Assembly (NCBI RefSeq): GCF_016406105.1
Contig: NZ_CP066308.1
Coordinates: 2,901,501 to 2,965,500, forward strand
Origin: Brevibacillus composti
Lineage (GTDB): Bacteria > Bacillota > Bacilli > Brevibacillales > Brevibacillaceae
DNA: 64,000 nucleotides
Direction: 5' to 3'
In this document: positions 1 through 64,000 of the stretch, one piece after another
Layout of the letters: the number at the start of each line of letters is the position of its first letter
Position numbering within the stretch: position 1 is the first letter of the stretch
Notes under the pieces: generated by a model
Seen by the model: only the letters and a program-made list of their open reading frames with translations
Told to the model about the DNA's origin: nothing
The model's database searches: none
Translations under genes and position numbers: made by a program

Positions 1-1
1 C

Positions 2-199
2 GCTTGTATCGGCAAAACGATCGGTGAGCTCGATGTCCGCCAAAAAACCGGTGCGACGATCATCGCCGTGATTGATTCGCAGGAGAAAAAACAGATCAAT
101 CCCGGACCCGATCACGTCTTCACGGCGAATGCGCTGCTCGTCGTAGCCGGCGAGCGGGCCCATCTGAAAACGTTGAAGACTTTGCTGCAAAACGGCTAA
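2..199 (+). CDS. KhtT-like TrkA-C domain protein, 3' end only
   Basis: This is the last 65 codons of a gene that begins before the window. The frame reads CIGKTIGELDVRQKTGATII and ends with a TAA at 197-199. It aligns closely with the C-terminal half of KhtT at 1552-2046, sharing IGELD, RQKTGA, NPGPD, and LVVAGER against LIVAGER. This region is a TrkA-C (RCK-C) domain, the regulatory ligand-binding fold of K+ channels and antiporters; in B. subtilis KhtT it binds c-di-AMP (family knowledge). The gene faces khtTU and converges on it, so the locus holds two KhtT-type subunits around one antiporter gene. Whether this copy regulates KhtU or another transporter upstream cannot be seen here. Confidence 0.85.
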   Translation, partial: ACIGKTIGELDVRQKTGATIIAVIDSQEKKQINPGPDHVFTANALLVVAGERAHLKTLKTLLQNG

Positions 200-211
200 A
201 CGGTTGTACAC

Positions 212-256
212 AAAATGCGGGGCAGGTATCGGAAAAAGGATACCTGCCCCGCTTTT
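212..256. terminator. bidirectional intrinsic terminator
   Basis: A perfect 14-bp stem (217-230 with 239-252) has an 8-nt loop, an A-run before it and TTTT after it. It lies between two convergent genes and can serve both strands. Confidence 0.9.
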
Positions 257-272
257 GCATAACCGTGCCTCG

Positions 273-1496
273 TCAGGAGGCGCTGCGATCCCGCTCGATC
301 TTTCGTTTCCCCCACTTCTGCCCCAGCTTTTCGAAGTAGTTGTAAATCGTTTTCGATTCTTTGGTCAATAGCGGTCCCAGCACGGCGAGAATCAGCACAT
401 ACAGCACGGCAAAGGACTGCACGACCGGAAGCAGGCCCCCCGCCTTGCCGATATTGGCCATGATAATGGAAAACTCCCCCCGCGAGACGAGCGTAAAGCC
501 GATATTGACCGAAGCCTTGTTGGAGATCCCGGCGATGCGCCCGCTGAGAAAACCAGCCACCATATTGCCGATCAAGGTCAAAATGACCGCGACGATCGTA
601 ATCCAGACCGCGCCTCCCAGCGACATCGGATCAATCGTCAAGCCGAAGCCGAAGAAGAAGATGGCGCCGAAGAAATCCCGGAACGGCAAGACCAGCCCTT
701 CGATTCGCTTCACATGCTTCGAGTCGGCCAGGACGAGCCCGACCATCAGCGCGCCAATCGCTTCTGCGACGTGCAGCGTCTCGGAAAAGCCCGCAACCAG
801 AAACAGCGCCGCCACCACCAGGATGAGGAAAAGCTCCGTCGACTTGACGTTAAACAGCCGGTCCACGTACTTGATGACGTATCTCCCCACGATCAGGAAG
901 ATCAGGATAAACAGCAGCGCGGACAGCGAGGTCAACAGGACGCCGCTCAACGAAGTGGCACCGCTCAGCACCAAGCCCGACAAGATCGACATGTGCACGG
1001 CGATAAACAGATCGTCAAACATGATCATGCCCATGATGATCTCCGTTTCCGGATTGGCCGTCCGTTTCAGGTCGACCAGCACTTTGGCCACGATCGCCGT
1101 AGAAGAGCTGGTCATGATCCCGCAGATTACCAGCGTCTCTTTAAGCGGCATGCCCATCATCCAGCCGAGCAAGAGACCGGAGACAAAATTGAGCGCCACA
1201 TAAGCGGAACCGCCCACAAGAATGGATTTCCCCGATTTGACCAGGCGACTTACGGAAAACTCCAGCCCGAGGTAAAACAGCAGAAACAGTACGCCGAGCC
1301 GACCCATGAACTCGATAAACATGGAGCTTTCAATAAATCGCAAGTCAAAGATTCCAAAATGAGGGGCGTGCGGTCCGACTGCCATTCCCACCAGGATGTA
1401 AAAAGGGATGACCGAGAAGCGTAGTTTATTGGAAAGCAAACCCACGATTGATATCAACGCTAGCGCGAGGCCTATCTCAAATATGACTGTATCCAT
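273..1496 (-). CDS. khtU: K+/H+ antiporter KhtU, CPA2 family
   Basis: The 407-residue protein consists almost entirely of hydrophobic segments with short charged loops, as in the Na+/H+-exchanger domain of CPA2 cation:proton antiporters. It starts directly with membrane segment 1 (VIFEIGLALALISIVGLL) and ends in a basic tail (KWGKRKIERD). It lacks the C-terminal RCK domains of KefB/KefC, which fits KhtU, where regulation comes from the separate KhtT subunit. The ATG at 1496 follows a strong AGGAGG site. It lies 55 bp downstream of khtT on the same strand, so the two are probably co-transcribed. By family knowledge it exports K+ (and NH4+) at the cytoplasmic membrane under alkaline or high-K+ stress and is controlled by c-di-AMP through KhtT. 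Confidence 0.88.
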   Translation of the reverse strand: MDTVIFEIGLALALISIVGLLSNKLRFSVIPFYILVGMAVGPHAPHFGIFDLRFIESSMFIEFMGRLGVLFLLFYLGLEFSVSRLVKSGKSILVGGSAYVALNFVSGLLLGWMMGMPLKETLVICGIMTSSSTAIVAKVLVDLKRTANPETEIIMGMIMFDDLFIAVHMSILSGLVLSGATSLSGVLLTSLSALLFILIFLIVGRYVIKYVDRLFNVKSTELFLILVVAALFLVAGFSETLHVAEAIGALMVGLVLADSKHVKRIEGLVLPFRDFFGAIFFFGFGLTIDPMSLGGAVWITIVAVILTLIGNMVAGFLSGRIAGISNKASVNIGFTLVSRGEFSIIMANIGKAGGLLPVVQSFAVLYVLILAVLGPLLTKESKTIYNYFEKLGQKWGKRKIERDRSAS

Positions 1497-1551
1497 ATGT
1501 TCCTCCTTTTTCAGTCTCAGATTAACGGTTAGAAAAGGAAAGGAGGGTCAG

Positions 1552-2046
1552 CTACTCCCGTCCGCCGAGCAAGAAGGATTGCAATGCTTTTAACTGCTTG
1601 CGCTCACCTGCGACGATCAGCATCGAATGAGCGGTAAACATATAGTCAGGTCCCGGATTGATATGCTTTTTATGATCTTTTTCCACCACTGCAATAATCG
1701 AGGCGCCCGTTTTTTGCCGGATGTCCAGCTCGCCGATCCTTTTCCCGATGCATTTGGCGTTCGCCTCGATTTTATGCCATTCGATCACCAAATCATCCAG
1801 ACTCATGTCAATCGATTCCAGCGCTTTTGGCTTGTATACCATCCCTCCGATAATCCCGGCCACCTGTCTGGCTTCTTCGTCATCGAGGGCTACCATGGAG
1901 ACACTGCTCTCCGGATCGTCCGGCTCAAAATGATACAGCTCGCGCCGACCGCTATCGTGGATAACAATCACCAACTTGTCTCCATTCTGCGTGTCCATTT
2001 GGAATTTTTTTCCGATTCCAGGCAAGTGGATTTCGCGAATATTCAT
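1552..2046 (-). CDS. khtT: KhtT, TrkA-C regulatory subunit of KhtU
   Basis: This 164-residue soluble protein has an N-terminal domain of about 70 residues ([17 protein letters not shown]...) and a C-terminal TrkA-C domain (about residues 80-160, [26 protein letters not shown]). The length and layout are those of B. subtilis KhtT, which forms the gate of the KhtU antiporter. The ATG at 2046 is preceded by TGGAGG with normal spacing. It is the first gene of a khtT-khtU operon. The remaining part of a homologous gene at 2-199 shows that the locus duplicated this subunit. Confidence 0.88.
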
Positions 2047-2299
2047 GTAACCATACCTCCATTGTCATAGTCGATCGTATACCCCAGAAAACCGATATAT
2101 TCACCTTGATTTTTTTCCGTCAGGAATTCCGCCTGCCGATGAGGGTGTCCGGAAGCCTGCTGCTGCCCATAGGAAAGCAAGGGGTCCCTTTTTTCAACTG
2201 CCCGGCTTGTGATTCGTTTCACATTCCCGCACGCTGAAAAAGAGTTCGGAACCTCTGTCGTTTCCTATGGATTTTCCCTTCCGTAAGGCAATCAGCAGG

Positions 2300-2659
2300 C
2301 TACGCGGCATTCAGGAAATACGTCGAGGTGAATTTAATGGGCATCAAAAGAAGACTTTTCATTTTTTGTGGAATGAAAGTCCGAAGATTAAAACGTGGTA
2401 TGAGGATGGCTGAGACGAAAAGCAGCGTCAAACTCATCGCGTTGACGGCCTCTCGCAGCAGGGAATAGAGGAATTTCATCGGCGATGAATGACGCAGATT
2501 TACGACGTGTTTGCCGTAGGGAACCGCTGTGATGCTCGTGGATTCCTCATGCGTCAACATCCCGTTCGGAGCGAGAAAGGGGGCAAAAGCAAAGGCTAAG
2601 AGGACAAACAGGCTCAGGAAGGATAGGAAGATGCATCTTGAGTTGTTTGATTGGATCAT
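2300..2659 (-). CDS. small two-span membrane protein of unknown function
   Basis: The 119-residue protein was not recognised. Residues 9-29 form a strong hydrophobic segment (CIFLSFLSLFVLLAFAFAPF), possibly a signal anchor; a second lies at about 73-90 (MSLTLLFVSAILIP). The region between (about 30-70) would be outside. It is judged real because the ATG at 2659 is preceded by AGGAGGT about 8 nt upstream. A symmetric operator-like sequence lies 105-120 bp upstream of the start (2765-2779), so metal- or stress-dependent expression is possible, but this is an inference. Confidence 0.6.
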   Translation of the reverse strand: MIQSNNSRCIFLSFLSLFVLLAFAFAPFLAPNGMLTHEESTSITAVPYGKHVVNLRHSSPMKFLYSLLREAVNAMSLTLLFVSAILIPRFNLRTFIPQKMKSLLLMPIKFTSTYFLNAA

Positions 2660-2764
2660 CTGTGTGCACCTCCTGCCAAAAATCTCCGAAATGGGCTGTC
2701 CGTGTCCTCCCGTGCTAATTCCTTCGCCGCTTTTTCATAGACTGAATTGGATCACTATATCATT

Positions 2765-2779
2765 ATTTCATAATGAAAT
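2765..2779. promoter_or_regulatory. 7-1-7 palindromic operator candidate
   Basis: ATTTCAT-A-ATGAAAT is a perfect 7-1-7 inverted repeat in an AT-rich block upstream of the membrane protein gene. A second related stretch (GATAATGATAC on the minus strand, about 2799-2809) lies nearby. The 7-1-7 form and the GATAATGAT core resemble Fur-family (Fur, PerR, Zur) boxes, but the half-site is not a perfect match to any of the three. Confidence 0.4.
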
Positions 2780-2860
2780 GTATACAAAAAAAGAGTATCA
2801 TTATCATCCAATTAAGTCAAATGAAGGAGTGCCTTAGACCTGTCCAAACCTGCTGCGGAT

Positions 2861-2900
2861 AAAAGACGGCGCCCTTTTTGCTGGAAAAAAGAGCGCTGTC
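2861..2900 (-). terminator. terminator after the YhcN-like gene
   Basis: On the minus strand a GC-rich outer stem (GACAGCGC with GCGCCGTC, one G-T pair) and an inner T/A stem are followed by TTTT. It is positioned 40 bp beyond the stop of the lipoprotein gene. Confidence 0.7.
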
Positions 2901-2941
2901 CGTCCCCCGCCTTGCAGTTGTCAACTCCGATGCAAGCAGGG

Positions 2942-3445
2942 TTAGCCTTTCATGTCGTCTTCAATTTTTTTGAGCTTTTTCTTTTGCTTGCAGGCAGCTT
3001 CCATTTTGGCATACCATGGCGAATCGCTCAGCTTTTGCAATTCGTTGATCAGCTTTTTGTCCGAAGTGACATGAATCTTTGTCTTCGGGAACGATTTCTT
3101 TAGCTTCTGTGCGACTTCCTTCTCGATGGTTTCCAGTCGGAAGCGGTTGAAGTTGCTTACCTGGATCGCCACGTTCAAGTCGTTGTCGATCTGGACCGCT
3201 ACGGACTTGTCGATCCCTTTCACTTTTTGCGTGATCGACTTCGCCTTTTGCTCCGCATCAAAATGACGGACAGGCATCTTTTTGCACATCGGGTCCTGTG
3301 CGGCAGACTGGGTCTTGGATTGCTGCTTTGATTGCTGCTGCGGCTGTTGTTGGGACTGCTGCTGATTCTGCTGCTGCTGAGATTGTTGCTGGGCACATCC
3401 CGCCAGCAGCATGCTGATGGCCAATAAAGAACAGATGGTACGCAA
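2942..3445 (-). CDS. YhcN/YlaJ family sporulation lipoprotein
   Basis: The best start is a TTG at 3445, 7 nt after GAGGAGGT; upstream in-frame codons give a non-signal-like extension. The 167-residue product begins with a lipoprotein signal peptide (RTICSLLAISMLLAGC, lipobox LAGC), so it should be lipidated on Cys and anchored in the membrane. A glutamine-rich linker of about 30 residues follows, then a domain with alternating charged helices and strands (VAVQIDNDLNVAIQVSNF) typical of the YhcN/YlaJ family. These proteins are made during sporulation and found in the forespore or spore envelope (family knowledge). The gene ends in a clear terminator and stands alone. Confidence 0.75.
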   Translation of the reverse strand: MRTICSLLAISMLLAGCAQQQSQQQQNQQQSQQQPQQQSKQQSKTQSAAQDPMCKKMPVRHFDAEQKAKSITQKVKGIDKSVAVQIDNDLNVAIQVSNFNRFRLETIEKEVAQKLKKSFPKTKIHVTSDKKLINELQKLSDSPWYAKMEAACKQKKKLKKIEDDMKG

Positions 3446-3725
3446 TGGATGGACCTCCTCGTAATCATGCGTACCCTTAGAATTTCCCTCTCCTTTTTTT
3501 GTATGCGTCAAAAATACGACGGGTCTTGTGCGCTCCCCGACGGAGATCACGCTACAACTTCAGATTGACACCCTTTGTCACCATTTGGTAACATCAGGAC
3601 GTAACACTCAATATCATATTTGCTAGTTACATCTCCATTCTTATGATGACAATCAATCAAAACACGAAAGGGGGGATCTCTCTTGATGTGGCACCCATTC
3701 TTGTTTGAAAAGGAGAGATTCACCA

Positions 3726-4558
3726 ATGATTACGGTTCGTCCTATCCACCCTGAGGAATTGGCTGGCTGGGGCGGATCGCGTTTTGGACGCTTCCGGGCG
3801 AGGCGTGTCCGCTCGCTTTTGTTTTGTGGGATTTGCCCTGGGAAGAGGACGACTGTCTGGATATCGGCAGGACATTGCTGCGTGAAACCATAGCTGCCGT
3901 CCAGATTCCGCCGGGCCGACTGCTTGAGTACATGCTGGATACGCCGGCGATGGCCCCCCAGTGTCAGGATCATGTTGAAAAACGGCAGTTGGTCCTGGAG
4001 CAGCTTGGTTTTCGCCTGCAAAGGAAGACCTCCCGCTTTGAATGGACAAAGAGCAGCCAGGATGCGGGTACCGCTGTTCATTTGCCAGGGAGAGAGAAGA
4101 TCATCTTCCGGAGCTTGCCCGAAATCGGAGATGATGCTTTCGTCGAAGCGATCATGCAGATTAGCGCAGGTACGTACGACAACCAGATATCCCTTGCCCG
4201 ACAAGCAAAGGGACCGCTGGAACACGCCCGGTACTTTTTTCGAGAGATGCAGCTGATGCAGCACGATCCGCTCTGGTGGCAACTTGCGTACGCGCAAAGC
4301 GGCGAGCTGATTGGACTGCTTATGCCGGCAAAGAGCCCCACATTTGCAACGATTGGCTATATCGGCGTGCCCCCGGAACAACGGGGGCGCGGGTATATCG
4401 ATATGCTGCTGAATCGGGCGACCAGCATCCTGGTTCAAGCGGGGGAAACGTATATCCGTGCCGACACGGATGTCCAAAACAGACCGATGGCCAACGCCTT
4501 CTTGCGCGCTGGGTACCAGCCGTTTGCAAACCGGATTGAATATTATCTATCGTTATGA
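3726..4558 (+). pseudogene. GNAT acetyltransferase with N-terminal frameshift
   Basis: An ATG at 3726 follows AAGGAGAG and begins MITVRPIHPEELAGW, but that frame runs into non-GNAT sequence. The next frame, open from 3755 and reading LGRIAFWTLPGEACPLAF into WDLPWEEDD, continues to 4558. The switch point is near 3765-3775 in a GGCTGGCTGGGGCGG run. The downstream part has a C-terminal GNAT domain with the acetyl-CoA loop PPEQRGRGYIDMLL (about residues 183-196 of that frame) and the usual N-F-YR-like AFLRAGYQP end. Either the gene is broken by a single-base indel or the base call is wrong. The substrate is unknown. An IS1182-type element begins 26 bp after the stop. Confidence 0.75.
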
Positions 4559-6400
4559 AGAACGAAAATTCGCGAATAAAAAAGGGGCTGTCCAATAAGT
4601 CCCCAAAATAAAAAGTTGGGCGGAAAAACGTAATGTTTTCCGTCCAACTTTTTTGTGCGGCTGCTTTTGCAGGAAAGTAGCGAGGCGGATGCCTGCCACT
4701 TTCAATAGATTGTGGGCCAATGCCACAATCCCAAACTCGACGTGAACCTTGTCCAGCCCCCGTAAGGAGAACCGTCGGAACGACCGGTTGCCCTTGAGGT
4801 GACCGAACACGCTTTCTACCTCCACTTTACGCCGAGCATAGATCGCGGACTTCTCGTCATCCTCAAGGGCTCTTTTGGCCTTTGCCTTTAACTCTTCCCA
4901 TATCGTGTTCCAGTGTACCTGGCGATTCCCTTTTGCTTTGGTGCACGAGAGCTTGAGCGGGCAATCGCTACAATCCTCACATTCATAGATCTTGAAGCTT
5001 TGCTCCAGGCCAGAAGCGTTTTTTTTCGTCTGGTATTTCTTAAAGCGAACGTATCGACCATTCGGGCAAACAAAGCGATCATCCTGCTCTTCATACGTCC
5101 AGTTGGAAGCGTGCCGGATGTCCTTCTGGTATCGTCGGGTTTTCTCCTTCAAATAGTTGCCGTAGGGTATGAGAAACTCAAATCGCGGCTGTTTTTCTTC
5201 GCCCATCGCATACAAGTAGTTTTCCTCGCTGCCATAGCCAGCGTCGGCAATCACGGTTTTGGGCATCGGCAACGAAGACGCCGCCAATCGCTCCATATGC
5301 GGAATAAAGCATCGTGTATCCGTAGGACGCTGATGGATGCTGTAGAACAAAACAAACTGGTTTTCCGTGGCCATTTGCACATTGTAGCCTGGCTTCAGTT
5401 GGCCATTTTTCATGTGATCTTCCTTCATGCGCATAAACGTGGCGTCCGGATCGGTTTTCGAGTAGCTGTTGCGATCGCCAAAGCAGGCTTTCTGCTGCTC
5501 ATACTTGGCGAAGCGAGGAAGGAAATCCTTCCGAATCTGTTTCAGCGGCCTCTTCAAGGCACTGCGCGCTTTGCGCAAGGCTTTCCGCTCTTCGCTGCCG
5601 CTGGTCTGCGTGAGCTGTTCGGTTAAGCCTTCGACTCTTTCCTCCAGCACGGCCGCTGCTTCTTCGAGCTTGGCAGGGAGCTCTTCCGGGTCTGCCGCTG
5701 CATATTCGCCAGCTTCTTGCTGCGTGAGCGTATGAATATGCGCAAGGGTGGCCTGCACCTTTTCCTTGAGCTTTTCCTCGAAGCGAAGCGTGGATTTTTT
5801 CCACACAAAAGAGTACTTGTTCGCATCGGCTTCAATCTTTGTGCCATCCAAAAAGTACTGCTCCATCGAAATGTAGTTGTCCGCGATGAGCTTGCGGATC
5901 ATCGTTTCAAACAGTTCGTCCATGAACGCTTTCATGCGCACGCCGCGAAAATCGTTCAAGGTACGGAAGTCAGGCTGCTGCATCGCCGCCAGCCACATGG
6001 CCGGGAGGTTCTCACGCAACAGCTTTTCAATACCGCGGCAGGAATAAACCTTTTGTGAGTAGCCGTAAAGGATCACCTTAAGCATCATTTTGGGATGGTA
6101 GGAACTGCGGCCTCCGCCCGTGTAATGAGCAAACAACTGCTGATCCGGAATGGCTTCGATCATTTCATCAATGACACGAGCCACATGATGGGTGGGAACA
6201 TACATCTCCAAATCCAGAATCATCTGAGCCTGCTTGTTGTCGTACGGTTTGAAGGTAGGGGCAAGATGTCGCGTGGGCATCATTTTTTCTTCCACATCCT
6301 GTAGAGGAAGAGCCAGTTGCATGGTATAATCATGATTAGTAGTCGTCCGATTACGCAAGAAAATCGTCCTTTCTTGAATTGGTAGTGTGGTAACTTCCAT
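4553..6400 (-). CDS. IS1182 family transposase
   Basis: The protein has an N-terminal InsH-like (DUF772) domain (YVPTHHVARVIDEMIE, HPKMMLKVILYGYSQ) and an RNase H-like DDE core: FLDGTKIEADANKYSF, then VIADAGYGSEENY and the late VESVFGHLKGNRSFRR segment holding the glutamate. A Cys-rich stretch (CEDCSDCPLKLSC) is also typical of IS1182. Start candidates are ATG 6400 and ATG 6322; neither has a strong ribosome site. The reading frame runs through the element's left inverted repeat and stops at 4553 in host DNA, so the last residues (about LFANFRSS) come from the target site. Confidence 0.85.
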   Translation of the reverse strand: MEVTTLPIQERTIFLRNRTTTNHDYTMQLALPLQDVEEKMMPTRHLAPTFKPYDNKQAQMILDLEMYVPTHHVARVIDEMIEAIPDQQLFAHYTGGGRSSYHPKMMLKVILYGYSQKVYSCRGIEKLLRENLPAMWLAAMQQPDFRTLNDFRGVRMKAFMDELFETMIRKLIADNYISMEQYFLDGTKIEADANKYSFVWKKSTLRFEEKLKEKVQATLAHIHTLTQQEAGEYAAADPEELPAKLEEAAAVLEERVEGLTEQLTQTSGSEERKALRKARSALKRPLKQIRKDFLPRFAKYEQQKACFGDRNSYSKTDPDATFMRMKEDHMKNGQLKPGYNVQMATENQFVLFYSIHQRPTDTRCFIPHMERLAASSLPMPKTVIADAGYGSEENYLYAMGEEKQPRFEFLIPYGNYLKEKTRRYQKDIRHASNWTYEEQDDRFVCPNGRYVRFKKYQTKKNASGLEQSFKIYECEDCSDCPLKLSCTKAKGNRQVHWNTIWEELKAKAKRALEDDEKSAIYARRKVEVESVFGHLKGNRSFRRFSLRGLDKVHVEFGIVALAHNLLKVAGIRLATFLQKQPHKKVGRKTLRFSAQLFILGTYWTAPFLFANFRSS

Positions 6401-6496
6401 TTTACAAGAAAAGACGGTTTTTTTGTGCTTATTTTTTACATTCAACAAAAACGGGGCGCCCAGAAGTCAGTTTATGCTGACTTTCTGGACAGCCCC
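4584..6496. mobile_element. IS1182-family insertion sequence
   Basis: The ends are inverted repeats: AAAAAGGGGCTGTCCA at the left (about 4579) and its complement at the right (about 6485-6501). The single gene is read right to left. The element is about 1.9 kb, as expected for the family. No convincing target duplication is visible. Confidence 0.85.
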
Positions 6497-6534
6497 TTTT
6501 TCGCTGGGAAGATGCGACGCGCTAAGCGTTTCAC

Positions 6535-6707
6535 CTTCGCGGGCGATTTCTCACTTCATATTTTCCTTGTTTTAATCCAATTCTAAGCGACCGATAATTA
6601 CTTCGTTTTTTGATCGCCCAGAATGTGGATATTATGGTAAATCTCATTGTCTCCTGTTTGGTCTGGACAGCATCCACGACTTTATCAGTGTCGTTTTCCA
6701 TTATAAT
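6535..6707 (-). pseudogene. decayed sigK 3' fragment
   Basis: Read on the minus strand from about 6701, the DNA gives ENDTDKVVDAVQTKQE, then after a frame change NEIYHNIHILGD, then after another EVIIGRLELD and EIARE. These align in order with the intact sigK 3' half at 20.7-21.2 kb ([43 protein letters not shown]). It carries at least two frameshifts and in-frame stops and lacks the rest of the gene. It is cut off on its left side just before the IS1182 element. It therefore represents a second, dead copy of the C-terminal part of the sporulation sigma factor SigK, on the same strand as the 5' half at 55.3 kb. Confidence 0.75.
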
Positions 6708-6713
6708 TCCAGA

Positions 6714-6979
6714 TTAATCTTTCGAATAGTTATCATAAGCTCCATCCAATGATCGAACAACATAATAGACTAAATCATCATATTTCCGCATTTTACTATG
6801 ATCACCGTATGTCATGTGCCACAGCAAAAAACGTCGATTCATTAGGACCGGAGCCCTACCATAGTCTGATTCAGGATCATGGTCAGAGCCAAGTGCAGAG
6901 TCAATATTAACTGCACCGTCTTCAATATCTTCATTAGCTGATGGATAGTGTCCAGTTTTACTATAATACCTACTACTTA
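6714..6979 (-). pseudogene. 3' end of an unknown gene cut by an IS
   Basis: The frame SRYYSKTGHYPSANEDIEDG... ending ...LDGAYDNYSKD is open up to the left end of the IS copy at 6980, and its first residues (QQPL) would be IS-encoded. About 88 native residues remain, acidic in the first half and aromatic-rich in the second. The family was not recognised. The gene's start is not found beyond the two IS copies. Confidence 0.5.
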
Positions 6980-6997
6980 GGGGCTGCTGAACGGTTT

Positions 6998-8494
6998 TCA
7001 AACTTCAAAAATGTTTCCAAAAGCAGGAATTCTATAGGAAAGAAGACGGTTTAACCAGGAGACAAAAAAATCCCGCAGCCTACGCTCGAGGTTCATCACC
7101 AGGAGCTGAAGCGCGATGACGGTTTCACTTGTTTTCGCAAGGCATGCTCGAATACGGCCAAGCCCATACCTGCGCTTGCCCTCACCAAATTTGCCTTCTA
7201 TGGCGTTGCGTTTTCGTGCATCTTGTCTTGCGACTCGCCGTTGTTCTGTCGCTTCTTCGCCTTGTACGGGACGGCCAAGCGCCGGACCGCTCAAACGAAT
7301 GCCATGCGCTTTGCAAAATGCCCTGTTTTGCCGGGTGCGATAGATTTGATCGGCAAGTACCGCCTTCGGGTAACAACCAAAGCGTCTCTTGTATGCTTCT
7401 ACAGATTCGATCAGCGTCACCCCTTCGTTGAAGCTGTCCCATGATAGACGCTCCAGAAAAGCATAACCGTTCACCATGCTGACCGATACTTTGGCGCCAA
7501 ACTCTACTCGCGCTTTCGCTTTGCCGCGTACGACCGGGCGGACGTGCGGTTGGTGGATGCTCACGATTCGATCTTCGATCTGATGCGTTTTGCGTTCAAA
7601 CATCATGCGTTGCTGTCGATACAGTTCCTGAATCACAAGCAAGTCGCGATATTGTTTCCGGCTCAAAAGTGTCAGCGGCTGCCGTGAGGCCATGTTGCGG
7701 ATAATTTGAAGGTTACGTGCTACATACCGGAGTTGCTTGCCGATCGCTCGACGAATCACCTTGCCGTTTGCACGACGCTGTTTGGCCACGGCCAGGTACT
7801 CCTTTCGAGCTTTATCCCGATAAGTCCGTGGTTTGCGGGAACGACCAATCTGTGGAGCATGTAACGTATCGATGATCTCCTCCAGTTTCTCACGCGCCTC
7901 GTTCAGCAAGTTCAAATCGGTTGGGTACGCCACATCCGCCGGGGCACATGTGGCATCCAGCAACAAGACACCCTGGTTCGGATCTTCCTCGGATGTTGAG
8001 TGACGCTTGGTCGTACGTTTACCTTTGGATTTTGTACCTGATTTTGGTTCATCGTCACGGTCGGAATCTGGAATTGATTTAGCGGCCTCAACCGCGATGA
8101 TCTCGTTGATTTCACGGAGAACCGGTTCGCCTAAACGTTTGCGAAAATGCGTCATGAGCGACGGGTGGAACGGTGGATGATCCTGATAGCCTTCCAGCCC
8201 GATGAAGTATTGCAGATACGGGTTTTCGACAATCTGCTGGACCGTTTCCCGGTCCGACAGTTGCAAACGTTCCTGAATGATGAGTGCCCCGAGAGCGACA
8301 CGGATGGAAACGGCCTTTTGTCCACGAAACGATATGCGGAAGGACTTGGCATACTTTTTCTCTGCATGTGCCCACGGTACCAACCGAGCCAACTTGACCC
8401 AGCGATTTTCTTTACTCAACTTGCCGCCAAATGGCAAGAAAAAATCATCAGGGAGAAGCAGTTGATTTTCACGATGAGAGAGAAATTCGTACAT
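6998..8494 (-). CDS. IS5/IS1182-like transposase, copy A
   Basis: The 498-residue transposase has an N-terminal DUF772-like domain (VSIRVALGALIIQERLQLSDRETV, YLQYFIGLEGY) and a split DDE core: LLDATCAPADVAYPTDL, then AVLADQIYRTRENR-like (AVLADQIYRTRQNRAFC), then AIEGKFGEGKRRYGLGRI with the last acidic residue. A Lys/Arg-rich linker (residues about 145-165) separates the domains. The ATG at 8494 has GGAG upstream, and a 12-bp hairpin lies 14 bp before the start. It is nearly the same as copy B, differing mainly in a few basic residues and the C-terminal tail. Confidence 0.87.
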   Translation of the reverse strand: MYEFLSHRENQLLLPDDFFLPFGGKLSKENRWVKLARLVPWAHAEKKYAKSFRISFRGQKAVSIRVALGALIIQERLQLSDRETVQQIVENPYLQYFIGLEGYQDHPPFHPSLMTHFRKRLGEPVLREINEIIAVEAAKSIPDSDRDDEPKSGTKSKGKRTTKRHSTSEEDPNQGVLLLDATCAPADVAYPTDLNLLNEAREKLEEIIDTLHAPQIGRSRKPRTYRDKARKEYLAVAKQRRANGKVIRRAIGKQLRYVARNLQIIRNMASRQPLTLLSRKQYRDLLVIQELYRQQRMMFERKTHQIEDRIVSIHQPHVRPVVRGKAKARVEFGAKVSVSMVNGYAFLERLSWDSFNEGVTLIESVEAYKRRFGCYPKAVLADQIYRTRQNRAFCKAHGIRLSGPALGRPVQGEEATEQRRVARQDARKRNAIEGKFGEGKRRYGLGRIRACLAKTSETVIALQLLVMNLERRLRDFFVSWLNRLLSYRIPAFGNIFEV

Positions 8495-8507
8495 TCAGAT
8501 CCGCTCC

Positions 8508-8551
8508 ATGTGCAAGGAATTTGAAGAAAAATCGTCGATTTCCTTGCACAT
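8508..8551. repeat. hairpin upstream of the IS transposase gene
   Basis: ATGTGCAAGGAA and its exact complement are separated by 20 nt, just ahead of the transposase start. The same stem occurs at 10150-10193 in copy B with a changed loop, so the stem is conserved. A stem like this can block ribosomes on transcripts entering from outside the element. Confidence 0.6.
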
Positions 8552-8621
8552 GATTTCGATGAAAACGAGGCAAAACCCTTGTGGTTACAGTATTTTTTAT
8601 CTGTTCAGCAGCCCCTACTTA

Positions 8622-10257
8622 GGGGCTGCTGAACGGTTTTCAAACTACACAAATGGAACGAAAATCAGGATTTTTCCTTGAAAACATTCGGGTCAACCAG
8701 AGAGCAAAAAGAACTCGCAGCCTGCGCTCGAGGTTCATCACCAGGAGTTGCAGCGCGATGACGGTTTCGCTCGTCTTTGCAAGGCATGCTCGAATACGGC
8801 CAAGCCCATACTTGCGTTTGCCCTCACCGAATTTGCCTTCGATAGCGTTGCGTTTGCTCGCATCTTGCCTTGCGACTCGCCGTTGTTTTGCCACTTCTTC
8901 GCCTTGTGCCGGACGGCCGAGTGCTGGACCGCTCAGACGAATGCCGTGAGCTTTGCAAAATGCCCTGTTTTCCCGGGTGCGATAGATTTGATCGGCGAGT
9001 ACCGCCTTCGGGTAACAGCCGAAGCGCCTCTTGTACGCTTCGAGTGATTGGATCAGTGTCACACCTTCGTTGAAGCCGTCCCATGACAGACGCTCCAGAA
9101 AAGCATAGCCGTTCACCATGCTGACTGATATTTTGGCGCCAAACTCCACTCGCGCTTTCGCTTTGCCGCGTACGATCGGGCGGATATGCGGTTGACGGAT
9201 GCTCACGATTCGATCTTCGATTTGATGCGTTTTGTATTCAAACATCATGCGTTGCTGTCGATACAGTTCCTGAATCACAAGCAAGTCGCGATACTGCTTC
9301 CGGCTGAGAAGCGTTAGCGATTGCCGCGAGGCCAGGTCGTGGATGATCCGAAGGTTACGTGCTACATACCGGAGTTGCTTGCCAATCGCTCGACGAATCA
9401 CCTTGCCGCTTGCACGACGTTGTTTGGCCACGGCCAGGAACTGTTTTCGAGCTTTCTCGCGATATGTCCGGGGTTTGCGGGCACAACCGATCTGTGGGGC
9501 ATGTAACGTGTCAATGATCTCCTCCAGTTTCTCACGCGCCTCGTTCAGCAAGTTCAAATCGGTTGGGTACGCCACATCCGCCGGGGCACACGTGGCATCC
9601 AGCAACAAGACACCCTGGTTCGGATCTTCTTCGGAAGTTGAGCGACGCTTGGTCGTACGTTTGCCTTTGGATGTTGTACCGGATTTTGGTTCATCGTCAT
9701 GGTCGGAATCTGGTGTTGATTTGGCGGCCTCGACCGCGATGATCTCGTTGATTTCACGGAGAACTTGCTCGCCCAGACGTTTGCGAAAATGCGTCATGAG
9801 CGACGGGTGAAACGGTGGATGATCCTGATAGCCTTCCAACCCGATGAAATATTGCAGATACGGGTTTTCGACAATCTGCTGGACCGTTTCACGGTCCGAC
9901 AGTTGCAAGCGTTCCTGAATGATGAGTGCCCCAAGGGCGACACGGATGGAAACGGCCTTTTGTCCACGAAACGATTTACGGAAGGACTTGGCATACTTTT
10001 CCTCCGCATAAGCCCACGGCACCAACTGAGCCATCTTGACCCAGCGATTTTCTTTATTCAACTTGCCGCCAAATGGCAAGAAAAAATCATCGGGAAGAAG
10101 CAATTGGTTTTCACGATGAGAGATATATTCGTACATCCATATCCGCTCCATGTGCAAGGAATTTATAGGGAAATCGTTGATTTCCTTGCACATGATTTCG
10201 ATGAAAACGAGGTAAAACCCTTGTGGTTACTCAATTTTCAATTCGTTCAGCAAGCCC
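8622..10257. mobile_element. IS5/IS1182-like element, copy B
   Basis: The left end is identical to that of copy A. The right end (GTTCAGCAAGCCC) differs from copy A by one inserted base and is followed by TAATTA, one mismatch from the TACTTA flanking copy A. The two copies are in direct tandem. Confidence 0.82.
8640..10136 (-). CDS. IS5/IS1182-like transposase, copy B
   Basis: The 498-residue protein is homologous to copy A over its entire length (MYEYISHRENQ... against MYEFLSHRENQ...). It keeps the same acidic motifs (LLDATCAP, AVLADQIYRTRENR, AIEGKFGEGKRKYGLG). An upstream in-frame start at 10193 would run through the hairpin and is less likely than the ATG at 10136, which matches copy A. 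No frameshift is seen, so both copies could be active. Confidence 0.87.
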   Translation of the reverse strand: MYEYISHRENQLLLPDDFFLPFGGKLNKENRWVKMAQLVPWAYAEEKYAKSFRKSFRGQKAVSIRVALGALIIQERLQLSDRETVQQIVENPYLQYFIGLEGYQDHPPFHPSLMTHFRKRLGEQVLREINEIIAVEAAKSTPDSDHDDEPKSGTTSKGKRTTKRRSTSEEDPNQGVLLLDATCAPADVAYPTDLNLLNEAREKLEEIIDTLHAPQIGCARKPRTYREKARKQFLAVAKQRRASGKVIRRAIGKQLRYVARNLRIIHDLASRQSLTLLSRKQYRDLLVIQELYRQQRMMFEYKTHQIEDRIVSIRQPHIRPIVRGKAKARVEFGAKISVSMVNGYAFLERLSWDGFNEGVTLIQSLEAYKRRFGCYPKAVLADQIYRTRENRAFCKAHGIRLSGPALGRPAQGEEVAKQRRVARQDASKRNAIEGKFGEGKRKYGLGRIRACLAKTSETVIALQLLVMNLERRLRVLFALWLTRMFSRKNPDFRSICVV

Positions 10258-10269
10258 TAATTAGCCATC

Positions 10270-10320
10270 TGAAGCATTTCCTTTCCTCCTATATCTTGTT
10301 GTCTAGACAACTACAAGATA
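10270..10320 (-). promoter_or_regulatory. orphan operator, ribosome site and start codon
   Basis: TTGTCTAGACAA (10299-10310) is a perfect 12-bp palindrome nested inside TATCTTG...CAAGATA. On the minus strand it is followed by AGGAGG and, 6 nt on, by an ATG at 10277 with codons for MLQMAN before the end of IS copy B. This looks like the regulated 5' end of a gene beheaded by the IS. The palindrome has the form of GntR-family sites (TGTCTAGACA core). Confidence 0.5.
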
Positions 10321-10398
10321 CAGGAAAGAGGTGCTCAGGTGGTCAACTTTTTTATGAGCGATGTACCACTAGGTGGTCAATTATTAGATTAGCATTCA

Positions 10399-10469
10399 CA
10401 AGTATTCGGAGATGGAGGATTTCAATCAGGAGGTGAAGTCTGTACAGACAAGGAAAGCCAATGTAATGG
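10399..10469 (+). pseudogene. istA scrap, left part
   Basis: From AAGTATTCGG the DNA is identical to codons for KYSEMEDFNQEVKSVQTRKANVM of the istA gene at 27600-29111. It ends in AATGG, the target duplication of the IS21 element that begins at 10470. The scrap continues at 12962. Confidence 0.85.
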
Positions 10470-10505
10470 TGTAACCGTCAAGTAGTTTTGAACACTTTTT
10501 GCTCA

Positions 10506-11278
10506 TTAAGATTGAACACTTTTTTCTCCGAAAATAGAGCTCCTGTATTTGATTCTGTAGCTTTCTTCGTTTAGTTGGATCACTTCCACTCTGTGAAGCA
10601 ATCGATCTAATATAGCCGTCGTAATTCCTTGATCACCTATTAATTCTCCCCACTGTTCGGGTCCTTTGTTGGATGTTAATATGATTGAACTTCGTTCATA
10701 CAGGTTGTTTATGAGGTGGAAAAATAGGTTTGCCTCCCTTTGATCCATTGCCATATACATGAGATCATCAATAATGACCAAATCGGATTCGTTTATTCTT
10801 TTAAGCTGCGTTTGTGATTTTGTGAGGTACTCTTGGGTTTTCAATAGATGGATCAACTCTCCCATGGTTGAAAAGGTAACTTGAAAACCCTTTTGTATCG
10901 CTTCTAACCCAAGTCCAATTGCAATGTGGGTTTTGCCCACTCCTGGAGGACCAAGAAGGATCAGATTGTACTGTTGTTCTAGCCAATTCAGTTCCTTCAA
11001 CTGTTTGATTTGGCGGGAACTGATTGACTTTTGCTCATCGATCTGAATTCTTCCAAGGTCTTTTGATAGGGAAACTTGGCCCATTTCAATCTCCTCTCCG
11101 CATTTTTTGCTTCTCTCCGTTTCAATTCATAGGTTAAGAGTTCTTCTAGAAATTCCTGATAGGTCCAAGAGAATTTTTCAGCTTTACGAAGGAATTCAGG
11201 CAGTTCATTGGCTGTCTCCGCCATCCGAAGATGGCGGAAGTAATTTTGCATGGTCTGTACGGTGCTGTTCAACGTCAA
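10506..11278 (-). pseudogene. istB: IstB-like ATPase, frameshifted
   Basis: The N-terminal part is read from an ATG at 11278 (STVQTMQNYFRHLRMAETA... to KWAKFPYQKTLEEF). The ATPase part (QIDEQKSISSRQIKQLKELNWLE, Walker A LLGPPGVGKTHIAIGLG, Walker B DLVIIDDLMYM) is in a different frame. The switch lies near 11035-11050, at the TTCAGATCG sequence, and needs one added base. IstB is the AAA+ helper of IS21 transposition, normally about 250 residues in one frame, so this copy is probably inactive unless the base call is wrong. The start overlaps the end of istA by 4 nt. Confidence 0.8.
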
Positions 11279-12846
11279 ATGCCCCCTAGTATTTTTAAAT
11301 ATTTATCCATTTCCCTCGTTGGTGAAGTGGCTTGTAATGCGGAGAGGTTGCGGAAGTTGCTTGGTATTGCTTGATCGAAACGAGGTTCTGAGGAGGGCTT
11401 GGTATCTTTTAGTCGGGAAAGGTGCTGTGCAACATCCCGGAGGTCATTTGCACTCCATAAATGGTCTTTTACACATACATCCAAGGCTTCCTCAATATCA
11501 GGTTGGAAATGGGTGATGGCATATTGAACGATTTGCAAATGATCACGTACATACCTCGGATACCGAACGCTTATCTCATGAATAAACAGCATTGCTTTTT
11601 CTTGATCGTGAAATTGGCGGATAATGGTCTCCTTATAAGCATGAATCCCTTTAGATCGATCACGTGAGTGCTGTCTACTTTTTATAAGCTCTCCTTTTCC
11701 GTGGCAAAGCCGATGTCGTGCAAGAACTTCTCCTTGCGGAGTTGCTCTGACAATCAGTTCCTCTTCATGAATCTCGATAAATACTTGATTCTCTCCCCTT
11801 GGACGGTATGTCCCTAAAGGAAGGGAGTACCGATTGGATTTATATTTAATCACATTGTCCTTATGGACAGTTCTTGTTATACTGGATCCACGGTTGCTCT
11901 CGAAAGAGAGCAGGGGAGAGACTGGCTTCAAGTGTTGCTTTTCGAGGGCGTGCACTTCAACCGGTCTCTTTTTTGTTGTATGGTGCACATTGTAATTGCC
12001 TGTCCGTGATAGCCAGGCCAGAGACCGTTCGTTCCATGCATCGATATTGGAGAAAACCCTGTGTTTGGCAAAGTTTCTTTTCACGAATTTCACTACGTTT
12101 TCTATCTTGCCCTTACTTTGCGGATCTGCCTTGCGGCATAAATAAAGGCGAAATCCACGTTCTTGCTTATAAGACTGAAATTCACTCGTCAGGATAATGT
12201 CTCCTGCATTTTCACTTACGGTGATCAGGTGATCTTGGTCATAAACCAATTCCTCTGGCATTCCTCCGAAAAATACGAATGCGTTTTCATGGCATCTGAT
12301 TGCATCCCTTGTGGTAAAGGGTCTGCTTTGCCACTCTACATACTTGAAACGGGAGTGGGAGAGAACAAAAGTGATGAAGTATAATCTCACGTCCTTTTTT
12401 TCCATATTTTTAACCGTGACTTCTCCCCAATCCACTTGAGCCTGTTGGCCCATTGGCAACTCGTCCACTGCTTCGTGATCACGAATATGTACAATTTTCG
12501 GAATATGGTATATTTCCCTTAGCTCACTAACATAGGATCGAACTGTGCTTCCTCCAATCTTAATGGAAGGATATTTCTCCTTTAACCAGTCCTCGACCTG
12601 AGAAGAAGACAGATCTGGATGTTCATGTAACCAACTGAGAATCCTATCCCGGTAGGGATTCAACTTTTTGCTTCTGTTACCAAGGGAATTGACCCAATCT
12701 GATGCCTCCTCAAAAGTCATATCTAGATATTTATAGACCGTGTTCCTCGACAGATCCAATTTCCTTGCGATGGCTGCCACCTTAAATCCTTGCTCTTTTA
12801 ATTGATGAACCTGAAGATACAACAGTAATTTTTCCACCTTTCCCAT
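11275..12846 (-). CDS. istA: IS21 transposase IstA, element A
   Basis: The 523-residue protein has an N-terminal helix-turn-helix (QGFKVAAIARKLDLSRNTVYKYL, residues about 14-36), then a retroviral-type integrase (rve) core with WGEVTVKN preceded by QVDWG (first Asp, about residue 140), the second Asp near VYDQDHLITV, and KGKIENVVKFVKRNF with the glutamate. A C-terminal SH3-like portion (YSLPLGTYRP) completes it. The gene seems intact, in contrast with its istB partner. It belongs to a different IS21 subgroup from the istA at 27.6-29.1 kb. Confidence 0.88.
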   Translation of the reverse strand: MGKVEKLLLYLQVHQLKEQGFKVAAIARKLDLSRNTVYKYLDMTFEEASDWVNSLGNRSKKLNPYRDRILSWLHEHPDLSSSQVEDWLKEKYPSIKIGGSTVRSYVSELREIYHIPKIVHIRDHEAVDELPMGQQAQVDWGEVTVKNMEKKDVRLYFITFVLSHSRFKYVEWQSRPFTTRDAIRCHENAFVFFGGMPEELVYDQDHLITVSENAGDIILTSEFQSYKQERGFRLYLCRKADPQSKGKIENVVKFVKRNFAKHRVFSNIDAWNERSLAWLSRTGNYNVHHTTKKRPVEVHALEKQHLKPVSPLLSFESNRGSSITRTVHKDNVIKYKSNRYSLPLGTYRPRGENQVFIEIHEEELIVRATPQGEVLARHRLCHGKGELIKSRQHSRDRSKGIHAYKETIIRQFHDQEKAMLFIHEISVRYPRYVRDHLQIVQYAITHFQPDIEEALDVCVKDHLWSANDLRDVAQHLSRLKDTKPSSEPRFDQAIPSNFRNLSALQATSPTREMDKYLKILGGI

Positions 12847-12961
12847 CCCCCAGCCAAGCTATGTTGAACAAGTAATCATAGCTTAACTGGGTTACCAAGT
12901 GAAAGAAAAAAGTGTTCATTTCTATTTGGCGGATACTGTTGAATTTAGTTTAGCAGTTACA

Positions 12962-13002
12962 AATGGATCCGGTTAAACCAATCGTTGATCAATGGCTACT
13001 TG
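12962..13002 (+). pseudogene. istA scrap, right part
   Basis: ATGGATCCGGTTAAACC onwards is identical to the istA of the IS21 element at 26.8-29.2 kb, up to CTACTTG, where similarity stops abruptly. Joined to 10399-10469 it makes an istA fragment of about 107 bp. Confidence 0.83.
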
Positions 13003-13322
13003 TGTTGCTGACGAAAGACAATGCCCAATTGCTGACGGGATTGCCTGTCCGAAATATGCCGAATATAATGACCATATCTCAGAAATGGAAAAGGATGCCT
13101 CCCAAGATGTGGGCCTGAGGCAACAGGCTCACGGGATGCATCCCCCCAAAACAATATGATCATTGTATCAAAATATGAGCTTGTTGAGAAGTTGCCCGGC
13201 GTTTTGTGTGAGTCAAGCCATAGTGGGCAGGATTTTTTTGTCTCCAAAATAAGACTTCTGGTTTCCTCTTCTTGAAAGCGTTTTATTTTTGTATGATTCC
13301 TTTCTTCCACTCGATTTTTGCC
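13003..13322. other. intergenic, no gene seen
   Basis: About 320 bp between the istA scrap and the ISLre2 transposase. It contains an imperfect long hairpin around 13092-13145 (GGATGC... with GCATCC) that may belong to the 3' end of the ISLre2 element. No convincing coding frame or ribosome site was found. Confidence 0.5.
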
Positions 13323-14675
13323 TCATCCGCGAAGGGCTTTTAAGGCCAGCCCGGTAGGGCTGCTTTGATATGGCCCGTGCAACAGGCGGATCGTCCCGTT
13401 TATATAGCCTTTTGCCTGCTCTTTCACTTCCCGTAGCAAGTCCTTCACTCGGACCATTGGGTTGGGCTGTAACACTTGCTTCTTCGCTATCGCCTGGCCG
13501 CTCAAACGACTTCCCTCTTGTCGTGCCATAATGGCTCGCAACATCGCTTGTACTCCCCGTACACTCCAACTGTAGCCGCCTCGTTTGGTCCTTTTTGCCA
13601 TCACCCGCATTTGCGCTTCCGCACTCCCCATTGGACGCATGCCCGTCGTGTCGATACCAGCTTCACCCAGAACCTTTCGATAGTCGATAAGATGCCTTCG
13701 ATGCCGCCGTAAATAGGCCACGTATTTCCGCCATTCGTTCCGGTGCTCTTCCAGAATCTTTTCCTCCGGTACGGACTCTACTGTCGCCAGCAAGATATCC
13801 GCTTCAAAGGCCGCCAACGCCTGCCTTACCGTCTGCCACGTCTCTGGCAACTGACCCAGGAATCGGCGCAATTCTCGCGCCACATGAAAGCGATCCAGTG
13901 TGTAAATACAGCGGTGAAAGTAGGATTCGCATTCTCCAATCCAATTGGCCCCATCCCCATTGACTACGATCCATGTGTTTTCATCCATGTCGTAATGACG
14001 AACCAGAAAGTCGCCAAACCCTTCCCAGAACTCTCCCTTCGTCGTATGCAGGTAATGGCGTTTCGACCTAAGCCGCACTCGGTCCCCCTCTTGTTCCCAT
14101 CCTTCGTGCACAATCGCCATTCGATTTTCCATTCCCCGCTGGCGTTGCCTCTGCAATGAGGTGTAAAGTCCATCCACTTCCACAAACAATACGCGAACCG
14201 ACCTTCGGGTCGCTTTCGACACGATGGTTGATGCTTGTTCAACCCGCGTGATTAGTTTGTCCCGAATGGCCTCATGGCTCAGTACCCGATACCCCAGTAA
14301 CGCTTCCAAGCGTTTTGCGCTGTCCCGGTACGAGGGGCCTTGGCTAGCAAATTCGATCGCTATCTCTTCCAAAAACGGGCTTAGCTTCTCCCGCCCGTCA
14401 AAGGCCAGCATACGATCCAACAAATACACATGTTGACCCTTCACGCGATCCTGATACAATCGCCGTTTGAATCGAACCGTACCAAAGAGCGTGTCGATCT
14501 GGACTTCTCGTTGGTCCTTCAGCCGAAAGCGTGAATGATCCCGTTGATGCATCAGATACTCGTCCAACGCTTCCAAAATATAAGCCATACCGGCAGCGAA
14601 CTGTTCCTGCAACGTTCGAAACAACAACGTTTCAAGCTCTTTCATTGTGGGAAATTCCGTGGTAAACTTGCTCAC
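13323..14675 (-). CDS. ISLre2 family transposase
   Basis: The chosen start is GTG 14675, placed after AAGGAGGAG; it gives 450 residues beginning MSKFTTEFPTMKELETLL. The order of motifs is that of ISLre2 (UPF0236): RFRLKDQREVQIDTLFGTVRFKRR-type beta-rich N-terminal region, then FVEVDGLYTSLQRQR (first Asp), GDGANWI and YTLDRFHVARELRRFLG in the centre, and the conserved C-terminal WSVRGVQAMLRAIMAR. No frameshift is seen. The element ends could not be delimited with confidence. It abuts the Tn7/Tn552-like module and may have removed the left end of that module. Confidence 0.85.
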   Translation of the reverse strand: MSKFTTEFPTMKELETLLFRTLQEQFAAGMAYILEALDEYLMHQRDHSRFRLKDQREVQIDTLFGTVRFKRRLYQDRVKGQHVYLLDRMLAFDGREKLSPFLEEIAIEFASQGPSYRDSAKRLEALLGYRVLSHEAIRDKLITRVEQASTIVSKATRRSVRVLFVEVDGLYTSLQRQRQRGMENRMAIVHEGWEQEGDRVRLRSKRHYLHTTKGEFWEGFGDFLVRHYDMDENTWIVVNGDGANWIGECESYFHRCIYTLDRFHVARELRRFLGQLPETWQTVRQALAAFEADILLATVESVPEEKILEEHRNEWRKYVAYLRRHRRHLIDYRKVLGEAGIDTTGMRPMGSAEAQMRVMAKRTKRGGYSWSVRGVQAMLRAIMARQEGSRLSGQAIAKKQVLQPNPMVRVKDLLREVKEQAKGYINGTIRLLHGPYQSSPTGLALKALRG

Positions 14676-14784
14676 AGGGTTTCTCCTCCTTGGTGTGTTT
14701 GGTTTTGGCGCTTTACACTTTACCAAGAAGAGAAGCCCTTTTCTATACCCTCCAACTGATTTTTCTTCAAAAATTTCTTTTCGG

Positions 14785-15322
14785 TTTGCCCACGAACATT
14801 TTACTCATACGGCGTTTTTCGTTCGATGTGCAGAGGTGGTTCCCTCTCCTTGCTGTGGAGAAGAGATGAACGTTATTGGTAGCCGGAGGAGGAAGGTCGC
14901 AAGTGAGAGCGGAGAAGTCCGCCTGCTTGTCATCCGTCGGTTGCGTTGTTCCCAGTGCCAGAAGATTCACCATGAGCTTCCGGATTGTGTGGTGCCGTAC
15001 AAGCGATACGATTATGGCTTGTATCGAGCAAATCGTTTCAGACGCTGAAACGTTATCTACGGTAGCAGCAGACGATGCAACCCTGTTGCGCTGGAGGAAC
15101 TGGTTCCAAGCGCAGTACACCTACTTGCTCGGATGTTTGGCATCGATCACCATTCGCTTCACTCAGAACCCTGTGGAGAAATCGTCCGTATCTTCGCAGT
15201 CTGCACATCATTGTATCGGACACTACGTCGGGGATGCCCCCGGCTGGCTGGCGAGAATTGTCCGCCCCATCGTCAATTCAAATTTGTGGGTACATACCCG
15301 TTCTGCATTCTTGTCCGTTTAG
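14785..15322 (+). pseudogene. DUF6431-like zinc-finger protein, frameshifted
   Basis: The first frame gives PCCGEEMNVIGSRRRKV, then LLVIRRLRCSQCQKIHHELPD and CVVPYKRYD, a small protein with two CxxC pairs as in the DUF6431 proteins that accompany IS/Tn modules. After the near 15012 position the continuation MACIEQIVSDAETLSTVAADDATLLRWRNWF is in another frame and stops at 15322. The N-terminal part has no clear start codon and seems clipped. The family usually precedes a DDE transposase and an ATPase, as here. It may help choose target sites, but its role is not established. Confidence 0.65.
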
Positions 15323-15370
15323 CCCTGCGGTAGACTCATCTCGAAGTCTACCAAGTGAGGTGCTAAGGAT

Positions 15371-16723
15371 ATGAAAGATCAAAAGAGAGCCGAGGCCATT
15401 GCGGCGGAGCGTGTACAACTGCTGTCTCCGCTTTTGGCAGAAGGACTTGACCCTGCCAAGGCGAGAGAGATCAAGGCTAGGATTTGTGAGCAGACAGGAA
15501 TCTCCGAGCGGACGCTACGCCGGTATTTGGCAAAGTATCGTCAAGACGGTTTTGGGGGGCTAAAGCCGAAAGGCAAAGGGCGGCAACCGTCAGACGCAAC
15601 GATTCCGCCGGAGGTATTAGAGCAGGCCATTCTGCTGCGCCGTGAGGTACCCAGCAGAAGCGTTGCCCAACTCATTCAAATCCTCGAATGGGAAGGACGT
15701 ATCCAACCTGGTGAGATCAAGCGCAGTACCCTCCAGGAGAAGCTAGCTCAGCGTGGCTACAGCACACGCCACATGCGTATGTATGCTGAATCAGGTGTGG
15801 CCGCAAGGCGTTTTCAACAGCGCTATCGCAATCGTCTCTGGCATTCGGACATCAAATACGGTCCGTATTTGCCCATAGGTCCGGATGGTGCCATGAAGCA
15901 AGTGTTCCTTGTCACGTTCATCGACGACGCGACGCGGTTTGTGCTGCATAGTGAGTTCTATCCGGTCATGGACAAGACCATTGTGGAGGACTGCTTCCGC
16001 CGGGCGATTCAGAAGTTCGGCGTACCCGAATCGGTCTACTTCGGCAACGGCAAGCAATATCGTACCAAGTGGATGACCCGTGCATGCTCCAAGCTCGGCA
16101 TCCGGCTGTTGTTTGCGAAGCCCTACTCGCCGGAGGCTACAGGGAAGGTCGAACGTTTCAATCGCGTTGTTGACGCGTTTCTAAGTGAGGCAGCGCTTGA
16201 GAAACCGAAGACACTGGAGCGGCTGAATGAGCTATTTGCGGTGTGGCTGTCGGAGTGCTACCAGAACAAGCCGCATTCAGCGCTCGAAAACAAACGCAGT
16301 CCAGAATCAGCTTTTCGCAGCGACAAGAAGGCGCTCCGTTTCGTCGATCCAGATACGCTCGCAAATGCCTTCTTACACTGCGAGACACGTAAGGTCGACA
16401 AGTCGGGTTGCATCAGCTTCATGGATCGCAAGTATGAGGTTGGCCTTTCATTCATCGGCCGCACGGTGGATGTCGTGTTCGACCCTGCGGATATCACGGA
16501 ACTTACGATCGAGTACGAGGGGCATACGCCGTGGCGTGTTCGGGAACTCATCATTGGCGAACGCGCGGGAAAGCGTCCGCCGTTACCGGACCACCTGAAC
16601 AGATTGCCAGCTGACGCCTCAAGGTTGCTTGCTGCTGCAGAAGAGCGCAGCCGGGATCGAAAGGCTCAGCAGGTACCTGCTGTAGCCTACCGCCGGGTCA
16701 AGAAGGAGGACAGCCATGTTTGA
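15371..16723 (+). CDS. TniA/TnsB-like DDE transposase with an altered catalytic Asp
   Basis: The 450-residue protein has an N-terminal helix-turn-helix (TGISERTLRRYLAKYRQDGFGGL, about 37-59), a second DNA-binding segment, and an rve core. LWHSDIKYGP supplies the first Asp and GKVERFNRVV the Glu. The second motif reads VYFGNGKQYR, where rve transposases have D-N-G, so the second catalytic Asp is Gly (codon GGC at about 16042). A Mu-type C-terminal beta-barrel follows (FMDRKYEVGLSFIGRTVDVVFDP). The ATPase gene overlaps its end by 8 nt, so the two are translated together. With that change the enzyme is predicted to be inactive. Confidence 0.85.
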   Translation: MKDQKRAEAIAAERVQLLSPLLAEGLDPAKAREIKARICEQTGISERTLRRYLAKYRQDGFGGLKPKGKGRQPSDATIPPEVLEQAILLRREVPSRSVAQLIQILEWEGRIQPGEIKRSTLQEKLAQRGYSTRHMRMYAESGVAARRFQQRYRNRLWHSDIKYGPYLPIGPDGAMKQVFLVTFIDDATRFVLHSEFYPVMDKTIVEDCFRRAIQKFGVPESVYFGNGKQYRTKWMTRACSKLGIRLLFAKPYSPEATGKVERFNRVVDAFLSEAALEKPKTLERLNELFAVWLSECYQNKPHSALENKRSPESAFRSDKKALRFVDPDTLANAFLHCETRKVDKSGCISFMDRKYEVGLSFIGRTVDVVFDPADITELTIEYEGHTPWRVRELIIGERAGKRPPLPDHLNRLPADASRLLAAAEERSRDRKAQQVPAVAYRRVKKEDSHV

Positions 16724-17516
16724 ATCCTTTTACGGGCTCCATTGTTCTCCATTTTCGAGGGATATTCCAACGAGTGAATTGTACGAGTCGGACATACTGG
16801 AAGAGACGCTCGGACGTCTTACGTACGCAGCTGAGCGGCAGTGGTTTGCCGTTGTTACCGGCGACTGCGGAACAGGCAAGACAACGACGATTCGCCGGTT
16901 TACCGAATTGCTCGACCCTGCCAAGTACAAGGTGCTCTACCTGTCGGACTCCAAGCTGACGCCGAGACACTTCTACAAAGGGCTGCTTGAGCAACTCGGC
17001 TGCGAGTCAAAGTTCTACCGAGGCGACGCCAAACGCCAGCTTCATCGCGAGATCGAGCTCATGCGCGGCATTCATCGGCTACAGCCAGTTGTTGTCATCG
17101 ATGAGGCTCATTTGCTCGACCGCGAAATGCTGGAGGAAGTACGCTTTCTGCTTAATTTCAAGATGGATGCACAGAGCCCGATGGCGCTCATTCTCGTGGG
17201 CCAAAGCGAACTATGGGATCGCCTGAATCTTCAGGCGTATGCTGCGATCCGTCAACGTATCGACCTGCAGAGAAAGCTGCCCTACTATGATCGAGCCCAG
17301 ACGGGCGCTTATATTCAGCGGCATATGACTTATGCCGGTGCAGAGCATGATGTTTTTACGGATAGTGCGATCGACGACATTTACCGTTTCTCCAGCGGTG
17401 CCGCTCGGATGATCAACAAGGCGTGTACACACTGCCTCATCTACGGCGCACAGAACAGACATCGGATCATCGACGATCATATGGTCAAGCGTGTCATACA
17501 GGGAGAATTATCGTGA
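16716..17516 (+). CDS. TniB/ExeA-like AAA+ ATPase of a transposon
   Basis: The 266-residue protein has the AAA+ core: Walker A TGDCGTGKTTTIRRF (about 48-62), Walker B PVVVIDEAHLLD (about 123-134), sensor region LILVGQSELWDRL and an arginine-rich AIRQRIDLQRKLPYY. It begins FYGLHCSPFSRDIP, the typical N-terminus of ExeA/TniB-type ATPases. In Tn7/Tn552-like systems this protein binds DNA as ATP filaments and brings the transposase to its target. The start overlaps the transposase gene. It appears intact. Confidence 0.85.
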   Translation: MFESFYGLHCSPFSRDIPTSELYESDILEETLGRLTYAAERQWFAVVTGDCGTGKTTTIRRFTELLDPAKYKVLYLSDSKLTPRHFYKGLLEQLGCESKFYRGDAKRQLHREIELMRGIHRLQPVVVIDEAHLLDREMLEEVRFLLNFKMDAQSPMALILVGQSELWDRLNLQAYAAIRQRIDLQRKLPYYDRAQTGAYIQRHMTYAGAEHDVFTDSAIDDIYRFSSGAARMINKACTHCLIYGAQNRHRIIDDHMVKRVIQGELS

Positions 17517-17539
17517 TTCTCCCCTTTTTCATTAATTCA

Positions 17540-17640
17540 GTCGGACATCTTGTCCGTCACCAGCAGGACAACTTATCCCGTCAACTGGTGGACATTATGT
17601 ATTAGCAGTAACAATTGCCAGTTGGGACAGTTTGTAAACA
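17540..17640. repeat. transposon end with GGACA-spaced repeats
   Basis: GGACA recurs at 17543, 17566, 17590 and 17625. The first two lie in related 20-mers (GGACATCTTGTCCGTCAC and GGACAACTTATCCCGTCAAC) 23 bp apart. Series of transposase-binding repeats like these mark the ends of Tn7/Tn552-type elements. The matching left end was not found upstream. Confidence 0.6.
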
Positions 17641-17839
17641 TTCTTGCGAAGTAGAGTTCTCATAAGAAGCAATCTCTGCAATAGTTTTCGCATTTTGCTT
17701 CCAATGATCCGAATACATGAATCCCAAAATATCGATATCTTTAATATTCTGATCGTTATCCATCTACATCTCTCCCTCAGATTCTGTTTCTTTGACCGTT
17801 CAGACAGCAGCTCTTGCTTAAGAAAGGAGGTGGGGCCCG
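17641..17839. other. short intergenic region
   Basis: Nothing firm was found between the transposon end and the next small gene. The last bases hold the AAAGGAGGTG ribosome site of that gene. Confidence 0.4.
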
Positions 17840-17989
17840 ATGGTCCACATCATTGATCTAAAGGTATCATTTGCTTTCGTTTTCTGTCCTGGTTGCTCCA
17901 CAAATGGAGCAAAAGCTCGTTGGGTTTTCGGGTTATGCGAGGATTTCGGTCGAAAGAAACAAGAATCTGCTCCATTTGTGGAGAGTTGA
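17840..17989 (+). CDS. 49-residue protein with a CPGC motif
   Basis: The ATG at 17840 is preceded by AAAGGAGGTG at ideal spacing. The product (MVHIIDLKVSFAFVFCPGC..., ending APFVES) has CPGC and a later Cys (GLCEDF), perhaps a metal site. No family was recognised. The DNA inverted repeat described at 17894-17983 falls inside it, which may constrain its sequence. It lies on the recombinase side of the sigK junction, so it likely belongs to the mobile element. Confidence 0.5.
   Translation: MVHIIDLKVSFAFVFCPGCSTNGAKARWVFGLCEDFGRKKQESAPFVES
17894..17983. repeat. paired inverted repeats, each self-complementary
   Basis: TGCTCCACAAATGGAGCA (17894-17911) is a hairpin on its own. CTCCATTTGTGGAG (17970-17983) is the exact complement of its core, 58 bp further on. 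The arrangement could be an operator pair or a recombinase-binding site. Confidence 0.5.
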
Positions 17990-18038
17990 TGATGAGTGCT
18001 TTGATACGGGATTAAGTTGATGGAGTGTAAAGCTTAGG

Positions 18039-18797
18039 TTGAAGGAAGACCTTCTTCAACTAGCCTTAAAATTCATCCATGGTGAAATAGACGAAATCAC
18101 TTATATCAGCAGGCATGATCGAGACTGGTATGAGGTGAAAGAACTGGCAGCTACTGACCCAATAACTTTTGGTATTCTGCTACGGAAACTATCCTTGCCT
18201 TATCGTCGAAAAGCATTGATACATGCCTTTAGTTTAAGGACAGCGGAGTTAAAAACACTCTTGCTGGGAGATTTTTCGGAATCTTCTTCTACAATTTTCG
18301 ACTTAACAAACCCTTTGAAATCTAGGAGATTCAGCAATGAGCTACTGGCCCAATTTGGCATCATCCACCGTGTTCCTTTTGATTGGGCTTATAAGGATAG
18401 GCTTGTTATGGAGCGATGGAACTTTAAAAATTATGATTTTAGCGGGATAGCTTTAACTTGTATGAAAGACCTGATTCCGTTATTGAGAATGGCTGAAGAT
18501 CGTAATAGAGATGTAAAAGGATATGTCATCCAGACAAACACGGATCAAGAATGTTATATCCGTCTAGAATCACGAACCGATGTGATCGTCGTTGATCTAT
18601 ATCAAAATGACCTATTAAGTTTGGACAAACTCATGTCCGCTCTAAAATCGAGGTCCTTAACATGGTCAGGATTCATTACCCAATCCGTTGTACCTGGGCA
18701 CCGGTACTGGACATTCATTGGGGCGGAAAATGAATCAGCTATTGCTCGGGTCTTGGAATCGGAGTTCAAGTATATCCAAAACGACATGCGATTGTGA
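18039..18797 (+). CDS. unknown 252-residue protein next to the sigK recombinase
   Basis: The start is a TTG at 18039; upstream codons give no better start, and the ribosome site (GGAG about 13 nt upstream) is weak. The protein is soluble, mixed alpha/beta, with segments such as YISRHDRDWYEVKELAATDP and IVVDLYQNDLLSLDKLM. No catalytic motif or known family was recognised. It is one of three small genes between the transposon end and the serine recombinase, all on the same strand, so it is probably part of the sigK-splitting element. Confidence 0.6.
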   Translation: MKEDLLQLALKFIHGEIDEITYISRHDRDWYEVKELAATDPITFGILLRKLSLPYRRKALIHAFSLRTAELKTLLLGDFSESSSTIFDLTNPLKSRRFSNELLAQFGIIHRVPFDWAYKDRLVMERWNFKNYDFSGIALTCMKDLIPLLRMAEDRNRDVKGYVIQTNTDQECYIRLESRTDVIVVDLYQNDLLSLDKLMSALKSRSLTWSGFITQSVVPGHRYWTFIGAENESAIARVLESEFKYIQNDMRL

Positions 18798-18841
18798 TAG
18801 GACAATCAGCATATGGAATAAGGTGTATTGAGGTGAAAAGT

Positions 18842-18994
18842 ATGGAGCGAATGCCGACAATCAAAATCGTATATGTGCCTCATACTTTATGCAGTGATAC
18901 AGCACAAATCTCAAACACCTTATCCGCTGCAGAGGCCAAAAATGCCGTTATCGATTACATCCTAAAGCGTTTGATCTTGAAACCGACTGAATAA
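18842..18994 (+). CDS. 50-residue protein directly before the recombinase
   Basis: The ATG at 18842 follows GAGGTG at suitable distance; a longer upstream start has no ribosome site. The product (MERMPTIKIVYVPHTLC... ILKRLILKPTE) has a basic C-terminal end and a predicted helix AAEAKNAVIDYILKRL. It is close in size to the SprB directionality factor of phage SPbeta, and it sits in the position expected for a partner of the serine recombinase, but no sequence similarity could be tested. A terminator hairpin begins inside its last codons. Confidence 0.55.
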   Translation: MERMPTIKIVYVPHTLCSDTAQISNTLSAAEAKNAVIDYILKRLILKPTE

Positions 18995-19007
18995 GCCGGT
19001 TTTTTTG
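18980..19007 (+). terminator. terminator before the recombinase gene
   Basis: AAACCG and CGGTTT pair around an 11-nt loop and run into seven T residues. It overlaps the stop of the 50-residue gene. Confidence 0.7.
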
Positions 19008-19067
19008 TTTCTCTCTTTGTCCATACTGGAAAGTGATAGTGATAAGAAAGGAGAAGAGCGAACCTCC

Positions 19068-20729
19068 ATGTATACGGCCATATATCCAAGGGTTTCTACA
19101 GGCATGCAAGCATCAGAGGGCACAAGCCTTGATGCACAAATTGAGATTTGCATGCGGAAAGCGAAAGACTTGGGAATTCCCGAATCCATGATCAAAGTTT
19201 ATCGCGAAGAAGGATTCACAGGTGAAGATATCGATCGGCCCGCCATGAATGAATTCAGACAAGATGTTGCGCAAGGGCTGGTCCGTCGCTTGATTGTTAC
19301 CCACCCCGACCGGTTGACCAGGGACTTGACGGATAAATTAATCCTTTGCCGTGAGCTGGAGCGGAGCAATATCGAGCTGGTGTTCGTGGACACGGAATAC
19401 CGGAATACGCCGGAAGGGCAGCTTTTTTTCAACCTGATGAGTTCCATAGCACAATACGAGTTGTCTTTAATCAAGAAGCGGACGGTACGCGGAAGACTCA
19501 AAGCGGTGGAAAAAGATAAGAAGATCATGCCCATGCGTGTGGCTCCCTATGGATATGATCTTCATGAAAATACCTTGATTATCAATGCGCAGGAAGCCGA
19601 ATTTGTCCAGAAGATATACCACTGGTATGTTCATGAGAACTATACGCTTCGTGAAATCGGGGATCGACTCTATGCGTTGGGGGCGGTACCCAAACGAGGG
19701 GAAAGCAGGAACTGGAGCGCCAGTTCCATTAGAAGGGTTCTTACTTCTGAGGTGTACATCGGCAAGTTCTATTACAATCGTAGAGAAACCCGGAAGATTC
19801 GCGGGGAGAAAACCAAGAACGGCACACCGAAAAAAACATATGCCTTTCGCGAGGAAAAGGACTGGATCGAGGTTACCGTGCCAAGTATCATTGACCCGCA
19901 ACTGTTTGAATTAGCCCAGGTGCAGAAAGAGAAAAACATGAAACGGTCAGGAAATGTAAAGTATGAGTATTTGTTAAAATCCATGATCCGGTGTGGACAT
20001 TGCGGCAGAATGTGGCAAGCAACTACTTATACAGGCCGGGTAAATAAAGAAACGGGAGAAAAGATCCGTTACACCTGCTACAGATGTCCAAACCTCTTCC
20101 CAAAGAAGTATGGTGAAGGAGTTGAGAAGTGCCCAACTCAAACGTTGCGCGCCGATATGTTGGATCATTACGTCTGGCAGCTCATTTTGGAGACATTGTC
20201 TAATCCCGATGATTATATGGAGCGGCTGCAAAGCAAATCGAATGAGATTAACCTGGAACTTCAATCCGCCGCGGACCACATCAAACGTCAGCTGGAGCAG
20301 AAGGAGAAGGAAAAGGAAAAAATCAAAATCATGTTCAAGCGGGAGGTCATTGATGAGCAGGAGATGCTTACCGAAATGCAAAAGATTAATGCCGGACTAA
20401 AGTCGTTGGAGCAAGAGCTTGCCGGGTACGAAAAGCAGTTGTCAGAACAAGCGGAGAAGGAAATATCGGCCAATCGGATTGCCGAGGTCTCCAAGGCTGT
20501 CCGAAACTTTATCGAGAGCGCCGGCGACGAGCTTACCCTTGAGGAGAAGCGACATATCCTGGAGACCCTGGTTGATGAAGTTATTATTCGCTACGACGGG
20601 AACGAAGTACAGATTACTGCAGTCGGCGCCCTTGACGAGTTGAAACGGCAACAGTTTCTTCAGCATGAGGATGACATCGGTTCGTGTTCACAACCTCAAA
20701 AAGTTCGAGAACACCGGAGAAGACAGTGA
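19068..20729 (+). CDS. large serine recombinase, SpoIVCA-like
   Basis: The ATG at 19068 follows AAAGGAGAAG; the product has 553 residues. The N-terminal resolvase domain starts [23 protein letters not shown] with the nucleophilic Ser10 in the Y-x-R-V-S motif, and [21 protein letters not shown] follows. Next come a recombinase domain ([29 protein letters not shown]), a zinc-ribbon ([11 protein letters not shown] ... CYRCPNLF ... EKCPTQ) and a coiled coil (about 430-490). This layout is that of SpoIVCA, which rebuilds sigK in the mother cell of B. subtilis. The end of the reading frame crosses the crossover point at 20698: the last ten codons (KVREHRRRQ) lie in sigK DNA, so recombination would change its C-terminus. 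Confidence 0.88.
20673..20725 (+). other. recombination junction, element arm to sigK 3' half
   Basis: Element arm GACATCGGTTCGTGTTCA (20673-20690), then 7 bp (CAACCTC), then the likely crossover AA (20698-20699), then sigK sequence AAAGTTCGAGAAC. The identical arm at identical distance from the crossover occurs at 55239-55265, on the same strand but with core TT. The two sites are thus inverted relative to each other. Confidence 0.88.
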
Positions 20730-21210
20730 AGATTTGATTTCCATTGGAACCATCGGGTTAATCAAAGCGATTGAGAGTTATCAGGTTGATAAAGGGACAA
20801 AGCTGGCTACCTATGCTGCGCGGTGCATTGAAAATGAGATCCTGATGCATCTGCGCAGTTTGAAAAAGACAAAAAAAGATGTCTCCCTGCATGATCCCAT
20901 CGGTACGGACAAAGAAGGAAACGAAATCACCCTGATCGACGTGCTCGGCACCGAAACGGACGAAGTGGTGGATGCAGTGCAACTGAAACTGGAATCCAAC
21001 AAAATTTACCAGCATATTCACATCCTCGACGACCGGGAAAAAGAAGTGATTATCGGTCGATTCGGGCTGGATCAGGACAAGGAAAAGACGCAGCGGGAAA
21101 TCGCCCGCGAGCTGGGCATTTCCCGTTCCTACGTATCCCGGATCGAAAAACGGGCCTTGATGAAGCTGTTCAATGAATTTTACCGGACGAAGCAGGCACA
21201 GGGGAGATAG
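20700..21210 (+). pseudogene. sigK: sigK 3' half (spoIIIC-like gene segment)
   Basis: From [28 protein letters not shown] through [34 protein letters not shown] to [46 protein letters not shown] the sequence is SigK, containing most of region 2 (including the -10 recognition helix) and regions 3 and 4. It lacks regions 1.2 and the first part of region 2 and has no start codon of its own. The rest is encoded at 55266-55462 on the minus strand. This is a gene segment that becomes functional after DNA rearrangement and not a decayed gene. SigK directs late mother-cell transcription in sporulation (spore coat, cortex, lysis). Confidence 0.92.
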
Positions 21211-21533
21211 TGTTCATTCCTTCGGGAGTTGATACGCGCTCACTTCTTGGCATGTGTGCCCCTTCGCTGTCTTGAGGGACGATTGCGAAGGGGGATATTC
21301 CCGCTAAGGGGTGGGCCTTTTTCTTGCCAGCGAATCAGGGACAATGAGATCCCGGCGTGGACAACACTCCACGCCGCTTTGTCATTTTTCGTACAGATGC
21401 CATGAAAGAAGGATAACAAAAACGAAGGGGTCATACGGCAGTGGCCTCCCCCTTAGTTGACTCATCCCCACCTTTATATTAATTTTGTAGTATTCTCTCA
21501 TGGACAGCAGATTAAATATTGGGGTGATCTAGT
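21211..21533. other. intergenic region after sigK, hairpins only
   Basis: Two strong hairpins are visible: CCCCTTCGC with GCGAAGGGG at about 21260-21294, and GGCGTGGA with TCCACGCC at 21354-21375, followed by GCTTTGTCATTTTT. They likely end sigK transcription. No gene was seen. Confidence 0.6.
21354..21392 (+). terminator. terminator downstream of sigK
   Basis: An 8-bp perfect stem with a 6-nt loop is followed by a T-rich tract (TTTGTCATTTTT). Confidence 0.65.
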
Positions 21534-23839
21534 TTGTATGAAGAAAGATTGTATGAGCTTATCTGCGAAAACAGCGCTGTAGTCGACATCACAGATGAGG
21601 AGCAGTTTTATCGCTTTTCGACTTCGTTTATGGCGCAAGAGCTTAACATTCCTCGAAGCATTGCTAGCTCCACCCTGAACAAACTGTACGGCACAGGCGA
21701 ACTGACGAAGATCAATACAAGACCCGTCTATTATTTGAGCCGCACACAGCTGGAGATGCGATTTCATGTTGATCATATCCCCGCATTGTTTTCAAGCGTT
21801 GATCAGTTATCTGCTTTTCTCCAGCAGAATCATGAAAGGAAAGATACCTTTTCCGCCATCATCGGCCATGATAAAAGCCTAAAAACGCAAATAAAACAGT
21901 GCAAGGCGGCGGCGTATTATCCTGGGACGGGGCTGCCGCTTTTAATAAGCGGACCTACCGGGACCGGCAAAAGTATATTGGCAAAGCATATGCACACGTT
22001 CTGTTTACAGAAAAAACTGATTATGGAGAATGCTCCGTTTATTACATGTAACTGTGCGGATTACGCAGACAATCCAGAATTGCTGACGGGCGTGCTTTTT
22101 GGGTATGTAAAAGGTGCTTTTACCGGAGCGGACCATGACCGAGTTGGCATTCTAGAGCTCGATGAAGCCCATCGTCTCAGTTCCAGCGGTCAAGAGAAGC
22201 TGTTTATCTTTATGGATCAAGGGATCTTCAATCGGCTAGGCGAAGGTTCCAAAAACAGAAGGAGCAAGGTTCGGTTAATTTTTTCCACCACAGAGCGTCC
22301 CAAAGATGTATTTCTTGAAACCCTATTGCGGCGTATTCCCATCCACATTCATATGCCGGCTCTGGAGGAACGAAGCAGGGAAGAAATTGTGCACCTGATC
22401 TGCCATTGCCTCAGCAATGAGTCTCGCATGTTAGGCCGCGATCTGATTGTCGGCCAAGAATTTTTCAAAGTGCTTTTGCATCATAAATTTGAAGGCAACA
22501 TCGGAGAGTTGAAAAACGCGATCAAGTACGCTTGTGCCCAAGCGTATCTCCTCTTTTGTGAGCAGGATGCCGATGATGTGATCGCTGTACAATGCAGCGA
22601 TCTGCCGGACAAGATCGTCAACGCCTCAAATCGCAACCGTCATTCAAACGGGTGGGAGTGGAAACTGGCTCCCGAACGAATCCGGATATCCAAAAACTTC
22701 AGATATGAAAAAATTCAGCGGTTGGTAGAAAAACAAGCCACCTCTCGCCATGTGCAGACAGCATATGAACATGTGTATCATGCTTATCTCTTTGCTGCCA
22801 ATCAGCAGGCGGATCAGACAGCAGCGGGCATGGAAAAGAAGTTGAAACAATACATGGATGTGCTGGTTGAGGAGCAAAAAAGCATCGGGTCAAACATCCA
22901 GTTATCCGTTCTGGACGCAACCATCACTCATATCCTAGACAACTTTTTATCCGCCTGGGATGTAGCCCTGCCCAATCATGTGCGCCATTTTCTCTCTCTT
23001 CATTTTTTCAGAAGAATGAATTTTATGAATATGGATAACGCGATATCTGGAAACGAATCAAAGCGATTCGAAGCTTTCTTGCAAGTGAGTTTCCGCAAGT
23101 GTATTCTCTGACAGAGAATCTGTTTCAACTCTTTTCGATCAATCTCGAAGTCCGTCTCAAGTACGCTGATTTTATCATCCTTGCCTTATGCATCAAGATA
23201 AGCATGCAGCAGTCAAAGACGTTTCGCACGAAAGCCATCATTGTTGGAAACGGATATTCTGCCGCAACGAGTATTGCAAATACCGTCAATCGATTGCTTG
23301 ATCATCAACTGTATGATTCCATCGACCTGTCTCCCGATATTCCGGAAGAAGCATTTGCCCAACGGATCCGTTCGATAACCGAAAGCGCTGACCAGAGAGA
23401 CCTGATTGTCCTGGTTGACACGGATCGTTTTGTCGAACAAAAAATAGCGATTTCCGAACAGTTTACGGGCAGTGTGTTCATCCTAAGAAATATAACGACG
23501 CAATTTGCCCTCGGGGTGGGGCGTGCGATCATGCAGGATTTATCCGCGGAAGAGATCTTTGGTTCTCTCTCCAACCATCATCATCTGAAATACAATCTTT
23601 ACCACTCCTATGGAGTGCCGTTTTTTAATAGCAATGGGGTAAATTTGTTCCTCACGATGTCGAAAACGGTCCGGAATATTGGGTGGAAAAAAACGGGATG
23701 GGTTTGGTTAATCGCAGTTTATCAAGTGATTCTGATGGTGTGGCATCATATGAACAGAGTCGGCACAGACAAGTTGGCCGAATGGATGAACACTAGTCCA
23801 TTGACATTGTCCGAGATCAATAACGAAAAAGTTGATTGA
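21534..23839 (+). pseudogene. LevR-type sigma-54 activator with PRD/EIIA, frameshifted
   Basis: The first 525 codons (TTG 21534, GGGGTGATC upstream) encode a DNA-binding N-terminus and an AAA+ sigma-54 activator domain: Walker A LISGPTGTGKSILA, the sigma-54-contacting loop GYVKGAFTGA (GAFTGA), Walker B GILELDEAHRL. A PTS-regulation domain (PRD) follows, and the frame ends at FRKCIL. The same PRD continues one frame over as VYSLTENLFQLFSINLEVRLKYADFIILALCI, then an EIIA-like domain (TKAIIVGNGYSAATSIANTVNRLL). The shift is near 23093-23098. The downstream frame is also degraded after about 23640. The full regulator would act on PTS sugar operons with RpoN; in the present form it should be inactive. 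Confidence 0.8.
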
Positions 23840-23952
23840 ATCTATCCTGAAAATTAACTCGTAGCACGAACTGAAAAAGGCAGCACGAAGTTGACCCTGA
23901 ACCTTACAAAAAATGGTTAGGGTTAAAACGACGAAATATAGTCACTAAAGGC

Positions 23953-25173
23953 TCAAGATGCTACTGATTCTTCTGTGACCTTTAACCCCAAGGATTCAAG
24001 TTTCTTTAGAGATTGTCTGATGATAGTGTCGCGTTTGCGTTCCTCGTAATAAGTCGGGCCCAATTCAATGTAAGGTTGTCTGCGCTTGAGAATGTAATAC
24101 GCGATCATCAATATGCTGTGAGCTACGGCTACTACTGCTCGATTGGCTCCCCTACGTGCGGCAATCCGATGGTATTGACTGGACAAGTACGTATTCTTCG
24201 TTCTCCCAGCGGCGCGTGCAGCTTCAACAAGAGTGCTTCGGAGTTTCTTGTTCCCTTTACGGGTCTTTCCTGATTTACGTTTACCGGCACTTTCATTTTG
24301 ACCTGGACACAGCCCCGCCCATGAACACAAATGAGCGGCGGAGGGGAATTGATCCATATTGGTGCCGATTTCGGCTACAATCGTTTCAGCCGTTCTTCTC
24401 GCCACTCCGGGAATCGTGTCCAGCAGTTCCAGGTCTTCTTCAAAAGGGAGCATGCGCCTCTTGATCTCTTCGTCCAGTCTGCCGATTTCTTCGTCAAGAT
24501 AGTCGATGTGCCGCAGTTGCGCTGCCAGCATCAGTTTTTGATGGTTTCCCATCAGCCCATTCAGCGCTCGCTTTAAATCTTCTTTTTTGTTTTTCAATCG
24601 CCGCTGTGCCAGTTCCGAGAGCAGTTCAGGGTTCTCTTCTCCGGCGATCATCGCCTCAATCATGGCTCGACCCGATTTCCCAAGCACATCGCTGGCGACA
24701 GACGACAGTTTGATGTTGGCGCCTTCAAGCACTTTTTGAACGCGGTTGACTTCTCGTGCGCGTTCGTCAATGAGGCTGCGTCGGTATCGAATTAACTCTC
24801 GCAGTTCCCGTTGATCGCGGCTTGGGATGAAGCTACCTTGCAGCAGACCGTGACGAAGCAGTCCGGCAATCCACTCGGCATCTTTGACATCCGTCTTGCG
24901 TCCGGGCACATTCTTCATGTGCTTGGCGTTTACAACCAGTGTTTGAATCTCCTCAAGCTCTAACAAGTTGTAAATGGGCTTCCAGAACGAGGCGGTGCTT
25001 TCCATCGCGACATGGGTGCACCCTTTGCTTTTGATCCAATCGACAAGTAGGATCAGGTCATCGGTCATAGTAGAAAAGGTCCGGATTTCTTTGGTTTCAG
25101 GTGTGATCACACAGGCCACCACGTTCTTCTTGTGAACGTCCAGCCCGCATACGTGGGTATAAACGACGTCCAT
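23953..25173 (-). CDS. IS110 family recombinase (transposase)
   Basis: The 406-residue protein has an N-terminal RuvC-like DEDD domain (CGLDVHKKNVVACVITPETKEIRTF with the first Asp; [36 protein letters not shown] with the later acidic residues), a coiled-coil middle, and a C-terminal transposase domain (DTIPGVARRTAETIVAEIG, CSWAGLCPGQNESAGKRKSGK) holding the catalytic serine region. It appears intact, unlike the copy at 52.9 kb. IS110 enzymes use a bridge RNA encoded next to the gene to choose donor and target DNA (established for IS621). Its 5' non-coding region is listed separately. Confidence 0.88.
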   Translation of the reverse strand: MDVVYTHVCGLDVHKKNVVACVITPETKEIRTFSTMTDDLILLVDWIKSKGCTHVAMESTASFWKPIYNLLELEEIQTLVVNAKHMKNVPGRKTDVKDAEWIAGLLRHGLLQGSFIPSRDQRELRELIRYRRSLIDERAREVNRVQKVLEGANIKLSSVASDVLGKSGRAMIEAMIAGEENPELLSELAQRRLKNKKEDLKRALNGLMGNHQKLMLAAQLRHIDYLDEEIGRLDEEIKRRMLPFEEDLELLDTIPGVARRTAETIVAEIGTNMDQFPSAAHLCSWAGLCPGQNESAGKRKSGKTRKGNKKLRSTLVEAARAAGRTKNTYLSSQYHRIAARRGANRAVVAVAHSILMIAYYILKRRQPYIELGPTYYEERKRDTIIRQSLKKLESLGLKVTEESVAS

Positions 25174-25415
25174 ACAGCAGAACTCCTTGCGGCGGTATGG
25201 ATTGAGGGCTGGTGCAGCAACCGTCGAACGATTATTCTATCCTGCGTGCTCCCGAAAGGGGCAACAATCTGTGGTGCACCTGGTCGCTGGGGTTCTGTCT
25301 AATTCACGGGCTCGAAAGCACCATAGTTCCACGACCTCCCTCGCCAGCCGCAAGTCCATTATACCGTACGCACCCTATTTTCATCATCTGATGGTGCCGC
25401 GGCAGCGGCATGGGT
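25174..25415 (-). ncRNA. candidate IS110 bridge RNA, copy A
   Basis: About 240 bp without a gene precede the transposase start. The DNA is conserved with the same region of the copy at 52.6 kb in blocks (GTGCACCACAGATTGT, CAGCCCTCAATC, CAGATGATGAAAAT), separated by variable stretches. Small stems such as GCCGC/GCGGC keep pairing while their loops differ. This conservation of structure with changing loops is what bridge RNAs show. The transcript's exact ends are unknown. Confidence 0.55.
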
Positions 25416-25435
25416 GTCTAAATAGAAATACATCA

Positions 25436-25600
25436 TTAGTAGTTATAACCAATAAACAACATGATCGCTACAAAAATTGCACACGTAACCCAAGTATATA
25501 GAGAAACCTTGGATTTAGTTGAGTTCCATCTCGAAAGAGCTGCCAACCCAATCAAGGACACGGCAATAAGCAGCAAAATAGGAACCATCAGAAACCACAT
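25436..25600 (-). CDS. 54-residue two-span membrane protein
   Basis: The ATG at 25600 follows AAGGTGAGGGG. The product has two hydrophobic spans (WFLMVPILLLIAVSLIGLAA and TWVTCAIFVAIMLFIGY) joined by a short basic loop (SRWNSTKSK). The protein has no recognised family; its shape recalls small stress or toxin-like membrane peptides, but there is no evidence for that. It lies between the IS110 copy and a broken calcium-binding gene, inside the segment assigned to the sigK element. Confidence 0.6.
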   Translation of the reverse strand: MWFLMVPILLLIAVSLIGLAALSRWNSTKSKVSLYTWVTCAIFVAIMLFIGYNY

Positions 25601-26132
25601 ATTTTACCCCTCACCTTAAAAGAAATGCCCCCGCTGGTAGTAAATGTGTCTAATAATACCCATATTATACCATCGAAATCCGTGAAGGAGAAAGAAAGAT
25701 AAGCCCACAACAACGGGTTTTTTTGCAACCTGAAAACGAGAGAGGAGGCAAACATGGTGATTTGTCGCCATGGAATCCAAATCATCAGCCCCAAAGTGGG
25801 GAAATGACTGGTTTTTTCTTTTTTTGGAAAAAGGAAGCCGAAGCACATCTTGTACTCATGCTTGAGGTTATGAAGTGATTTGATCACGAGAGACGGCTGA
25901 TAGAGTAATGGAACGGTAATTTGTTGGAGATACCTTTGGGGAAAATTGTATGGTAAGAAACTAACAAGCTGCACGGGTGATGCAGTATTGACCGAATGAA
26001 TGTAGCACTCAAGCGCAGAAGCTGGAAATATTTCTCATAATTATAGGGAATTTAGGTAATTTTTGTTTACTGATTTGCTATAAAATAGTATAAATATGTT
26101 GTATTTGGTTAAATATACCAGGGGGTAATTTT
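25601..26132. other. 532 bp without a clear gene
   Basis: The region is A+T-rich. A hairpin-like AGCCC...GGGTTTTTTT occurs near 25704-25727. A 17-codon frame (ATG 25754, after GAGGAGG; MVICRHGIQIIS...) has a good ribosome site but cannot be judged. The reverse-strand frame of 128 codons has no ribosome site and an unlikely composition. Confidence 0.4.
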
Positions 26133-26446
26133 GTGAAAAAATTAAAAAAGGTTGTTTGCTAATTTTACTCACGGTTTTAGTTAGTACAACTGAAATGTCC
26201 TCTAACGTTCTTGCATTTGAATCAGAAAGGGCTGATTACTATGAAATTGACACAGATGGTGATGGCTTGAAAGATATTTATGAAATGGAAATACTAAATC
26301 CAAAGGAAAAAGACAGTGACGGAAATGGTATACCGGATGGAAATGAAGACACAGATAACGATGGTTTAACCAACCTGGAGGAACAAGATCTGGGAACAAA
26401 TATAAATAAAGCAGATACAGATGGTGATAAACTGGAGGATTATCGG
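26133..26446 (+). pseudogene. thrombospondin type 3-like calcium-binding protein, truncated
   Basis: A GTG at 26133 after AGGGGG begins KKLKKVVC, and the signal-peptide continuation LLILLTVLVSTTEM is in the next frame, so there is a single-base shift near the A-run. The exported part repeats calcium-binding loops: DTDGDGLKD, DSDGNGIPDGNED, DTDNDGLTN, DTDGDKLED (D-x-D-x-D-G type). Coding is cut at about 26447 by the left end of the IS3 element. Full-length relatives are secreted or surface proteins; the role here is unknown. Confidence 0.7.
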
Positions 26447-26635
26447 TTTAACCCCTTAAAATTTGAGTCTTTCACCCTTATTTTCGCATTTTCATATGCT
26501 TCTTCCCTCCTTCAACCACCTAGGAGTCTAGGAAGGAAAACGCCTAGCGTCAAGGAGATCACTTGACCCCAGACGTTTTCCTTCCTGCTTGTCAGCTAGG
26601 TTGAAGTAGGGATCATTCTGCAATCCTTTGCCATA

Positions 26636-26819
26636 CTACACTTTCACAACAAATGGTGTAATGAGTTGCAAGGCAAAGGCTTTACCAAATTCTACAGGTG
26701 ATAAATCGTACAAGCTTCCATGAATCCGTCGCTGATTATAAAAGAGCAGATAGTTTGTCACGATTTCATAGGCTTCTTGATAGCTCTGAAATTCATTCCG
26801 CTGCAAACATTCTTTCTCC
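26636..26819 (-). pseudogene. IS3 orfB transposase, 3' part
   Basis: The frame KECLQRNEFQSYQEAYEIVTNYLLFYNQRRIHGSLYDLSPVEFG is the last portion of an IS3/IS150 transposase, with the conserved YNQRRIHGSL. It is cut off from its 5' part by the IS21 element; GGAGAAA (complement TTTCTCC) is duplicated on both sides. Confidence 0.88.
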
Positions 26820-26883
26820 TGTATTTGGCAAGTAGAAAATGTACCGTTTGGCAATTAAAAATGCACACTTGCCAACCAGGGTA

Positions 26884-27603
26884 TCATCGATTCATCAGTG
26901 AATCCTTATGACGAAAACTATCACGATTAAAAACAATCAAATGCGAATAGTGAATGAGACGATCAATGAATGCTTCCGTCAGTATTGGATCGCCAAAAAC
27001 GTGATTCCATTGGCCGAACTGTAAGTTCGTGGTTATGATGACACTACGCTTTTCATAACACAGATTGATCACTTGAAACAGTAATTCTGCTCCTTGCTTG
27101 TGAAGGGGTACATAGCCTAATTCATCAAGAATTAATAGATCCAGGCTCTCTATTTGTTTAAACAGCCTACCGAGAGTTCCTTTCTCGTTAACCTCTAACA
27201 GGCTGTTCACGAGTTGAGCGACTGTATAGAAGCGCACCCGTTTTTGGCTTTTTTGGATGCAGTTCCAGCCTGCCAAGGCTGCCATAAGCGTTTTCCCGAC
27301 CCCGACGCCTCCATATAGGATTAAATTCTCTTTTCTCTCTATGAACCTGCCTTGCAAGATTTCTTCCTTTGTAATGTTTCCATTCATATGAATACCGTGC
27401 CATTCTAGCTGCTTGCCAGATATATCCGGCAAACAGGATTGACTGAGAAGGAGATTGAGCTTCCGTTCCTCTCGTTGCTGTATTTCCCTTTCGAATAAGC
27501 AGAGCAGAAATTCTTCATGTGTTTCAGCTTCCACCGCGTGATAATTCTCCCGTATCCAACTTAATTTCAAACGCTTGGCATGCTCTTCAATGAGGCTTCT
27601 CAC
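26884..27603 (-). CDS. istB: IS21 helper ATPase IstB
   Basis: The 239-residue protein has the IstB domain order: N-terminal helices (RSLIEEHAKRLKLSWIRENYHAVEAETHEEF), Walker A LYGGVGVGKTLMAALAG (about 100-112), Walker B LDLLILDELGYVPL (about 155-168), sensor SVIITTNLQFGQW and the C-terminal AFIDRLIHYSHLIVF. The start overlaps the istA stop by 4 nt (ATGA). It appears intact. IstB assembles on target DNA and activates IstA. Confidence 0.9.
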   Translation of the reverse strand: MRSLIEEHAKRLKLSWIRENYHAVEAETHEEFLLCLFEREIQQREERKLNLLLSQSCLPDISGKQLEWHGIHMNGNITKEEILQGRFIERKENLILYGGVGVGKTLMAALAGWNCIQKSQKRVRFYTVAQLVNSLLEVNEKGTLGRLFKQIESLDLLILDELGYVPLHKQGAELLFQVINLCYEKRSVIITTNLQFGQWNHVFGDPILTEAFIDRLIHYSHLIVFNRDSFRHKDSLMNR

Positions 27604-29111
27604 CGCTGCTCACCTCCTGGCATAATCATCAACCGATCATAATGAGAGAGGCCTCTGCTTGAATTTCTAGTTGATGGCACTGAAGGCGGAAGCGACAGTG
27701 TTTCTCGAATGCCTCGTCCATTCACAAGCTGATAATAGACGTGCTTGATGGATTCCGTGGTAGGATGTCCATGTTCGGATGCAATCCGTAGGGCTTGTAG
27801 AGATATGTCGAAATCCTGTTCCTTTAATATGACGGATAAAAGTTGGAGAGCATTCCGTTTCTCCTCGACTGTACATTCACCGAAAAAGGCTTTCCATTCC
27901 TCCGGCAATTGATCGTAGAATGAGCTGTATTTCAAAGCGGTTGGCCTCTTTGCCATCAAGGTCAGATAAGGTTGCCAGTCCATCGACTTCTTTGTCTCCC
28001 CATATAATCTGGGGTGGCGTACGATCACTTCATTTTCCTCGTTCAGAAGCGAGATCGTATCAAATGAGATCTTCGCCAAGACCGCTTGTCCCGCAAAGCG
28101 TGGCGAAGTGGAATATTGCTTTTGGTCAATACGGACGATTCCGTATTTATCCGCTTTGACCTGCTCGAACCGAACGCATTCGTACGCTTTACCGGGCAGT
28201 TGGAGGAAGCGCTCCTTGTCTTCCAAATATAGTTCGGCAATCAGGGTATCCTTTTCATAGTGGCAACGTTTCCGATCCCCCAGGCTCCAATTCAGGGTCT
28301 TCTCATTCAAGACCGACAGGTCTTCATAGTGGATTTCCGGCAACAGATAGTTGTTTCGTATGTATTTGACCATCGCTTCCACGTGCCCTTTCTCGTTTCC
28401 GCTTCCCGGATTGCAGAATTCATATTGGAAGCCATAATGGGCAACAAAACGAGCGAATTCCTCTGTTACTTGCCGTTCCCCGTTTGGCAGCACTTTCTTC
28501 ACCGCAGGTGACAGGTTATCGAAACGGATCGTATGCGGCACGCCTTCTAGAAAGGCGAACATGTTCGTCAGTCCTTGTAGAAAACACTCCCGGTTTTGGG
28601 AAGGGAACACTTGAAACAGGAATGAATTGCTGTAAGGGAATGAGAGGACGAGGAAGGGCAAGATGACCTCTTTTCCCCTGTGCTTAAAAGGAGCTTCCCC
28701 AAAATCTACCTGTGCTGTGCCGGCCTTCGCCTCTAACGGTAAGGCAGTGTCATTGCTCTCGTCCAATAAGGCGGCTTTCCTTTTCGCCACATAGGCACGA
28801 ATCGTACGGTCAGAGCCTTGGAATCCATGTTCCGAAACGAGAAGAGTATAGATTCGCTTTGCGGTTCTTCTGAACTTCTTTTTCTTCCCCATATCTTCAA
28901 GTAGCCATTGATCAACGATTGGTTTAACCGGATCCATTACATTGGCTTTCCTTGTCTGTACAGACTTCACCTCCTGATTGAAATCCTCCATCTCCGAATA
29001 CTTCTTGATTGTCCTGCGATCCATATTCATCTGTCTTGCAACAGAAGAGTAGGAGCGACCTTTTGTGTTTGTTTCATGTCTGATATAATTGACTTCAGCC
29101 ATTGCTAACAT
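27600..29111 (-). CDS. istA: IS21 transposase IstA
   Basis: The 503-residue protein starts with a helix-turn-helix (KGRSYSSVARQMNMDRRTIKKYSEM), followed by an rve core: TAQVDFGEAPFKHRGKEV (first Asp), TIRFDNLSPAVK (second Asp) and GNEKGHVEAMVKYIRNN (Glu). It is complete and, with IstB, could be active. An istA scrap identical to codons 31-66 sits at 10.4 and 13.0 kb in the opposite orientation, so the element or its relative was once also there. Confidence 0.9.
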   Translation of the reverse strand: MLAMAEVNYIRHETNTKGRSYSSVARQMNMDRRTIKKYSEMEDFNQEVKSVQTRKANVMDPVKPIVDQWLLEDMGKKKKFRRTAKRIYTLLVSEHGFQGSDRTIRAYVAKRKAALLDESNDTALPLEAKAGTAQVDFGEAPFKHRGKEVILPFLVLSFPYSNSFLFQVFPSQNRECFLQGLTNMFAFLEGVPHTIRFDNLSPAVKKVLPNGERQVTEEFARFVAHYGFQYEFCNPGSGNEKGHVEAMVKYIRNNYLLPEIHYEDLSVLNEKTLNWSLGDRKRCHYEKDTLIAELYLEDKERFLQLPGKAYECVRFEQVKADKYGIVRIDQKQYSTSPRFAGQAVLAKISFDTISLLNEENEVIVRHPRLYGETKKSMDWQPYLTLMAKRPTALKYSSFYDQLPEEWKAFFGECTVEEKRNALQLLSVILKEQDFDISLQALRIASEHGHPTTESIKHVYYQLVNGRGIRETLSLPPSVPSTRNSSRGLSHYDRLMIMPGGEQR

Positions 29112-29243
29112 CTCCTATATACCTCCCATGAACGTTATGCCCAACGGGGAGTGTATGTTTTTTAATAGATGTTGGCAAGTGGCTCTTTTTAATATGAGCA
29201 TAAATTAGCTGCCATTTAGTACATTTAAATCATGCCATAAACA

Positions 29244-29996
29244 TTTCTCCAAAACACTGTGAAATGACTCAATGTGAGCGTTTTTATTGGGTGTCTTTGG
29301 AGGAATTCGCTCATGCACCGTTTGGAAATGCTGACAGGCTTCTTCAAAGGCATGGCTAATAAACTGTGGACCGTTATCCGTACGGATAACAGGGCGATCA
29401 TCACAATTGAATTGCTGCCGTTTCCACAAAGCACGTTGGAGAATCTGAGCAGCATGTTTTCCTTCGCAGGTCAGTCCGAAATGGTAGTCCACGATCGCTC
29501 GATCATAGACATCAATGAGACTCATCAGGAAAAAGAAACGCTGTTCTCCTACGATAAATCCGTATTTTACGTCCATCTCCCACAATTGATTCGGAGCGGT
29601 AATCTCTCGGTTGTTTGCCAACTTTCGAGGATGTTTCCTTTTCTTTTGTCGTTGTGGTTGCAGGAGTTCTTCTTCTTTCAGCAAGCGGTAAACCTTTTTC
29701 TTGTTGATGACCAGTTGGTGGTCTCGCCGTAGGCAGACGGTAAGCTTTCGATATCCATAAGCAGATTCTTCATCGGCAATCAGCTCGGATAGCCATTCTT
29801 TGATTTGTTCGTCACTGACAGGTTGTCCGTCTTTTGACAACGAATAACCGGGTATAGGTCTTCCTCCGTGATAAACGCGAGGTTTTTGGGAGGCTTTGTT
29901 TTTTCGGTAATAGTAGGTTGCTTCCAGGATGCCGACAATACGTAGCACTAGTTTGGCTGTGTACCCCAGCTGTATCCACTTGTCGGCTATTTCCAT
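29244..29996 (-). pseudogene. IS3 orfB transposase, 5' part
   Basis: The ATG at 29996 overlaps the end of orfA. The frame has the HTH_21-like region (ESAYGYRKLTVCLRRDHQLVINKKKVYRLLKEEELL) and the rve core with NQLWEMDVKYGFIVGEQRFF (first Asp) and VIRTDNGPQFISHAFEEAC (second Asp), up to HIESFHSVLEK, where the IS21 begins. It cannot make a full transposase in its current state. Confidence 0.88.
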
Positions 29997-30319
29997 TTTG
30001 TCCGATAAGCTGGGTTCACCTTTTTTACAAGATCACGAAGGATCGCGATTTCCAAGTCCTTTTCTCCCAGTAATTTCTTCAGTTTATCATTCTCCGTTTC
30101 CAGTTCCCGAAACTCTCCTGGACTTGGTGTATAGCTTGTTACAGCTTTAGCTTCGGAAGACGTATTCTGCCAATCTGCGTGTTTGGAGTCACGTATCCAT
30201 CGATACAGCATTTTAGGGTCTATCCCATGCCGTCTGGCTACTTGGCTAGCGTTTCCTACTTCGTGGGCTTCCTGGATCAATTGTTGTTTGAACTCGATTG
30301 AATAGCGTCTCCGTTGCAT
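29987..30319 (-). CDS. IS3 family OrfA DNA-binding protein
   Basis: The 110-residue protein has an N-terminal helix-turn-helix (YSIEFKQQLIQEAHEVGNASQVARRHGIDPKMLYRWI) and a C-terminal leucine zipper-like coiled coil (ELETENDKLKKLLGEKDLEIAILRDL). This is the usual OrfA of IS3-group elements, which is often fused to OrfB by frameshifting. It overlaps the start of orfB by 10 nt. Confidence 0.88.
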   Translation of the reverse strand: MQRRRYSIEFKQQLIQEAHEVGNASQVARRHGIDPKMLYRWIRDSKHADWQNTSSEAKAVTSYTPSPGEFRELETENDKLKKLLGEKDLEIAILRDLVKKVNPAYRTKWK

Positions 30320-30452
30320 AAAAATATCCCCCTCTGTTCTTCTGATATCAGCTTAACAAGATAAGGGGGTATGACTCAAATCCAATTTTGGGGCTTAAAA
30401 GAATTCCCTCCACTAGCCGCTAGTGATGACATCCCTTAGGCACATTGCAATA

Positions 30453-32192
30453 CTATTTCAATAAAATACATACATCATCGCTCGGTGTTACGATAGTTGC
30501 ATTCTGTTTAGCACGAGTAACCGCAACTCTTAGATTTATGCGTGCTTGATCCATTTCTTTTTTACTTGCATCATGTCGAACTATCTTGCCTTGGTAACGC
30601 CCTTCGTATACAAAAACTTCATCAAACTCCTTACCCTTGGACTTATGAATTGTCATTACATGAACACCCTTCCATACCCTTGTGGAAGTTGAAAAATGTT
30701 CTTGAAGAAGAGCATTTCGGACGGCTTCTGTCGCCCCTGAATAGTTTCCATAATCCTTCCATAGATTACTCAAGTTTATTGATAGAATCGAACCCTTATG
30801 CAACAATCTTAAAAAATGAGCATCATTCTCCACCTGTTTAAGGTAACCGGATGTGGAACTTTTAATTAAATTCCGTACAGTTATCCAATCTCCACCTGGA
30901 TTTCCAGTAAACTCAATCTTGGTACTTTCAGACATTATTCTTTGACATTCCTGAATTGCCAACTGTCTATTCTTGCCGCGGATCTTTCCTGATTTAATAT
31001 ATTCAAGAAGTGCTGATGAAAAATCAAGATCAGCTTTACTTGGAGTTTCATCTCCTTTTCTTCCTCGAATGTGTTCACATAAATCACCAATAAGTCTATC
31101 TGCATTTGTTTGCTTTTGTGAGCCCAATTCAAGAACCCCCGCAATCAATATCGCTGCTAAAGATGGGCCAGCTGTTTCGAGTGCCACCTCATGTTTAATT
31201 TGGGGTATTACATTGCCATTGGCAAGAGTATGAACTGTACTAAAACAGCTTGAAATCTCCAACATCAACCTCTTAGAAGGTACTAAAACTGCTATTGACC
31301 AATCCTTCCGACCAGCATCGATTATTTTTTTACGTGCCTTTAAAACTGTAAACTTTAAATCTATGTGAGGATATCCTTGACGAAAAGGATATCCTAAAAA
31401 GTGCACATTCTTATATTTCCTACCTATATTTTTGCCACTTAAAATATCATTTCCAAATTGCACTATATCCGTGTCTTTGCTACGATTGTTCTCTATACCG
31501 AAATCAAATTGAGTTGGATGAAATTCTTTAATATATTCTCCAATTCGTGCAGGGTCTGCTCCTCTAAATTCATAGATACGTTGCTCGGCATCAGCAAGGG
31601 CAATTAGCCTGCTCCTTTTCCCAATAGCTTTAATAAACTCCCATTCATCTGAATTTGTATCTTGGAATTCATCAAGAATAACAACCGGATAGGCAGCCGA
31701 TATAACTTTAGCTAATGCATTACTTCTAGATAGGAGATCGGCACCAATTCTCGCAAACAAATCAAAATGAAGAATTCCCTCTTCTTTGAAAAGCCTATAC
31801 TTCTCTTCCTCACGAGCTTGTTTACCCGAAATATTTGCAAATCTTGATGCTGCTTCTGGCGGAGGGAGGAGACGAATTGGGGCATTGGAATTTATTAGGT
31901 AACCATGGCATTTTAGCAAATTCCATATAAAACCATGATATGTATTAATCTCGAGGTGGCTTCGTATTTTATCAGAAATAAGAAGACCAACTTGTTCTTC
32001 AACACGAGAAATAGTCGCCCTTGCAAAACTTAAAAATAATATAACCTGACCTCTTTTAATTCCTTCTTCTTCAATTATCCGTTTTGCTTTCAGTAATGCA
32101 ATCGTAGTCTTGCCTGAACCAGGGCCTCCCAGAACTAAAAGATTCCCCTCAGTCTTTAATAATTGTTTTTTCTGCTCTGAGAGTTCAAACAT
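30453..32192 (-). CDS. UvrD-like helicase, GajB-type defence partner
   Basis: The 579-residue SF1 helicase has Walker A NLLVLGGPGSGKTTIAL (about 17-33), motif II VVILDEFQDTNSDEWEF, motif III-like LIALADAEQRIYEFRGADP, and the late motifs VMTIHKSKGKEFDEVFVYEG and LRVAVTRAKQNATIV. It follows an OLD-family nuclease gene on the same strand after 82 bp, which is the order in Gabija systems (gajA-gajB). GajB is usually near 500 residues, so this is longer than the type protein. In Gabija the helicase is thought to respond to exposed DNA ends and work with the nuclease against phage. ATG 32192; the preceding AGGAAAGGGGG is its ribosome site. Confidence 0.8.
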   Translation of the reverse strand: MFELSEQKKQLLKTEGNLLVLGGPGSGKTTIALLKAKRIIEEEGIKRGQVILFLSFARATISRVEEQVGLLISDKIRSHLEINTYHGFIWNLLKCHGYLINSNAPIRLLPPPEAASRFANISGKQAREEEKYRLFKEEGILHFDLFARIGADLLSRSNALAKVISAAYPVVILDEFQDTNSDEWEFIKAIGKRSRLIALADAEQRIYEFRGADPARIGEYIKEFHPTQFDFGIENNRSKDTDIVQFGNDILSGKNIGRKYKNVHFLGYPFRQGYPHIDLKFTVLKARKKIIDAGRKDWSIAVLVPSKRLMLEISSCFSTVHTLANGNVIPQIKHEVALETAGPSLAAILIAGVLELGSQKQTNADRLIGDLCEHIRGRKGDETPSKADLDFSSALLEYIKSGKIRGKNRQLAIQECQRIMSESTKIEFTGNPGGDWITVRNLIKSSTSGYLKQVENDAHFLRLLHKGSILSINLSNLWKDYGNYSGATEAVRNALLQEHFSTSTRVWKGVHVMTIHKSKGKEFDEVFVYEGRYQGKIVRHDASKKEMDQARINLRVAVTRAKQNATIVTPSDDVCILLK

Positions 32193-32274
32193 AGTTAGAA
32201 GCCCCCTTTCCTACTCTGTTTCTATATGTTCTGATGTTTCATCTACATCTTCCCCGTCAACATCCACGATAGTT

Positions 32275-34032
32275 TTACCTTTTAGATCTCTTTTCGATTA
32301 TAACTTGAATTGATTTTACTATGCTCACAAGAAATTCTGGCATTTCATCTTTAGAGCATTGACCTAGAAAATCAGCCGCACTTCCATTTGCCTTCGATTT
32401 TGTAAAGAATTCTCTGAGTGCTTTTTTTAAATCATCAAGTGGAATTGTTTCAGTGGGTTTTTGGGCGCTCATATGTGAAGGCCAGTCTCCATCGTTAACT
32501 AACATGAGGGCATAACGACGAAGTGCTTCTCCCTTAGACCCTTCAAGTATGACATCCTCAAATCCTTTTTCTTGTGCTTCAAAGGGATAGTCCACTGCGC
32601 TCTCAATAGCCCTTCTATTTTCATCACTTTGCTTGTCAAAAACTGCAAATGTCGTTTTACCAAGTTTTCGGAAATACTCCCCGATCGGTGCTACTTGCGA
32701 CTCTGCTTCAGCATTTACTATAGCAACACCAAGTTCTTCAAATGTCTTGTATTCTTCTCCATGCAGTTCCTGTAATCTTCTTGCAACAGCTGGGAAAGAA
32801 TCATATTCCGTGCGACCTTCAGTAATTAATACTCTGCGGGCCAACAGTGCTTCACAGAATCGTCTTCGGAATTCATCCCGATACTTTTTAGGTTTGACTG
32901 ATGGTGGATATTTAGCTGGAACTCCTGTCAATTTCCCACCTACACGATTGATGACTAATATCTCCGAAGGATCAAATTCTTCAAGTACATATGGAGAATG
33001 CGAGGTAAATATAGCTTGTGCTGACTTAGAACTTACACTTTGTATGATACGCTTTTGGGTATATGGCGGTATCGCAATTTCAGGTTCCTCCATAGCAAAT
33101 ATTACATTTTGTTTTAATTCCGCAATCATGGATAATAGCGTAAGGACTAAAGCATTAATGGTACCAGTACCTTGATGCTGGAATGGAGCTGCATATTCTG
33201 TTCCATCATCGCGAATTGAGCCTGTAGCCATAAAGACAGTAAGTATTCGCCTTAAGTTCGCTCTAGTTAAATCTGAAACTCGCAAATGAGGATTATCAGC
33301 CCAATCCGATGGAACAAATGATTGCACGGAATTTTGTACAGATTCCAAGATTCCAGAAATACCTAGTTCAGGATTTTCAGCAACTGATATATCTCTCAGC
33401 TGTTTCAAGACATCTTCCCACATAGGAAGACGCAATTCATTCAAGCGTAGAATTATATCAAGTAACGAGCCCCGTTCCAAACTTAATGCCCGAGAACCTG
33501 TACGAAGTGTTCTTAGGAATAGAAATCCACATACCCTCTTATCTTTTGTTCTGAACGGTTCATATGTACCATCGTCTTTTTTAGGAGATAAGAAGTATGT
33601 TCTCCCCGTAAAGTCATCCTCATCAGCATCGTAATTCCCCTTGAAACCCAATCTGATAGCTGCTACTACGCTTTCTTTATCTGTTGATTCCGGCGGAGGG
33701 CCGTCAATTAATAAATTATTTTCATTATCCCACCACTCGAGATGATTTCGAAAATACCTTTGTTGTTCATCACTTAGATCAACAATAATAACTTCAATAT
33801 TTATCTCAACCGGATTTCCTTCCTTATCCAAGTACTCACCCGCATAAAAGTCATGCTCATCAATGACAGGTGACCTTGATAACCGCTCAGGACCAAGAAC
33901 AAGATCAATCGCTTCTAATATTGTTGATTTTCCGATATTGTTATCTCCTACTAGAACTGTACGACCAGTTAAATAAATTTCACACTCTTTAATTCCCCTG
34001 TATCTTTCAATTTTTATTTTTGCTATTCTCAT
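32275..34032 (-). CDS. OLD-family ATP-dependent nuclease, GajA-type
   Basis: The 585-residue protein has an N-terminal ABC-type ATPase (MRIAKIKIERYRGIKECEI; Walker A LVGDNNIGKSTILEAID; VIFAMEEPEIAIPPYTQ as Walker B; AIFTSHSPYVLEEF as the H-loop) and a C-terminal Toprim nuclease domain (RRVLITEGRTEYDSFPAVARRL with the Glu; TTFAVFDKQSDEN with the Asp). This is the OLD class 2 layout of GajA (usual length about 580). The ATG at 34032 follows TTGGAGG. After the stop at 32275 another frame continues as GKTIVDVDGEDVDETSEHIETE until the next gene's ribosome site, so a one-base shift may have shortened the C-terminus. Confidence 0.83.
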   Translation of the reverse strand: MRIAKIKIERYRGIKECEIYLTGRTVLVGDNNIGKSTILEAIDLVLGPERLSRSPVIDEHDFYAGEYLDKEGNPVEINIEVIIVDLSDEQQRYFRNHLEWWDNENNLLIDGPPPESTDKESVVAAIRLGFKGNYDADEDDFTGRTYFLSPKKDDGTYEPFRTKDKRVCGFLFLRTLRTGSRALSLERGSLLDIILRLNELRLPMWEDVLKQLRDISVAENPELGISGILESVQNSVQSFVPSDWADNPHLRVSDLTRANLRRILTVFMATGSIRDDGTEYAAPFQHQGTGTINALVLTLLSMIAELKQNVIFAMEEPEIAIPPYTQKRIIQSVSSKSAQAIFTSHSPYVLEEFDPSEILVINRVGGKLTGVPAKYPPSVKPKKYRDEFRRRFCEALLARRVLITEGRTEYDSFPAVARRLQELHGEEYKTFEELGVAIVNAEAESQVAPIGEYFRKLGKTTFAVFDKQSDENRRAIESAVDYPFEAQEKGFEDVILEGSKGEALRRYALMLVNDGDWPSHMSAQKPTETIPLDDLKKALREFFTKSKANGSAADFLGQCSKDEMPEFLVSIVKSIQVIIEKRSKR

Positions 34033-34053
34033 CCCACTACCTCCAATTAGGGG

Positions 34054-37000
34054 TTATACAAGGATACGACGAGCCAGTCTTTGCTCACCCAACACCATGT
34101 AACCTTGAATATAATAAACATACGTATACTCAGCAATGTCCGCCAAATCCTCAAGGTATTCCTCTGACGGAAAGAAGTCTCTATTGTCCGTCAAAATAAT
34201 GAAGCGCGGCTCACCGTTAAAACGCTCACTATAGAAATCGACTCTCGCCAATGGATCAAACATTTTCACATTGCTCCGACCATGTTGGCGTTCGTAGGCT
34301 TCTACAACCTCTTTGTAGTCCACAGATAAAAGCCTCTCCGAAACTCCTCTTGGAACTACTTCTAGCTGCATGATTCGTTTCGGCGGTTTCATGGTAATAT
34401 TTTTTTGTCGTTCAACCTGGGTTAGCCGGTTTTCTTTTCGCAATTCGATATCAATAAGACTTGCATCCAATTGATTGATTAAAGCACTGTTGCGATTATC
34501 ATGATTATCTCGTTCATATTCAGCTCTGCGGTCCATCAGCTCATGTATTTGCTTCGTAAATGTTTGATCAAGATACTGATGAACGCGGTTTAAATATTGA
34601 TTGCGCTTAGCCCTTACATGATCTCTAATCTCAATGGCTTGCTGAACCGCCGCTGAACGCATGGACTTATCATCAATGACATCCAATACCATTGGCTCCC
34701 CAATAAACTGCTGCTGAAATAGCCAATAATTATCGAGTCTAAACACCGAGCCATCTTCTTTTCTAGCGATGCAGATGACTTCACCATCAAGCTCTTTACC
34801 AGTTCCATCAACGACATTGACTGAATAAACGTCCACTGTCATCGGCTCTGGAATGGGGTATGAGACCATAAACCGCTGAACTGTCAATTTATTTTGATCT
34901 TTCTGAGCTAGTAACATAGACAGTCGAAATAATGGATGATCGTCGGACAGCAGCATTACATTTTCATCACTATATTCGGAGTACGGTGTAAAACGAACTG
35001 CCTCATTCATTTGACTATATGGTAAGTTATGGATTCGGCATAAGTCCCTGATGTACTTAGGAAACCGATCAATCCGCTTTACTTTCTCCTGTTGTGATGA
35101 ATATACCCGAATGTTGTTCCTGACCAACACCTGTTCGGCAAATTCAGCATAACTACGATGGGACAGTTTCGATACGGCTATGTCATGCTGTTCACGTCTC
35201 ATTTTCGGCAAATCAAATGCATCTTCGGCTAATCGCTCTTGTTGGACAAACTCTAGCAATCTTTGGTGCTCTTCCGATATCGATCGTTCCATGGATGCTA
35301 TTATGTCATCTAGATTTTCGCGTTCTAAAATTGCAGCTTGCATGAGTGAAGGAAGATCGTGATCTTCACCATTAAATATCTCACCGATAAAATCATATAC
35401 AAGATCCGATCCAAGGTCGTTGCGCATACGATCCATCTTATCCAGCAAACGAATCATGACATCGCCTTCCCGAGTATTGGATGCCACCAAGTTAAATACA
35501 GCTACGTCGTTTTTCTGGCCGATACGATGGATTCTACCCATTCGTTGCTCTAATCGATTCGGATTCCATGGGATGTCGTAATTAATCATCTGATTACAGA
35601 ATTGCAGATTGATCGACTCGCCGCCGGCATCCGTGGCAATCATTACTTGACATTCATTACGGAATAGTTCTACTTGCTTTCTTCGCTCATCCATTGAATA
35701 TTTACCAATGATCTTGGCCACTCTTGGGAGTCTCTCTAGTAGTCTCTTCTCCAAATACTCCAGTGTATCGGCAGACTCCGTAAAGATGAGCAGTTTCTCC
35801 CCTTGGTTCAGCAAACCATTTAAACCAAATAAAGTCCGTTCCAATTCATCGTATTTTCGTTCGATTGCATTAGACTTCAAGTAAGCTGTTTGCTTGATTA
35901 ATCGAGACAATTGGTCGATCTCAATTTGAAGCTCCTCCGTATCAACTTGGTCTACGGCTTGCTCAAGCTGTTGTTCTATCTTTTCTTGCAAATCCAATGC
36001 TTCATCGGAATACTCGTCTATATTTATAGTTTTTGTTTTATCGATAAATTTTTTACGTTCTTTTACTGTCAGCTCTAATAAATGCTGCAATCGTTTTCTG
36101 CGACGTCGTAGTGACAAATCGATTGCCGCAATAGACGAACTAAGACGGCGTTGAAGAAGCATCATAGCAAACGCTGTACTATTGCTTCCAGAATTAATAG
36201 CCCGATTAAAATAATGTCGTACGTAGTTCGTTACATCCTCATATAGCTGTAACTCTGGCTTAGAGAGTTCATATTGAATCGTTTTCACTGTACGCTTTGG
36301 AAATAGTGGTGTCCCGTCAAAATTCTTTATATTCTCTTTCAATCTTCGAATAATAAATGGATTAGCTTTCTCCTTCAACGTTTCATTGACAGATAGACTC
36401 GAGAAAATATCTCCATCAACCAATTTCATCAAGTGACGAAAGTTTTCCATATCGCCTTTATGCGGAGTAGCGGTGAGTAAAACACAATGTTCACTACGGC
36501 GCAACAACAATTCACCAAGTTGATAGAGTTTCGTTTTGGACGTCTTTTTATTGATCGTACCGTGTGTATATGCAGCCATTTTATGTGCTTCATCCACGAT
36601 AACAAGGTCAAAATCGACTTCGCTAAGCATACTTTTCACTTCTTCTCGTGCCGCCCAATATACGGAGGACAGGCATAAGTCATGCTTAAAAAAAGGATTT
36701 TCAGACCCATATTGTTTGACGGTAGAACGATTGATAATAAAAAACTGCTCCCCAAACTTCTCACTGAGTTCCTCTTGCCACTGCTTTAGTACAAGTGGCG
36801 GAACAAGAATCAGAACCCTTTGGATACGATCACGAGCCATCAACTCTTTTATGAGCATGCCGGACATGATCGTTTTGCCTGCCCCTGGATCATCCGCAAG
36901 TAAAAAACGAATTTGAGGAGTTTGAAGCATACGACTATATACAGCTTCGATTTGATGAGGGAGCGGGATCAATTTTTTATTCCCCAAAGCCCTCTTGGAG

Positions 37001-37272
37001 GAATACTTTGTATCCATTGAGAAAACAAAATACTGTAGATATTGTTGCAACTCTTGCGCGTTTACTATTTCTGATGTAACAGACTCATTTATCCTCTTAA
37101 AGTTTTCCAAATCGCTTCGTTCGATCATCAATTCGTAATATTGATTCGATTCCCGTCCAATAGCTGAAATATTAACAAAATACTCGTCTACCAGTTCAAC
37201 GCTGTTAATCTCCACCGTTTCCGGAAACTGGGGAGCACGTACAATATCGCCTTTGACTAGCATAATCATCAC
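34054..37272 (-). CDS. brxHII: SNF2-type helicase BrxHII of BREX type 3
   Basis: The protein has 1,072 residues (three starts within 9 nt are possible; ATG 37263 has the best spacing from GGGTG). Helicase motifs: FLLADDPGAGKTIMSGMLI (motif I), VLILVPPLVLKQWQEEL (Ia), VDFDLVIVDEAHKMAAYTHG (II), VLLTATPHKGD (III), then LLIFTESADTLEYLEKRL, VMIATDAGGESINLQFCN and NPNRLEQRMGRIHRIGQ (V-VI). The size and its place after pglZ in the operon fit BrxHII. A long C-terminal region of unknown fold follows. It may translocate on DNA in phage recognition or exclusion; the exact role is not known. Confidence 0.8.
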   Translation of the reverse strand: MMIMLVKGDIVRAPQFPETVEINSVELVDEYFVNISAIGRESNQYYELMIERSDLENFKRINESVTSEIVNAQELQQYLQYFVFSMDTKYSSKRALGNKKLIPLPHQIEAVYSRMLQTPQIRFLLADDPGAGKTIMSGMLIKELMARDRIQRVLILVPPLVLKQWQEELSEKFGEQFFIINRSTVKQYGSENPFFKHDLCLSSVYWAAREEVKSMLSEVDFDLVIVDEAHKMAAYTHGTINKKTSKTKLYQLGELLLRRSEHCVLLTATPHKGDMENFRHLMKLVDGDIFSSLSVNETLKEKANPFIIRRLKENIKNFDGTPLFPKRTVKTIQYELSKPELQLYEDVTNYVRHYFNRAINSGSNSTAFAMMLLQRRLSSSIAAIDLSLRRRRKRLQHLLELTVKERKKFIDKTKTINIDEYSDEALDLQEKIEQQLEQAVDQVDTEELQIEIDQLSRLIKQTAYLKSNAIERKYDELERTLFGLNGLLNQGEKLLIFTESADTLEYLEKRLLERLPRVAKIIGKYSMDERRKQVELFRNECQVMIATDAGGESINLQFCNQMINYDIPWNPNRLEQRMGRIHRIGQKNDVAVFNLVASNTREGDVMIRLLDKMDRMRNDLGSDLVYDFIGEIFNGEDHDLPSLMQAAILERENLDDIIASMERSISEEHQRLLEFVQQERLAEDAFDLPKMRREQHDIAVSKLSHRSYAEFAEQVLVRNNIRVYSSQQEKVKRIDRFPKYIRDLCRIHNLPYSQMNEAVRFTPYSEYSDENVMLLSDDHPLFRLSMLLAQKDQNKLTVQRFMVSYPIPEPMTVDVYSVNVVDGTGKELDGEVICIARKEDGSVFRLDNYWLFQQQFIGEPMVLDVIDDKSMRSAAVQQAIEIRDHVRAKRNQYLNRVHQYLDQTFTKQIHELMDRRAEYERDNHDNRNSALINQLDASLIDIELRKENRLTQVERQKNITMKPPKRIMQLEVVPRGVSERLLSVDYKEVVEAYERQHGRSNVKMFDPLARVDFYSERFNGEPRFIILTDNRDFFPSEEYLEDLADIAEYTYVYYIQGYMVLGEQRLARRILV

Positions 37273-37321
37273 CCACTTTGCAAAAAGACTCTGCCGCGGC
37301 GCACGCGAGCAGAGTTAGCGT

Positions 37322-38032
37322 TTATTTAAGCCCAACTAATAACCGTCCAATTCCTTGACGTGTAATCTCCAAATGATTACCCGAAAGCTCAGATTCCAGT
37401 ACACTTAGTTCGAATGGGAAAATACAGGGCTCTCCAGATAAATGATTTAGTTCAATGACGGTCTTACCTGTAACGATAAGTATGACTTGTACGAGCCATT
37501 TCTTTAATTCCGTCGATGAAATATTTATTTTCGCTGCCATGGTATGAGAATTACGCTTCCCCATTTCTAGGACTCCCCAGGAGCGAAGTGAACTAAGTAC
37601 GGCATTCACAGATACTTCAACCCGCCGCCGTTCACCGTACAGCCCTTTGATCTTACGGCCGATCTGTTCGCTAGTCACCTCATCTTGCAAGTGAAACAAG
37701 TAGCCTAGCTGCTCTACCGTATCCTTAAAGAAAGGATACGCAAGGAGACACATGCCCCAATGAAGCACAATCTTTTCTTCCCGCGTTGCATGTTGAAACA
37801 TCTCCAACGCCCTGTCACGAAGCTCGATATGCTCGTCTGAAACTAAGAACCAAATTTTAAACAAAATCGAACGGGCATTCGCACGCGATTTTGCTCCTCC
37901 AATATCGGCCATGAGCCGTTCATCAACCAATTGGTACAATGCATCCCTTGATGACATTCTAGGGATTTCATTCGCAATAAAATCAAGCTGATGAAGTTGA
38001 ATTTTTTGATCGAAACCGACTGCTTTTTTCAT
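37322..38032 (-). CDS. BREX-associated protein in the brxA position
   Basis: This 236-residue soluble protein begins 7 bp after the pglZ stop; the stop overlaps its TAGGTG ribosome site. It is helical in the first half (ARSILFKIWFLVSDEHIELRDRALEMF, LHWGMCLLAYPFFKDTVEQLGYLF). It then has a winged-helix-like segment (EVSVNAVLSSLRSWGVLEMGKRN) and a beta-rich end. The position and the helical/winged-helix layout suggest BrxA (DUF1819), a DNA-binding component of BREX, but I could not confirm the family from sequence alone. Confidence 0.55.
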   Translation of the reverse strand: MKKAVGFDQKIQLHQLDFIANEIPRMSSRDALYQLVDERLMADIGGAKSRANARSILFKIWFLVSDEHIELRDRALEMFQHATREEKIVLHWGMCLLAYPFFKDTVEQLGYLFHLQDEVTSEQIGRKIKGLYGERRRVEVSVNAVLSSLRSWGVLEMGKRNSHTMAAKINISSTELKKWLVQVILIVTGKTVIELNHLSGEPCIFPFELSVLESELSGNHLEITRQGIGRLLVGLK

Positions 38033-38039
38033 CGTACAC

Positions 38040-39971
38040 CTACATTATCTTTTTTTGAATGTGGACAAAAGGGACAATAACCTCTTCTATGCTTGCACCG
38101 CCATGACTTACCACAATCTCACCTTCACGAACGAAGGCTTCTCCTGATTGAGCGATTAGGACGTAATAGTCATCCGGCAATCCCGTACCTGACCATCGTT
38201 TACTTGAATATTGTACTGCGGCCTGATCCCTTAGGACAACATCGCGATATACCCTTACGCGCTCCCCACGGGTTTCAGGAAGTGTCCCATCATTTGTTCG
38301 CCCTACCCCCTTACTTTCCTTGTTTCCATGATCGGAGGTAAGATAAACATTGAAACCCGCGTTCAACAAGTCCAAAAGAAGGGTTTGCAAATATCTTTGT
38401 TTCAACCACACGTCAATTGCAGCATACATGCCTAACTGGCCTTGTATGGTATGGTGAGTGAGTTGATCGATCGTATCGATAACAAGGCCGGCAACTTTGG
38501 TGTTCGATTTGGCCAATGCTGCAATATTGGATCGATCATATTCTCCTTGTCCTAAACCGCGTTCGTAAGTAACATAAACTGAGGGAACGCCATTTCTTTC
38601 CCAGACTGTCTTCCAGGCTTTTTCCTCTTTGGACGTTGTGTTAATGGAATCGTAGAAGAATCGCGGAATTTCGCCAGAGAAAATAGACTGTCTGGATACA
38701 GAAGTTAGGGTAGGAATCCACGCGAATGAACCATAGACCTCACACTGAAAATCTTTCACTAATTCCCGCTCCATTTGAGCCCATTGAACAAAACTCAGCC
38801 CATCACAGACAATAAGCGCAACCTTCTCTTGTCCCTTCAGCCTGAGCACCTCAACCGTTTTATGCACCATTACCGGAGCATTTCGATCCGTTAACGTAGC
38901 CAATGATCCATAGTGATCCGATAACCACTGTTCAAAACCTGCCTCAACTCTTTCCTCCATGTCTACTAATAGGTTGCTGTCCTCATCCTCAAGCTGCACT
39001 TCTAACAAGATACTTTTTGCCTTCCCAAAGAGACGAGCGATCTGTATCCAGGTGCGGCGATCTGGTGAGGAAGAAAGTAACGTCTCCACCTGTCGCTCTA
39101 TTTCTTTCAGCATTTCGATTTTCTGTCGCTTATCATCATAAGATACGCCCCAGAAGAACACATCCGGGAAAGAATCGAGATTAATCGGAACAGGGGACAG
39201 ATCGCCTTCGATGAAAAGCATGCTTAACACTGCACGTACCTCGGGGTCCCAAAAAGCATGTGATTCCGGAAAATGGTCTTCAACAAATCCATGCCACTCC
39301 TGCTGCAGATACTGCACAAAAGCGTGATGTGAGGATATCCAATCTTGAATAGGAACATCCGTTATTCGATGTTTCAGATCGTCAATCAGATATTGTTGTA
39401 TCACTTCTGGAACTTCACACTGAAGTCGATGATATCGCATGGCTAGCATCAGACAATCGGATAGAGAATGCACGGAATCATAGGATATCCCATAGACTTG
39501 TCTTAAGATAAAGTCAATCGTTGCCCGTTCGGAAGATACCGTGCCACTGATGGTTATACCGGATAACAAGTCCAATGTTCGTGTATCCAACTGGCGTACA
39601 ATATGAGCAGAAAGTCCGGGGAACAGACCGCTTTTCCGCAATTCAACCTTCTGTGCATTGCTCCATATATCAAAGGGGATTTCTCTTAAGTCTTCCAATT
39701 GGCTGACAACAACGCAATTTACATGTTGATCTTTGTTCTTAAATCGGCTTTCCATTTCGTAACGAAATGACGCTCGATCCTGAAGCTTTATAATTTCTAA
39801 TCCTTGCCCCGTTAATGTGGAAAGGATGCTCTCATCTTCAAGCAATTGGTCCGGATCGCTAACGATCGTAAGATGGGGGAAAGGTGCTTGAAAACATTCA
39901 AGCACCTTTTGACGCCAACCGTTCAATCCGTTCACTTCCTTATAGCCCAAGCTTCGTCTGCGCATTGTCAT
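38040..39971 (-). CDS. pglZ: BREX phosphatase-like protein PglZ
   Basis: The protein has up to 643 residues and an alkaline-phosphatase-like PglZ domain in its C-terminal half. KVALIVCDGLSFVQWAQME supplies the first metal-binding Asp, PTLTSVSRQSIFSGEIP the nucleophile-type Thr/Ser, and NVYLTSDHGNKESKG the Asp-His pair. The N-terminal half (about 330 residues) is helical and not assigned. The annotated start overlaps the end of pglXI by 32 nt; downstream GTG or TTG codons close to AAGGA (about 39926-39935) are alternative starts. PglZ is the signature protein of BREX, needed for phage defence. Confidence 0.88.
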   Translation of the reverse strand: MTMRRRSLGYKEVNGLNGWRQKVLECFQAPFPHLTIVSDPDQLLEDESILSTLTGQGLEIIKLQDRASFRYEMESRFKNKDQHVNCVVVSQLEDLREIPFDIWSNAQKVELRKSGLFPGLSAHIVRQLDTRTLDLLSGITISGTVSSERATIDFILRQVYGISYDSVHSLSDCLMLAMRYHRLQCEVPEVIQQYLIDDLKHRITDVPIQDWISSHHAFVQYLQQEWHGFVEDHFPESHAFWDPEVRAVLSMLFIEGDLSPVPINLDSFPDVFFWGVSYDDKRQKIEMLKEIERQVETLLSSSPDRRTWIQIARLFGKAKSILLEVQLEDEDSNLLVDMEERVEAGFEQWLSDHYGSLATLTDRNAPVMVHKTVEVLRLKGQEKVALIVCDGLSFVQWAQMERELVKDFQCEVYGSFAWIPTLTSVSRQSIFSGEIPRFFYDSINTTSKEEKAWKTVWERNGVPSVYVTYERGLGQGEYDRSNIAALAKSNTKVAGLVIDTIDQLTHHTIQGQLGMYAAIDVWLKQRYLQTLLLDLLNAGFNVYLTSDHGNKESKGVGRTNDGTLPETRGERVRVYRDVVLRDQAAVQYSSKRWSGTGLPDDYYVLIAQSGEAFVREGEIVVSHGGASIEEVIVPFVHIQKKIM

Positions 39972-42798
39972 AATATCTCAGGAGCTTCTCGTCTTCTTGC
40001 AGAATCGATTCAGGCAGACGATTTCCAATATCGACAATAGTTTTATAGTCTTTCTCGGTCCAAGCCTTATGAAACCCAACTCGAATCGCTTCCGTACGGA
40101 ATTGCTTTAATTTTTTCTTACTGTTCGAAAGTTCTTCAACATACTGATTGAACTCTCTCAACAGTGATTTTTCCCGCAGTTTCTCCAAATCTGCTTGTTT
40201 GTTCGGATCAGGTACATACCACCGATTCTTCGCCTTCTCTTTCAATTTCGGATCGTTTTTATCTAGACAGCGAAGATCCTTATAGTCGCTGCTTAAATAG
40301 GCATGGATTTGACTCGGTACTTCTCCTTCGCCGTCGTACTTCAGAAAATTTTGCTCAAGAAGAACATCCAATTCCGGCAGAAGTTCATGCTTGGCGATAT
40401 GTTGTATTTCTTTCATGAAGTTCGGATGCAAATCTTGCCGTGTTTGTGGTTTTTTGAGCAATTGTTGACGGAGCCATTCAATCGCACTGTTCTCATCTGA
40501 GACGAAAAGGCTAAGTTGGACAAATTCTTTCGCTTGAATCCGTTTTTTATCGTATTCTGCGACTTGTGAGTCAAGAAAAACCATCCCATCCCTAACTGGA
40601 TACCGCTGCTGAAGAATTGTTTGAAACTCCGTAGATGAATAATTAACATTAATGCCATGTCTAATAAGATGAGCAATCATTCTATCAAAAAGAACCCTGG
40701 GAGTTCTTTCTATTATTTGTTCAGCATTTCCTTTAGATCCGTTGTAAATGGGAAGCATAGCAAGATGTTGTTCTATAAATGCCCAAATTGATTGTTCATC
40801 TTGACGTCCATTAATAATTTTACTTTCATAATGAGCAGTTGGCTTATATGCAGATATAACAAGGTCCTGGTTTACTGCGGTCGTTGTGATCATGGCATGG
40901 AAGCCACCACGCTTTTTATCTAGCACATCTACACTTGCTATAATAAATCCAGAGTCTTGCAAAGCTTGTTGAATTGCATTCCATACTTTTGCTTGTGTAT
41001 TAGAAAATTCAATTGTTATCCACTTACCAGGTTTTAAAATACGATATGCTTCCTTGAAAAATTCAGTCATTAGTTTTCTGTATAAATTAATATCCTTATT
41101 TTGGTGCTTATTTTCAATAGCTTCTTTACTATTATTTGTTATTACCTTTAGCCAACACTCTCTTACAAAACTTAATTCGGAATACATTATATTTGCCCCA
41201 AAAGGAGGATCTACGAAAATATAATCAATAGTTGAATCTTCTAAAGGTATAGAAGTTGAGCTTTGAGTAGAAATAATACTTCCTGACATTTCGTTTAAAG
41301 CTTTTATGATTTTTTTTGCTTGAAAGTGTAATTGATCCAAGACATTGTTTTCAACATGCATTGGCGGAAAATATAATGCGTTTGCCATCGGCCCAACTAA
41401 TGCACGACTTCCATGCTGAGGCATATATCGATTCATTTTATTGATTTTCGGCAATATACTACCGTGCAGAAAGAATTTTGCCGATTGATTTACCTGTAAA
41501 TCTTTCATTGAAAGTGATAACATTGCAAGTGAACGGTTATTATAAAAATGGTGTACATGGGTAAAACCTAATTTTTTGGGGCGAGATATCTCACCTCCAT
41601 CAGTAAGAGGATCTGTTGGAAATTCTAAATCCCTTAATAATTGACCGGCCTTATTGTAAAGGATTATATCTAAGGAATCAGGTTTTTTCTCAAACCTTTT
41701 TTTGCCAACAGAATAATTAATTAGAACTGGAACCTGCTTTATTTGTGTAACAATTTCATTTATAGCATGATCGTAATAAGTATTCCAAACTCTTTCTAAA
41801 TCATTGTGATTGCGAAAAGTAGCTGCACAAGAATCACATACTATTTTAGTTTTCGATTTTTTCTCTTCATAGTTCCATGTTAATGAATAATAATCCAATT
41901 CAGCCCCACAATTTGGACAATAATACACATCACTCCAAACAACATAGTTTATTTTTCCAAAAGTATATTTATTGGAATTCAAAATATCGGGTATGTCTTT
42001 AACCTGAGCACTTGCAACCTTACTACAAATTCCATCAATAATATTTTCGTCATTTATTTGATGGAGGGTTAAATACATCCAACTGTAATTGTTGTCTAGT
42101 TTTAATAATTCTCTATTAAATTGAGATTCAATATTGCTGACATTATAAGGCTTTGTATAGTTATATGCGATAAATGTAGCAGCAGGAGAGAGATCCATTA
42201 ATACTGCATGTCTTCTACCGACTTTAGAAAATAGTTCCCACTCATTAACGCTTTCGTTATATGAATATACATTGTTCAAATCATCTGTTTTATAACCTAA
42301 TTCTTTAATTGCATTTAGATCTCCACATTGCTGTGCTGCTACTCCAGTCATCCCAGAACCACAAAAGCCGTCAAAAACTATATCTCCTGGAGCAGTAAAA
42401 TTTAAAATATATCTCATTATTGCTTTATGTGGAACTTTTGTATGATAACTATGAGCGTTATAGATCGGATCATTTTTACCTTCCGTCACATCTGCGGCAT
42501 AAGGTTTATACAACCGATAGTTGTTGCTTCCATTTGACCAATACTTCACAAATTCATTTATCCAAGGATTCGGACACGCTGTATAATACGGCGGATCAGA
42601 CAGAGCAAGTATATCCTCATCCTCACCGATGGGGAATCCTTCTATCTTTCTGAGCTCCGGCAGCTTCTTTCTCAATTCTTCTATAAAGTAAGCGCGGCGA
42701 GCTTCATCATTTTCAAAAGTCATACCCAAACAGGTCACAGGACCTGTTTGGGCTGTTTGATTTTCATCGGGGAACTCAAGTTGTTCAACCTTATCAGC
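39940..42798 (-). CDS. pglXI: BREX-3 adenine DNA methyltransferase PglXI
   Basis: The ATG at 42798 (AAGGTG upstream) gives 952 residues; it overlaps the brxC stop by 5 nt. Two amino-methyltransferase motifs are visible: DIVFDGFCGSGMTGVAAQQ (S-adenosylmethionine binding, motif I), and catalytic motifs ALSDPPYYTACPNPW near the N-terminus and YIFVDPPFGANIMYSEL later. YYCPNCGAELDYY and CDSCAATF form a zinc finger in the middle. It would methylate host DNA at adenines, marking self from phage DNA in BREX type 3. The size and zinc finger fit the PglXI group rather than the larger PglX. Confidence 0.85.
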   Translation of the reverse strand, partial: ADKVEQLEFPDENQTAQTGPVTCLGMTFENDEARRAYFIEELRKKLPELRKIEGFPIGEDEDILALSDPPYYTACPNPWINEFVKYWSNGSNNYRLYKPYAADVTEGKNDPIYNAHSYHTKVPHKAIMRYILNFTAPGDIVFDGFCGSGMTGVAAQQCGDLNAIKELGYKTDDLNNVYSYNESVNEWELFSKVGRRHAVLMDLSPAATFIAYNYTKPYNVSNIESQFNRELLKLDNNYSWMYLTLHQINDENIIDGICSKVASAQVKDIPDILNSNKYTFGKINYVVWSDVYYCPNCGAELDYYSLTWNYEEKKSKTKIVCDSCAATFRNHNDLERVWNTYYDHAINEIVTQIKQVPVLINYSVGKKRFEKKPDSLDIILYNKAGQLLRDLEFPTDPLTDGGEISRPKKLGFTHVHHFYNNRSLAMLSLSMKDLQVNQSAKFFLHGSILPKINKMNRYMPQHGSRALVGPMANALYFPPMHVENNVLDQLHFQAKKIIKALNEMSGSIISTQSSTSIPLEDSTIDYIFVDPPFGANIMYSELSFVRECWLKVITNNSKEAIENKHQNKDINLYRKLMTEFFKEAYRILKPGKWITIEFSNTQAKVWNAIQQALQDSGFIIASVDVLDKKRGGFHAMITTTAVNQDLVISAYKPTAHYESKIINGRQDEQSIWAFIEQHLAMLPIYNGSKGNAEQIIERTPRVLFDRMIAHLIRHGINVNYSSTEFQTILQQRYPVRDGMVFLDSQVAEYDKKRIQAKEFVQLSLFVSDENSAIEWLRQQLLKKPQTRQDLHPNFMKEIQHIAKHELLPELDVLLEQNFLKYDGEGEVPSQIHAYLSSDYKDLRCLDKNDPKLKEKAKNRWYVPDPNKQADLEKLREKSLLREFNQYVEELSNSKKKLKQFRTEAIRVGFHKAWTEKDYKTIVDIGNRLPESILQEDEKLLRYYDNAQTKLGL

Positions 42799-45700
42799 CA
42801 TTCTGTATATCACCTTTCCGCAGTAAAATCCTAACTCGATTACCGTTGCCGGTTCCTATATGATCTCTGACAAGTGCTTCAAATCGGCTTCTCAACTCAT
42901 CCACTGTTAATGGATGGCCATTCCCAGCCATCTGGACCAATTGATCTACTGATAGCTCAACTTTACGAATCCCCTCAAACAAGTCCTTCAAAGTTTGGAC
43001 TAGTTTTAAGTCTACGGGGGAAGAGAATTTCCCTTCTTGGACAAATTGTTCAATTAACTGTCTTTGTTCAGCATTAAGTAACGAAATACTTTCTTTTATC
43101 TCGGCATCATTCAATGTGCTGATTACAGTCTCCGTCCAAGATGTCAGTAATTCCTCGAGTTCTTCATTCAGTTTAGAAATACTGACTTGCTGAATGTAAG
43201 GTTCATCCTTCGGGCGATATCGGCAATGAGGGCAAATCACCGCATGTTCCAAGTCATCTTTCTTCAAATTCCAGCAGAACTTTAGCTGATCCAACTTGGA
43301 CTTCCATTCCTCCAGCTGTCTTGAAGGCAGGATAGAGATGCTTGCTAATTGACGCAAAGTTGCATATCTGCCATCTTGCAATAGTTGATCCTTCTTGTTC
43401 TGATCGGTAATACCGAATCGAGCGCTGCTATGCATCGCGTAATACAGATCGATATACTGTTCTTTCAGCTTCTGTAAGCTTTGAATCTCTTTCTGGCAAT
43501 CTCCTCCCACTTTCAGAGCATGGAGAACGTCTTCTAATGCCCCTTCGGCTTTCGCATGCCATTCATGTTTCACTTGTACGTGATTGAGCGCATTTACGAT
43601 ATACTGCGCCTTTTGCGTTACATCGATCGCCTTTTGCTCTAATGCTCTTAACTGTTTAGCCAGTTGTATATGCTCTTGCATTGTCTCGATATCGGCGATC
43701 GAGTATTTGAAATTTTTCAATCTAGCTGGTGTGTTATATACACTCAAGCTTTGTAAAAATTCGTTAAGCTTCCGTAGTTTCTGTTGATTTTCTTTAATTT
43801 CGTTCTCTGACAGCAACGGAAAATCCCATGTCGGAATCCCGGATTTAATATCCTGCTCCAACTTTACGATCTCTTTTAACAACTTCTCCACTTCCACTTG
43901 TAACTGTGCGACCCCAGTTGTTTGGGATTGGGGTTGGAGAAGTCCATGACTGATTGCAAACAGATCAAATAATGCTCGCAATTCTGCTAACGGCAAATCA
44001 GATGGCTTCTTAATGTGAGAAAACTCCATAATGCCTTCTGCCTTTAGACGAATTAATTCATCGAGTTTCATTGAATCATAAGTCGTGCCGTTGATTGTGA
44101 TGACGATATCTCCGCTATATACAAGCGTAACCAACAATACCGCCAGCAGTTCCGGCTCTAATTTAAACTGTACCGTTCTCTTTACTTCTATCCCGCCGGC
44201 GATTCGTTCCGTATGCAGCAGCTCAGAAGCATTAACAACCTGATTATGACCTTTGGAGTTCACAAGCTGCATAATCCAATTCGCATATCCGGATTTTTGA
44301 ACGTTCAATTTATCGCCATCGAGCAATACAAGTCCTTCCAGAATCGCCCTAGCCGTTTTAGTTTTTGTAGCTGATTGGATCGAGCTTAACGCCTCCGGAA
44401 TATAAGTAGTCTTTAATACATCCCATTTCAGGCATGTCCTGTCTGTTCGAAATACAGGGTAATCCGGATATTTCTCCTCGAACCATTGTGTTAAGCATTC
44501 ATCGGCCGCGGTGTCCACGATTTCACGAACTGTCGCTTGCGCGGGTGCAGTAAAGCTCCAATCTGCCAACTTTTTCGTAATACCTCTATAAGTCATTTTA
44601 AACGCGGTTGGCATATTTACCTTGAACCACGAGGTTAATTCCTTAATGTAATGGTTAGCTTTTTCTTCGTATAACCCCTTCGTAGCGGTTGAAGCCGTTA
44701 ACGCCATTTCCTTAGCCCCGGCATACTGCTTCAAATTATGGAACAGCGTCTGATCCTTCGTATCAAGCACGAAGAAAACTTCGTCCGGCTTCTTCTCATC
44801 CTTAAATTTTGGAACATCGAATGCTTGTAAGAAATAGATATAGAAATCCCGCTCCGGCTGAGCCGTGGAACGTTCATTAGGTGCACCGAAGAAAAGATAA
44901 CCTGGCCTTGTTGCTTTGTGACTATACCAATCCAGTTCGTGTTGCCAGATTCGATATCCCGTAACATATGTAGACGGTGAACATTCAAGCACTCGTTCTA
45001 ATACTTGAAAATAATAACGATCTAACTGCTCTCCGCTTAACGTTTCCGCTTTACTTGCAATGTGATCATCTACAGGAACATCCTTGTCTAGATCAAGATA
45101 ATACTGTCCATTTTCTTGATTCGTGGAAATAAATTGATAGCTAACAGACTTCAATATCTCTTTCAGTGTTGACTCAATGGTAGTATCGAGAAACTCTACG
45201 TCCATATCACAGTTTTTATCGAACAAGAACAATTGGTCCCGCATTTCCGATGGTGTCATTCCAATTCGAACCCTCAGATCATCCGTTGTAAGTCGGAAGA
45301 CAGATAGAGCCTGAACGATTCGTTTGGCCATCGGTTTGTATGACGGTTTTTGGAATGCATATTCGACCCTGTCCAGCAGGACATCTGCTTTCTCCATGAC
45401 TTCCCGAACATCCGGATCTGAACGCAATGTGCTATCGGATTGTATATAGGTCCAATAGCTATCAAAAGAAACAATCCCGGGGCTGTCTGCCGGAACATCT
45501 TGATCGAGAAGTTTTTCAATTTCATCGCTAATGGTCGTTAGAGCAACGCGTTTCTCCGCAATCTTGACCTTCTGAAACGCAGTTAAATAAGCCGGATGAA
45601 TCGGGAACAGTTCTACATACTTTTCAAGTTGCTCCCCTAACTTATCATACAATGGAGCGAACTTTTGCAAGTGTTCGCGGATATAAGCTTTTTGAGTATC

Positions 45701-46474
45701 GTTCTTCTTAAGTAGCCGCTGCGAAACGACAAATTCAATATCTTCACGAGCAATAATAGCCTGAACCGTACGTTCCTTAACTCTTCTTAATTGCTCAGCT
45801 ACAAAGGCAAATCGCGGATTATCAAACAGCATTTCCTGCACGCCGGTCATAAAGCGGAACCTTGTCGACTGTGTAATCTCGCCCATGGCCCGGAGGAAGT
45901 TAAGGTCCAGCATCAGTTCCTGTTCTTTCCTGCTGCGCAAGTAATCCAACAATTCATCTATAATGAGAAGAAATCCATGGTCCGGATATGTCTCGTGGAA
46001 AACAGACATCAATTTGACGAACTCATCTTTATTGCTGACAACTTGAGAAAGCTCTGGCATTTCATAGTTAACACCAATGCTTTGTAAGTATTCCGTCATC
46101 TCCCGAAACAGCACTTCGCGAAACGGCATATCAATACCGTCGAATTCGATTCGAAGCACTTTAAACTTTCCTTCGATTTCTTTGGCCTTGGCTGCAACTG
46201 TCTGATTTTGCAAACGGCCACTCGTACCCGGATGTTCAGCTAGTGCAGCAATCACACTCATCAAATGCGATTTACCCGTTCCATAATTTCCGACAACCAT
46301 AATCCCTTTATGGTCAATAGGACGATCAAATTGTAGTTGTTCGATAATAATATCATTTAGTACTTCTGCCATCCGGTTAGAAATGACATAATTATCAATA
46401 ATGCTATCATCAGCGGTTCTTAATTCGATAATGGAGCGAATGGGTTCAAACTGAACAAGTTCGCGATACTTCAT
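42794..46474 (-). CDS. brxC: BREX P-loop protein BrxC (PglY-like, DUF6079)
   Basis: The 1,226-residue ATPase has Walker A IMVVGNYGTGKSHLMSVIAALAE (about 60-82) and Walker B HGFLLIIDELLDYLRSRKEQE (about 175-195). It then has a long helical region and a zinc-knuckle-like CPHCRYRPKDEP near residue 1,100. Extended coiled coil is predicted at about 900-1,050. It is the second gene of the BREX-3 operon, 23 bp after brxF. BrxC is essential for the BREX complex and is thought to be an AAA+ motor; the mechanism is open. Confidence 0.85.
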   Translation of the reverse strand: MKYRELVQFEPIRSIIELRTADDSIIDNYVISNRMAEVLNDIIIEQLQFDRPIDHKGIMVVGNYGTGKSHLMSVIAALAEHPGTSGRLQNQTVAAKAKEIEGKFKVLRIEFDGIDMPFREVLFREMTEYLQSIGVNYEMPELSQVVSNKDEFVKLMSVFHETYPDHGFLLIIDELLDYLRSRKEQELMLDLNFLRAMGEITQSTRFRFMTGVQEMLFDNPRFAFVAEQLRRVKERTVQAIIAREDIEFVVSQRLLKKNDTQKAYIREHLQKFAPLYDKLGEQLEKYVELFPIHPAYLTAFQKVKIAEKRVALTTISDEIEKLLDQDVPADSPGIVSFDSYWTYIQSDSTLRSDPDVREVMEKADVLLDRVEYAFQKPSYKPMAKRIVQALSVFRLTTDDLRVRIGMTPSEMRDQLFLFDKNCDMDVEFLDTTIESTLKEILKSVSYQFISTNQENGQYYLDLDKDVPVDDHIASKAETLSGEQLDRYYFQVLERVLECSPSTYVTGYRIWQHELDWYSHKATRPGYLFFGAPNERSTAQPERDFYIYFLQAFDVPKFKDEKKPDEVFFVLDTKDQTLFHNLKQYAGAKEMALTASTATKGLYEEKANHYIKELTSWFKVNMPTAFKMTYRGITKKLADWSFTAPAQATVREIVDTAADECLTQWFEEKYPDYPVFRTDRTCLKWDVLKTTYIPEALSSIQSATKTKTARAILEGLVLLDGDKLNVQKSGYANWIMQLVNSKGHNQVVNASELLHTERIAGGIEVKRTVQFKLEPELLAVLLVTLVYSGDIVITINGTTYDSMKLDELIRLKAEGIMEFSHIKKPSDLPLAELRALFDLFAISHGLLQPQSQTTGVAQLQVEVEKLLKEIVKLEQDIKSGIPTWDFPLLSENEIKENQQKLRKLNEFLQSLSVYNTPARLKNFKYSIADIETMQEHIQLAKQLRALEQKAIDVTQKAQYIVNALNHVQVKHEWHAKAEGALEDVLHALKVGGDCQKEIQSLQKLKEQYIDLYYAMHSSARFGITDQNKKDQLLQDGRYATLRQLASISILPSRQLEEWKSKLDQLKFCWNLKKDDLEHAVICPHCRYRPKDEPYIQQVSISKLNEELEELLTSWTETVISTLNDAEIKESISLLNAEQRQLIEQFVQEGKFSSPVDLKLVQTLKDLFEGIRKVELSVDQLVQMAGNGHPLTVDELRSRFEALVRDHIGTGNGNRVRILLRKGDIQNG

Positions 46475-46497
46475 ACTTCACAATAACCCCTTCTATA

Positions 46498-46956
46498 TTA
46501 GATTTCGATAACATAACTTGAATACGAGTTATCGCTTTGATAATATTCAGGATGTTCGGGTGTTGCGTATATTAAAGCGCCGTTCTCCAATGTGCCTGGC
46601 CAGTGAATTACGAGCGTCTTGTTCCCGCTCAAATTTTCGAACAACCGAATAGGGTTCTGCTTCAATTCGGTATCAAATAAATACTCAATATGGTCAAGAA
46701 AAACTACATCCTTATTTTCCCCTGCTAGAAGTGATCGAAGTATCCTGCCTACTTCGAAAGGCCTTTTTTCTGGAGGAAGTAGTCGTAGTTGCTCAGACAA
46801 TAATAAGCCTACGTTAAGGATTGGAATCTCCATTTGATGAATGGCACGTTGCAACTCTACTTGTGAAATCCGACTCACCACAACAAATAACATTTTATTT
46901 CGTTTAGTTCTAGCAGTCTTGATCTCCAAAGCAATCGATTCTTGTAAACTCGCCAT
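46498..46956 (-). CDS. brxF: BREX-3 protein BrxF
   Basis: The start chosen is ATG 46956, 7 nt after GGAGTG, which gives 152 residues; a longer start at 46992 lacks a ribosome site. The product (MASLQESIALEIKTARTKRNKMLFVVVSRI...) is a small P-loop-like fold with LFVVVSRISQVELQRAI and DVVFLDHIEYLFD (a Walker B-like strand). No classical GKT is present. BrxF is specific to type 3 BREX and opens the operon; the order brxF-brxC-pglXI-pglZ is the reason for the name. Confidence 0.72.
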   Translation of the reverse strand: MASLQESIALEIKTARTKRNKMLFVVVSRISQVELQRAIHQMEIPILNVGLLLSEQLRLLPPEKRPFEVGRILRSLLAGENKDVVFLDHIEYLFDTELKQNPIRLFENLSGNKTLVIHWPGTLENGALIYATPEHPEYYQSDNSYSSYVIEI

Positions 46957-47082
46957 ACTTTCACTCCGGTCATCCGTGCATTCGAATTCCAAAATCGGAT
47001 CTCAAGAACTATATTTCGACAGCCTAATGGTGTATTCCTGCCCTGGATTACTTAAGCTCATATACTATTATACAAAATATCG

Positions 47083-47100
47083 CTGACATATATTTGTCGG
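47083..47100. promoter_or_regulatory. operator-like palindrome upstream of brxF
   Basis: CTGACATATATTTGTCGG has CTGACA/TGTCGG half-sites around an AT-rich centre, in the A+T-rich stretch (47040-47118) that should hold the BREX promoter. It lies about 130 bp before the brxF start and 20 bp from the IS4 end. It could bind a BREX regulator, but no such gene is seen nearby. Confidence 0.4.
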
Positions 47101-47118
47101 TGAGTATATATTCGCATT

Positions 47119-48594
47119 CAATAGCGTTGCATTAAATTCGAACCCTTCTCTGTTATTCTAAATTGTGCTAAAAATGTTAAATTAAAGACGTCCATTGCAA
47201 GAAAAAATCTCCATAATTAGGGTAGCAGGTAGTCCTGTCCAAATCCCTAATCATAGGAGATCACGCATGGACAAGGATACACTACTTTCGTCATTTGGTA
47301 AATGGGTTGCACCCTTAAATGCAAAAATAATTTCCGACTGGACCACAGAAACCGGCGAAGACAAGTATGTGAAGAAGCTTACCACTCTAGCGTACCTTCT
47401 CATCTTCATGGACGCTCAGCTGAATCAGCGCAAGGCTTTGCGGGACATTGTCACCGAAATTGAGAATAACGAAGCCTTCCAGAAAGAACTCGGCATCACC
47501 TCCATCAGTATTTCGCAGCTTTCCAGGAAGAACAACAAGCTGTCGCCGGAACTTTTACAGCAGCTATTTGTCGATCTGGTCGCTCAGGTCACTCGCATTC
47601 GCACGCCTGCCGCTGGGCGAGTCGGTACGGTTAAACTGCTGGATTCCACGACCATGAGTCTGTGTCTTAGCAAGTACAAGTGGGCAACGTACCGGAAAAC
47701 GAAAGCCGGCGTGAAACTCCACTTACGCGTGACCTTCTGTGATCCGGATACGGTCTATCCGGAGAAGGCCGTGCTCACTCCGGCCAAGCCGTCAGATCGC
47801 ACCCAAATGGATGCGCTCATCGATGAAACCGGCGCTACTTATGTATTTGACCGCGGCTACGTGGACTACGAGAAATACGACCAGTACTGCTGGGATGGAG
47901 TCTTCTTCGTTACTCGGTTGAAAGACAATGCTATTGTCGAAGTGATGGATGAATTTCCAACAGCGGAAGGCTCGGTCATGACTCGGGATCGCATGGTGAA
48001 GATCGGCAAAGGGGCCAAACAGATGAAGCATGTTCTTCGCCTCATCGAAACCGTCGATTTAAAAGGAAATCCCATCCGAATCATAACGAACCGATTCGAT
48101 CTGACCGCTGAAGAAATCGGCGACTTGTACCGCAATCGCTGGAAGATTGAAACCTTCTTCCGATGGTTGAAGCAGCATCTGAAGTTGACGCGATTCTACG
48201 GTGAAGATGAAAACGCCGTATGGAACCAGATCCTGATTTGCCTGATTAGTTACTGCCTTCTGCTCCTGATGAAACTGGAGCTCTCGACAACTAAGTCGCT
48301 GCTTGATCTAAGCCGACTACTAAAATCGAATCTCACCAAGTCGTGGGAAGTTTTTAAAGCGGCTGTATTTCGAAAACCAGCACGCACTTCGAAAGGTCGG
48401 CAGAAGGTCGTGAAGAGCTAAGGCAACGCAAAGCAAGAAAAGGTAATCAGCACCTTGAAATCCTAGATATTACCAAATGGACAATGACTGCCTTGCATGC
48501 ATAGCCCCCTTAACTTTTTAGCCTATACGGCGGCAGGTCCGTTTTCGGAAAATTCTATAAACGATAGAAAAGCAATGTTTATGCAACGCTATTG
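47119..48594. mobile_element. IS4-family element
   Basis: The ends are perfect inverted repeats, CAATAGCGTTGCAT (47119-47132) and its complement (48581-48594). The flanking 10-mers (TATTCGCATT and AATTCAACTG) do not match, so no target duplication is present. That points to a deletion or rearrangement after insertion. Confidence 0.88.
47267..48421 (+). CDS. IS4 family transposase
   Basis: The ATG at 47267 follows AGGAGA and gives 384 residues. DDE catalytic residues: VKLLDSTTMSLCL (first Asp), ATYVFDRGYVDYEKYD (second Asp), and the YREK-type LYRNRWKIETFFRWLKQHL (Glu). It reads opposite to the defence genes. The reading frame is intact. The element separates the BREX operon from the nuclease gene upstream. 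Confidence 0.9.
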   Translation: MDKDTLLSSFGKWVAPLNAKIISDWTTETGEDKYVKKLTTLAYLLIFMDAQLNQRKALRDIVTEIENNEAFQKELGITSISISQLSRKNNKLSPELLQQLFVDLVAQVTRIRTPAAGRVGTVKLLDSTTMSLCLSKYKWATYRKTKAGVKLHLRVTFCDPDTVYPEKAVLTPAKPSDRTQMDALIDETGATYVFDRGYVDYEKYDQYCWDGVFFVTRLKDNAIVEVMDEFPTAEGSVMTRDRMVKIGKGAKQMKHVLRLIETVDLKGNPIRIITNRFDLTAEEIGDLYRNRWKIETFFRWLKQHLKLTRFYGEDENAVWNQILICLISYCLLLLMKLELSTTKSLLDLSRLLKSNLTKSWEVFKAAVFRKPARTSKGRQKVVKS

Positions 48595-48597
48595 AAT

Positions 48598-48695
48598 TCA
48601 ACTGTAAAAATTGTCTCGATCGTTTGTCGCGGCAGTCCGGATGGAGCGAGACGAGGAAGGAGTTGCTCAAAGAAGTTCCAATATGATACTCTCAT
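48598..48695 (-). pseudogene. 5' end of an operon gene cut by the IS4 element
   Basis: An ATG at 48695 overlaps the stop of the nuclease gene (ATGA), so translation is coupled. The frame reads MRVSYWNFFEQLLPRLAPSG... to TIFTVEF and meets the IS end at 48597. The remaining part is not present beyond the IS. The family is unknown from 33 residues; in pPIWI-RE islands a helicase gene follows the nuclease, which makes that a possible identity. Confidence 0.65.
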
Positions 48696-49759
48696 TCGTT
48701 CATCGCCTCCCTTTCCAGCACTCTTAGGATATCTTTTTCATTAATTACCTGAAGATGACTCGTATGAGACGCGAGTGCTTGTGTAACGAGCCTTGCATAA
48801 CCGGGATATAGTTTATTTCGGTATTGCGGAATGACAATATATACATGAGGCTCTCGATATTTCTCTAGTTTGTGAGGTTGCATCTTGTTGAAGAAGTTGG
48901 CCAAATGAAGCGGATGCTTAAAATCTTTCATATCCAAATATACAGAATGGGAATCTAACTGAATCGCAAGATCAAATCGATCAACTTGCGGGAATAGTGT
49001 TACTTTGTAGCCTTTCTTTGTAAGCCAATCTTTGACAGAGAGTTCTGCCAAACCCGGTAACATCGTGTAACGATAAATTCCATAACGCAGTCTCTGCAAG
49101 GGCTGGGTAGTTTCCCATCTCTTAAGATCTTCGCGACTGGACAGATTACCGCAGAGATCTTCTGTCCCACATTGCCAGTTATCGTTACGATACTCCAGTG
49201 TCCATCCGCATCGTGGACATCTACGATATCGGTCTGAATCATCCGTCATATCTTCATAACAGCGACTTAGCCGCTTCATCAATTCCGTATCTTGCAACTC
49301 CAGCCCGAACTCCATTAAACGATGTGCCGATACTACCGGATTCGTAATGATAAACTCACGAACCTTTCTGTACTTCTCCTCCAACATTGGTACCGTACCC
49401 CGACAGTAATGCAAAATTTCTAACATTTCTTGCGCTTGCGCTTCTTCCGGCGAGTCATAAAGGAAGATAAATTCACGAGCCGCTGGCGACAAGCCCAGAT
49501 ATGGGATCAGGAGCGGAGCTTCCAGCGGAAAAATATCGTCAACAGGAATGCCCCATTCAGCTGCCGGTTTCTGAAGGAATTGGATGAGTGATGGCAAGTC
49601 TATTGGAGCATCTTTTCCTTGCAGCATCAGAAGGCGTACAAACTGCATATGTCCTTTGCGTAACAGAGTCGGCAGCTCGCTGAAGTCTTCTCCCCACTGT
49701 TCCAAACCTGCGATTAAGTTCAGCAGACAATCCCTAACATCATTCTTGTCAATTTGCAT
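48692..49759 (-). CDS. PD-(D/E)XK nuclease-like protein, pPIWI-RE_Y type
   Basis: The protein has 355 residues. The N-terminal half is helical (about 1-170), followed by a zinc ribbon (RRCPRCGWTLEYRNDNWQC ... EDLC). The C-terminal domain has the nuclease pattern RFDLAIQLDSHSVYLDMKDFKHP (Asp at the first position; D-x-K at the second). This layout is that of the REase proteins accompanying prokaryotic Piwi-RE islands, but no Piwi gene is present. Its 3' neighbour is truncated by IS4, so a once larger defence operon joined to BREX is likely. ATG 49759; the ribosome site (GGTGGTG) is moderate. Confidence 0.65.
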   Translation of the reverse strand: MQIDKNDVRDCLLNLIAGLEQWGEDFSELPTLLRKGHMQFVRLLMLQGKDAPIDLPSLIQFLQKPAAEWGIPVDDIFPLEAPLLIPYLGLSPAAREFIFLYDSPEEAQAQEMLEILHYCRGTVPMLEEKYRKVREFIITNPVVSAHRLMEFGLELQDTELMKRLSRCYEDMTDDSDRYRRCPRCGWTLEYRNDNWQCGTEDLCGNLSSREDLKRWETTQPLQRLRYGIYRYTMLPGLAELSVKDWLTKKGYKVTLFPQVDRFDLAIQLDSHSVYLDMKDFKHPLHLANFFNKMQPHKLEKYREPHVYIVIPQYRNKLYPGYARLVTQALASHTSHLQVINEKDILRVLEREAMNE

Positions 49760-49854
49760 TTCAACACCACCGGTAATAAGCTAAAATCACCTGGTATATT
49801 TTTTATTTTAAAGTTAAGTCATGACAACTGCTTGTCAGCGAATGTACGTTCTAC

Positions 49855-49882
49855 AAAAAAACGACCAGAACGATTCTGGTCG
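49855..49882 (-). terminator. strong terminator
   Basis: CGACCAGAA and TTCTGGTCG with a 3-nt loop are followed on the minus strand by seven T. It ends the small-gene transcript from 50307. Confidence 0.92.
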
Positions 49883-49928
49883 CGTAGCAATCCTAATTCA
49901 CATTTGGTAAGAAAGCAAAATTCAATCT

Positions 49929-50070
49929 CTAATCATATTCGGTTAGAAGTAATTCCCTTTTACAGACATCACACTGAACCTTGATAACCAATCCTAGGCT
50001 TGTTGGTATAAATATGTACGCAAACTTTGCTCCAGTTACATCTTTGGCTTCACATTTATCCCATCTAAAG
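49929..50070 (-). pseudogene. small CxxC reading frame without start
   Basis: The frame SFRWDKCEAKDVTGAKFAY... IKVQCDVCKRELLLTEYD ends at 49929 and is open to about 50100, but no ATG, GTG or TTG is in frame. C-x(n)-CDVC-type cysteines suggest a zinc site. It lies just after the 80-residue gene in another frame, so the pair may be one frameshifted gene. Confidence 0.4.
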
Positions 50071-50307
50071 GATAAAGTTATGCTCGTATAAAGCCTTCGT
50101 TATTTTTGATTCGATGTCAAATATATTCCGATTGTCTTCGTAAAAGCTCTTATAATCAAATTTGTAAGCTCCATCATCTCTGCAAATCATTCCTGCTTTA
50201 AGCCTGTCTCCTTTTGCTTTCATCATATCGGGAATGGGTTCCAGAATCTCCAAATATTTCAAGACACCATCAATATCGGCAGCTGAAACGTTGATTTCAT
50301 CTCTCAT
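50065..50307 (-). CDS. 80-residue protein of unknown function
   Basis: The ATG at 50307 is preceded by GGAG. The product (MRDEINVSAADIDGVLKYLEILE... to ALYEHNFIL) is acidic and helical, with a conserved-looking GDRLKAGMICRDDGAYKFDYKSFYE segment. The DUF6508 family is a possible match but unproven. It precedes a CxxC frame and a terminator. Confidence 0.5.
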   Translation of the reverse strand: MRDEINVSAADIDGVLKYLEILEPIPDMMKAKGDRLKAGMICRDDGAYKFDYKSFYEDNRNIFDIESKITKALYEHNFIL

Positions 50308-50483
50308 ATAACAATTTCTCCGAATGATTTTTTAGTCGATAGATGCCCATCGTTTGAACTCTGACGGCAAACTCCCAACACTTTTTCCGTTCACCGCTGC
50401 GCTGCTCGATGATCGGCTATACCGACTCCGTGAAGAAAGTTTCGGCTACACATTCCAGCTTGAAAGGTTCTTCTAGTCTTTCT

Positions 50484-52148
50484 TCAAAAACGAATCTTCC
50501 CCAACTCCTCCCGGAAAGCCGGTCTTCGCGGAAATTTGGTTAACAATTTTTGTGTGACGGTGAACGCTTCTTTCCGCCCGCCAACCTGTTGAAGCATTCG
50601 AATGATCCGGCAAACATCGGCGTAATCTCGCCTGTCCCTGGATTGATCCGCCCGGAATTCGATATATGCCACGAAAAGCGCCTTCACCTCCTCCGGGTAA
50701 TGCGGAAGCAATTGCTCATAGAACGATTCAATTCGGTAAGGTGCCTTGCGGACGTATTCCAAAAGCCGTGCGAACATCTCCTCTTCCACCAGGATTTGGG
50801 TATATGTGTGCTCTCCCCTCGGGCTCTGCTCCATTTGATCTAACAGATCTTGCAGATACAAGGACCATTCTCCCTCATCGGAAAATGTATCCTTCACAGA
50901 GCGATAATACGCATACTCTCCGTTCACGATCAGCTCCATCCCGAGTTTCCGCTGCTGTTCGACTTGTCCTGTGCGATGGTATGCCTCATACCGATATTTC
51001 TTCCAGCGATAGACGAGCCCCGGCAGCCCCTGATCTTGAGCTTCCCCGGCCTCTGCCAATCGGATCGCTTCCTCGGCATCGCCTTGCTCAAGCGCCGCAC
51101 GAATCGCAATCTCCCGGATTTCCGGGAAATGCAGATGTTTATACAAATAAGCTTTCGCCTGTTCTTCACCTGAACGTTCCAAAATTTGACCATATCGGAG
51201 CACAGTTACCCGCTCGTCTGTGTACTCCCGCGACCAATTGCTTCCGGACGTATGACCCAGGAGCGAATCCGCCGCATCATCCCATTGATGTTGCATCTGT
51301 TCCGACTCGATCAGCGCGCCCGCCGCCTCGAGGAGCGCGAGCTGCCAATCCGACCACCCGTCGTAATAAGGCTGGTGTGTCTCCTCCAACAACCGGTGGA
51401 AAATCTTCAAGCGTTCTTCCGCCGGAATATGATGGTGATCCTGAACCAGCTTGAAGATCGATTCCAGACAGCTTTCGATCACGATCCCGACTCCACCGTC
51501 CGAATCGTCGGCGGACTGCAATAATTCAATCATCTCTTCGATGATGCAAAACAGAATCGCCAGCCCGTGCAACCATTCCTCTTCATCGAAGGCGGAGAGA
51601 GCCTTTTCAGCGACGATCTCCGCACCTTCCACCGCGCGGCTTACGTTCCGCCAAGACACAAAACCATGATCATCCGAATATGTGTCAATGTAGGATCGGA
51701 TCAACCGTCGGCAGGCGTCCAACTCTTGATCTGCGCCACTTTTCGACAAATGGAGTCTGATGCGCTCTTCCGCGGCATATGAATCCGATGTAATCGAGAG
51801 CAGCAATTCGATTAATTTCTCCTTGCTCTCTGCTTCCAACAGTTGCCGGAGAGACGGCTCCGTTGAAGATGCCTCGTCTGCTTCTCTATTCTTAAGCTCG
51901 AGGAATACGGCGACTTGATGCTTGCATACCGGCCCGAAATCGTACGGACAATCGCATTCTGATTCCATAATGTTTCCCTCGTCGTCCAGCTCTACGTAGA
52001 CCTCATAATCTTCGTTCCCGCGCACAACCGAAGTGTACTTTCTTTCGGCAAACGATTTCAAGGAAATCACCCGGCCTTCGGACGCGTATTCCTTCCCTCT
52101 GTGTACAACTGCTGGATCAATGAATCTGAAAAAATCGAATAAATTCAA
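50484..52148 (-). CDS. SWIM zinc-finger family protein
   Basis: The preferred start is TTG 52148: AAAGGGGGCGG lies upstream and it overlaps the preceding stop (TTGA), giving 554 residues. The N-terminal SWIM domain is ESECDCPYDFGPVCKHQVAVF (C-x-C-x(n)-C-x-H). A long helical repeat region follows (about residues 110-540), like TPR-type SWIM proteins. These are often found in defence or DNA-related loci, but no activity is known. It seems to form an operon with the ParB-like gene before it. Confidence 0.78.
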   Translation of the reverse strand: MNLFDFFRFIDPAVVHRGKEYASEGRVISLKSFAERKYTSVVRGNEDYEVYVELDDEGNIMESECDCPYDFGPVCKHQVAVFLELKNREADEASSTEPSLRQLLEAESKEKLIELLLSITSDSYAAEERIRLHLSKSGADQELDACRRLIRSYIDTYSDDHGFVSWRNVSRAVEGAEIVAEKALSAFDEEEWLHGLAILFCIIEEMIELLQSADDSDGGVGIVIESCLESIFKLVQDHHHIPAEERLKIFHRLLEETHQPYYDGWSDWQLALLEAAGALIESEQMQHQWDDAADSLLGHTSGSNWSREYTDERVTVLRYGQILERSGEEQAKAYLYKHLHFPEIREIAIRAALEQGDAEEAIRLAEAGEAQDQGLPGLVYRWKKYRYEAYHRTGQVEQQRKLGMELIVNGEYAYYRSVKDTFSDEGEWSLYLQDLLDQMEQSPRGEHTYTQILVEEEMFARLLEYVRKAPYRIESFYEQLLPHYPEEVKALFVAYIEFRADQSRDRRDYADVCRIIRMLQQVGGRKEAFTVTQKLLTKFPRRPAFREELGKIRF

Positions 52149-52588
52149 GAGGACCGCCCCCTTTGGACGCTTCTTTCCACCTTGGAATTCCAATAGTCGA
52201 TGAACGTCTGATAAGATCGTACAGAAGTAAAGAAGGGAATATGTTGGTCTGCCGACAAACGATAGGCCTCAAGACGCTGTACCTGCTTTCTTCTAGCTTT
52301 TGCTACACGATGGTTACCGTCGATGGTAAGGTAAACCTCAGGCAAAATTTCGGCTTGGATGATCGGTTTGGATAGGTCCGCAGCCTCGACATGTTCATCT
52401 TTTAGAAATGGTGACAGCGACACAGATCGTATATCGATAGCCGTTTTGAAAAAATCCCTTTCACTGTCTTCTATCATTCGAATCACGCATGTGATGTTCC
52501 ATTCAAATATACCGTTTCGGAACAACTCGTCCGTTTCATGAACAGGAACAGGGACAAAGTTCGGATTCATTGTTAATTTCCTTGACAT
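52145..52588 (-). CDS. ParB-like domain protein
   Basis: This 147-residue protein has a ParB/Srx-type motif VYLTIDGNHRVAKARRKQVQRLEAYRL (about 86-112). G-N-H-R is the signature of ParB-like nucleases and Srx, here with an Asp before it. The ATG at 52588 follows GGGAG. The stop overlaps the SWIM gene start, so they are co-translated. The region upstream ends at the IS110 copy at about 52628, so the promoter may have been cut off. Confidence 0.65.
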   Translation of the reverse strand: MSRKLTMNPNFVPVPVHETDELFRNGIFEWNITCVIRMIEDSERDFFKTAIDIRSVSLSPFLKDEHVEAADLSKPIIQAEILPEVYLTIDGNHRVAKARRKQVQRLEAYRLSADQHIPFFTSVRSYQTFIDYWNSKVERSVQRGRSS

Positions 52589-52639
52589 CTTTTTTCTCCC
52601 TCAATGCGCTATGACACATGCCCTCATAGACCCCCATGC

Positions 52640-52872
52640 CGCTAATGCGGCACCAGCAGATGATGAAAATGGGCGAATGCGGTACAATATTCCTGCGGCT
52701 GGTGGAGGGAGGTCGTTGTTTCTTGGTGCTGCGAGCCCGACTCTTAGACGGACCCCAACGACCAGGTGCACCACAGATTGTCGCTCCTTCGGGAAGCACG
52801 CGGGATAGAATGGCCCATGTGTGGTCGTTGCACCAGCCCTCAATCGACAAAGCCGCAAGGAGATTGTCCATC
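52640..52872 (+). ncRNA. candidate IS110 bridge RNA, copy B
   Basis: This is the non-coding 5' end of the element, 233 bp. It keeps the blocks shared with copy A (GTGCACCACAGATTGTCGC, CAGCCCTCAATCG, GATGATGAAAAT) and the GCCGC/GCGGC stem with a TAAT loop in place of TGCC. Differences cluster in the segments expected to pair with donor or target. Confidence 0.55.
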
Positions 52873-54100
52873 ATGGATGTCGTCTACAGCCATGTCTGTG
52901 GACTGGATGTCCACAAAAAGACGGTCGTGGCCTGCATTATCACGCCGGACGAGAAAGAAATCCGCACATTCTCGACCATGACCGACGATCTGTTGCAGAT
53001 GGTGGACTGGATCAAGAGCAAAGGTTGCACCCACGCCGCCATGGAAAGCACCGGTTCCTACTGGAAACCCGTCTATAACCTGTTGGAGACGGAAGAGATT
53101 CAAACCTTGGTCGTCAATGCGCAGCATATCAAGCATGTTCCCGGACGAAAAACCGATGTGAAGGATGCCGAGTGGATCGCTTCGTTGCTCCGGCATGGAT
53201 TGCTCCGAGGCAGCTTCATTCCGCCACGTGATCAACGGGAGCTTCGCGAGTTGATCCGATACCGCCGTATTCTGATCGAGGAGCGGGCACGAGAAGTCAA
53301 CCGGATTCAGAAAGTGCTGGAAGGCGCCAACATCAAACTGTCGTCGGTAGCCAGCGATATTCTGGGCAAATCGGCGCGTGCGATGATCGAAGCGCTGATA
53401 GCCGGTAACGTTGATCCGGAATCCTTGTCGGAGTTGGCACTTCGGCGTCTGAAGAACAAGAAAGCGGATCTCCAGCGCGCGCTCAAAGGACTGATCGGCC
53501 CGCACCAACGGTTGATGCTCCAAACCCAACTGCGGCACGTCGATGAACTGGACGCGCTGATTCAACAGTTGGACGAGGAGATCAAGAGGCGGATGCTCCC
53601 TTTTGAGGAAGACCTGGAGCGGCTGGAAACCATTCCCGGGGTGGCCCGGCGGACGGCGGAACAAATTGTCGCTGAAACGGGTACCGACATGAGCCGCTTG
53701 CCGTCTGCCGCTCATTTGTGTTCGTGGGCGGGGTTGGCTCCAGGGAACAACGAAAGTGCTGGGAAACGAAAGTCCGGGCGAACGACCAAAGGGAATCCGA
53801 AGCTTAGGAAGCGCTCTCATCGAGGCGGCACGGGCAGCAGTCCGAACGAAACACACGTATCTGTCCAGTCTATATCATCGCATTGCCGCCAGACGAGGGG
53901 CCAATCGGGCGGCTGTGGCGGTGGCCCATCGGATCCTGACCATCGTCTACCATCTGCTAAAGGAAAAACAGGTTTACAACGAACTGGGGCCTCATTATTA
54001 CGAAGAACGCCGGCGTGAACAGATGGCCCGACAAGCGATACGGAAGTTGGAAATGTTAGGATATGACGTTATGTTAAAAGAACGGGAGCAAACTGCATAA
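52873..54100 (+). pseudogene. IS110 recombinase, frameshifted
   Basis: The ATG at 52873 begins MDVVYSHVCGLDVHKKTVVACIITP, and the first two-thirds match copy A, with [19 protein letters not shown] and ESAGKRKSG. Near 53805 (AAGCTTAGGAAG) the frame shifts; the remainder (SALIEAARAAVRTKHTYLSSLYHRIAARRGANRA) continues in another frame to 54100. The protein would lose its last 80 residues, so it is probably inactive unless the shift is an error. Confidence 0.82.
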
Positions 54101-54252
54101 TCCCCTATCATTTTCCAATTTGAAGCGATGTAACGGTGGGTTGGCCTTTTTGTGCTTTTTAGCGACTATTATTTTCGGGATAGAATGAAAAAGACTTTCT
54201 AGTTGCTTATAAATAAACCCACTGTATCCTCAACAGAGATACACTGGGTTGG

Positions 54253-54645
54253 CTAAATGGTGAATAGCGGCAAACCGAATGCTTCTCGAACAAAGCTCAT
54301 GTCATGATCTCTTGATACAAGACCGAGCTGATGCTCGATAGATGTTGCAATAATAATAGCGTCTGGGGTTTTAAGCTTACGGCCCTTTGACCTTTGTTCC
54401 CTTCTTATGTCTCCGGCAAGCCGGGCAACACTTGAACTAACCTCAATACATCTGCGTGAATTAAACAGCTTGATCCCTTGCAAGCGAAATTCGGAATCTA
54501 ATCCGCTGAACACTTCACATTCCGTAATAACGGAAAAATAGATAGGCATTCGATCATCCTTGGCCTGCCTGACAAACTCCAACGCGGCATGCTCACCTGC
54601 AAGCAGTGCAATGGCAATATTCGTATCGAATAAATAACCATCCAT
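54253..54645 (-). CDS. VapC-type PIN domain toxin
   Basis: This 130-residue PIN-domain protein has the acidic triad: YLFDTNIAIALL (Asp7), VITECEVFSG (Glu44), TPDAIIIATS (Asp95) and SRDHDMSF. It is expected to be a Mg2+-dependent RNase. The gene starts directly after the antitoxin stop without any gap. It is located 0.6 kb inside the sigK junction, where toxin-antitoxin pairs may stabilise an element. Confidence 0.85.
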   Translation of the reverse strand: MDGYLFDTNIAIALLAGEHAALEFVRQAKDDRMPIYFSVITECEVFSGLDSEFRLQGIKLFNSRRCIEVSSSVARLAGDIRREQRSKGRKLKTPDAIIIATSIEHQLGLVSRDHDMSFVREAFGLPLFTI

Positions 54646-54879
54646 CTAATTCCACTCTTCCTCGCGCATTTTTTTGACTTCGTCCGTCAATCGTTTAGCT
54701 TGTTCCGGAGTCAATATTCCTGCCGATTCGAGTATGTCATCAATGGAGTAGTCATCCTCGACTTCAATCGTTTGGTTATCCAAATTAATTTTCACTTTGC
54801 TTTGCGTAATATTCATTTTCGTCAAAATGGAGCGAAGCTCATTTGCCGTTTGTTGATCCATTTTTTTGGGCAGGGACAT
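54646..54879 (-). CDS. antitoxin of the VapC-type toxin
   Basis: The ATG at 54879 follows AAGGAGG and gives 77 residues (MSLPKKMDQQTANELRSILTKMN... to TDEVKKMREEEWN). An N-terminal helical portion precedes an acidic strand (NLDNQTIEVEDDYSIDDIL) and a charged C-terminal helix, suited to occlude the PIN active site. It is the first gene of the pair. Confidence 0.75.
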   Translation of the reverse strand: MSLPKKMDQQTANELRSILTKMNITQSKVKINLDNQTIEVEDDYSIDDILESAGILTPEQAKRLTDEVKKMREEEWN

Positions 54880-54900
54880 TAAAGGACGTCCTCCTTCCAA

Positions 54901-55238
54901 TCTGAGATTTGAGCTCTTATATCATACCGGCAACGGATACAGGAGAAATGCCTTTTACCGTTAGCCATAACAGACACGGAATTCATTGGCGAAAGTCATC
55001 ATGAGAAAATGATTTCAGGATTTCTGATGTACTCATCTCTATACCAAGTTTGTATGTCATAATCGTTTCTTCTGTCATACTGGAGCGCTTCATTTCGTGT
55101 TACCAACAGTATAACATAACACACTCAAAATCCAGAAGGAGATAAGCTGGCCTCTTTCGGAATAGCTTATCGATCCAGATGGCTTGTCCGCCCTCACCGA
55201 ACAAACCTCCCGCTGCACACAAACCGCGCCGCTTCCTG
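54901..55238. other. about 340 bp without a gene
   Basis: No coding frame with a ribosome site was found. It is the element's last stretch before the sigK junction and holds A+T-rich DNA followed by a G+C-richer part near 55140. The strand opposite could encode the altered end of the recombinase after inversion (see finding). Confidence 0.4.
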
Positions 55239-55290
55239 ACATCGGTTCGTGTTCATAACGTGTTCACAATATGGGCGACCAGCCGCAGGT
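55239..55290 (-). other. recombination junction, element arm to sigK 5' half
   Basis: Arm GACATCGGTTCGTGTTCA at 55239-55256 (plus strand), 7 bp, then crossover TT (55264-55265), then sigK 5' half read on the minus strand. Joining it with 20673-20699 makes a 52-bp site of perfect 18-bp inverted arms, 7 bp, AA, 7 bp. Confidence 0.88.
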
Positions 55291-55462
55291 TATGTTCGAT
55301 TAGCTTGTTCCTCGCCATCGGATCACCCTTGGCCATCAGCCGGAGATACTTTTCCTCTTCTGTGTCAGGCAGCGGCTGGGGAAAAGCATTGTTCTTGACA
55401 TAGGCCACGAACAGCATGATTTCTTTGATGAACAGCGATAGCGCTGCAAAGATGCTGGACAC
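55253..55462 (-). pseudogene. sigK: sigK 5' half (spoIVCB-like gene segment)
   Basis: The best start is GTG 55462 after GGGAGGTG; another GTG at 55471 is possible. The protein portion is [30 protein letters not shown]... to [15 protein letters not shown], which is the N-terminus of SigK, including the pro-sequence that must be processed and the start of region 2. After HIV the frame goes into element DNA (NTL, stop). It is completed by the segment at 20700-21210 after recombination at AA: GTG-AAA-AAG-TTC restores V-K-K-F. Confidence 0.92.
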
Positions 55463-55497
55463 GCTTGCCACCTCCCACGAAGGATATCCGTTTATTT

Positions 55498-55526
55498 AAC
55501 CTTATGTGGGCTCCTGCCTACACGTG
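55498..55526 (-). promoter_or_regulatory. sigma-E/K-like promoter candidate for sigK
   Basis: On the minus strand AC is followed after 17 nt by CATAAGGTT, which resembles the SigK consensus (AC, 16-17 nt, CATAnnnTA). It lies about 40 nt upstream of the sigK start. Auto-activation is known for sigK; the match here is by eye. Confidence 0.4.
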
Positions 55527-55595
55527 CCTGTACCGGGCTATTCGGTTCCTCCGTTTTTTCTCCGACGTGCATGCGCTTATCCCCCTCACAATAGC

Positions 55596-55646
55596 AAAGG
55601 CAATTTCTCCGCATAGATCGGTCTGATCCATAGAGAAATTGCCTTT
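55596..55646. repeat. 14-bp perfect stem-loop
   Basis: AAAGGCAATTTCTC and its complement are separated by 23 nt. It lies upstream of the sigK 5' half and of the small CxxC gene, between divergent genes. It lacks a U-tract, so it may be a regulatory RNA structure rather than a terminator. Confidence 0.6.
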
Positions 55647-55707
55647 ACCGTGGGTCCATTCCGTCAACGATTGTCTTATACTGGTAACAGAAAGGAAGTG
55701 TGGCCGT

Positions 55708-55878
55708 ATGGAGTTGATCGGGTATTGCAAGTCCTGCAACAAAGAACTCTATTGCCAAAACGGATTCTTCGTCGGAGTCATCCATGATGACCAGACGATC
55801 AGTTGCACCTCCTGCAGCGAAAAGGCGGCGGCAGATGCGCACACGCAGGAGAATGGAGGAAAGCCGAGGACAAGCTGA
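55708..55878 (+). CDS. 56-residue protein with two CxxC pairs
   Basis: The ATG at 55708 follows AAAGGAAGTG. The sequence MELIGYCKSCNKELYCQNG... TISCTSCSEKAAADAH has two CxxC-type pairs and is probably a zinc ribbon. It is similar in size and cysteine arrangement to small peptides such as SR1P, but no identity is claimed. It reads opposite to sigK. Confidence 0.6.
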   Translation: MELIGYCKSCNKELYCQNGFFVGVIHDDQTISCTSCSEKAAADAHTQENGGKPRTS

Positions 55879-55910
55879 ATCGTAGGCGACCCATTTGGGT
55901 AAATCCAGCC

Positions 55911-56927
55911 CTACGGGGCCAATCCGGCCGTCGCCTGCTTGTAGGTATCCTCCGCCTGTTTTCTATAGGTCTTCAACATCTTATCGGCCGCCGCTGCATT
56001 TTTCCTCGCCTCCGCCAGCGCGGCTGTCCCCGCTTTCAACGTCTCGGCAAACGCTTCTCCCCGCTTGCCTACGTCTAGGTGTGTCTCCTTGAGCTGCTCC
56101 CACAGCGCTTGGGCCTGTTCCATATCGTCTTGCAGCGTATCGATGATGCCTGCGAGCGCCTTGGCTTTCTTTCCGACTTTATCATCCAGGGTGTGAACGC
56201 CATCCATGAGCATGTTCATACTGCTGGCCAGGGACTCCGCGAGAGCGGTTTCGGTGGCGGAGAGGCCCGCTTTGGGTCCCATGGCGGTTATTTCCTGATG
56301 CAGCGCCTGCAGGTCGGCCAGATGCTGCTCATAGGCTGCTTGCTCCTCAGCTACCTGGTAATCGGCAATATAATCGATATGTTCGCGAATATCTGCCTCC
56401 AGCCGCTCAAACTGTTTGACCTGTTTGTCCAGGGCGGCCCGCTCCTGCGCTTTTTGTTCGGCGATCTGTTTCTGGATCTCTTCCGCTTCTGCGCGGGCCC
56501 GCCGATTCAGTTCCTCCATTTTCTGTCGATAATCCGCTGCTTGGACGGCGAGCAATCGTGTCTCGGGACCGTACTCCTCCAACCACGTCTGCTGAAAAAC
56601 CAGCGTCTCCTGATCGACCGTCGCCGCGAACTTTTCTCCCTCCTTCGTTTGGAGCAGGAGGCTGTTCCCGTCCACGGTTCCTTTGTACTGGTGGTACTCA
56701 ATGATAACCGCTGGCAAGCCATCCTTGGACTCTATCTTTGCTTCCTCCAGCTCTACGGCCACCTCTTCTTTCCCGGGGATGACGCGGGCGTGGAGCAGCC
56801 GATCGTCTGCGGCAAACAGATAGCCTTCGGCATAGGTGACGGCCGTCAGGGAGCGTACGGCAAACCCTCCCCCCACACAAACCGCGAGAGCCACGAGTAT
56901 CCAAAGCCATTTTTTCTTCTCTTTCAT
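55911..56927 (-). CDS. membrane-anchored coiled-coil protein, unknown
   Basis: The 338-residue protein has one N-terminal transmembrane segment (WLWILVALAVCVGGGFAV) with a Lys-rich start, so the rest should be outside. A beta-rich segment (about 30-110) precedes a long Ala/Glu/Gln-rich coiled coil (about 120-335). No catalytic motif was seen. It may be a cell-envelope or spacer protein. Confidence 0.7.
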   Translation of the reverse strand: MKEKKKWLWILVALAVCVGGGFAVRSLTAVTYAEGYLFAADDRLLHARVIPGKEEVAVELEEAKIESKDGLPAVIIEYHQYKGTVDGNSLLLQTKEGEKFAATVDQETLVFQQTWLEEYGPETRLLAVQAADYRQKMEELNRRARAEAEEIQKQIAEQKAQERAALDKQVKQFERLEADIREHIDYIADYQVAEEQAAYEQHLADLQALHQEITAMGPKAGLSATETALAESLASSMNMLMDGVHTLDDKVGKKAKALAGIIDTLQDDMEQAQALWEQLKETHLDVGKRGEAFAETLKAGTAALAEARKNAAAADKMLKTYRKQAEDTYKQATAGLAP

Positions 56928-57030
56928 GCTGCGACCCCTTTACGTTCCGATTTTCTCCGTAGATTCTCTCATTCTACCATATCCTCCCTGTGAGACTCTC
57001 TGCCTGCTCTTTGAAATCGTACGATATGAC

Positions 57031-57069
57031 TAAGCCCCGGAGCGGCATTCATCTGCACTCCGGGGCTTA
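57031..57069 (-). terminator. stem-loop after the GNAT gene
   Basis: AAGCCCCGGAG pairs with CTCCGGGGCTT over 11 bp. It is 23 bp past the GNAT stop; the T-tract is poor. Confidence 0.55.
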
Positions 57070-57091
57070 TCGCCTACTTCTTTTTCTGGAA

Positions 57092-57658
57092 TTAGATCGG
57101 GACGGCCAGGAGCTTGACCATATGATGGTACCCGTGCCCGCTTACCCTGAGCATACCGTCGGGATGGTAGCCCATCTGTTCGTACAGGTTGCGTGCGCGC
57201 CTGTTTTCCTCCTCGACCAGCAAAGCCGTGCGATCATAGCCTTGCTTGACCGCCTCTTCCTCAAAACGGAGGAGCAGTTTTTTGCCCACTCCTTTTCCCC
57301 GATGGCGCGGTGAGACGACCAGCGTATCCAGGTAGAATTCGTCGGAGCGTGCCTCCTTTACAATCGTGGGGGCGGTTCCGGTCATATGCTGGAGTCGGTC
57401 GGCAAACGGCCTGTCCAGCTCTTCCGTCCGGCTCCCGTGGTAGCAAATCAATAGGCCGACCGGTTCTTCTCCCGCCATGGCCACCAGGCTGTTCTCGTAG
57501 CTGATCCGGTTGTTCTTTTCCCGGAAAAACGAGGCCAGCACCTGAATCGCATCCTCCGGTCTGCCCGCGCCGGTCAACGTATAGGCAATATCGCCGATCG
57601 CTTCAAAGATCAGAGGAGCTGCCCAGTGAGCATCCTCCGCGGCTGCGTATCGTATCAT
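57092..57658 (-). CDS. GNAT family N-acetyltransferase
   Basis: The 188-residue protein has a full GNAT fold: LDTLVVSPRHRGKGVGKKLLLRFEEEA holds the acetyl-CoA loop R-x-x-G-x-G (RHRGKGVGKKLL) and LLVEEENRRARNLYEQMGYHPDG the final helix with NxxRAxxLYxxxGF-like sequence. The substrate is unknown. ATG 57658 follows GGGAGG. Confidence 0.85.
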   Translation of the reverse strand: MIRYAAAEDAHWAAPLIFEAIGDIAYTLTGAGRPEDAIQVLASFFREKNNRISYENSLVAMAGEEPVGLLICYHGSRTEELDRPFADRLQHMTGTAPTIVKEARSDEFYLDTLVVSPRHRGKGVGKKLLLRFEEEAVKQGYDRTALLVEEENRRARNLYEQMGYHPDGMLRVSGHGYHHMVKLLAVPI

Positions 57659-57779
57659 GGTTTACCTCCCTGCTGCATCCGCCGCTAGATGTCCTTTGCA
57701 TAAAAGATCGGCGGATGGACACACCGTACCATTGTGCCATAAAGCGGGAAAAAGTTCGACCCCGAGTAACAGGATCAAC

Positions 57780-57812
57780 GAAAAAACGCCGCTCCCTCGA
57801 GCAGGCGTCTCT
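57780..57812 (-). terminator. terminator after the HD-GYP gene
   Basis: ACGCC-GCTC and GAGC-GGCGT pair (one bulge) and are followed by six T on the minus strand, 17-49 bp past the stop. Confidence 0.8.
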
Positions 57813-57828
57813 CCCTATCATTCCTGTT

Positions 57829-58896
57829 TTAGACGATCAGCTTTTCAATCAAAAGCTGGCGATGATAGCGCAAATCGATAAACTCTTCTCTTCTGCGGAC
57901 CAGTGGCCTCATCGGTTCGTCTTGATGAATCAGGATAATTTCCACGTCATCTCCATCGCTCAGCCTCGCCCGCGATCCGACGTACAGCTGTGCGATATAG
58001 TGGACGAACACCTGAACGATCTCGATGTTGATCAAGCCGTCACAGGCCAGCTTCCACAATTGCTGGGCCGCTTCAAAAGGGGAGGTGCGCGTCTTGTAGA
58101 CGCGATCCGAGCAGATGGCGTCAAAGATGTCTGCCACCGCCAGCACCTGACAGGCGATCGGGATCTCTTCCCTCGTCCTGCCTTCCGGGTAGCCGGAGCC
58201 GTCCAGTCTCTCGTGGTGAAGCAGGGCGCAAAGCGCCAGCGTCTCGCATTTGCCCTCCATTCCATTTATGAGCTCGTAGCCGTAGATGGTATGCTTTTTC
58301 ATCTCTTCAAACTCCTGCTTGGTCAATTGATCCGGTTTGAGCAGGATTTCTTTGGAGATCTTCATCTTTCCGATATCGTGCAGAAAACCCGCTGCCCCCA
58401 TGACCTGCACCATTTCTTCATCCCATTTGAGCAGCCGGGCAATCAGAGCGGAGAGAATTCCGACATTGATGGAGTGGCGATAGGTATAGCTGTCGGCCCC
58501 CTCCAGCACGTACAGGGAACGAAACAGGCTCATCCGCTTTTCCGTACAGGCAGCCACCTTTTGAAAGGCCTCTGTAAACGCTTCCAATTTGGGCATGTTG
58601 TCCAGTTGAACCGCTTCGAACAGGCGTCTCGTATCCTCCATGGCTTCGAGATAAGAAGAGACGCTTTCATGGTCGATTTCCATTTCCAGCAGTTGGCTCG
58701 AGATCACTTCTCCATCGCCTTCTGACCAACCGTGATCACTTACATATACATTTCGGATATGCTGCATACGAAGCATACGGATGTGGTTCTCCGTCAAAAC
58801 AGTGGTTTTGGTCAAAAGCAGTACCCCTGCATCTGTATACAGATCCTGCTCCAAAACACGTCCAATAAGTGAATGGTTGACAGAAGCCAGTAACAT
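57829..58896 (-). CDS. HD-GYP domain phosphodiesterase
   Basis: The 355-residue protein has an N-terminal region of about 120 residues and an HD-GYP domain: YTYRHSINVGILSALIARLL, GFLHDIGKMKISKEILLKP (HD motif, metal site), ALCALLHHERLDGSGYPEGRTREEIP (HHExxDGxGYP) and AVADIFDAICSDRVYK. All the metal-binding residues are in place, so c-di-GMP hydrolysis is probable. No membrane or receiver domain was seen. It is monocistronic, with terminator downstream. Confidence 0.88.
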   Translation of the reverse strand: MLLASVNHSLIGRVLEQDLYTDAGVLLLTKTTVLTENHIRMLRMQHIRNVYVSDHGWSEGDGEVISSQLLEMEIDHESVSSYLEAMEDTRRLFEAVQLDNMPKLEAFTEAFQKVAACTEKRMSLFRSLYVLEGADSYTYRHSINVGILSALIARLLKWDEEMVQVMGAAGFLHDIGKMKISKEILLKPDQLTKQEFEEMKKHTIYGYELINGMEGKCETLALCALLHHERLDGSGYPEGRTREEIPIACQVLAVADIFDAICSDRVYKTRTSPFEAAQQLWKLACDGLINIEIVQVFVHYIAQLYVGSRARLSDGDDVEIILIHQDEPMRPLVRRREEFIDLRYHRQLLIEKLIV

Positions 58897-59073
58897 AGGA
58901 TCAAACCTTCCCTTATACCCATTTTCCTAAATTATAGGAAAAGTGTCACATGGCTGGCAACAACTTTTTCTTCTGCGCCTTTCTCCCTAAGTCACATCAT
59001 GCAGCTCCTTCATATAATAACACGCGGTCTGTCAGGAACGGTGATGTCTGAAAAGAGGAGGTTCCCCTGCAAC

Positions 59074-59565
59074 ATGGCCTCATTGTATCTCACACGGAAA
59101 GCGTGGAAACAGATTGAGCAAGCAGTGCGAAAACGGCCTGATCTGGAGACAGGCGGGATTCTGATGGGGTATTCCTTGGGCGAGGAGGAGTGGCTGGTGA
59201 CCTATGCGAGCGGTCCCGGTCCCAACGCCATTCATCAGCCCCATTCTATCATGTTTGATGATCAGTACCTCTTTCAACTGATTAAAAGGCAAAGCAGACG
59301 GAGGCGGTGGGATTACATCGGCGACTGGCACAGCCATACCGTTCGCCGGCTCTCTCCCAGCAAGGCAGACCGCCGCACCGTCTGGGAAAAGGCTTCCCAG
59401 TCCATCTACATGTCCACTTCTCCCTTTATGCTGATCGTCGGTCTCGACAAGCGGAACGAGCTGCGGGCCCGGGCCTTCCTGTTGGATGAGGCGTTCCGTG
59501 AGGTGAAGAATCTCAGTCTGATTGACCGGCCAGCTCAGCCACCACGCGGCGGAAAATCTCCATAG
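59074..59565 (+). CDS. JAB1/MPN metalloprotease-like protein
   Basis: The ATG at 59074 is chosen because GAGGAGG lies 12 nt upstream (earlier starts at 58999 and 59043 have none); the product has 163 residues. ETGGILMGY holds the Glu, and WHSHTVRRLSPSKAD is the JAMM signature H-x-H-x(n)-S-x-x-D for zinc. Such enzymes cleave isopeptide or C-terminal sulfur-carrier bonds. The 3' end overlaps the convergent PBP gene by 53 bp. The function is unknown. Confidence 0.75.
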   Translation: MASLYLTRKAWKQIEQAVRKRPDLETGGILMGYSLGEEEWLVTYASGPGPNAIHQPHSIMFDDQYLFQLIKRQSRRRRWDYIGDWHSHTVRRLSPSKADRRTVWEKASQSIYMSTSPFMLIVGLDKRNELRARAFLLDEAFREVKNLSLIDRPAQPPRGGKSP

Positions 59566-61306
59566 CCCGATTGCCGCCCGACGAGGACTGATTTTCGGCC
59601 ACGACGCAGAGGGCATAGCGCGGATCGTCATACGGCGCATATCCGGCAAACCAGAGATGGTTTCGTTCCTGATGCCCGGCGCCGGTCTGCGCTGTCCCGC
59701 TTTTTCCGGCGATCGGCCAGGGGCTTTGGGCCAGATGCTTGCCTGTCCCCTCCGTCACCACCTGTCTGAGCATCCTTCTGAGCTTTTTGGCCGTCACGTA
59801 GTCGATGCCCGCCTCGTCCAGCCTTTGGACGGGAAAACGGAAGAAGGACTGCCCGTTTTTATAGGTGATCTCCGATACCAGCCTCACTTGTCCCGGCTGT
59901 CCCCCGCGGACGATCGTAGCCATCATATTGGCGGCCTGCAGCGGCGTGATTCTCACATCCCTCTGCCCGATCGACGTCTGGATCAGCACACCTTCATCCT
60001 TGCCCGACTGCGGCTCCAAAAAGACTCGGCCGTTTTCTTCGCCGTCCAGCTGCCGAAAGCCTTCCAGCTTAAACAGATGGGCAGTGCGATGGCCCACTTG
60101 CGTCAAAAGGCCCAGACGGCGTGCGTATTCATCCAGCTTGTCGCCGCCGATCCGCTTGGCGATTTCCGCAAAGGCGATGTTGCAGGAATGGGCAAAAGCC
60201 TCTTCCATCGTGAGCGATCCATGCCCCTCTTTTTTCCAGCAGGAAAACCCGTATTTACCGTAGCTGCCCTGACAGGAAAAGCGCTCCGTTGGGGAGACGA
60301 TCCCTTCGGCGAGAGCGGCGGCGGCCACGACGATTTTAAAGACAGAACCGGGCGGGATCTGCTTGACGGCCCGATTTTTCCAGGCGCCTTTTTCCACATC
60401 GACGCGCGTTTGATCGTAGGTGGGACGGCTCGCCATGGCCACCACATCGCCAGTTGCGACATCCAGTACGACGATCGACCCCTGCTCCAGTCTCTCTTCA
60501 TCTGCGATCCGTTCAGCCAACCGCTGCACGTCCGCATCCAGCGTGGTGATCAGGGAGAGCGGGTAATACTCGTTTTTCTGCTGCGTATAGCGGATGTCCA
60601 GTCCACGCAATGGGTTGCCTTGTCCATCTACGTAATAGGACAAGGTGGATGGCTCGATTCCCTGCAAAAAGCGGTCGAAGCTGCGCTCCAGGCCTGACGC
60701 GCCGACGGTCGTTTCGGCGTTTTTCTTCCCCTGTTCCCACTCATCCGGGTAGAGCGACTGTACCAGTTGCGGATTGCGATGGATGTAGCCCGTCACATGC
60801 TTCGCCACTTCATCCTCGCGATACCGTTCCGTCACCAGCAAAGAGACGATCCCCGGGATCGCCAATTGATTGATCTGTTCGGCCTGCCGCTCCGACAGCG
60901 TGATCAGGCGTTTGCTTTCATCCCGCAGCATGACGGGCACTTTGGCATTCTGCATCTCTTCGGACAGCCTCTCTTCGCTCACGCGGGCGATCGCGGCTAC
61001 CCGTTTGAGGCCGTCTGTCCCCTTCAGGCTGCCTCTGGCCAGAGGAAACAGAATCAGCGCCTGCTGTTCTTCGCCTGTGAAACGATAGCCGTTTCGATCC
61101 AGGATGTCGCCTCTGCCGCTGTGCAGAACGATGCTTTGCTGCCGCTGCTTCACCGAATTTTTGACCAGATCGATGCCCCGGCTGGTGAAGCGGTGGGCTG
61201 CTGCCAGTTGTATCCACCACAGTCTCGCGATCAGTCCGATCCAGAGAAAGGTCATGCCGAGCAGCAGAATAAAATGTCTTCTTTTGATGCGCCTCTCTAC
61301 CTGCAT
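59513..61306 (-). CDS. class B penicillin-binding protein, PbpI-like
   Basis: The ATG at 61306 follows GGGAGGGAC; a longer frame upstream has no ribosome site. The 597-residue protein has an N-terminal membrane anchor (FILLLGMTFLWIGLIARLWWIQLA), a dimerisation domain, and a transpeptidase domain: active-site PPGSVFKIVVAAA (S-x-x-K), AHSCNIAF (S-x-N) and IAGKSGTAQTG (K-S/T-G). It crosslinks peptidoglycan. B. subtilis has pbpI near udk, which agrees with the position here; the exact paralogue is a guess. Confidence 0.85.
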   Translation of the reverse strand: MQVERRIKRRHFILLLGMTFLWIGLIARLWWIQLAAAHRFTSRGIDLVKNSVKQRQQSIVLHSGRGDILDRNGYRFTGEEQQALILFPLARGSLKGTDGLKRVAAIARVSEERLSEEMQNAKVPVMLRDESKRLITLSERQAEQINQLAIPGIVSLLVTERYREDEVAKHVTGYIHRNPQLVQSLYPDEWEQGKKNAETTVGASGLERSFDRFLQGIEPSTLSYYVDGQGNPLRGLDIRYTQQKNEYYPLSLITTLDADVQRLAERIADEERLEQGSIVVLDVATGDVVAMASRPTYDQTRVDVEKGAWKNRAVKQIPPGSVFKIVVAAAALAEGIVSPTERFSCQGSYGKYGFSCWKKEGHGSLTMEEAFAHSCNIAFAEIAKRIGGDKLDEYARRLGLLTQVGHRTAHLFKLEGFRQLDGEENGRVFLEPQSGKDEGVLIQTSIGQRDVRITPLQAANMMATIVRGGQPGQVRLVSEITYKNGQSFFRFPVQRLDEAGIDYVTAKKLRRMLRQVVTEGTGKHLAQSPWPIAGKSGTAQTGAGHQERNHLWFAGYAPYDDPRYALCVVAENQSSSGGNRAMEIFRRVVAELAGQSD

Positions 61307-61366
61307 CTTTCTCGTCCCTCCCCTGCCTTTTTCATCCAGTATTGCCCGAATGAAGGGGGGAGAAAC

Positions 61367-61396
61367 AGAAAAGCACGCCTTTGGGTCGGCGTGCTT
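61367..61396 (-). terminator. terminator after udk
   Basis: AAGCACGCC and GGCGTGCTT form a perfect 9-bp stem, followed by TTTTCTG on the minus strand. It separates udk from the PBP gene. Confidence 0.8.
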
Positions 61397-61430
61397 GCTT
61401 ATGCTGTCTGCTGCGATATGCCTTTGTCTG

Positions 61431-62081
61431 TCAGGAGTGTTTTCCCACTTGCTGCTTCTCCAGCAGAATGTCGCGGATCTTGGTGGACAATAAATCCAGT
61501 GCGACGCGGTTGTACCCGCCCTCCGGGACGATGACATCGGCGTAGCGCTTTGTCGGTTCGATAAATTGCAGGTGCATGGGACGCACGATGCTCAGGTACT
61601 GGTTGACCACCGAGTCGAGAGAACGTCCCCGCTCCTCGATGTCGCGGACGATCCGGCGGACGATCCGCACATCCGCATCCGTGTCGACAAATACCTTGAT
61701 ATCCATCATGTCGCGAATGCGCGCGTCCTCCAGAATCAGCATGCCTTCCAGGATGATGACATCCTTTGGCTCGACGCGCACCGTCTCCTGCTTGCGCGTG
61801 TGCAGCTTGAAATCGTAGATTGGCTTGTCGATCGCCCGCCCTCCGATCAGCTCCTGCAAATGATGCAGCATCAAGTCATTGTCAAAAGCGAACGGATGAT
61901 CATAGTTGGTAAGTGCCCTCTCTTCGAGGCTGAGATGGCTTTGATCCTTGTAGTAGGAATCCTGCTCAATCATCGTGACGCTGTCGTTCTGGAACTGGCG
62001 GAACAACTCCCTCGCCACAGTCGTTTTGCCGGAACCGCTTCCCCCTGCTACCCCAATCACGACGGGGTGACCCATGTACAT
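61431..62081 (-). CDS. udk: uridine kinase
   Basis: The 216-residue protein has the P-loop [19 protein letters not shown] (about 8-26) and the uridine kinase pattern [25 protein letters not shown], followed by [27 protein letters not shown] (lid). It phosphorylates uridine and cytidine in nucleoside salvage. It is 11 bp downstream of trmR, on the same strand, in the mltG-trmR-udk group. The B. subtilis counterpart has two peptidase genes between them, which are absent here. Confidence 0.93.
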
Positions 62082-62092
62082 ATCCCCTTCCT

Positions 62093-62791
62093 CTAGCAGC
62101 CCTCAAGTACAGATGTTCTGAGGTTCTTTGTTGCTTGTTTGCGATTATTCTTTGTGGTTACCTTTTTGAAACTGACCGCCAGCCCGTCCCCTACCGGTAT
62201 GAACGTCGTGTCCAGATCCGGGTGCTGTGTCAGGTATTGATTAAAACGGTTCAGCTTGTCCACCAAAGGGCGCTGTCTTTTCCCCGCTTCCTCCGGCGTC
62301 GCCACCAGACCGCGGAACAGCACATTGTCGCTCAGAACCATGCCCCCCGGACGCAGCATCGGCAGATAGAGATCCAGAAAGGCTTGGTACTGGCCCTTGG
62401 CAGCATCGATAAACAGACAGTCAAAAGAGGCGGGCTCCGCCAGGCCAGTCGTCGCATCTCTGAGCAGGACCTCGACCCGATCGTCGACGCCCGCTTCCTG
62501 CAGATTGGCTTTGGCCCGCTTGAGCCTCTCCTCGTCGATATCCATCGTCACGATCTTCGCATCCGGCGCGGCTTCCGCCATCCAGATCGTCGAGTAGCCG
62601 ATCGCGGTCCCGATCTCCAAGATTTGTTTAGGCCGATGCAGCCGCAAAAATGCGCGCATCACCTGGGCCGTCGGCAGCTGCACGATCGGTATCCCTTCCG
62701 CCTCTGCTTCCCTCTCCAGGCGCTCCAAGAGCGGCGAACGCGGGGGAACCAGTCCCGCTACGTAGTCTTCGATCACAGGATTGGTGATCAT
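62093..62791 (-). CDS. trmR: O-methyltransferase TrmR (YrrM-like)
   Basis: The 232-residue class I methyltransferase has motif [19 protein letters not shown] (about 57-74) and [16 protein letters not shown] (acidic loop). [39 protein letters not shown] is conserved in O-methyltransferase family 3. In B. subtilis YrrM (TrmR) methylates 5-hydroxyuridine in tRNA wobble positions. The place between mltG and udk supports orthology. Divalent metal residues (Asp of FIDAAKG and SDN) are present. Confidence 0.87.
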
Positions 62792-62834
62792 CTCGTCATC
62801 CCCTTCATCACAACCGGATCATTCCCTGCATCCC

Positions 62835-63935
62835 TTACTTGCCGCGGCTCTTTCGGTCATTGGCCTCATGCTCCTGCAGCGTGCGGGAGAAGTAATGCTC
62901 GGAGGTGCCGTCCTTTTTGGTTACATAAAAGAAGTAGTCATGCTGCTCGGGATACGCGACAGCGGCAAGCGACTCTCTGCCGGCATTGGCGATGGGCCCC
63001 GGCGGCAGTCCCGGATAAAGATAGGTGTTATACGGGCTTTCTACCTTCAGGTCGTCATACGTGATCCGGTCCCGCTGCTTTCCGAGGACGAACTGCACCG
63101 TCGCGTCTGCCTGCAGCAGCCAGCCTTCCCGCATGCGGTTGTAGTAGACGCCCGCCACTACCGGCCGCTCCTTGTCCACGACAACCTCGCGCTCCACGAT
63201 GGACGCCAGCGTGACCGCTTCATCCATGGTCATGTTCAGCTTTTTTAGCTGCTCGTCCCACTCGGGCTTCCACTCTTTTTGGAACTGAGCCAGCATTTTC
63301 GCGATGATCTCGCGCTCCGTCGCTCCCTTTTTGATCTCGTACGTCTCCGGGAACAAATAACCTTCCAACCGGTATTTACGCCCTTCTTTGACTGGAATAG
63401 ACGCCACGAACGGGTATTCGGGAAAGCTCCCCTGATTCACTTCGGCAAGGAATTTGGCCTTGTCCACCAATTCCTTCTCGGCCAGATGATCAGCGATTTG
63501 CTCGACATTCCACCCCTCCGGAATGGTAAACCGGCTGGCGTCCACCACTGTATTTCCGTCCGCCATCGCTAGCACGAGCTCGTCGATGCTCTGCCCGGTC
63601 TGAAACTGGTAGGCCCCGGCCTGCAGACGCGAGCCGGTCCCTTTGTATTTGACATAGTATGTGAACAGATCCGGATTGCGTATCAAACCGTTTTCGTGCA
63701 GGATCCGGCCTATCTGTTTGACAGACGAACCAGCGGGTATCTCCACTCGTTTCTCCACAGCCTCGCCAGCGACGGGCTGCAGTCCCTGGTAGACGTAGTA
63801 AGCGGCCCCTCCCAGACCAAGCAGAATCACGCAGCACAGGATGACCAGGATCCGCAGAAGACGGCCGCCCCGCCGCCGCTTTTTCCCCGGCGGGTGATCC
63901 GGTTGATCATCATGATCCATATACATGGCATTCAC
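62835..63935 (-). CDS. mltG: endolytic murein transglycosylase MltG
   Basis: A GTG at 63935, 8 nt after AAAGGAGG, is preferred over a longer frame that reaches 63995, giving 366 residues. A cytoplasmic basic tail (PPGKKRRRGG) and a transmembrane segment (LLRILVILCCVILLGLGGAAYYVYQ) precede the YceG domain: LEGYLFPETYEI (catalytic Glu in the E-T-Y region), VTLASIVEREVVVDKERPVVAGVYYNRM and YNTYLYPGLPPGPIANAG. MltG ends glycan strands during peptidoglycan growth. It is the first of the mltG-trmR-udk set. Confidence 0.93.
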   Translation of the reverse strand: MNAMYMDHDDQPDHPPGKKRRRGGRLLRILVILCCVILLGLGGAAYYVYQGLQPVAGEAVEKRVEIPAGSSVKQIGRILHENGLIRNPDLFTYYVKYKGTGSRLQAGAYQFQTGQSIDELVLAMADGNTVVDASRFTIPEGWNVEQIADHLAEKELVDKAKFLAEVNQGSFPEYPFVASIPVKEGRKYRLEGYLFPETYEIKKGATEREIIAKMLAQFQKEWKPEWDEQLKKLNMTMDEAVTLASIVEREVVVDKERPVVAGVYYNRMREGWLLQADATVQFVLGKQRDRITYDDLKVESPYNTYLYPGLPPGPIANAGRESLAAVAYPEQHDYFFYVTKKDGTSEHYFSRTLQEHEANDRKSRGK

Positions 63936-64000
63936 AGTAGAGTCCTCCTTTGGTGGTTCCTCTACACAAGAGAAAATTCCTGCGGCAAACCACACATCAC

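Follow-up and report, generated by a model that had tools for sequence, protein, structure and literature searches.

The coding sequence of sigK, a late sporulation sigma factor gene, is interrupted in Brevibacillus composti, as it is in skin elements. In the 64,000-nucleotide stretch of DNA analysed here (the window, to which all unlabelled coordinates refer), the two parts of the gene lie head-to-head and about 34 kb apart:

20700-21210, plus strand: sigK 3' part, from the base after the core of the recombination site to the stop codon (residues 62-227 of TIGR02846, the SigK model)
55265-55462, minus strand: sigK 5' part, with a GTG start at 55462 (TIGR02846 residues 2-68)

A profile search of the genome matched the model on the plus strand at 20686-21183 (residues 62-227, 280 bits) and on the minus strand at 55453-55256 (residues 2-68, 77.7 bits). 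A sequence-only reading of the same DNA had claimed that the halves are in opposite orientation, which these two partial matches on opposite strands bear out; the coordinates that it gave, 20700-21210 and 55266-55462, are correct within one base. The 3' part shares 97% protein identity with the intact genes of four relatives (G001, G010, G013 and G015). The 5' part presumably encodes the N-terminal stretch expected of pro-sigma-K, which it resembles.

When the halves are joined at the core, the frame is restored ([12 protein letters not shown]), as the sequence-only reading had predicted, and the resulting 236-aa protein scores 373.8 bits against TIGR02846, above the SigK cut-off of 298.65 bits. 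This is comparable to the 369.8-373.3 bits of the sigK matches above cut-off that are found in 11 of the 26 genomes of the genus. A complete sigK elsewhere in the genome had been named as a finding that would count against the split, and a TIGR02846 search of the whole genome found none. The only further strong match that the search gave (262 bits, residues 18-227) falls below the SigK cut-off and is read as a SigE paralogue, because every listed relative has a similar match besides its sigK.

Each half of the gene ends at a recombination site:

20673-20697, plus strand: P arm of attR, a 22/25 inverted match to P'
20698-20699, plus strand: AA core of attR
55238-55262, minus strand: P' arm of attL, a 22/25 inverted match to P
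55263-55264, minus strand: AA core of attL

The P and P' arms are inverted partners, identical at 22 of 25 positions, and both joints have the arms of inverted symmetry around a shared AA core that are typical of skin elements. The second-best match to P within the window reaches 17/25, and any other partner for this arm was rejected on that ground; in the window shuffled 20 times at the single-base level, no match exceeded 18/25. The host arms, called B and B', share just 7 of 25 positions, which identifies the sites as att-type. Both P arms read from left to right on the plus strand. This comparison of the arms agrees with the earlier description of the sites as opposed, with the P arm at the left of both on the plus strand. 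The sigK halves, being on opposite strands, lack the direct arrangement that permits excision of a circle. Because attL and attR are inverted, the predicted reaction between them would invert the intervening 34.6 kb and rebuild sigK; from the site geometry, it could not excise the segment.

The enzyme that would carry out this reaction is probably encoded next to attR, where three genes follow one another:

18039-18797, plus strand: 252-aa ORF conserved at the recombinase end of the element (96% to B. panacihumi W25; no Pfam or NCBIfam match)
18842-18994, plus strand: 50-aa ORF upstream of the recombinase, by its position a candidate recombination directionality factor (RDF)
19068-20729, plus strand: predicted large serine recombinase, 553 aa from ATG, with Resolvase, Recombinase and zinc-ribbon domains and a match to the phrog_95 integrase

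A large serine recombinase at one end of the element is another feature of skin elements. The stop codon of the predicted recombinase lies inside the sigK 3' part and its reading frame crosses attR, so that its last residues would change upon recombination of the sites. With its 553 aa and its att-type sites, the system differs from Hin/Gin-type invertons, which have a small serine invertase and like inverted sites. The protein is 99% identical to the recombinase of B. panacihumi and 97% identical to that of B. invocatus, both of which belong to skin-type elements in direct orientation. Its dN/dS is 0.03-0.10 in five comparisons spanning 521 codons. A dS of 0.015 between this recombinase and that of Paenibacillus validus points to a probably recent arrival of the element. 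Four relatives of the recombinase were found in viral contigs. Paenibacillus cookii J21TS3 (L079) has a 96% identical recombinase and the small upstream ORF with no sigK 3' half adjoining, and its sigK is whole elsewhere.

The small upstream ORF can be read as 66 aa from a GTG or as 50 aa from an ATG with a better ribosome site. A search with the 66-aa reading found it in 14 of 17 recombinase loci, absent from L080-L082. In excerpts of the work on B. subtilis skin, the 64-aa RDF encoded by skr has a position like that of the 50-aa ORF (PMC6957869). Searches of Pfam, NCBIfam and PHROG and a structure comparison gave no informative match for the 50-aa ORF and no homology to an RDF, and none of its 11 protein relatives is usefully named. 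A simple scan for a sigma-E promoter returned one weak, unconvincing match, inside the ORF. Between this ORF and the recombinase gene, inspection by eye revealed a hairpin with a T run after it.

The segment predicted to flip carries two defence gene sets:

30453-34032, minus strand: Gabija genes gajB and gajA (PADLOC GajB 743 bits, GajA 880 bits)
34054-46992, minus strand: BREX gene set of helicase, brxA, pglZ, pglX, brxC and brxF (PADLOC DrmD, BrxA, PglZ, PglX/PglXI, BrxC and BrxF)

The best PADLOC model for the helicase on the BREX side is DrmD, and the BrxH models score lower. A gene for a pPIWI-RE-associated nuclease stands alone at 48692-49759. Rfam and tRNA scans gave no match.

The orientation of the halves was compared with that in other genomes. 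In 39 genomes of the family, searched with N-terminal and C-terminal SigK pieces and counted from the match lists, the pieces lie together in 17, apart on the same contig and strand in 18, on different contigs in three, and on opposite strands in one, the B. composti genome studied here, which is the only one of the 39 with this arrangement. Of 17 recombinase loci found, 13 in as many genomes were followed, the other four being in genomes already covered. Seven of the 13 are splits with both halves on one strand of the same contig, three are on different contigs, two are intact, and one has no N-terminal sigK match; one of the seven (G046) matches Anoxybacillus sediminis PCH 117 (G003) in its sigK positions and was not recounted, which leaves six. 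A class-wide draw of 250 genomes (N-terminal piece matched in 168, C-terminal piece in 159) added, by eye and among the matches listed, at least 11 more splits within a contig, each with both halves on the same strand, and at least seven on different contigs. The recombinase-locus and class-wide sets may overlap, and the number of direct cases is hence at most 35.

In all of these other same-contig splits, at most 35 among the matches listed, the halves share a strand, and the head-to-head arrangement was seen only in B. composti. The statement that known sigK splits are direct, for which a comparison with related genomes had been suggested, thus holds for every other same-contig split counted among the matches listed. 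In B. panacihumi W25 (G016) and B. invocatus JCM 12215 (G014), relatives with the same site, P and P' are on opposite strands and the sigK halves on one strand.

The survey also yielded some observations on sigK in general. Going by the match lists, the splits across the genus and family fall mainly at two positions, one near residue 62-68 and the other near residue 115-121; 22 of the 39 family genomes do not have a whole sigK in one place. A. sediminis (L048 and L049; G003:C1:2470000-2502000) has its sigK in three pieces, apparently because of two elements; relative to the flanking genes that match the B. composti window, the split gene as a whole lies in reverse orientation. Extra or decayed sigK 3' ends occur in the window at 6537-6693 and in B. 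centrosporus NRRL NRS 664 (G009), G002, G005, G013, G054, G109 and G216. Where such an extra end and the main gene are both listed on one contig, they are on the same strand.

Comparison with B. panacihumi indicates how the opposed geometry may have come about. Among the DNA matches listed, 32 blocks share one strand and one order; they start 60 kb left of the window and extend slightly beyond its right end. The stretch at 17614-21212, which includes the recombinase, attR and the sigK 3' half, is 96% identical to the same genome and reversed relative to the other blocks; between -1971 and 17613 there is no DNA match to it. By protein matches, the counterparts in relatives of the genes left of the window adjoin sigK on its downstream side, and those of the genes beyond 57 kb adjoin it on its upstream side. 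One weak protein match (30% identity) extends the downstream synteny to 3653-4477. Because the locus is otherwise collinear with its relatives, it appears to be the recombinase end that was flipped.

Two further genomes delimit the flipped block. Cohnella thermotolerans (L078) is collinear, at 99%, with the stretch at 15126-20029. Upstream of its recombinase, Paenibacillus sp. P25 (L070) carries Gabija sequence that is 99% identical and has the same direction. Together they support an uninverted order of the element, and the Gabija genes would match the arrangement in Paenibacillus sp. P25 if the block were turned back. The relevant features are as follows:

6537-6693, minus strand: decayed relic of a sigK 3' end, a 73% DNA match to 20952-21110
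6709-15125, no strand: left breakpoint interval of the older inversion, between the sigK 3' relic (an inferred bound) and the Cohnella collinearity that starts at 15126
10400-13002, plus strand: 106-bp IS21 fragment, split by another IS21; an inverted copy of 28898-29003 in 100% identical pieces of 70 + 41 bp
21213-30393, no strand: right breakpoint interval of the older inversion, between the end of the inverted B. panacihumi match and the Gabija match to Paenibacillus sp. P25
26820-29243, minus strand: complete IS21 that carries the second copy of the 106-bp repeat and interrupts an IS3 copy (26444-26819 and 29244-30403)

The present geometry is probably not an ancestral design: a later local inversion is likely to have flipped the recombinase end of what had been a direct skin-type element. 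The breakpoints of that inversion likely fall within 6709-15125 and 21213-30393, and the sigK 3' relic probably marks the side that was not inverted. Both intervals are rich in insertion sequences. The best exact inverted pair that bridges them is 106 bp long, in two overlapping pieces, and the next is 14 bp.

Two candidate causes of the flip were considered and set aside. Homologous recombination at the 106-bp IS21 repeat was dismissed because the right copy is part of a complete IS21. Two IS110 copies, at 24037-25420 and 52627-54010, are 74% identical, and an inversion between them would move neither of the sigK halves. A 2.4-kb IS21 copy elsewhere in the genome (G000:C1:4396077-4397734) is scrambled, with an inner piece inverted.

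Serine integrases need an RDF to recombine attL with attR, and the product is set by the orientation of the sites. In the mechanism proposed here, the recombinase and a directionality factor, for which the 50-aa ORF is the candidate, would act in the mother cell to recombine attL with attR. This would yield attB, where the whole sigK would lie on the minus strand and follow its native upstream region, and attP; both sites would be retained in the chromosome, and the BREX/Gabija island would likewise remain in the mother-cell chromosome. The recombinase alone would be expected to drive attP and attB back to the split state, which would make the switch directional and, in principle, reversible. 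The genome matches the dpaA and bofA models above cut-off, and the bofA model is matched in none of 14 control genomes.

The reading that we favour, with a probability of roughly 0.6, is that an earlier inversion flipped the recombinase end of the element and that the predicted recombinase rebuilds sigK in the mother cell by inverting 34.6 kb instead of excising it. The element is probably still able to rebuild the gene. The more specific proposal, that sigK is a directional inversion switch in which recombinase and RDF would flip the 34.6 kb in each mother cell, keep the island and allow reversal when the RDF is absent, we put at even odds. In excerpts of the work on skinCd from Clostridioides difficile, the recombinase inverts DNA between opposed attP and attB sites on a plasmid in E. 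coli, and an RDF is required for attL by attR recombination, the excision direction (PMC5025042). The plasmid result places inversion within reach of skin-type recombinases.

An alternative is that the switch is broken: a recent accidental inversion would leave sigK to be rebuilt late or never, with little sigma-K and poor sporulation. That B. composti is the single inverted case among the splits counted from the matches listed agrees with this, as does the lack of a match to the yabG model in the genome. The element also appears recently acquired; the flip would then be younger still, and the intactness of its genes says little for function. Inversions do hit sigK by chance, to judge from the excerpted report of a phage-resistant Paenibacillus larvae isolate, in which an inversion that interrupts sigK is listed as a coding-region disruption (PMC12453123). 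Against a broken switch, both halves, the arms, the cores and the recombinase are intact, and serine recombinases do act on inverted sites, as the skinCd excerpts attest (PMC5025042). On this balance we consider a broken switch unlikely and retain rebuilding of sigK by inversion as the better account.

It is also conceivable that the genome really has the direct order and that the inverted one comes from faulty assembly or represents one state in a mixed culture. Insertion sequences abound in the region, and one IS21 recurs in identical form in the genome; both points speak for this possibility. However, such an error needs a long inverted repeat at both breakpoints, and the chromosome is a single contig of 4.46 Mb. 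Since the only sizeable inverted repeat that bridges the intervals is the 106-bp pair, followed by one of 14 bp, a repeat-driven assembly error is unlikely, and we regard a direct true order as improbable overall. Least credible of all is that homologous recombination at the 106-bp IS21 repeat toggles the element between the inverted order and a direct, excisable one: this is the only sizeable identical inverted pair lying inside both breakpoint intervals, but 106 bp is short for frequent exchange, the right copy belongs to a complete IS21 with identical counterparts in the genome, and the exchange would have had to rebuild a whole IS21 from two parts, which makes it an unlikely source of the present order.

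The B. composti sigK locus is thus most likely an inversion-type derivative of a skin element, and so far a single one. It shares with B. subtilis skin, with skinCd and with the 22-kb insertion of B. cereus biovar anthracis a split sigK, a serine recombinase encoded at one end, arms with a core, and restoration of the frame; according to excerpts of its description, the B. cereus insertion also carries a restriction system (PMC10745906). In skin elements the halves are direct and a circle is excised, whereas in B. composti they are head-to-head and inversion alone is possible. The “opposite orientation” of skinCd in the literature refers, in the excerpts available, to the direction of the element itself and not to that of the sigK halves (PMC5025042). 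The gin element in gerE of B. cereus and SP-beta in spsM are similar in that a sporulation gene is rebuilt by a serine recombinase and an RDF, but both are described in the excerpted source as excisions (PMC5595907), unlike the inversion predicted here.

Invertible switches offer the other comparison. The C. difficile flagellar switch and the Hin, Gin and hsdS inversions likewise produce gene expression or a coding sequence by inverting DNA. They have like inverted repeats and run both ways. In B. composti, by contrast, attL and attR differ, and the direction would depend on the RDF. The P. larvae inversion also has one end in sigK; it is a gene-disrupting mutation in one isolate, and the excerpted report describes neither a recombinase nor rebuilding of the gene (PMC12453123). 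In a sample of PMC full text, no description was found of sigK or another sporulation gene rebuilt by inversion; within that scope, the claim that activation of sigK by inversion is undescribed still stands.

The rebuilding of sporulation genes has so far been known as excision, which removes DNA from a doomed cell. If the reading proposed here is true, sigK of B. composti would be the first known case of a sporulation sigma factor assembled through inversion. If the switch works, one chance inversion can turn the same recombinase into a reversible switch. An excisable defence island can thereby become locked in the chromosome, as inverted sites would offer it no exit as a circle through attL by attR recombination while the host gene would still be rebuildable.
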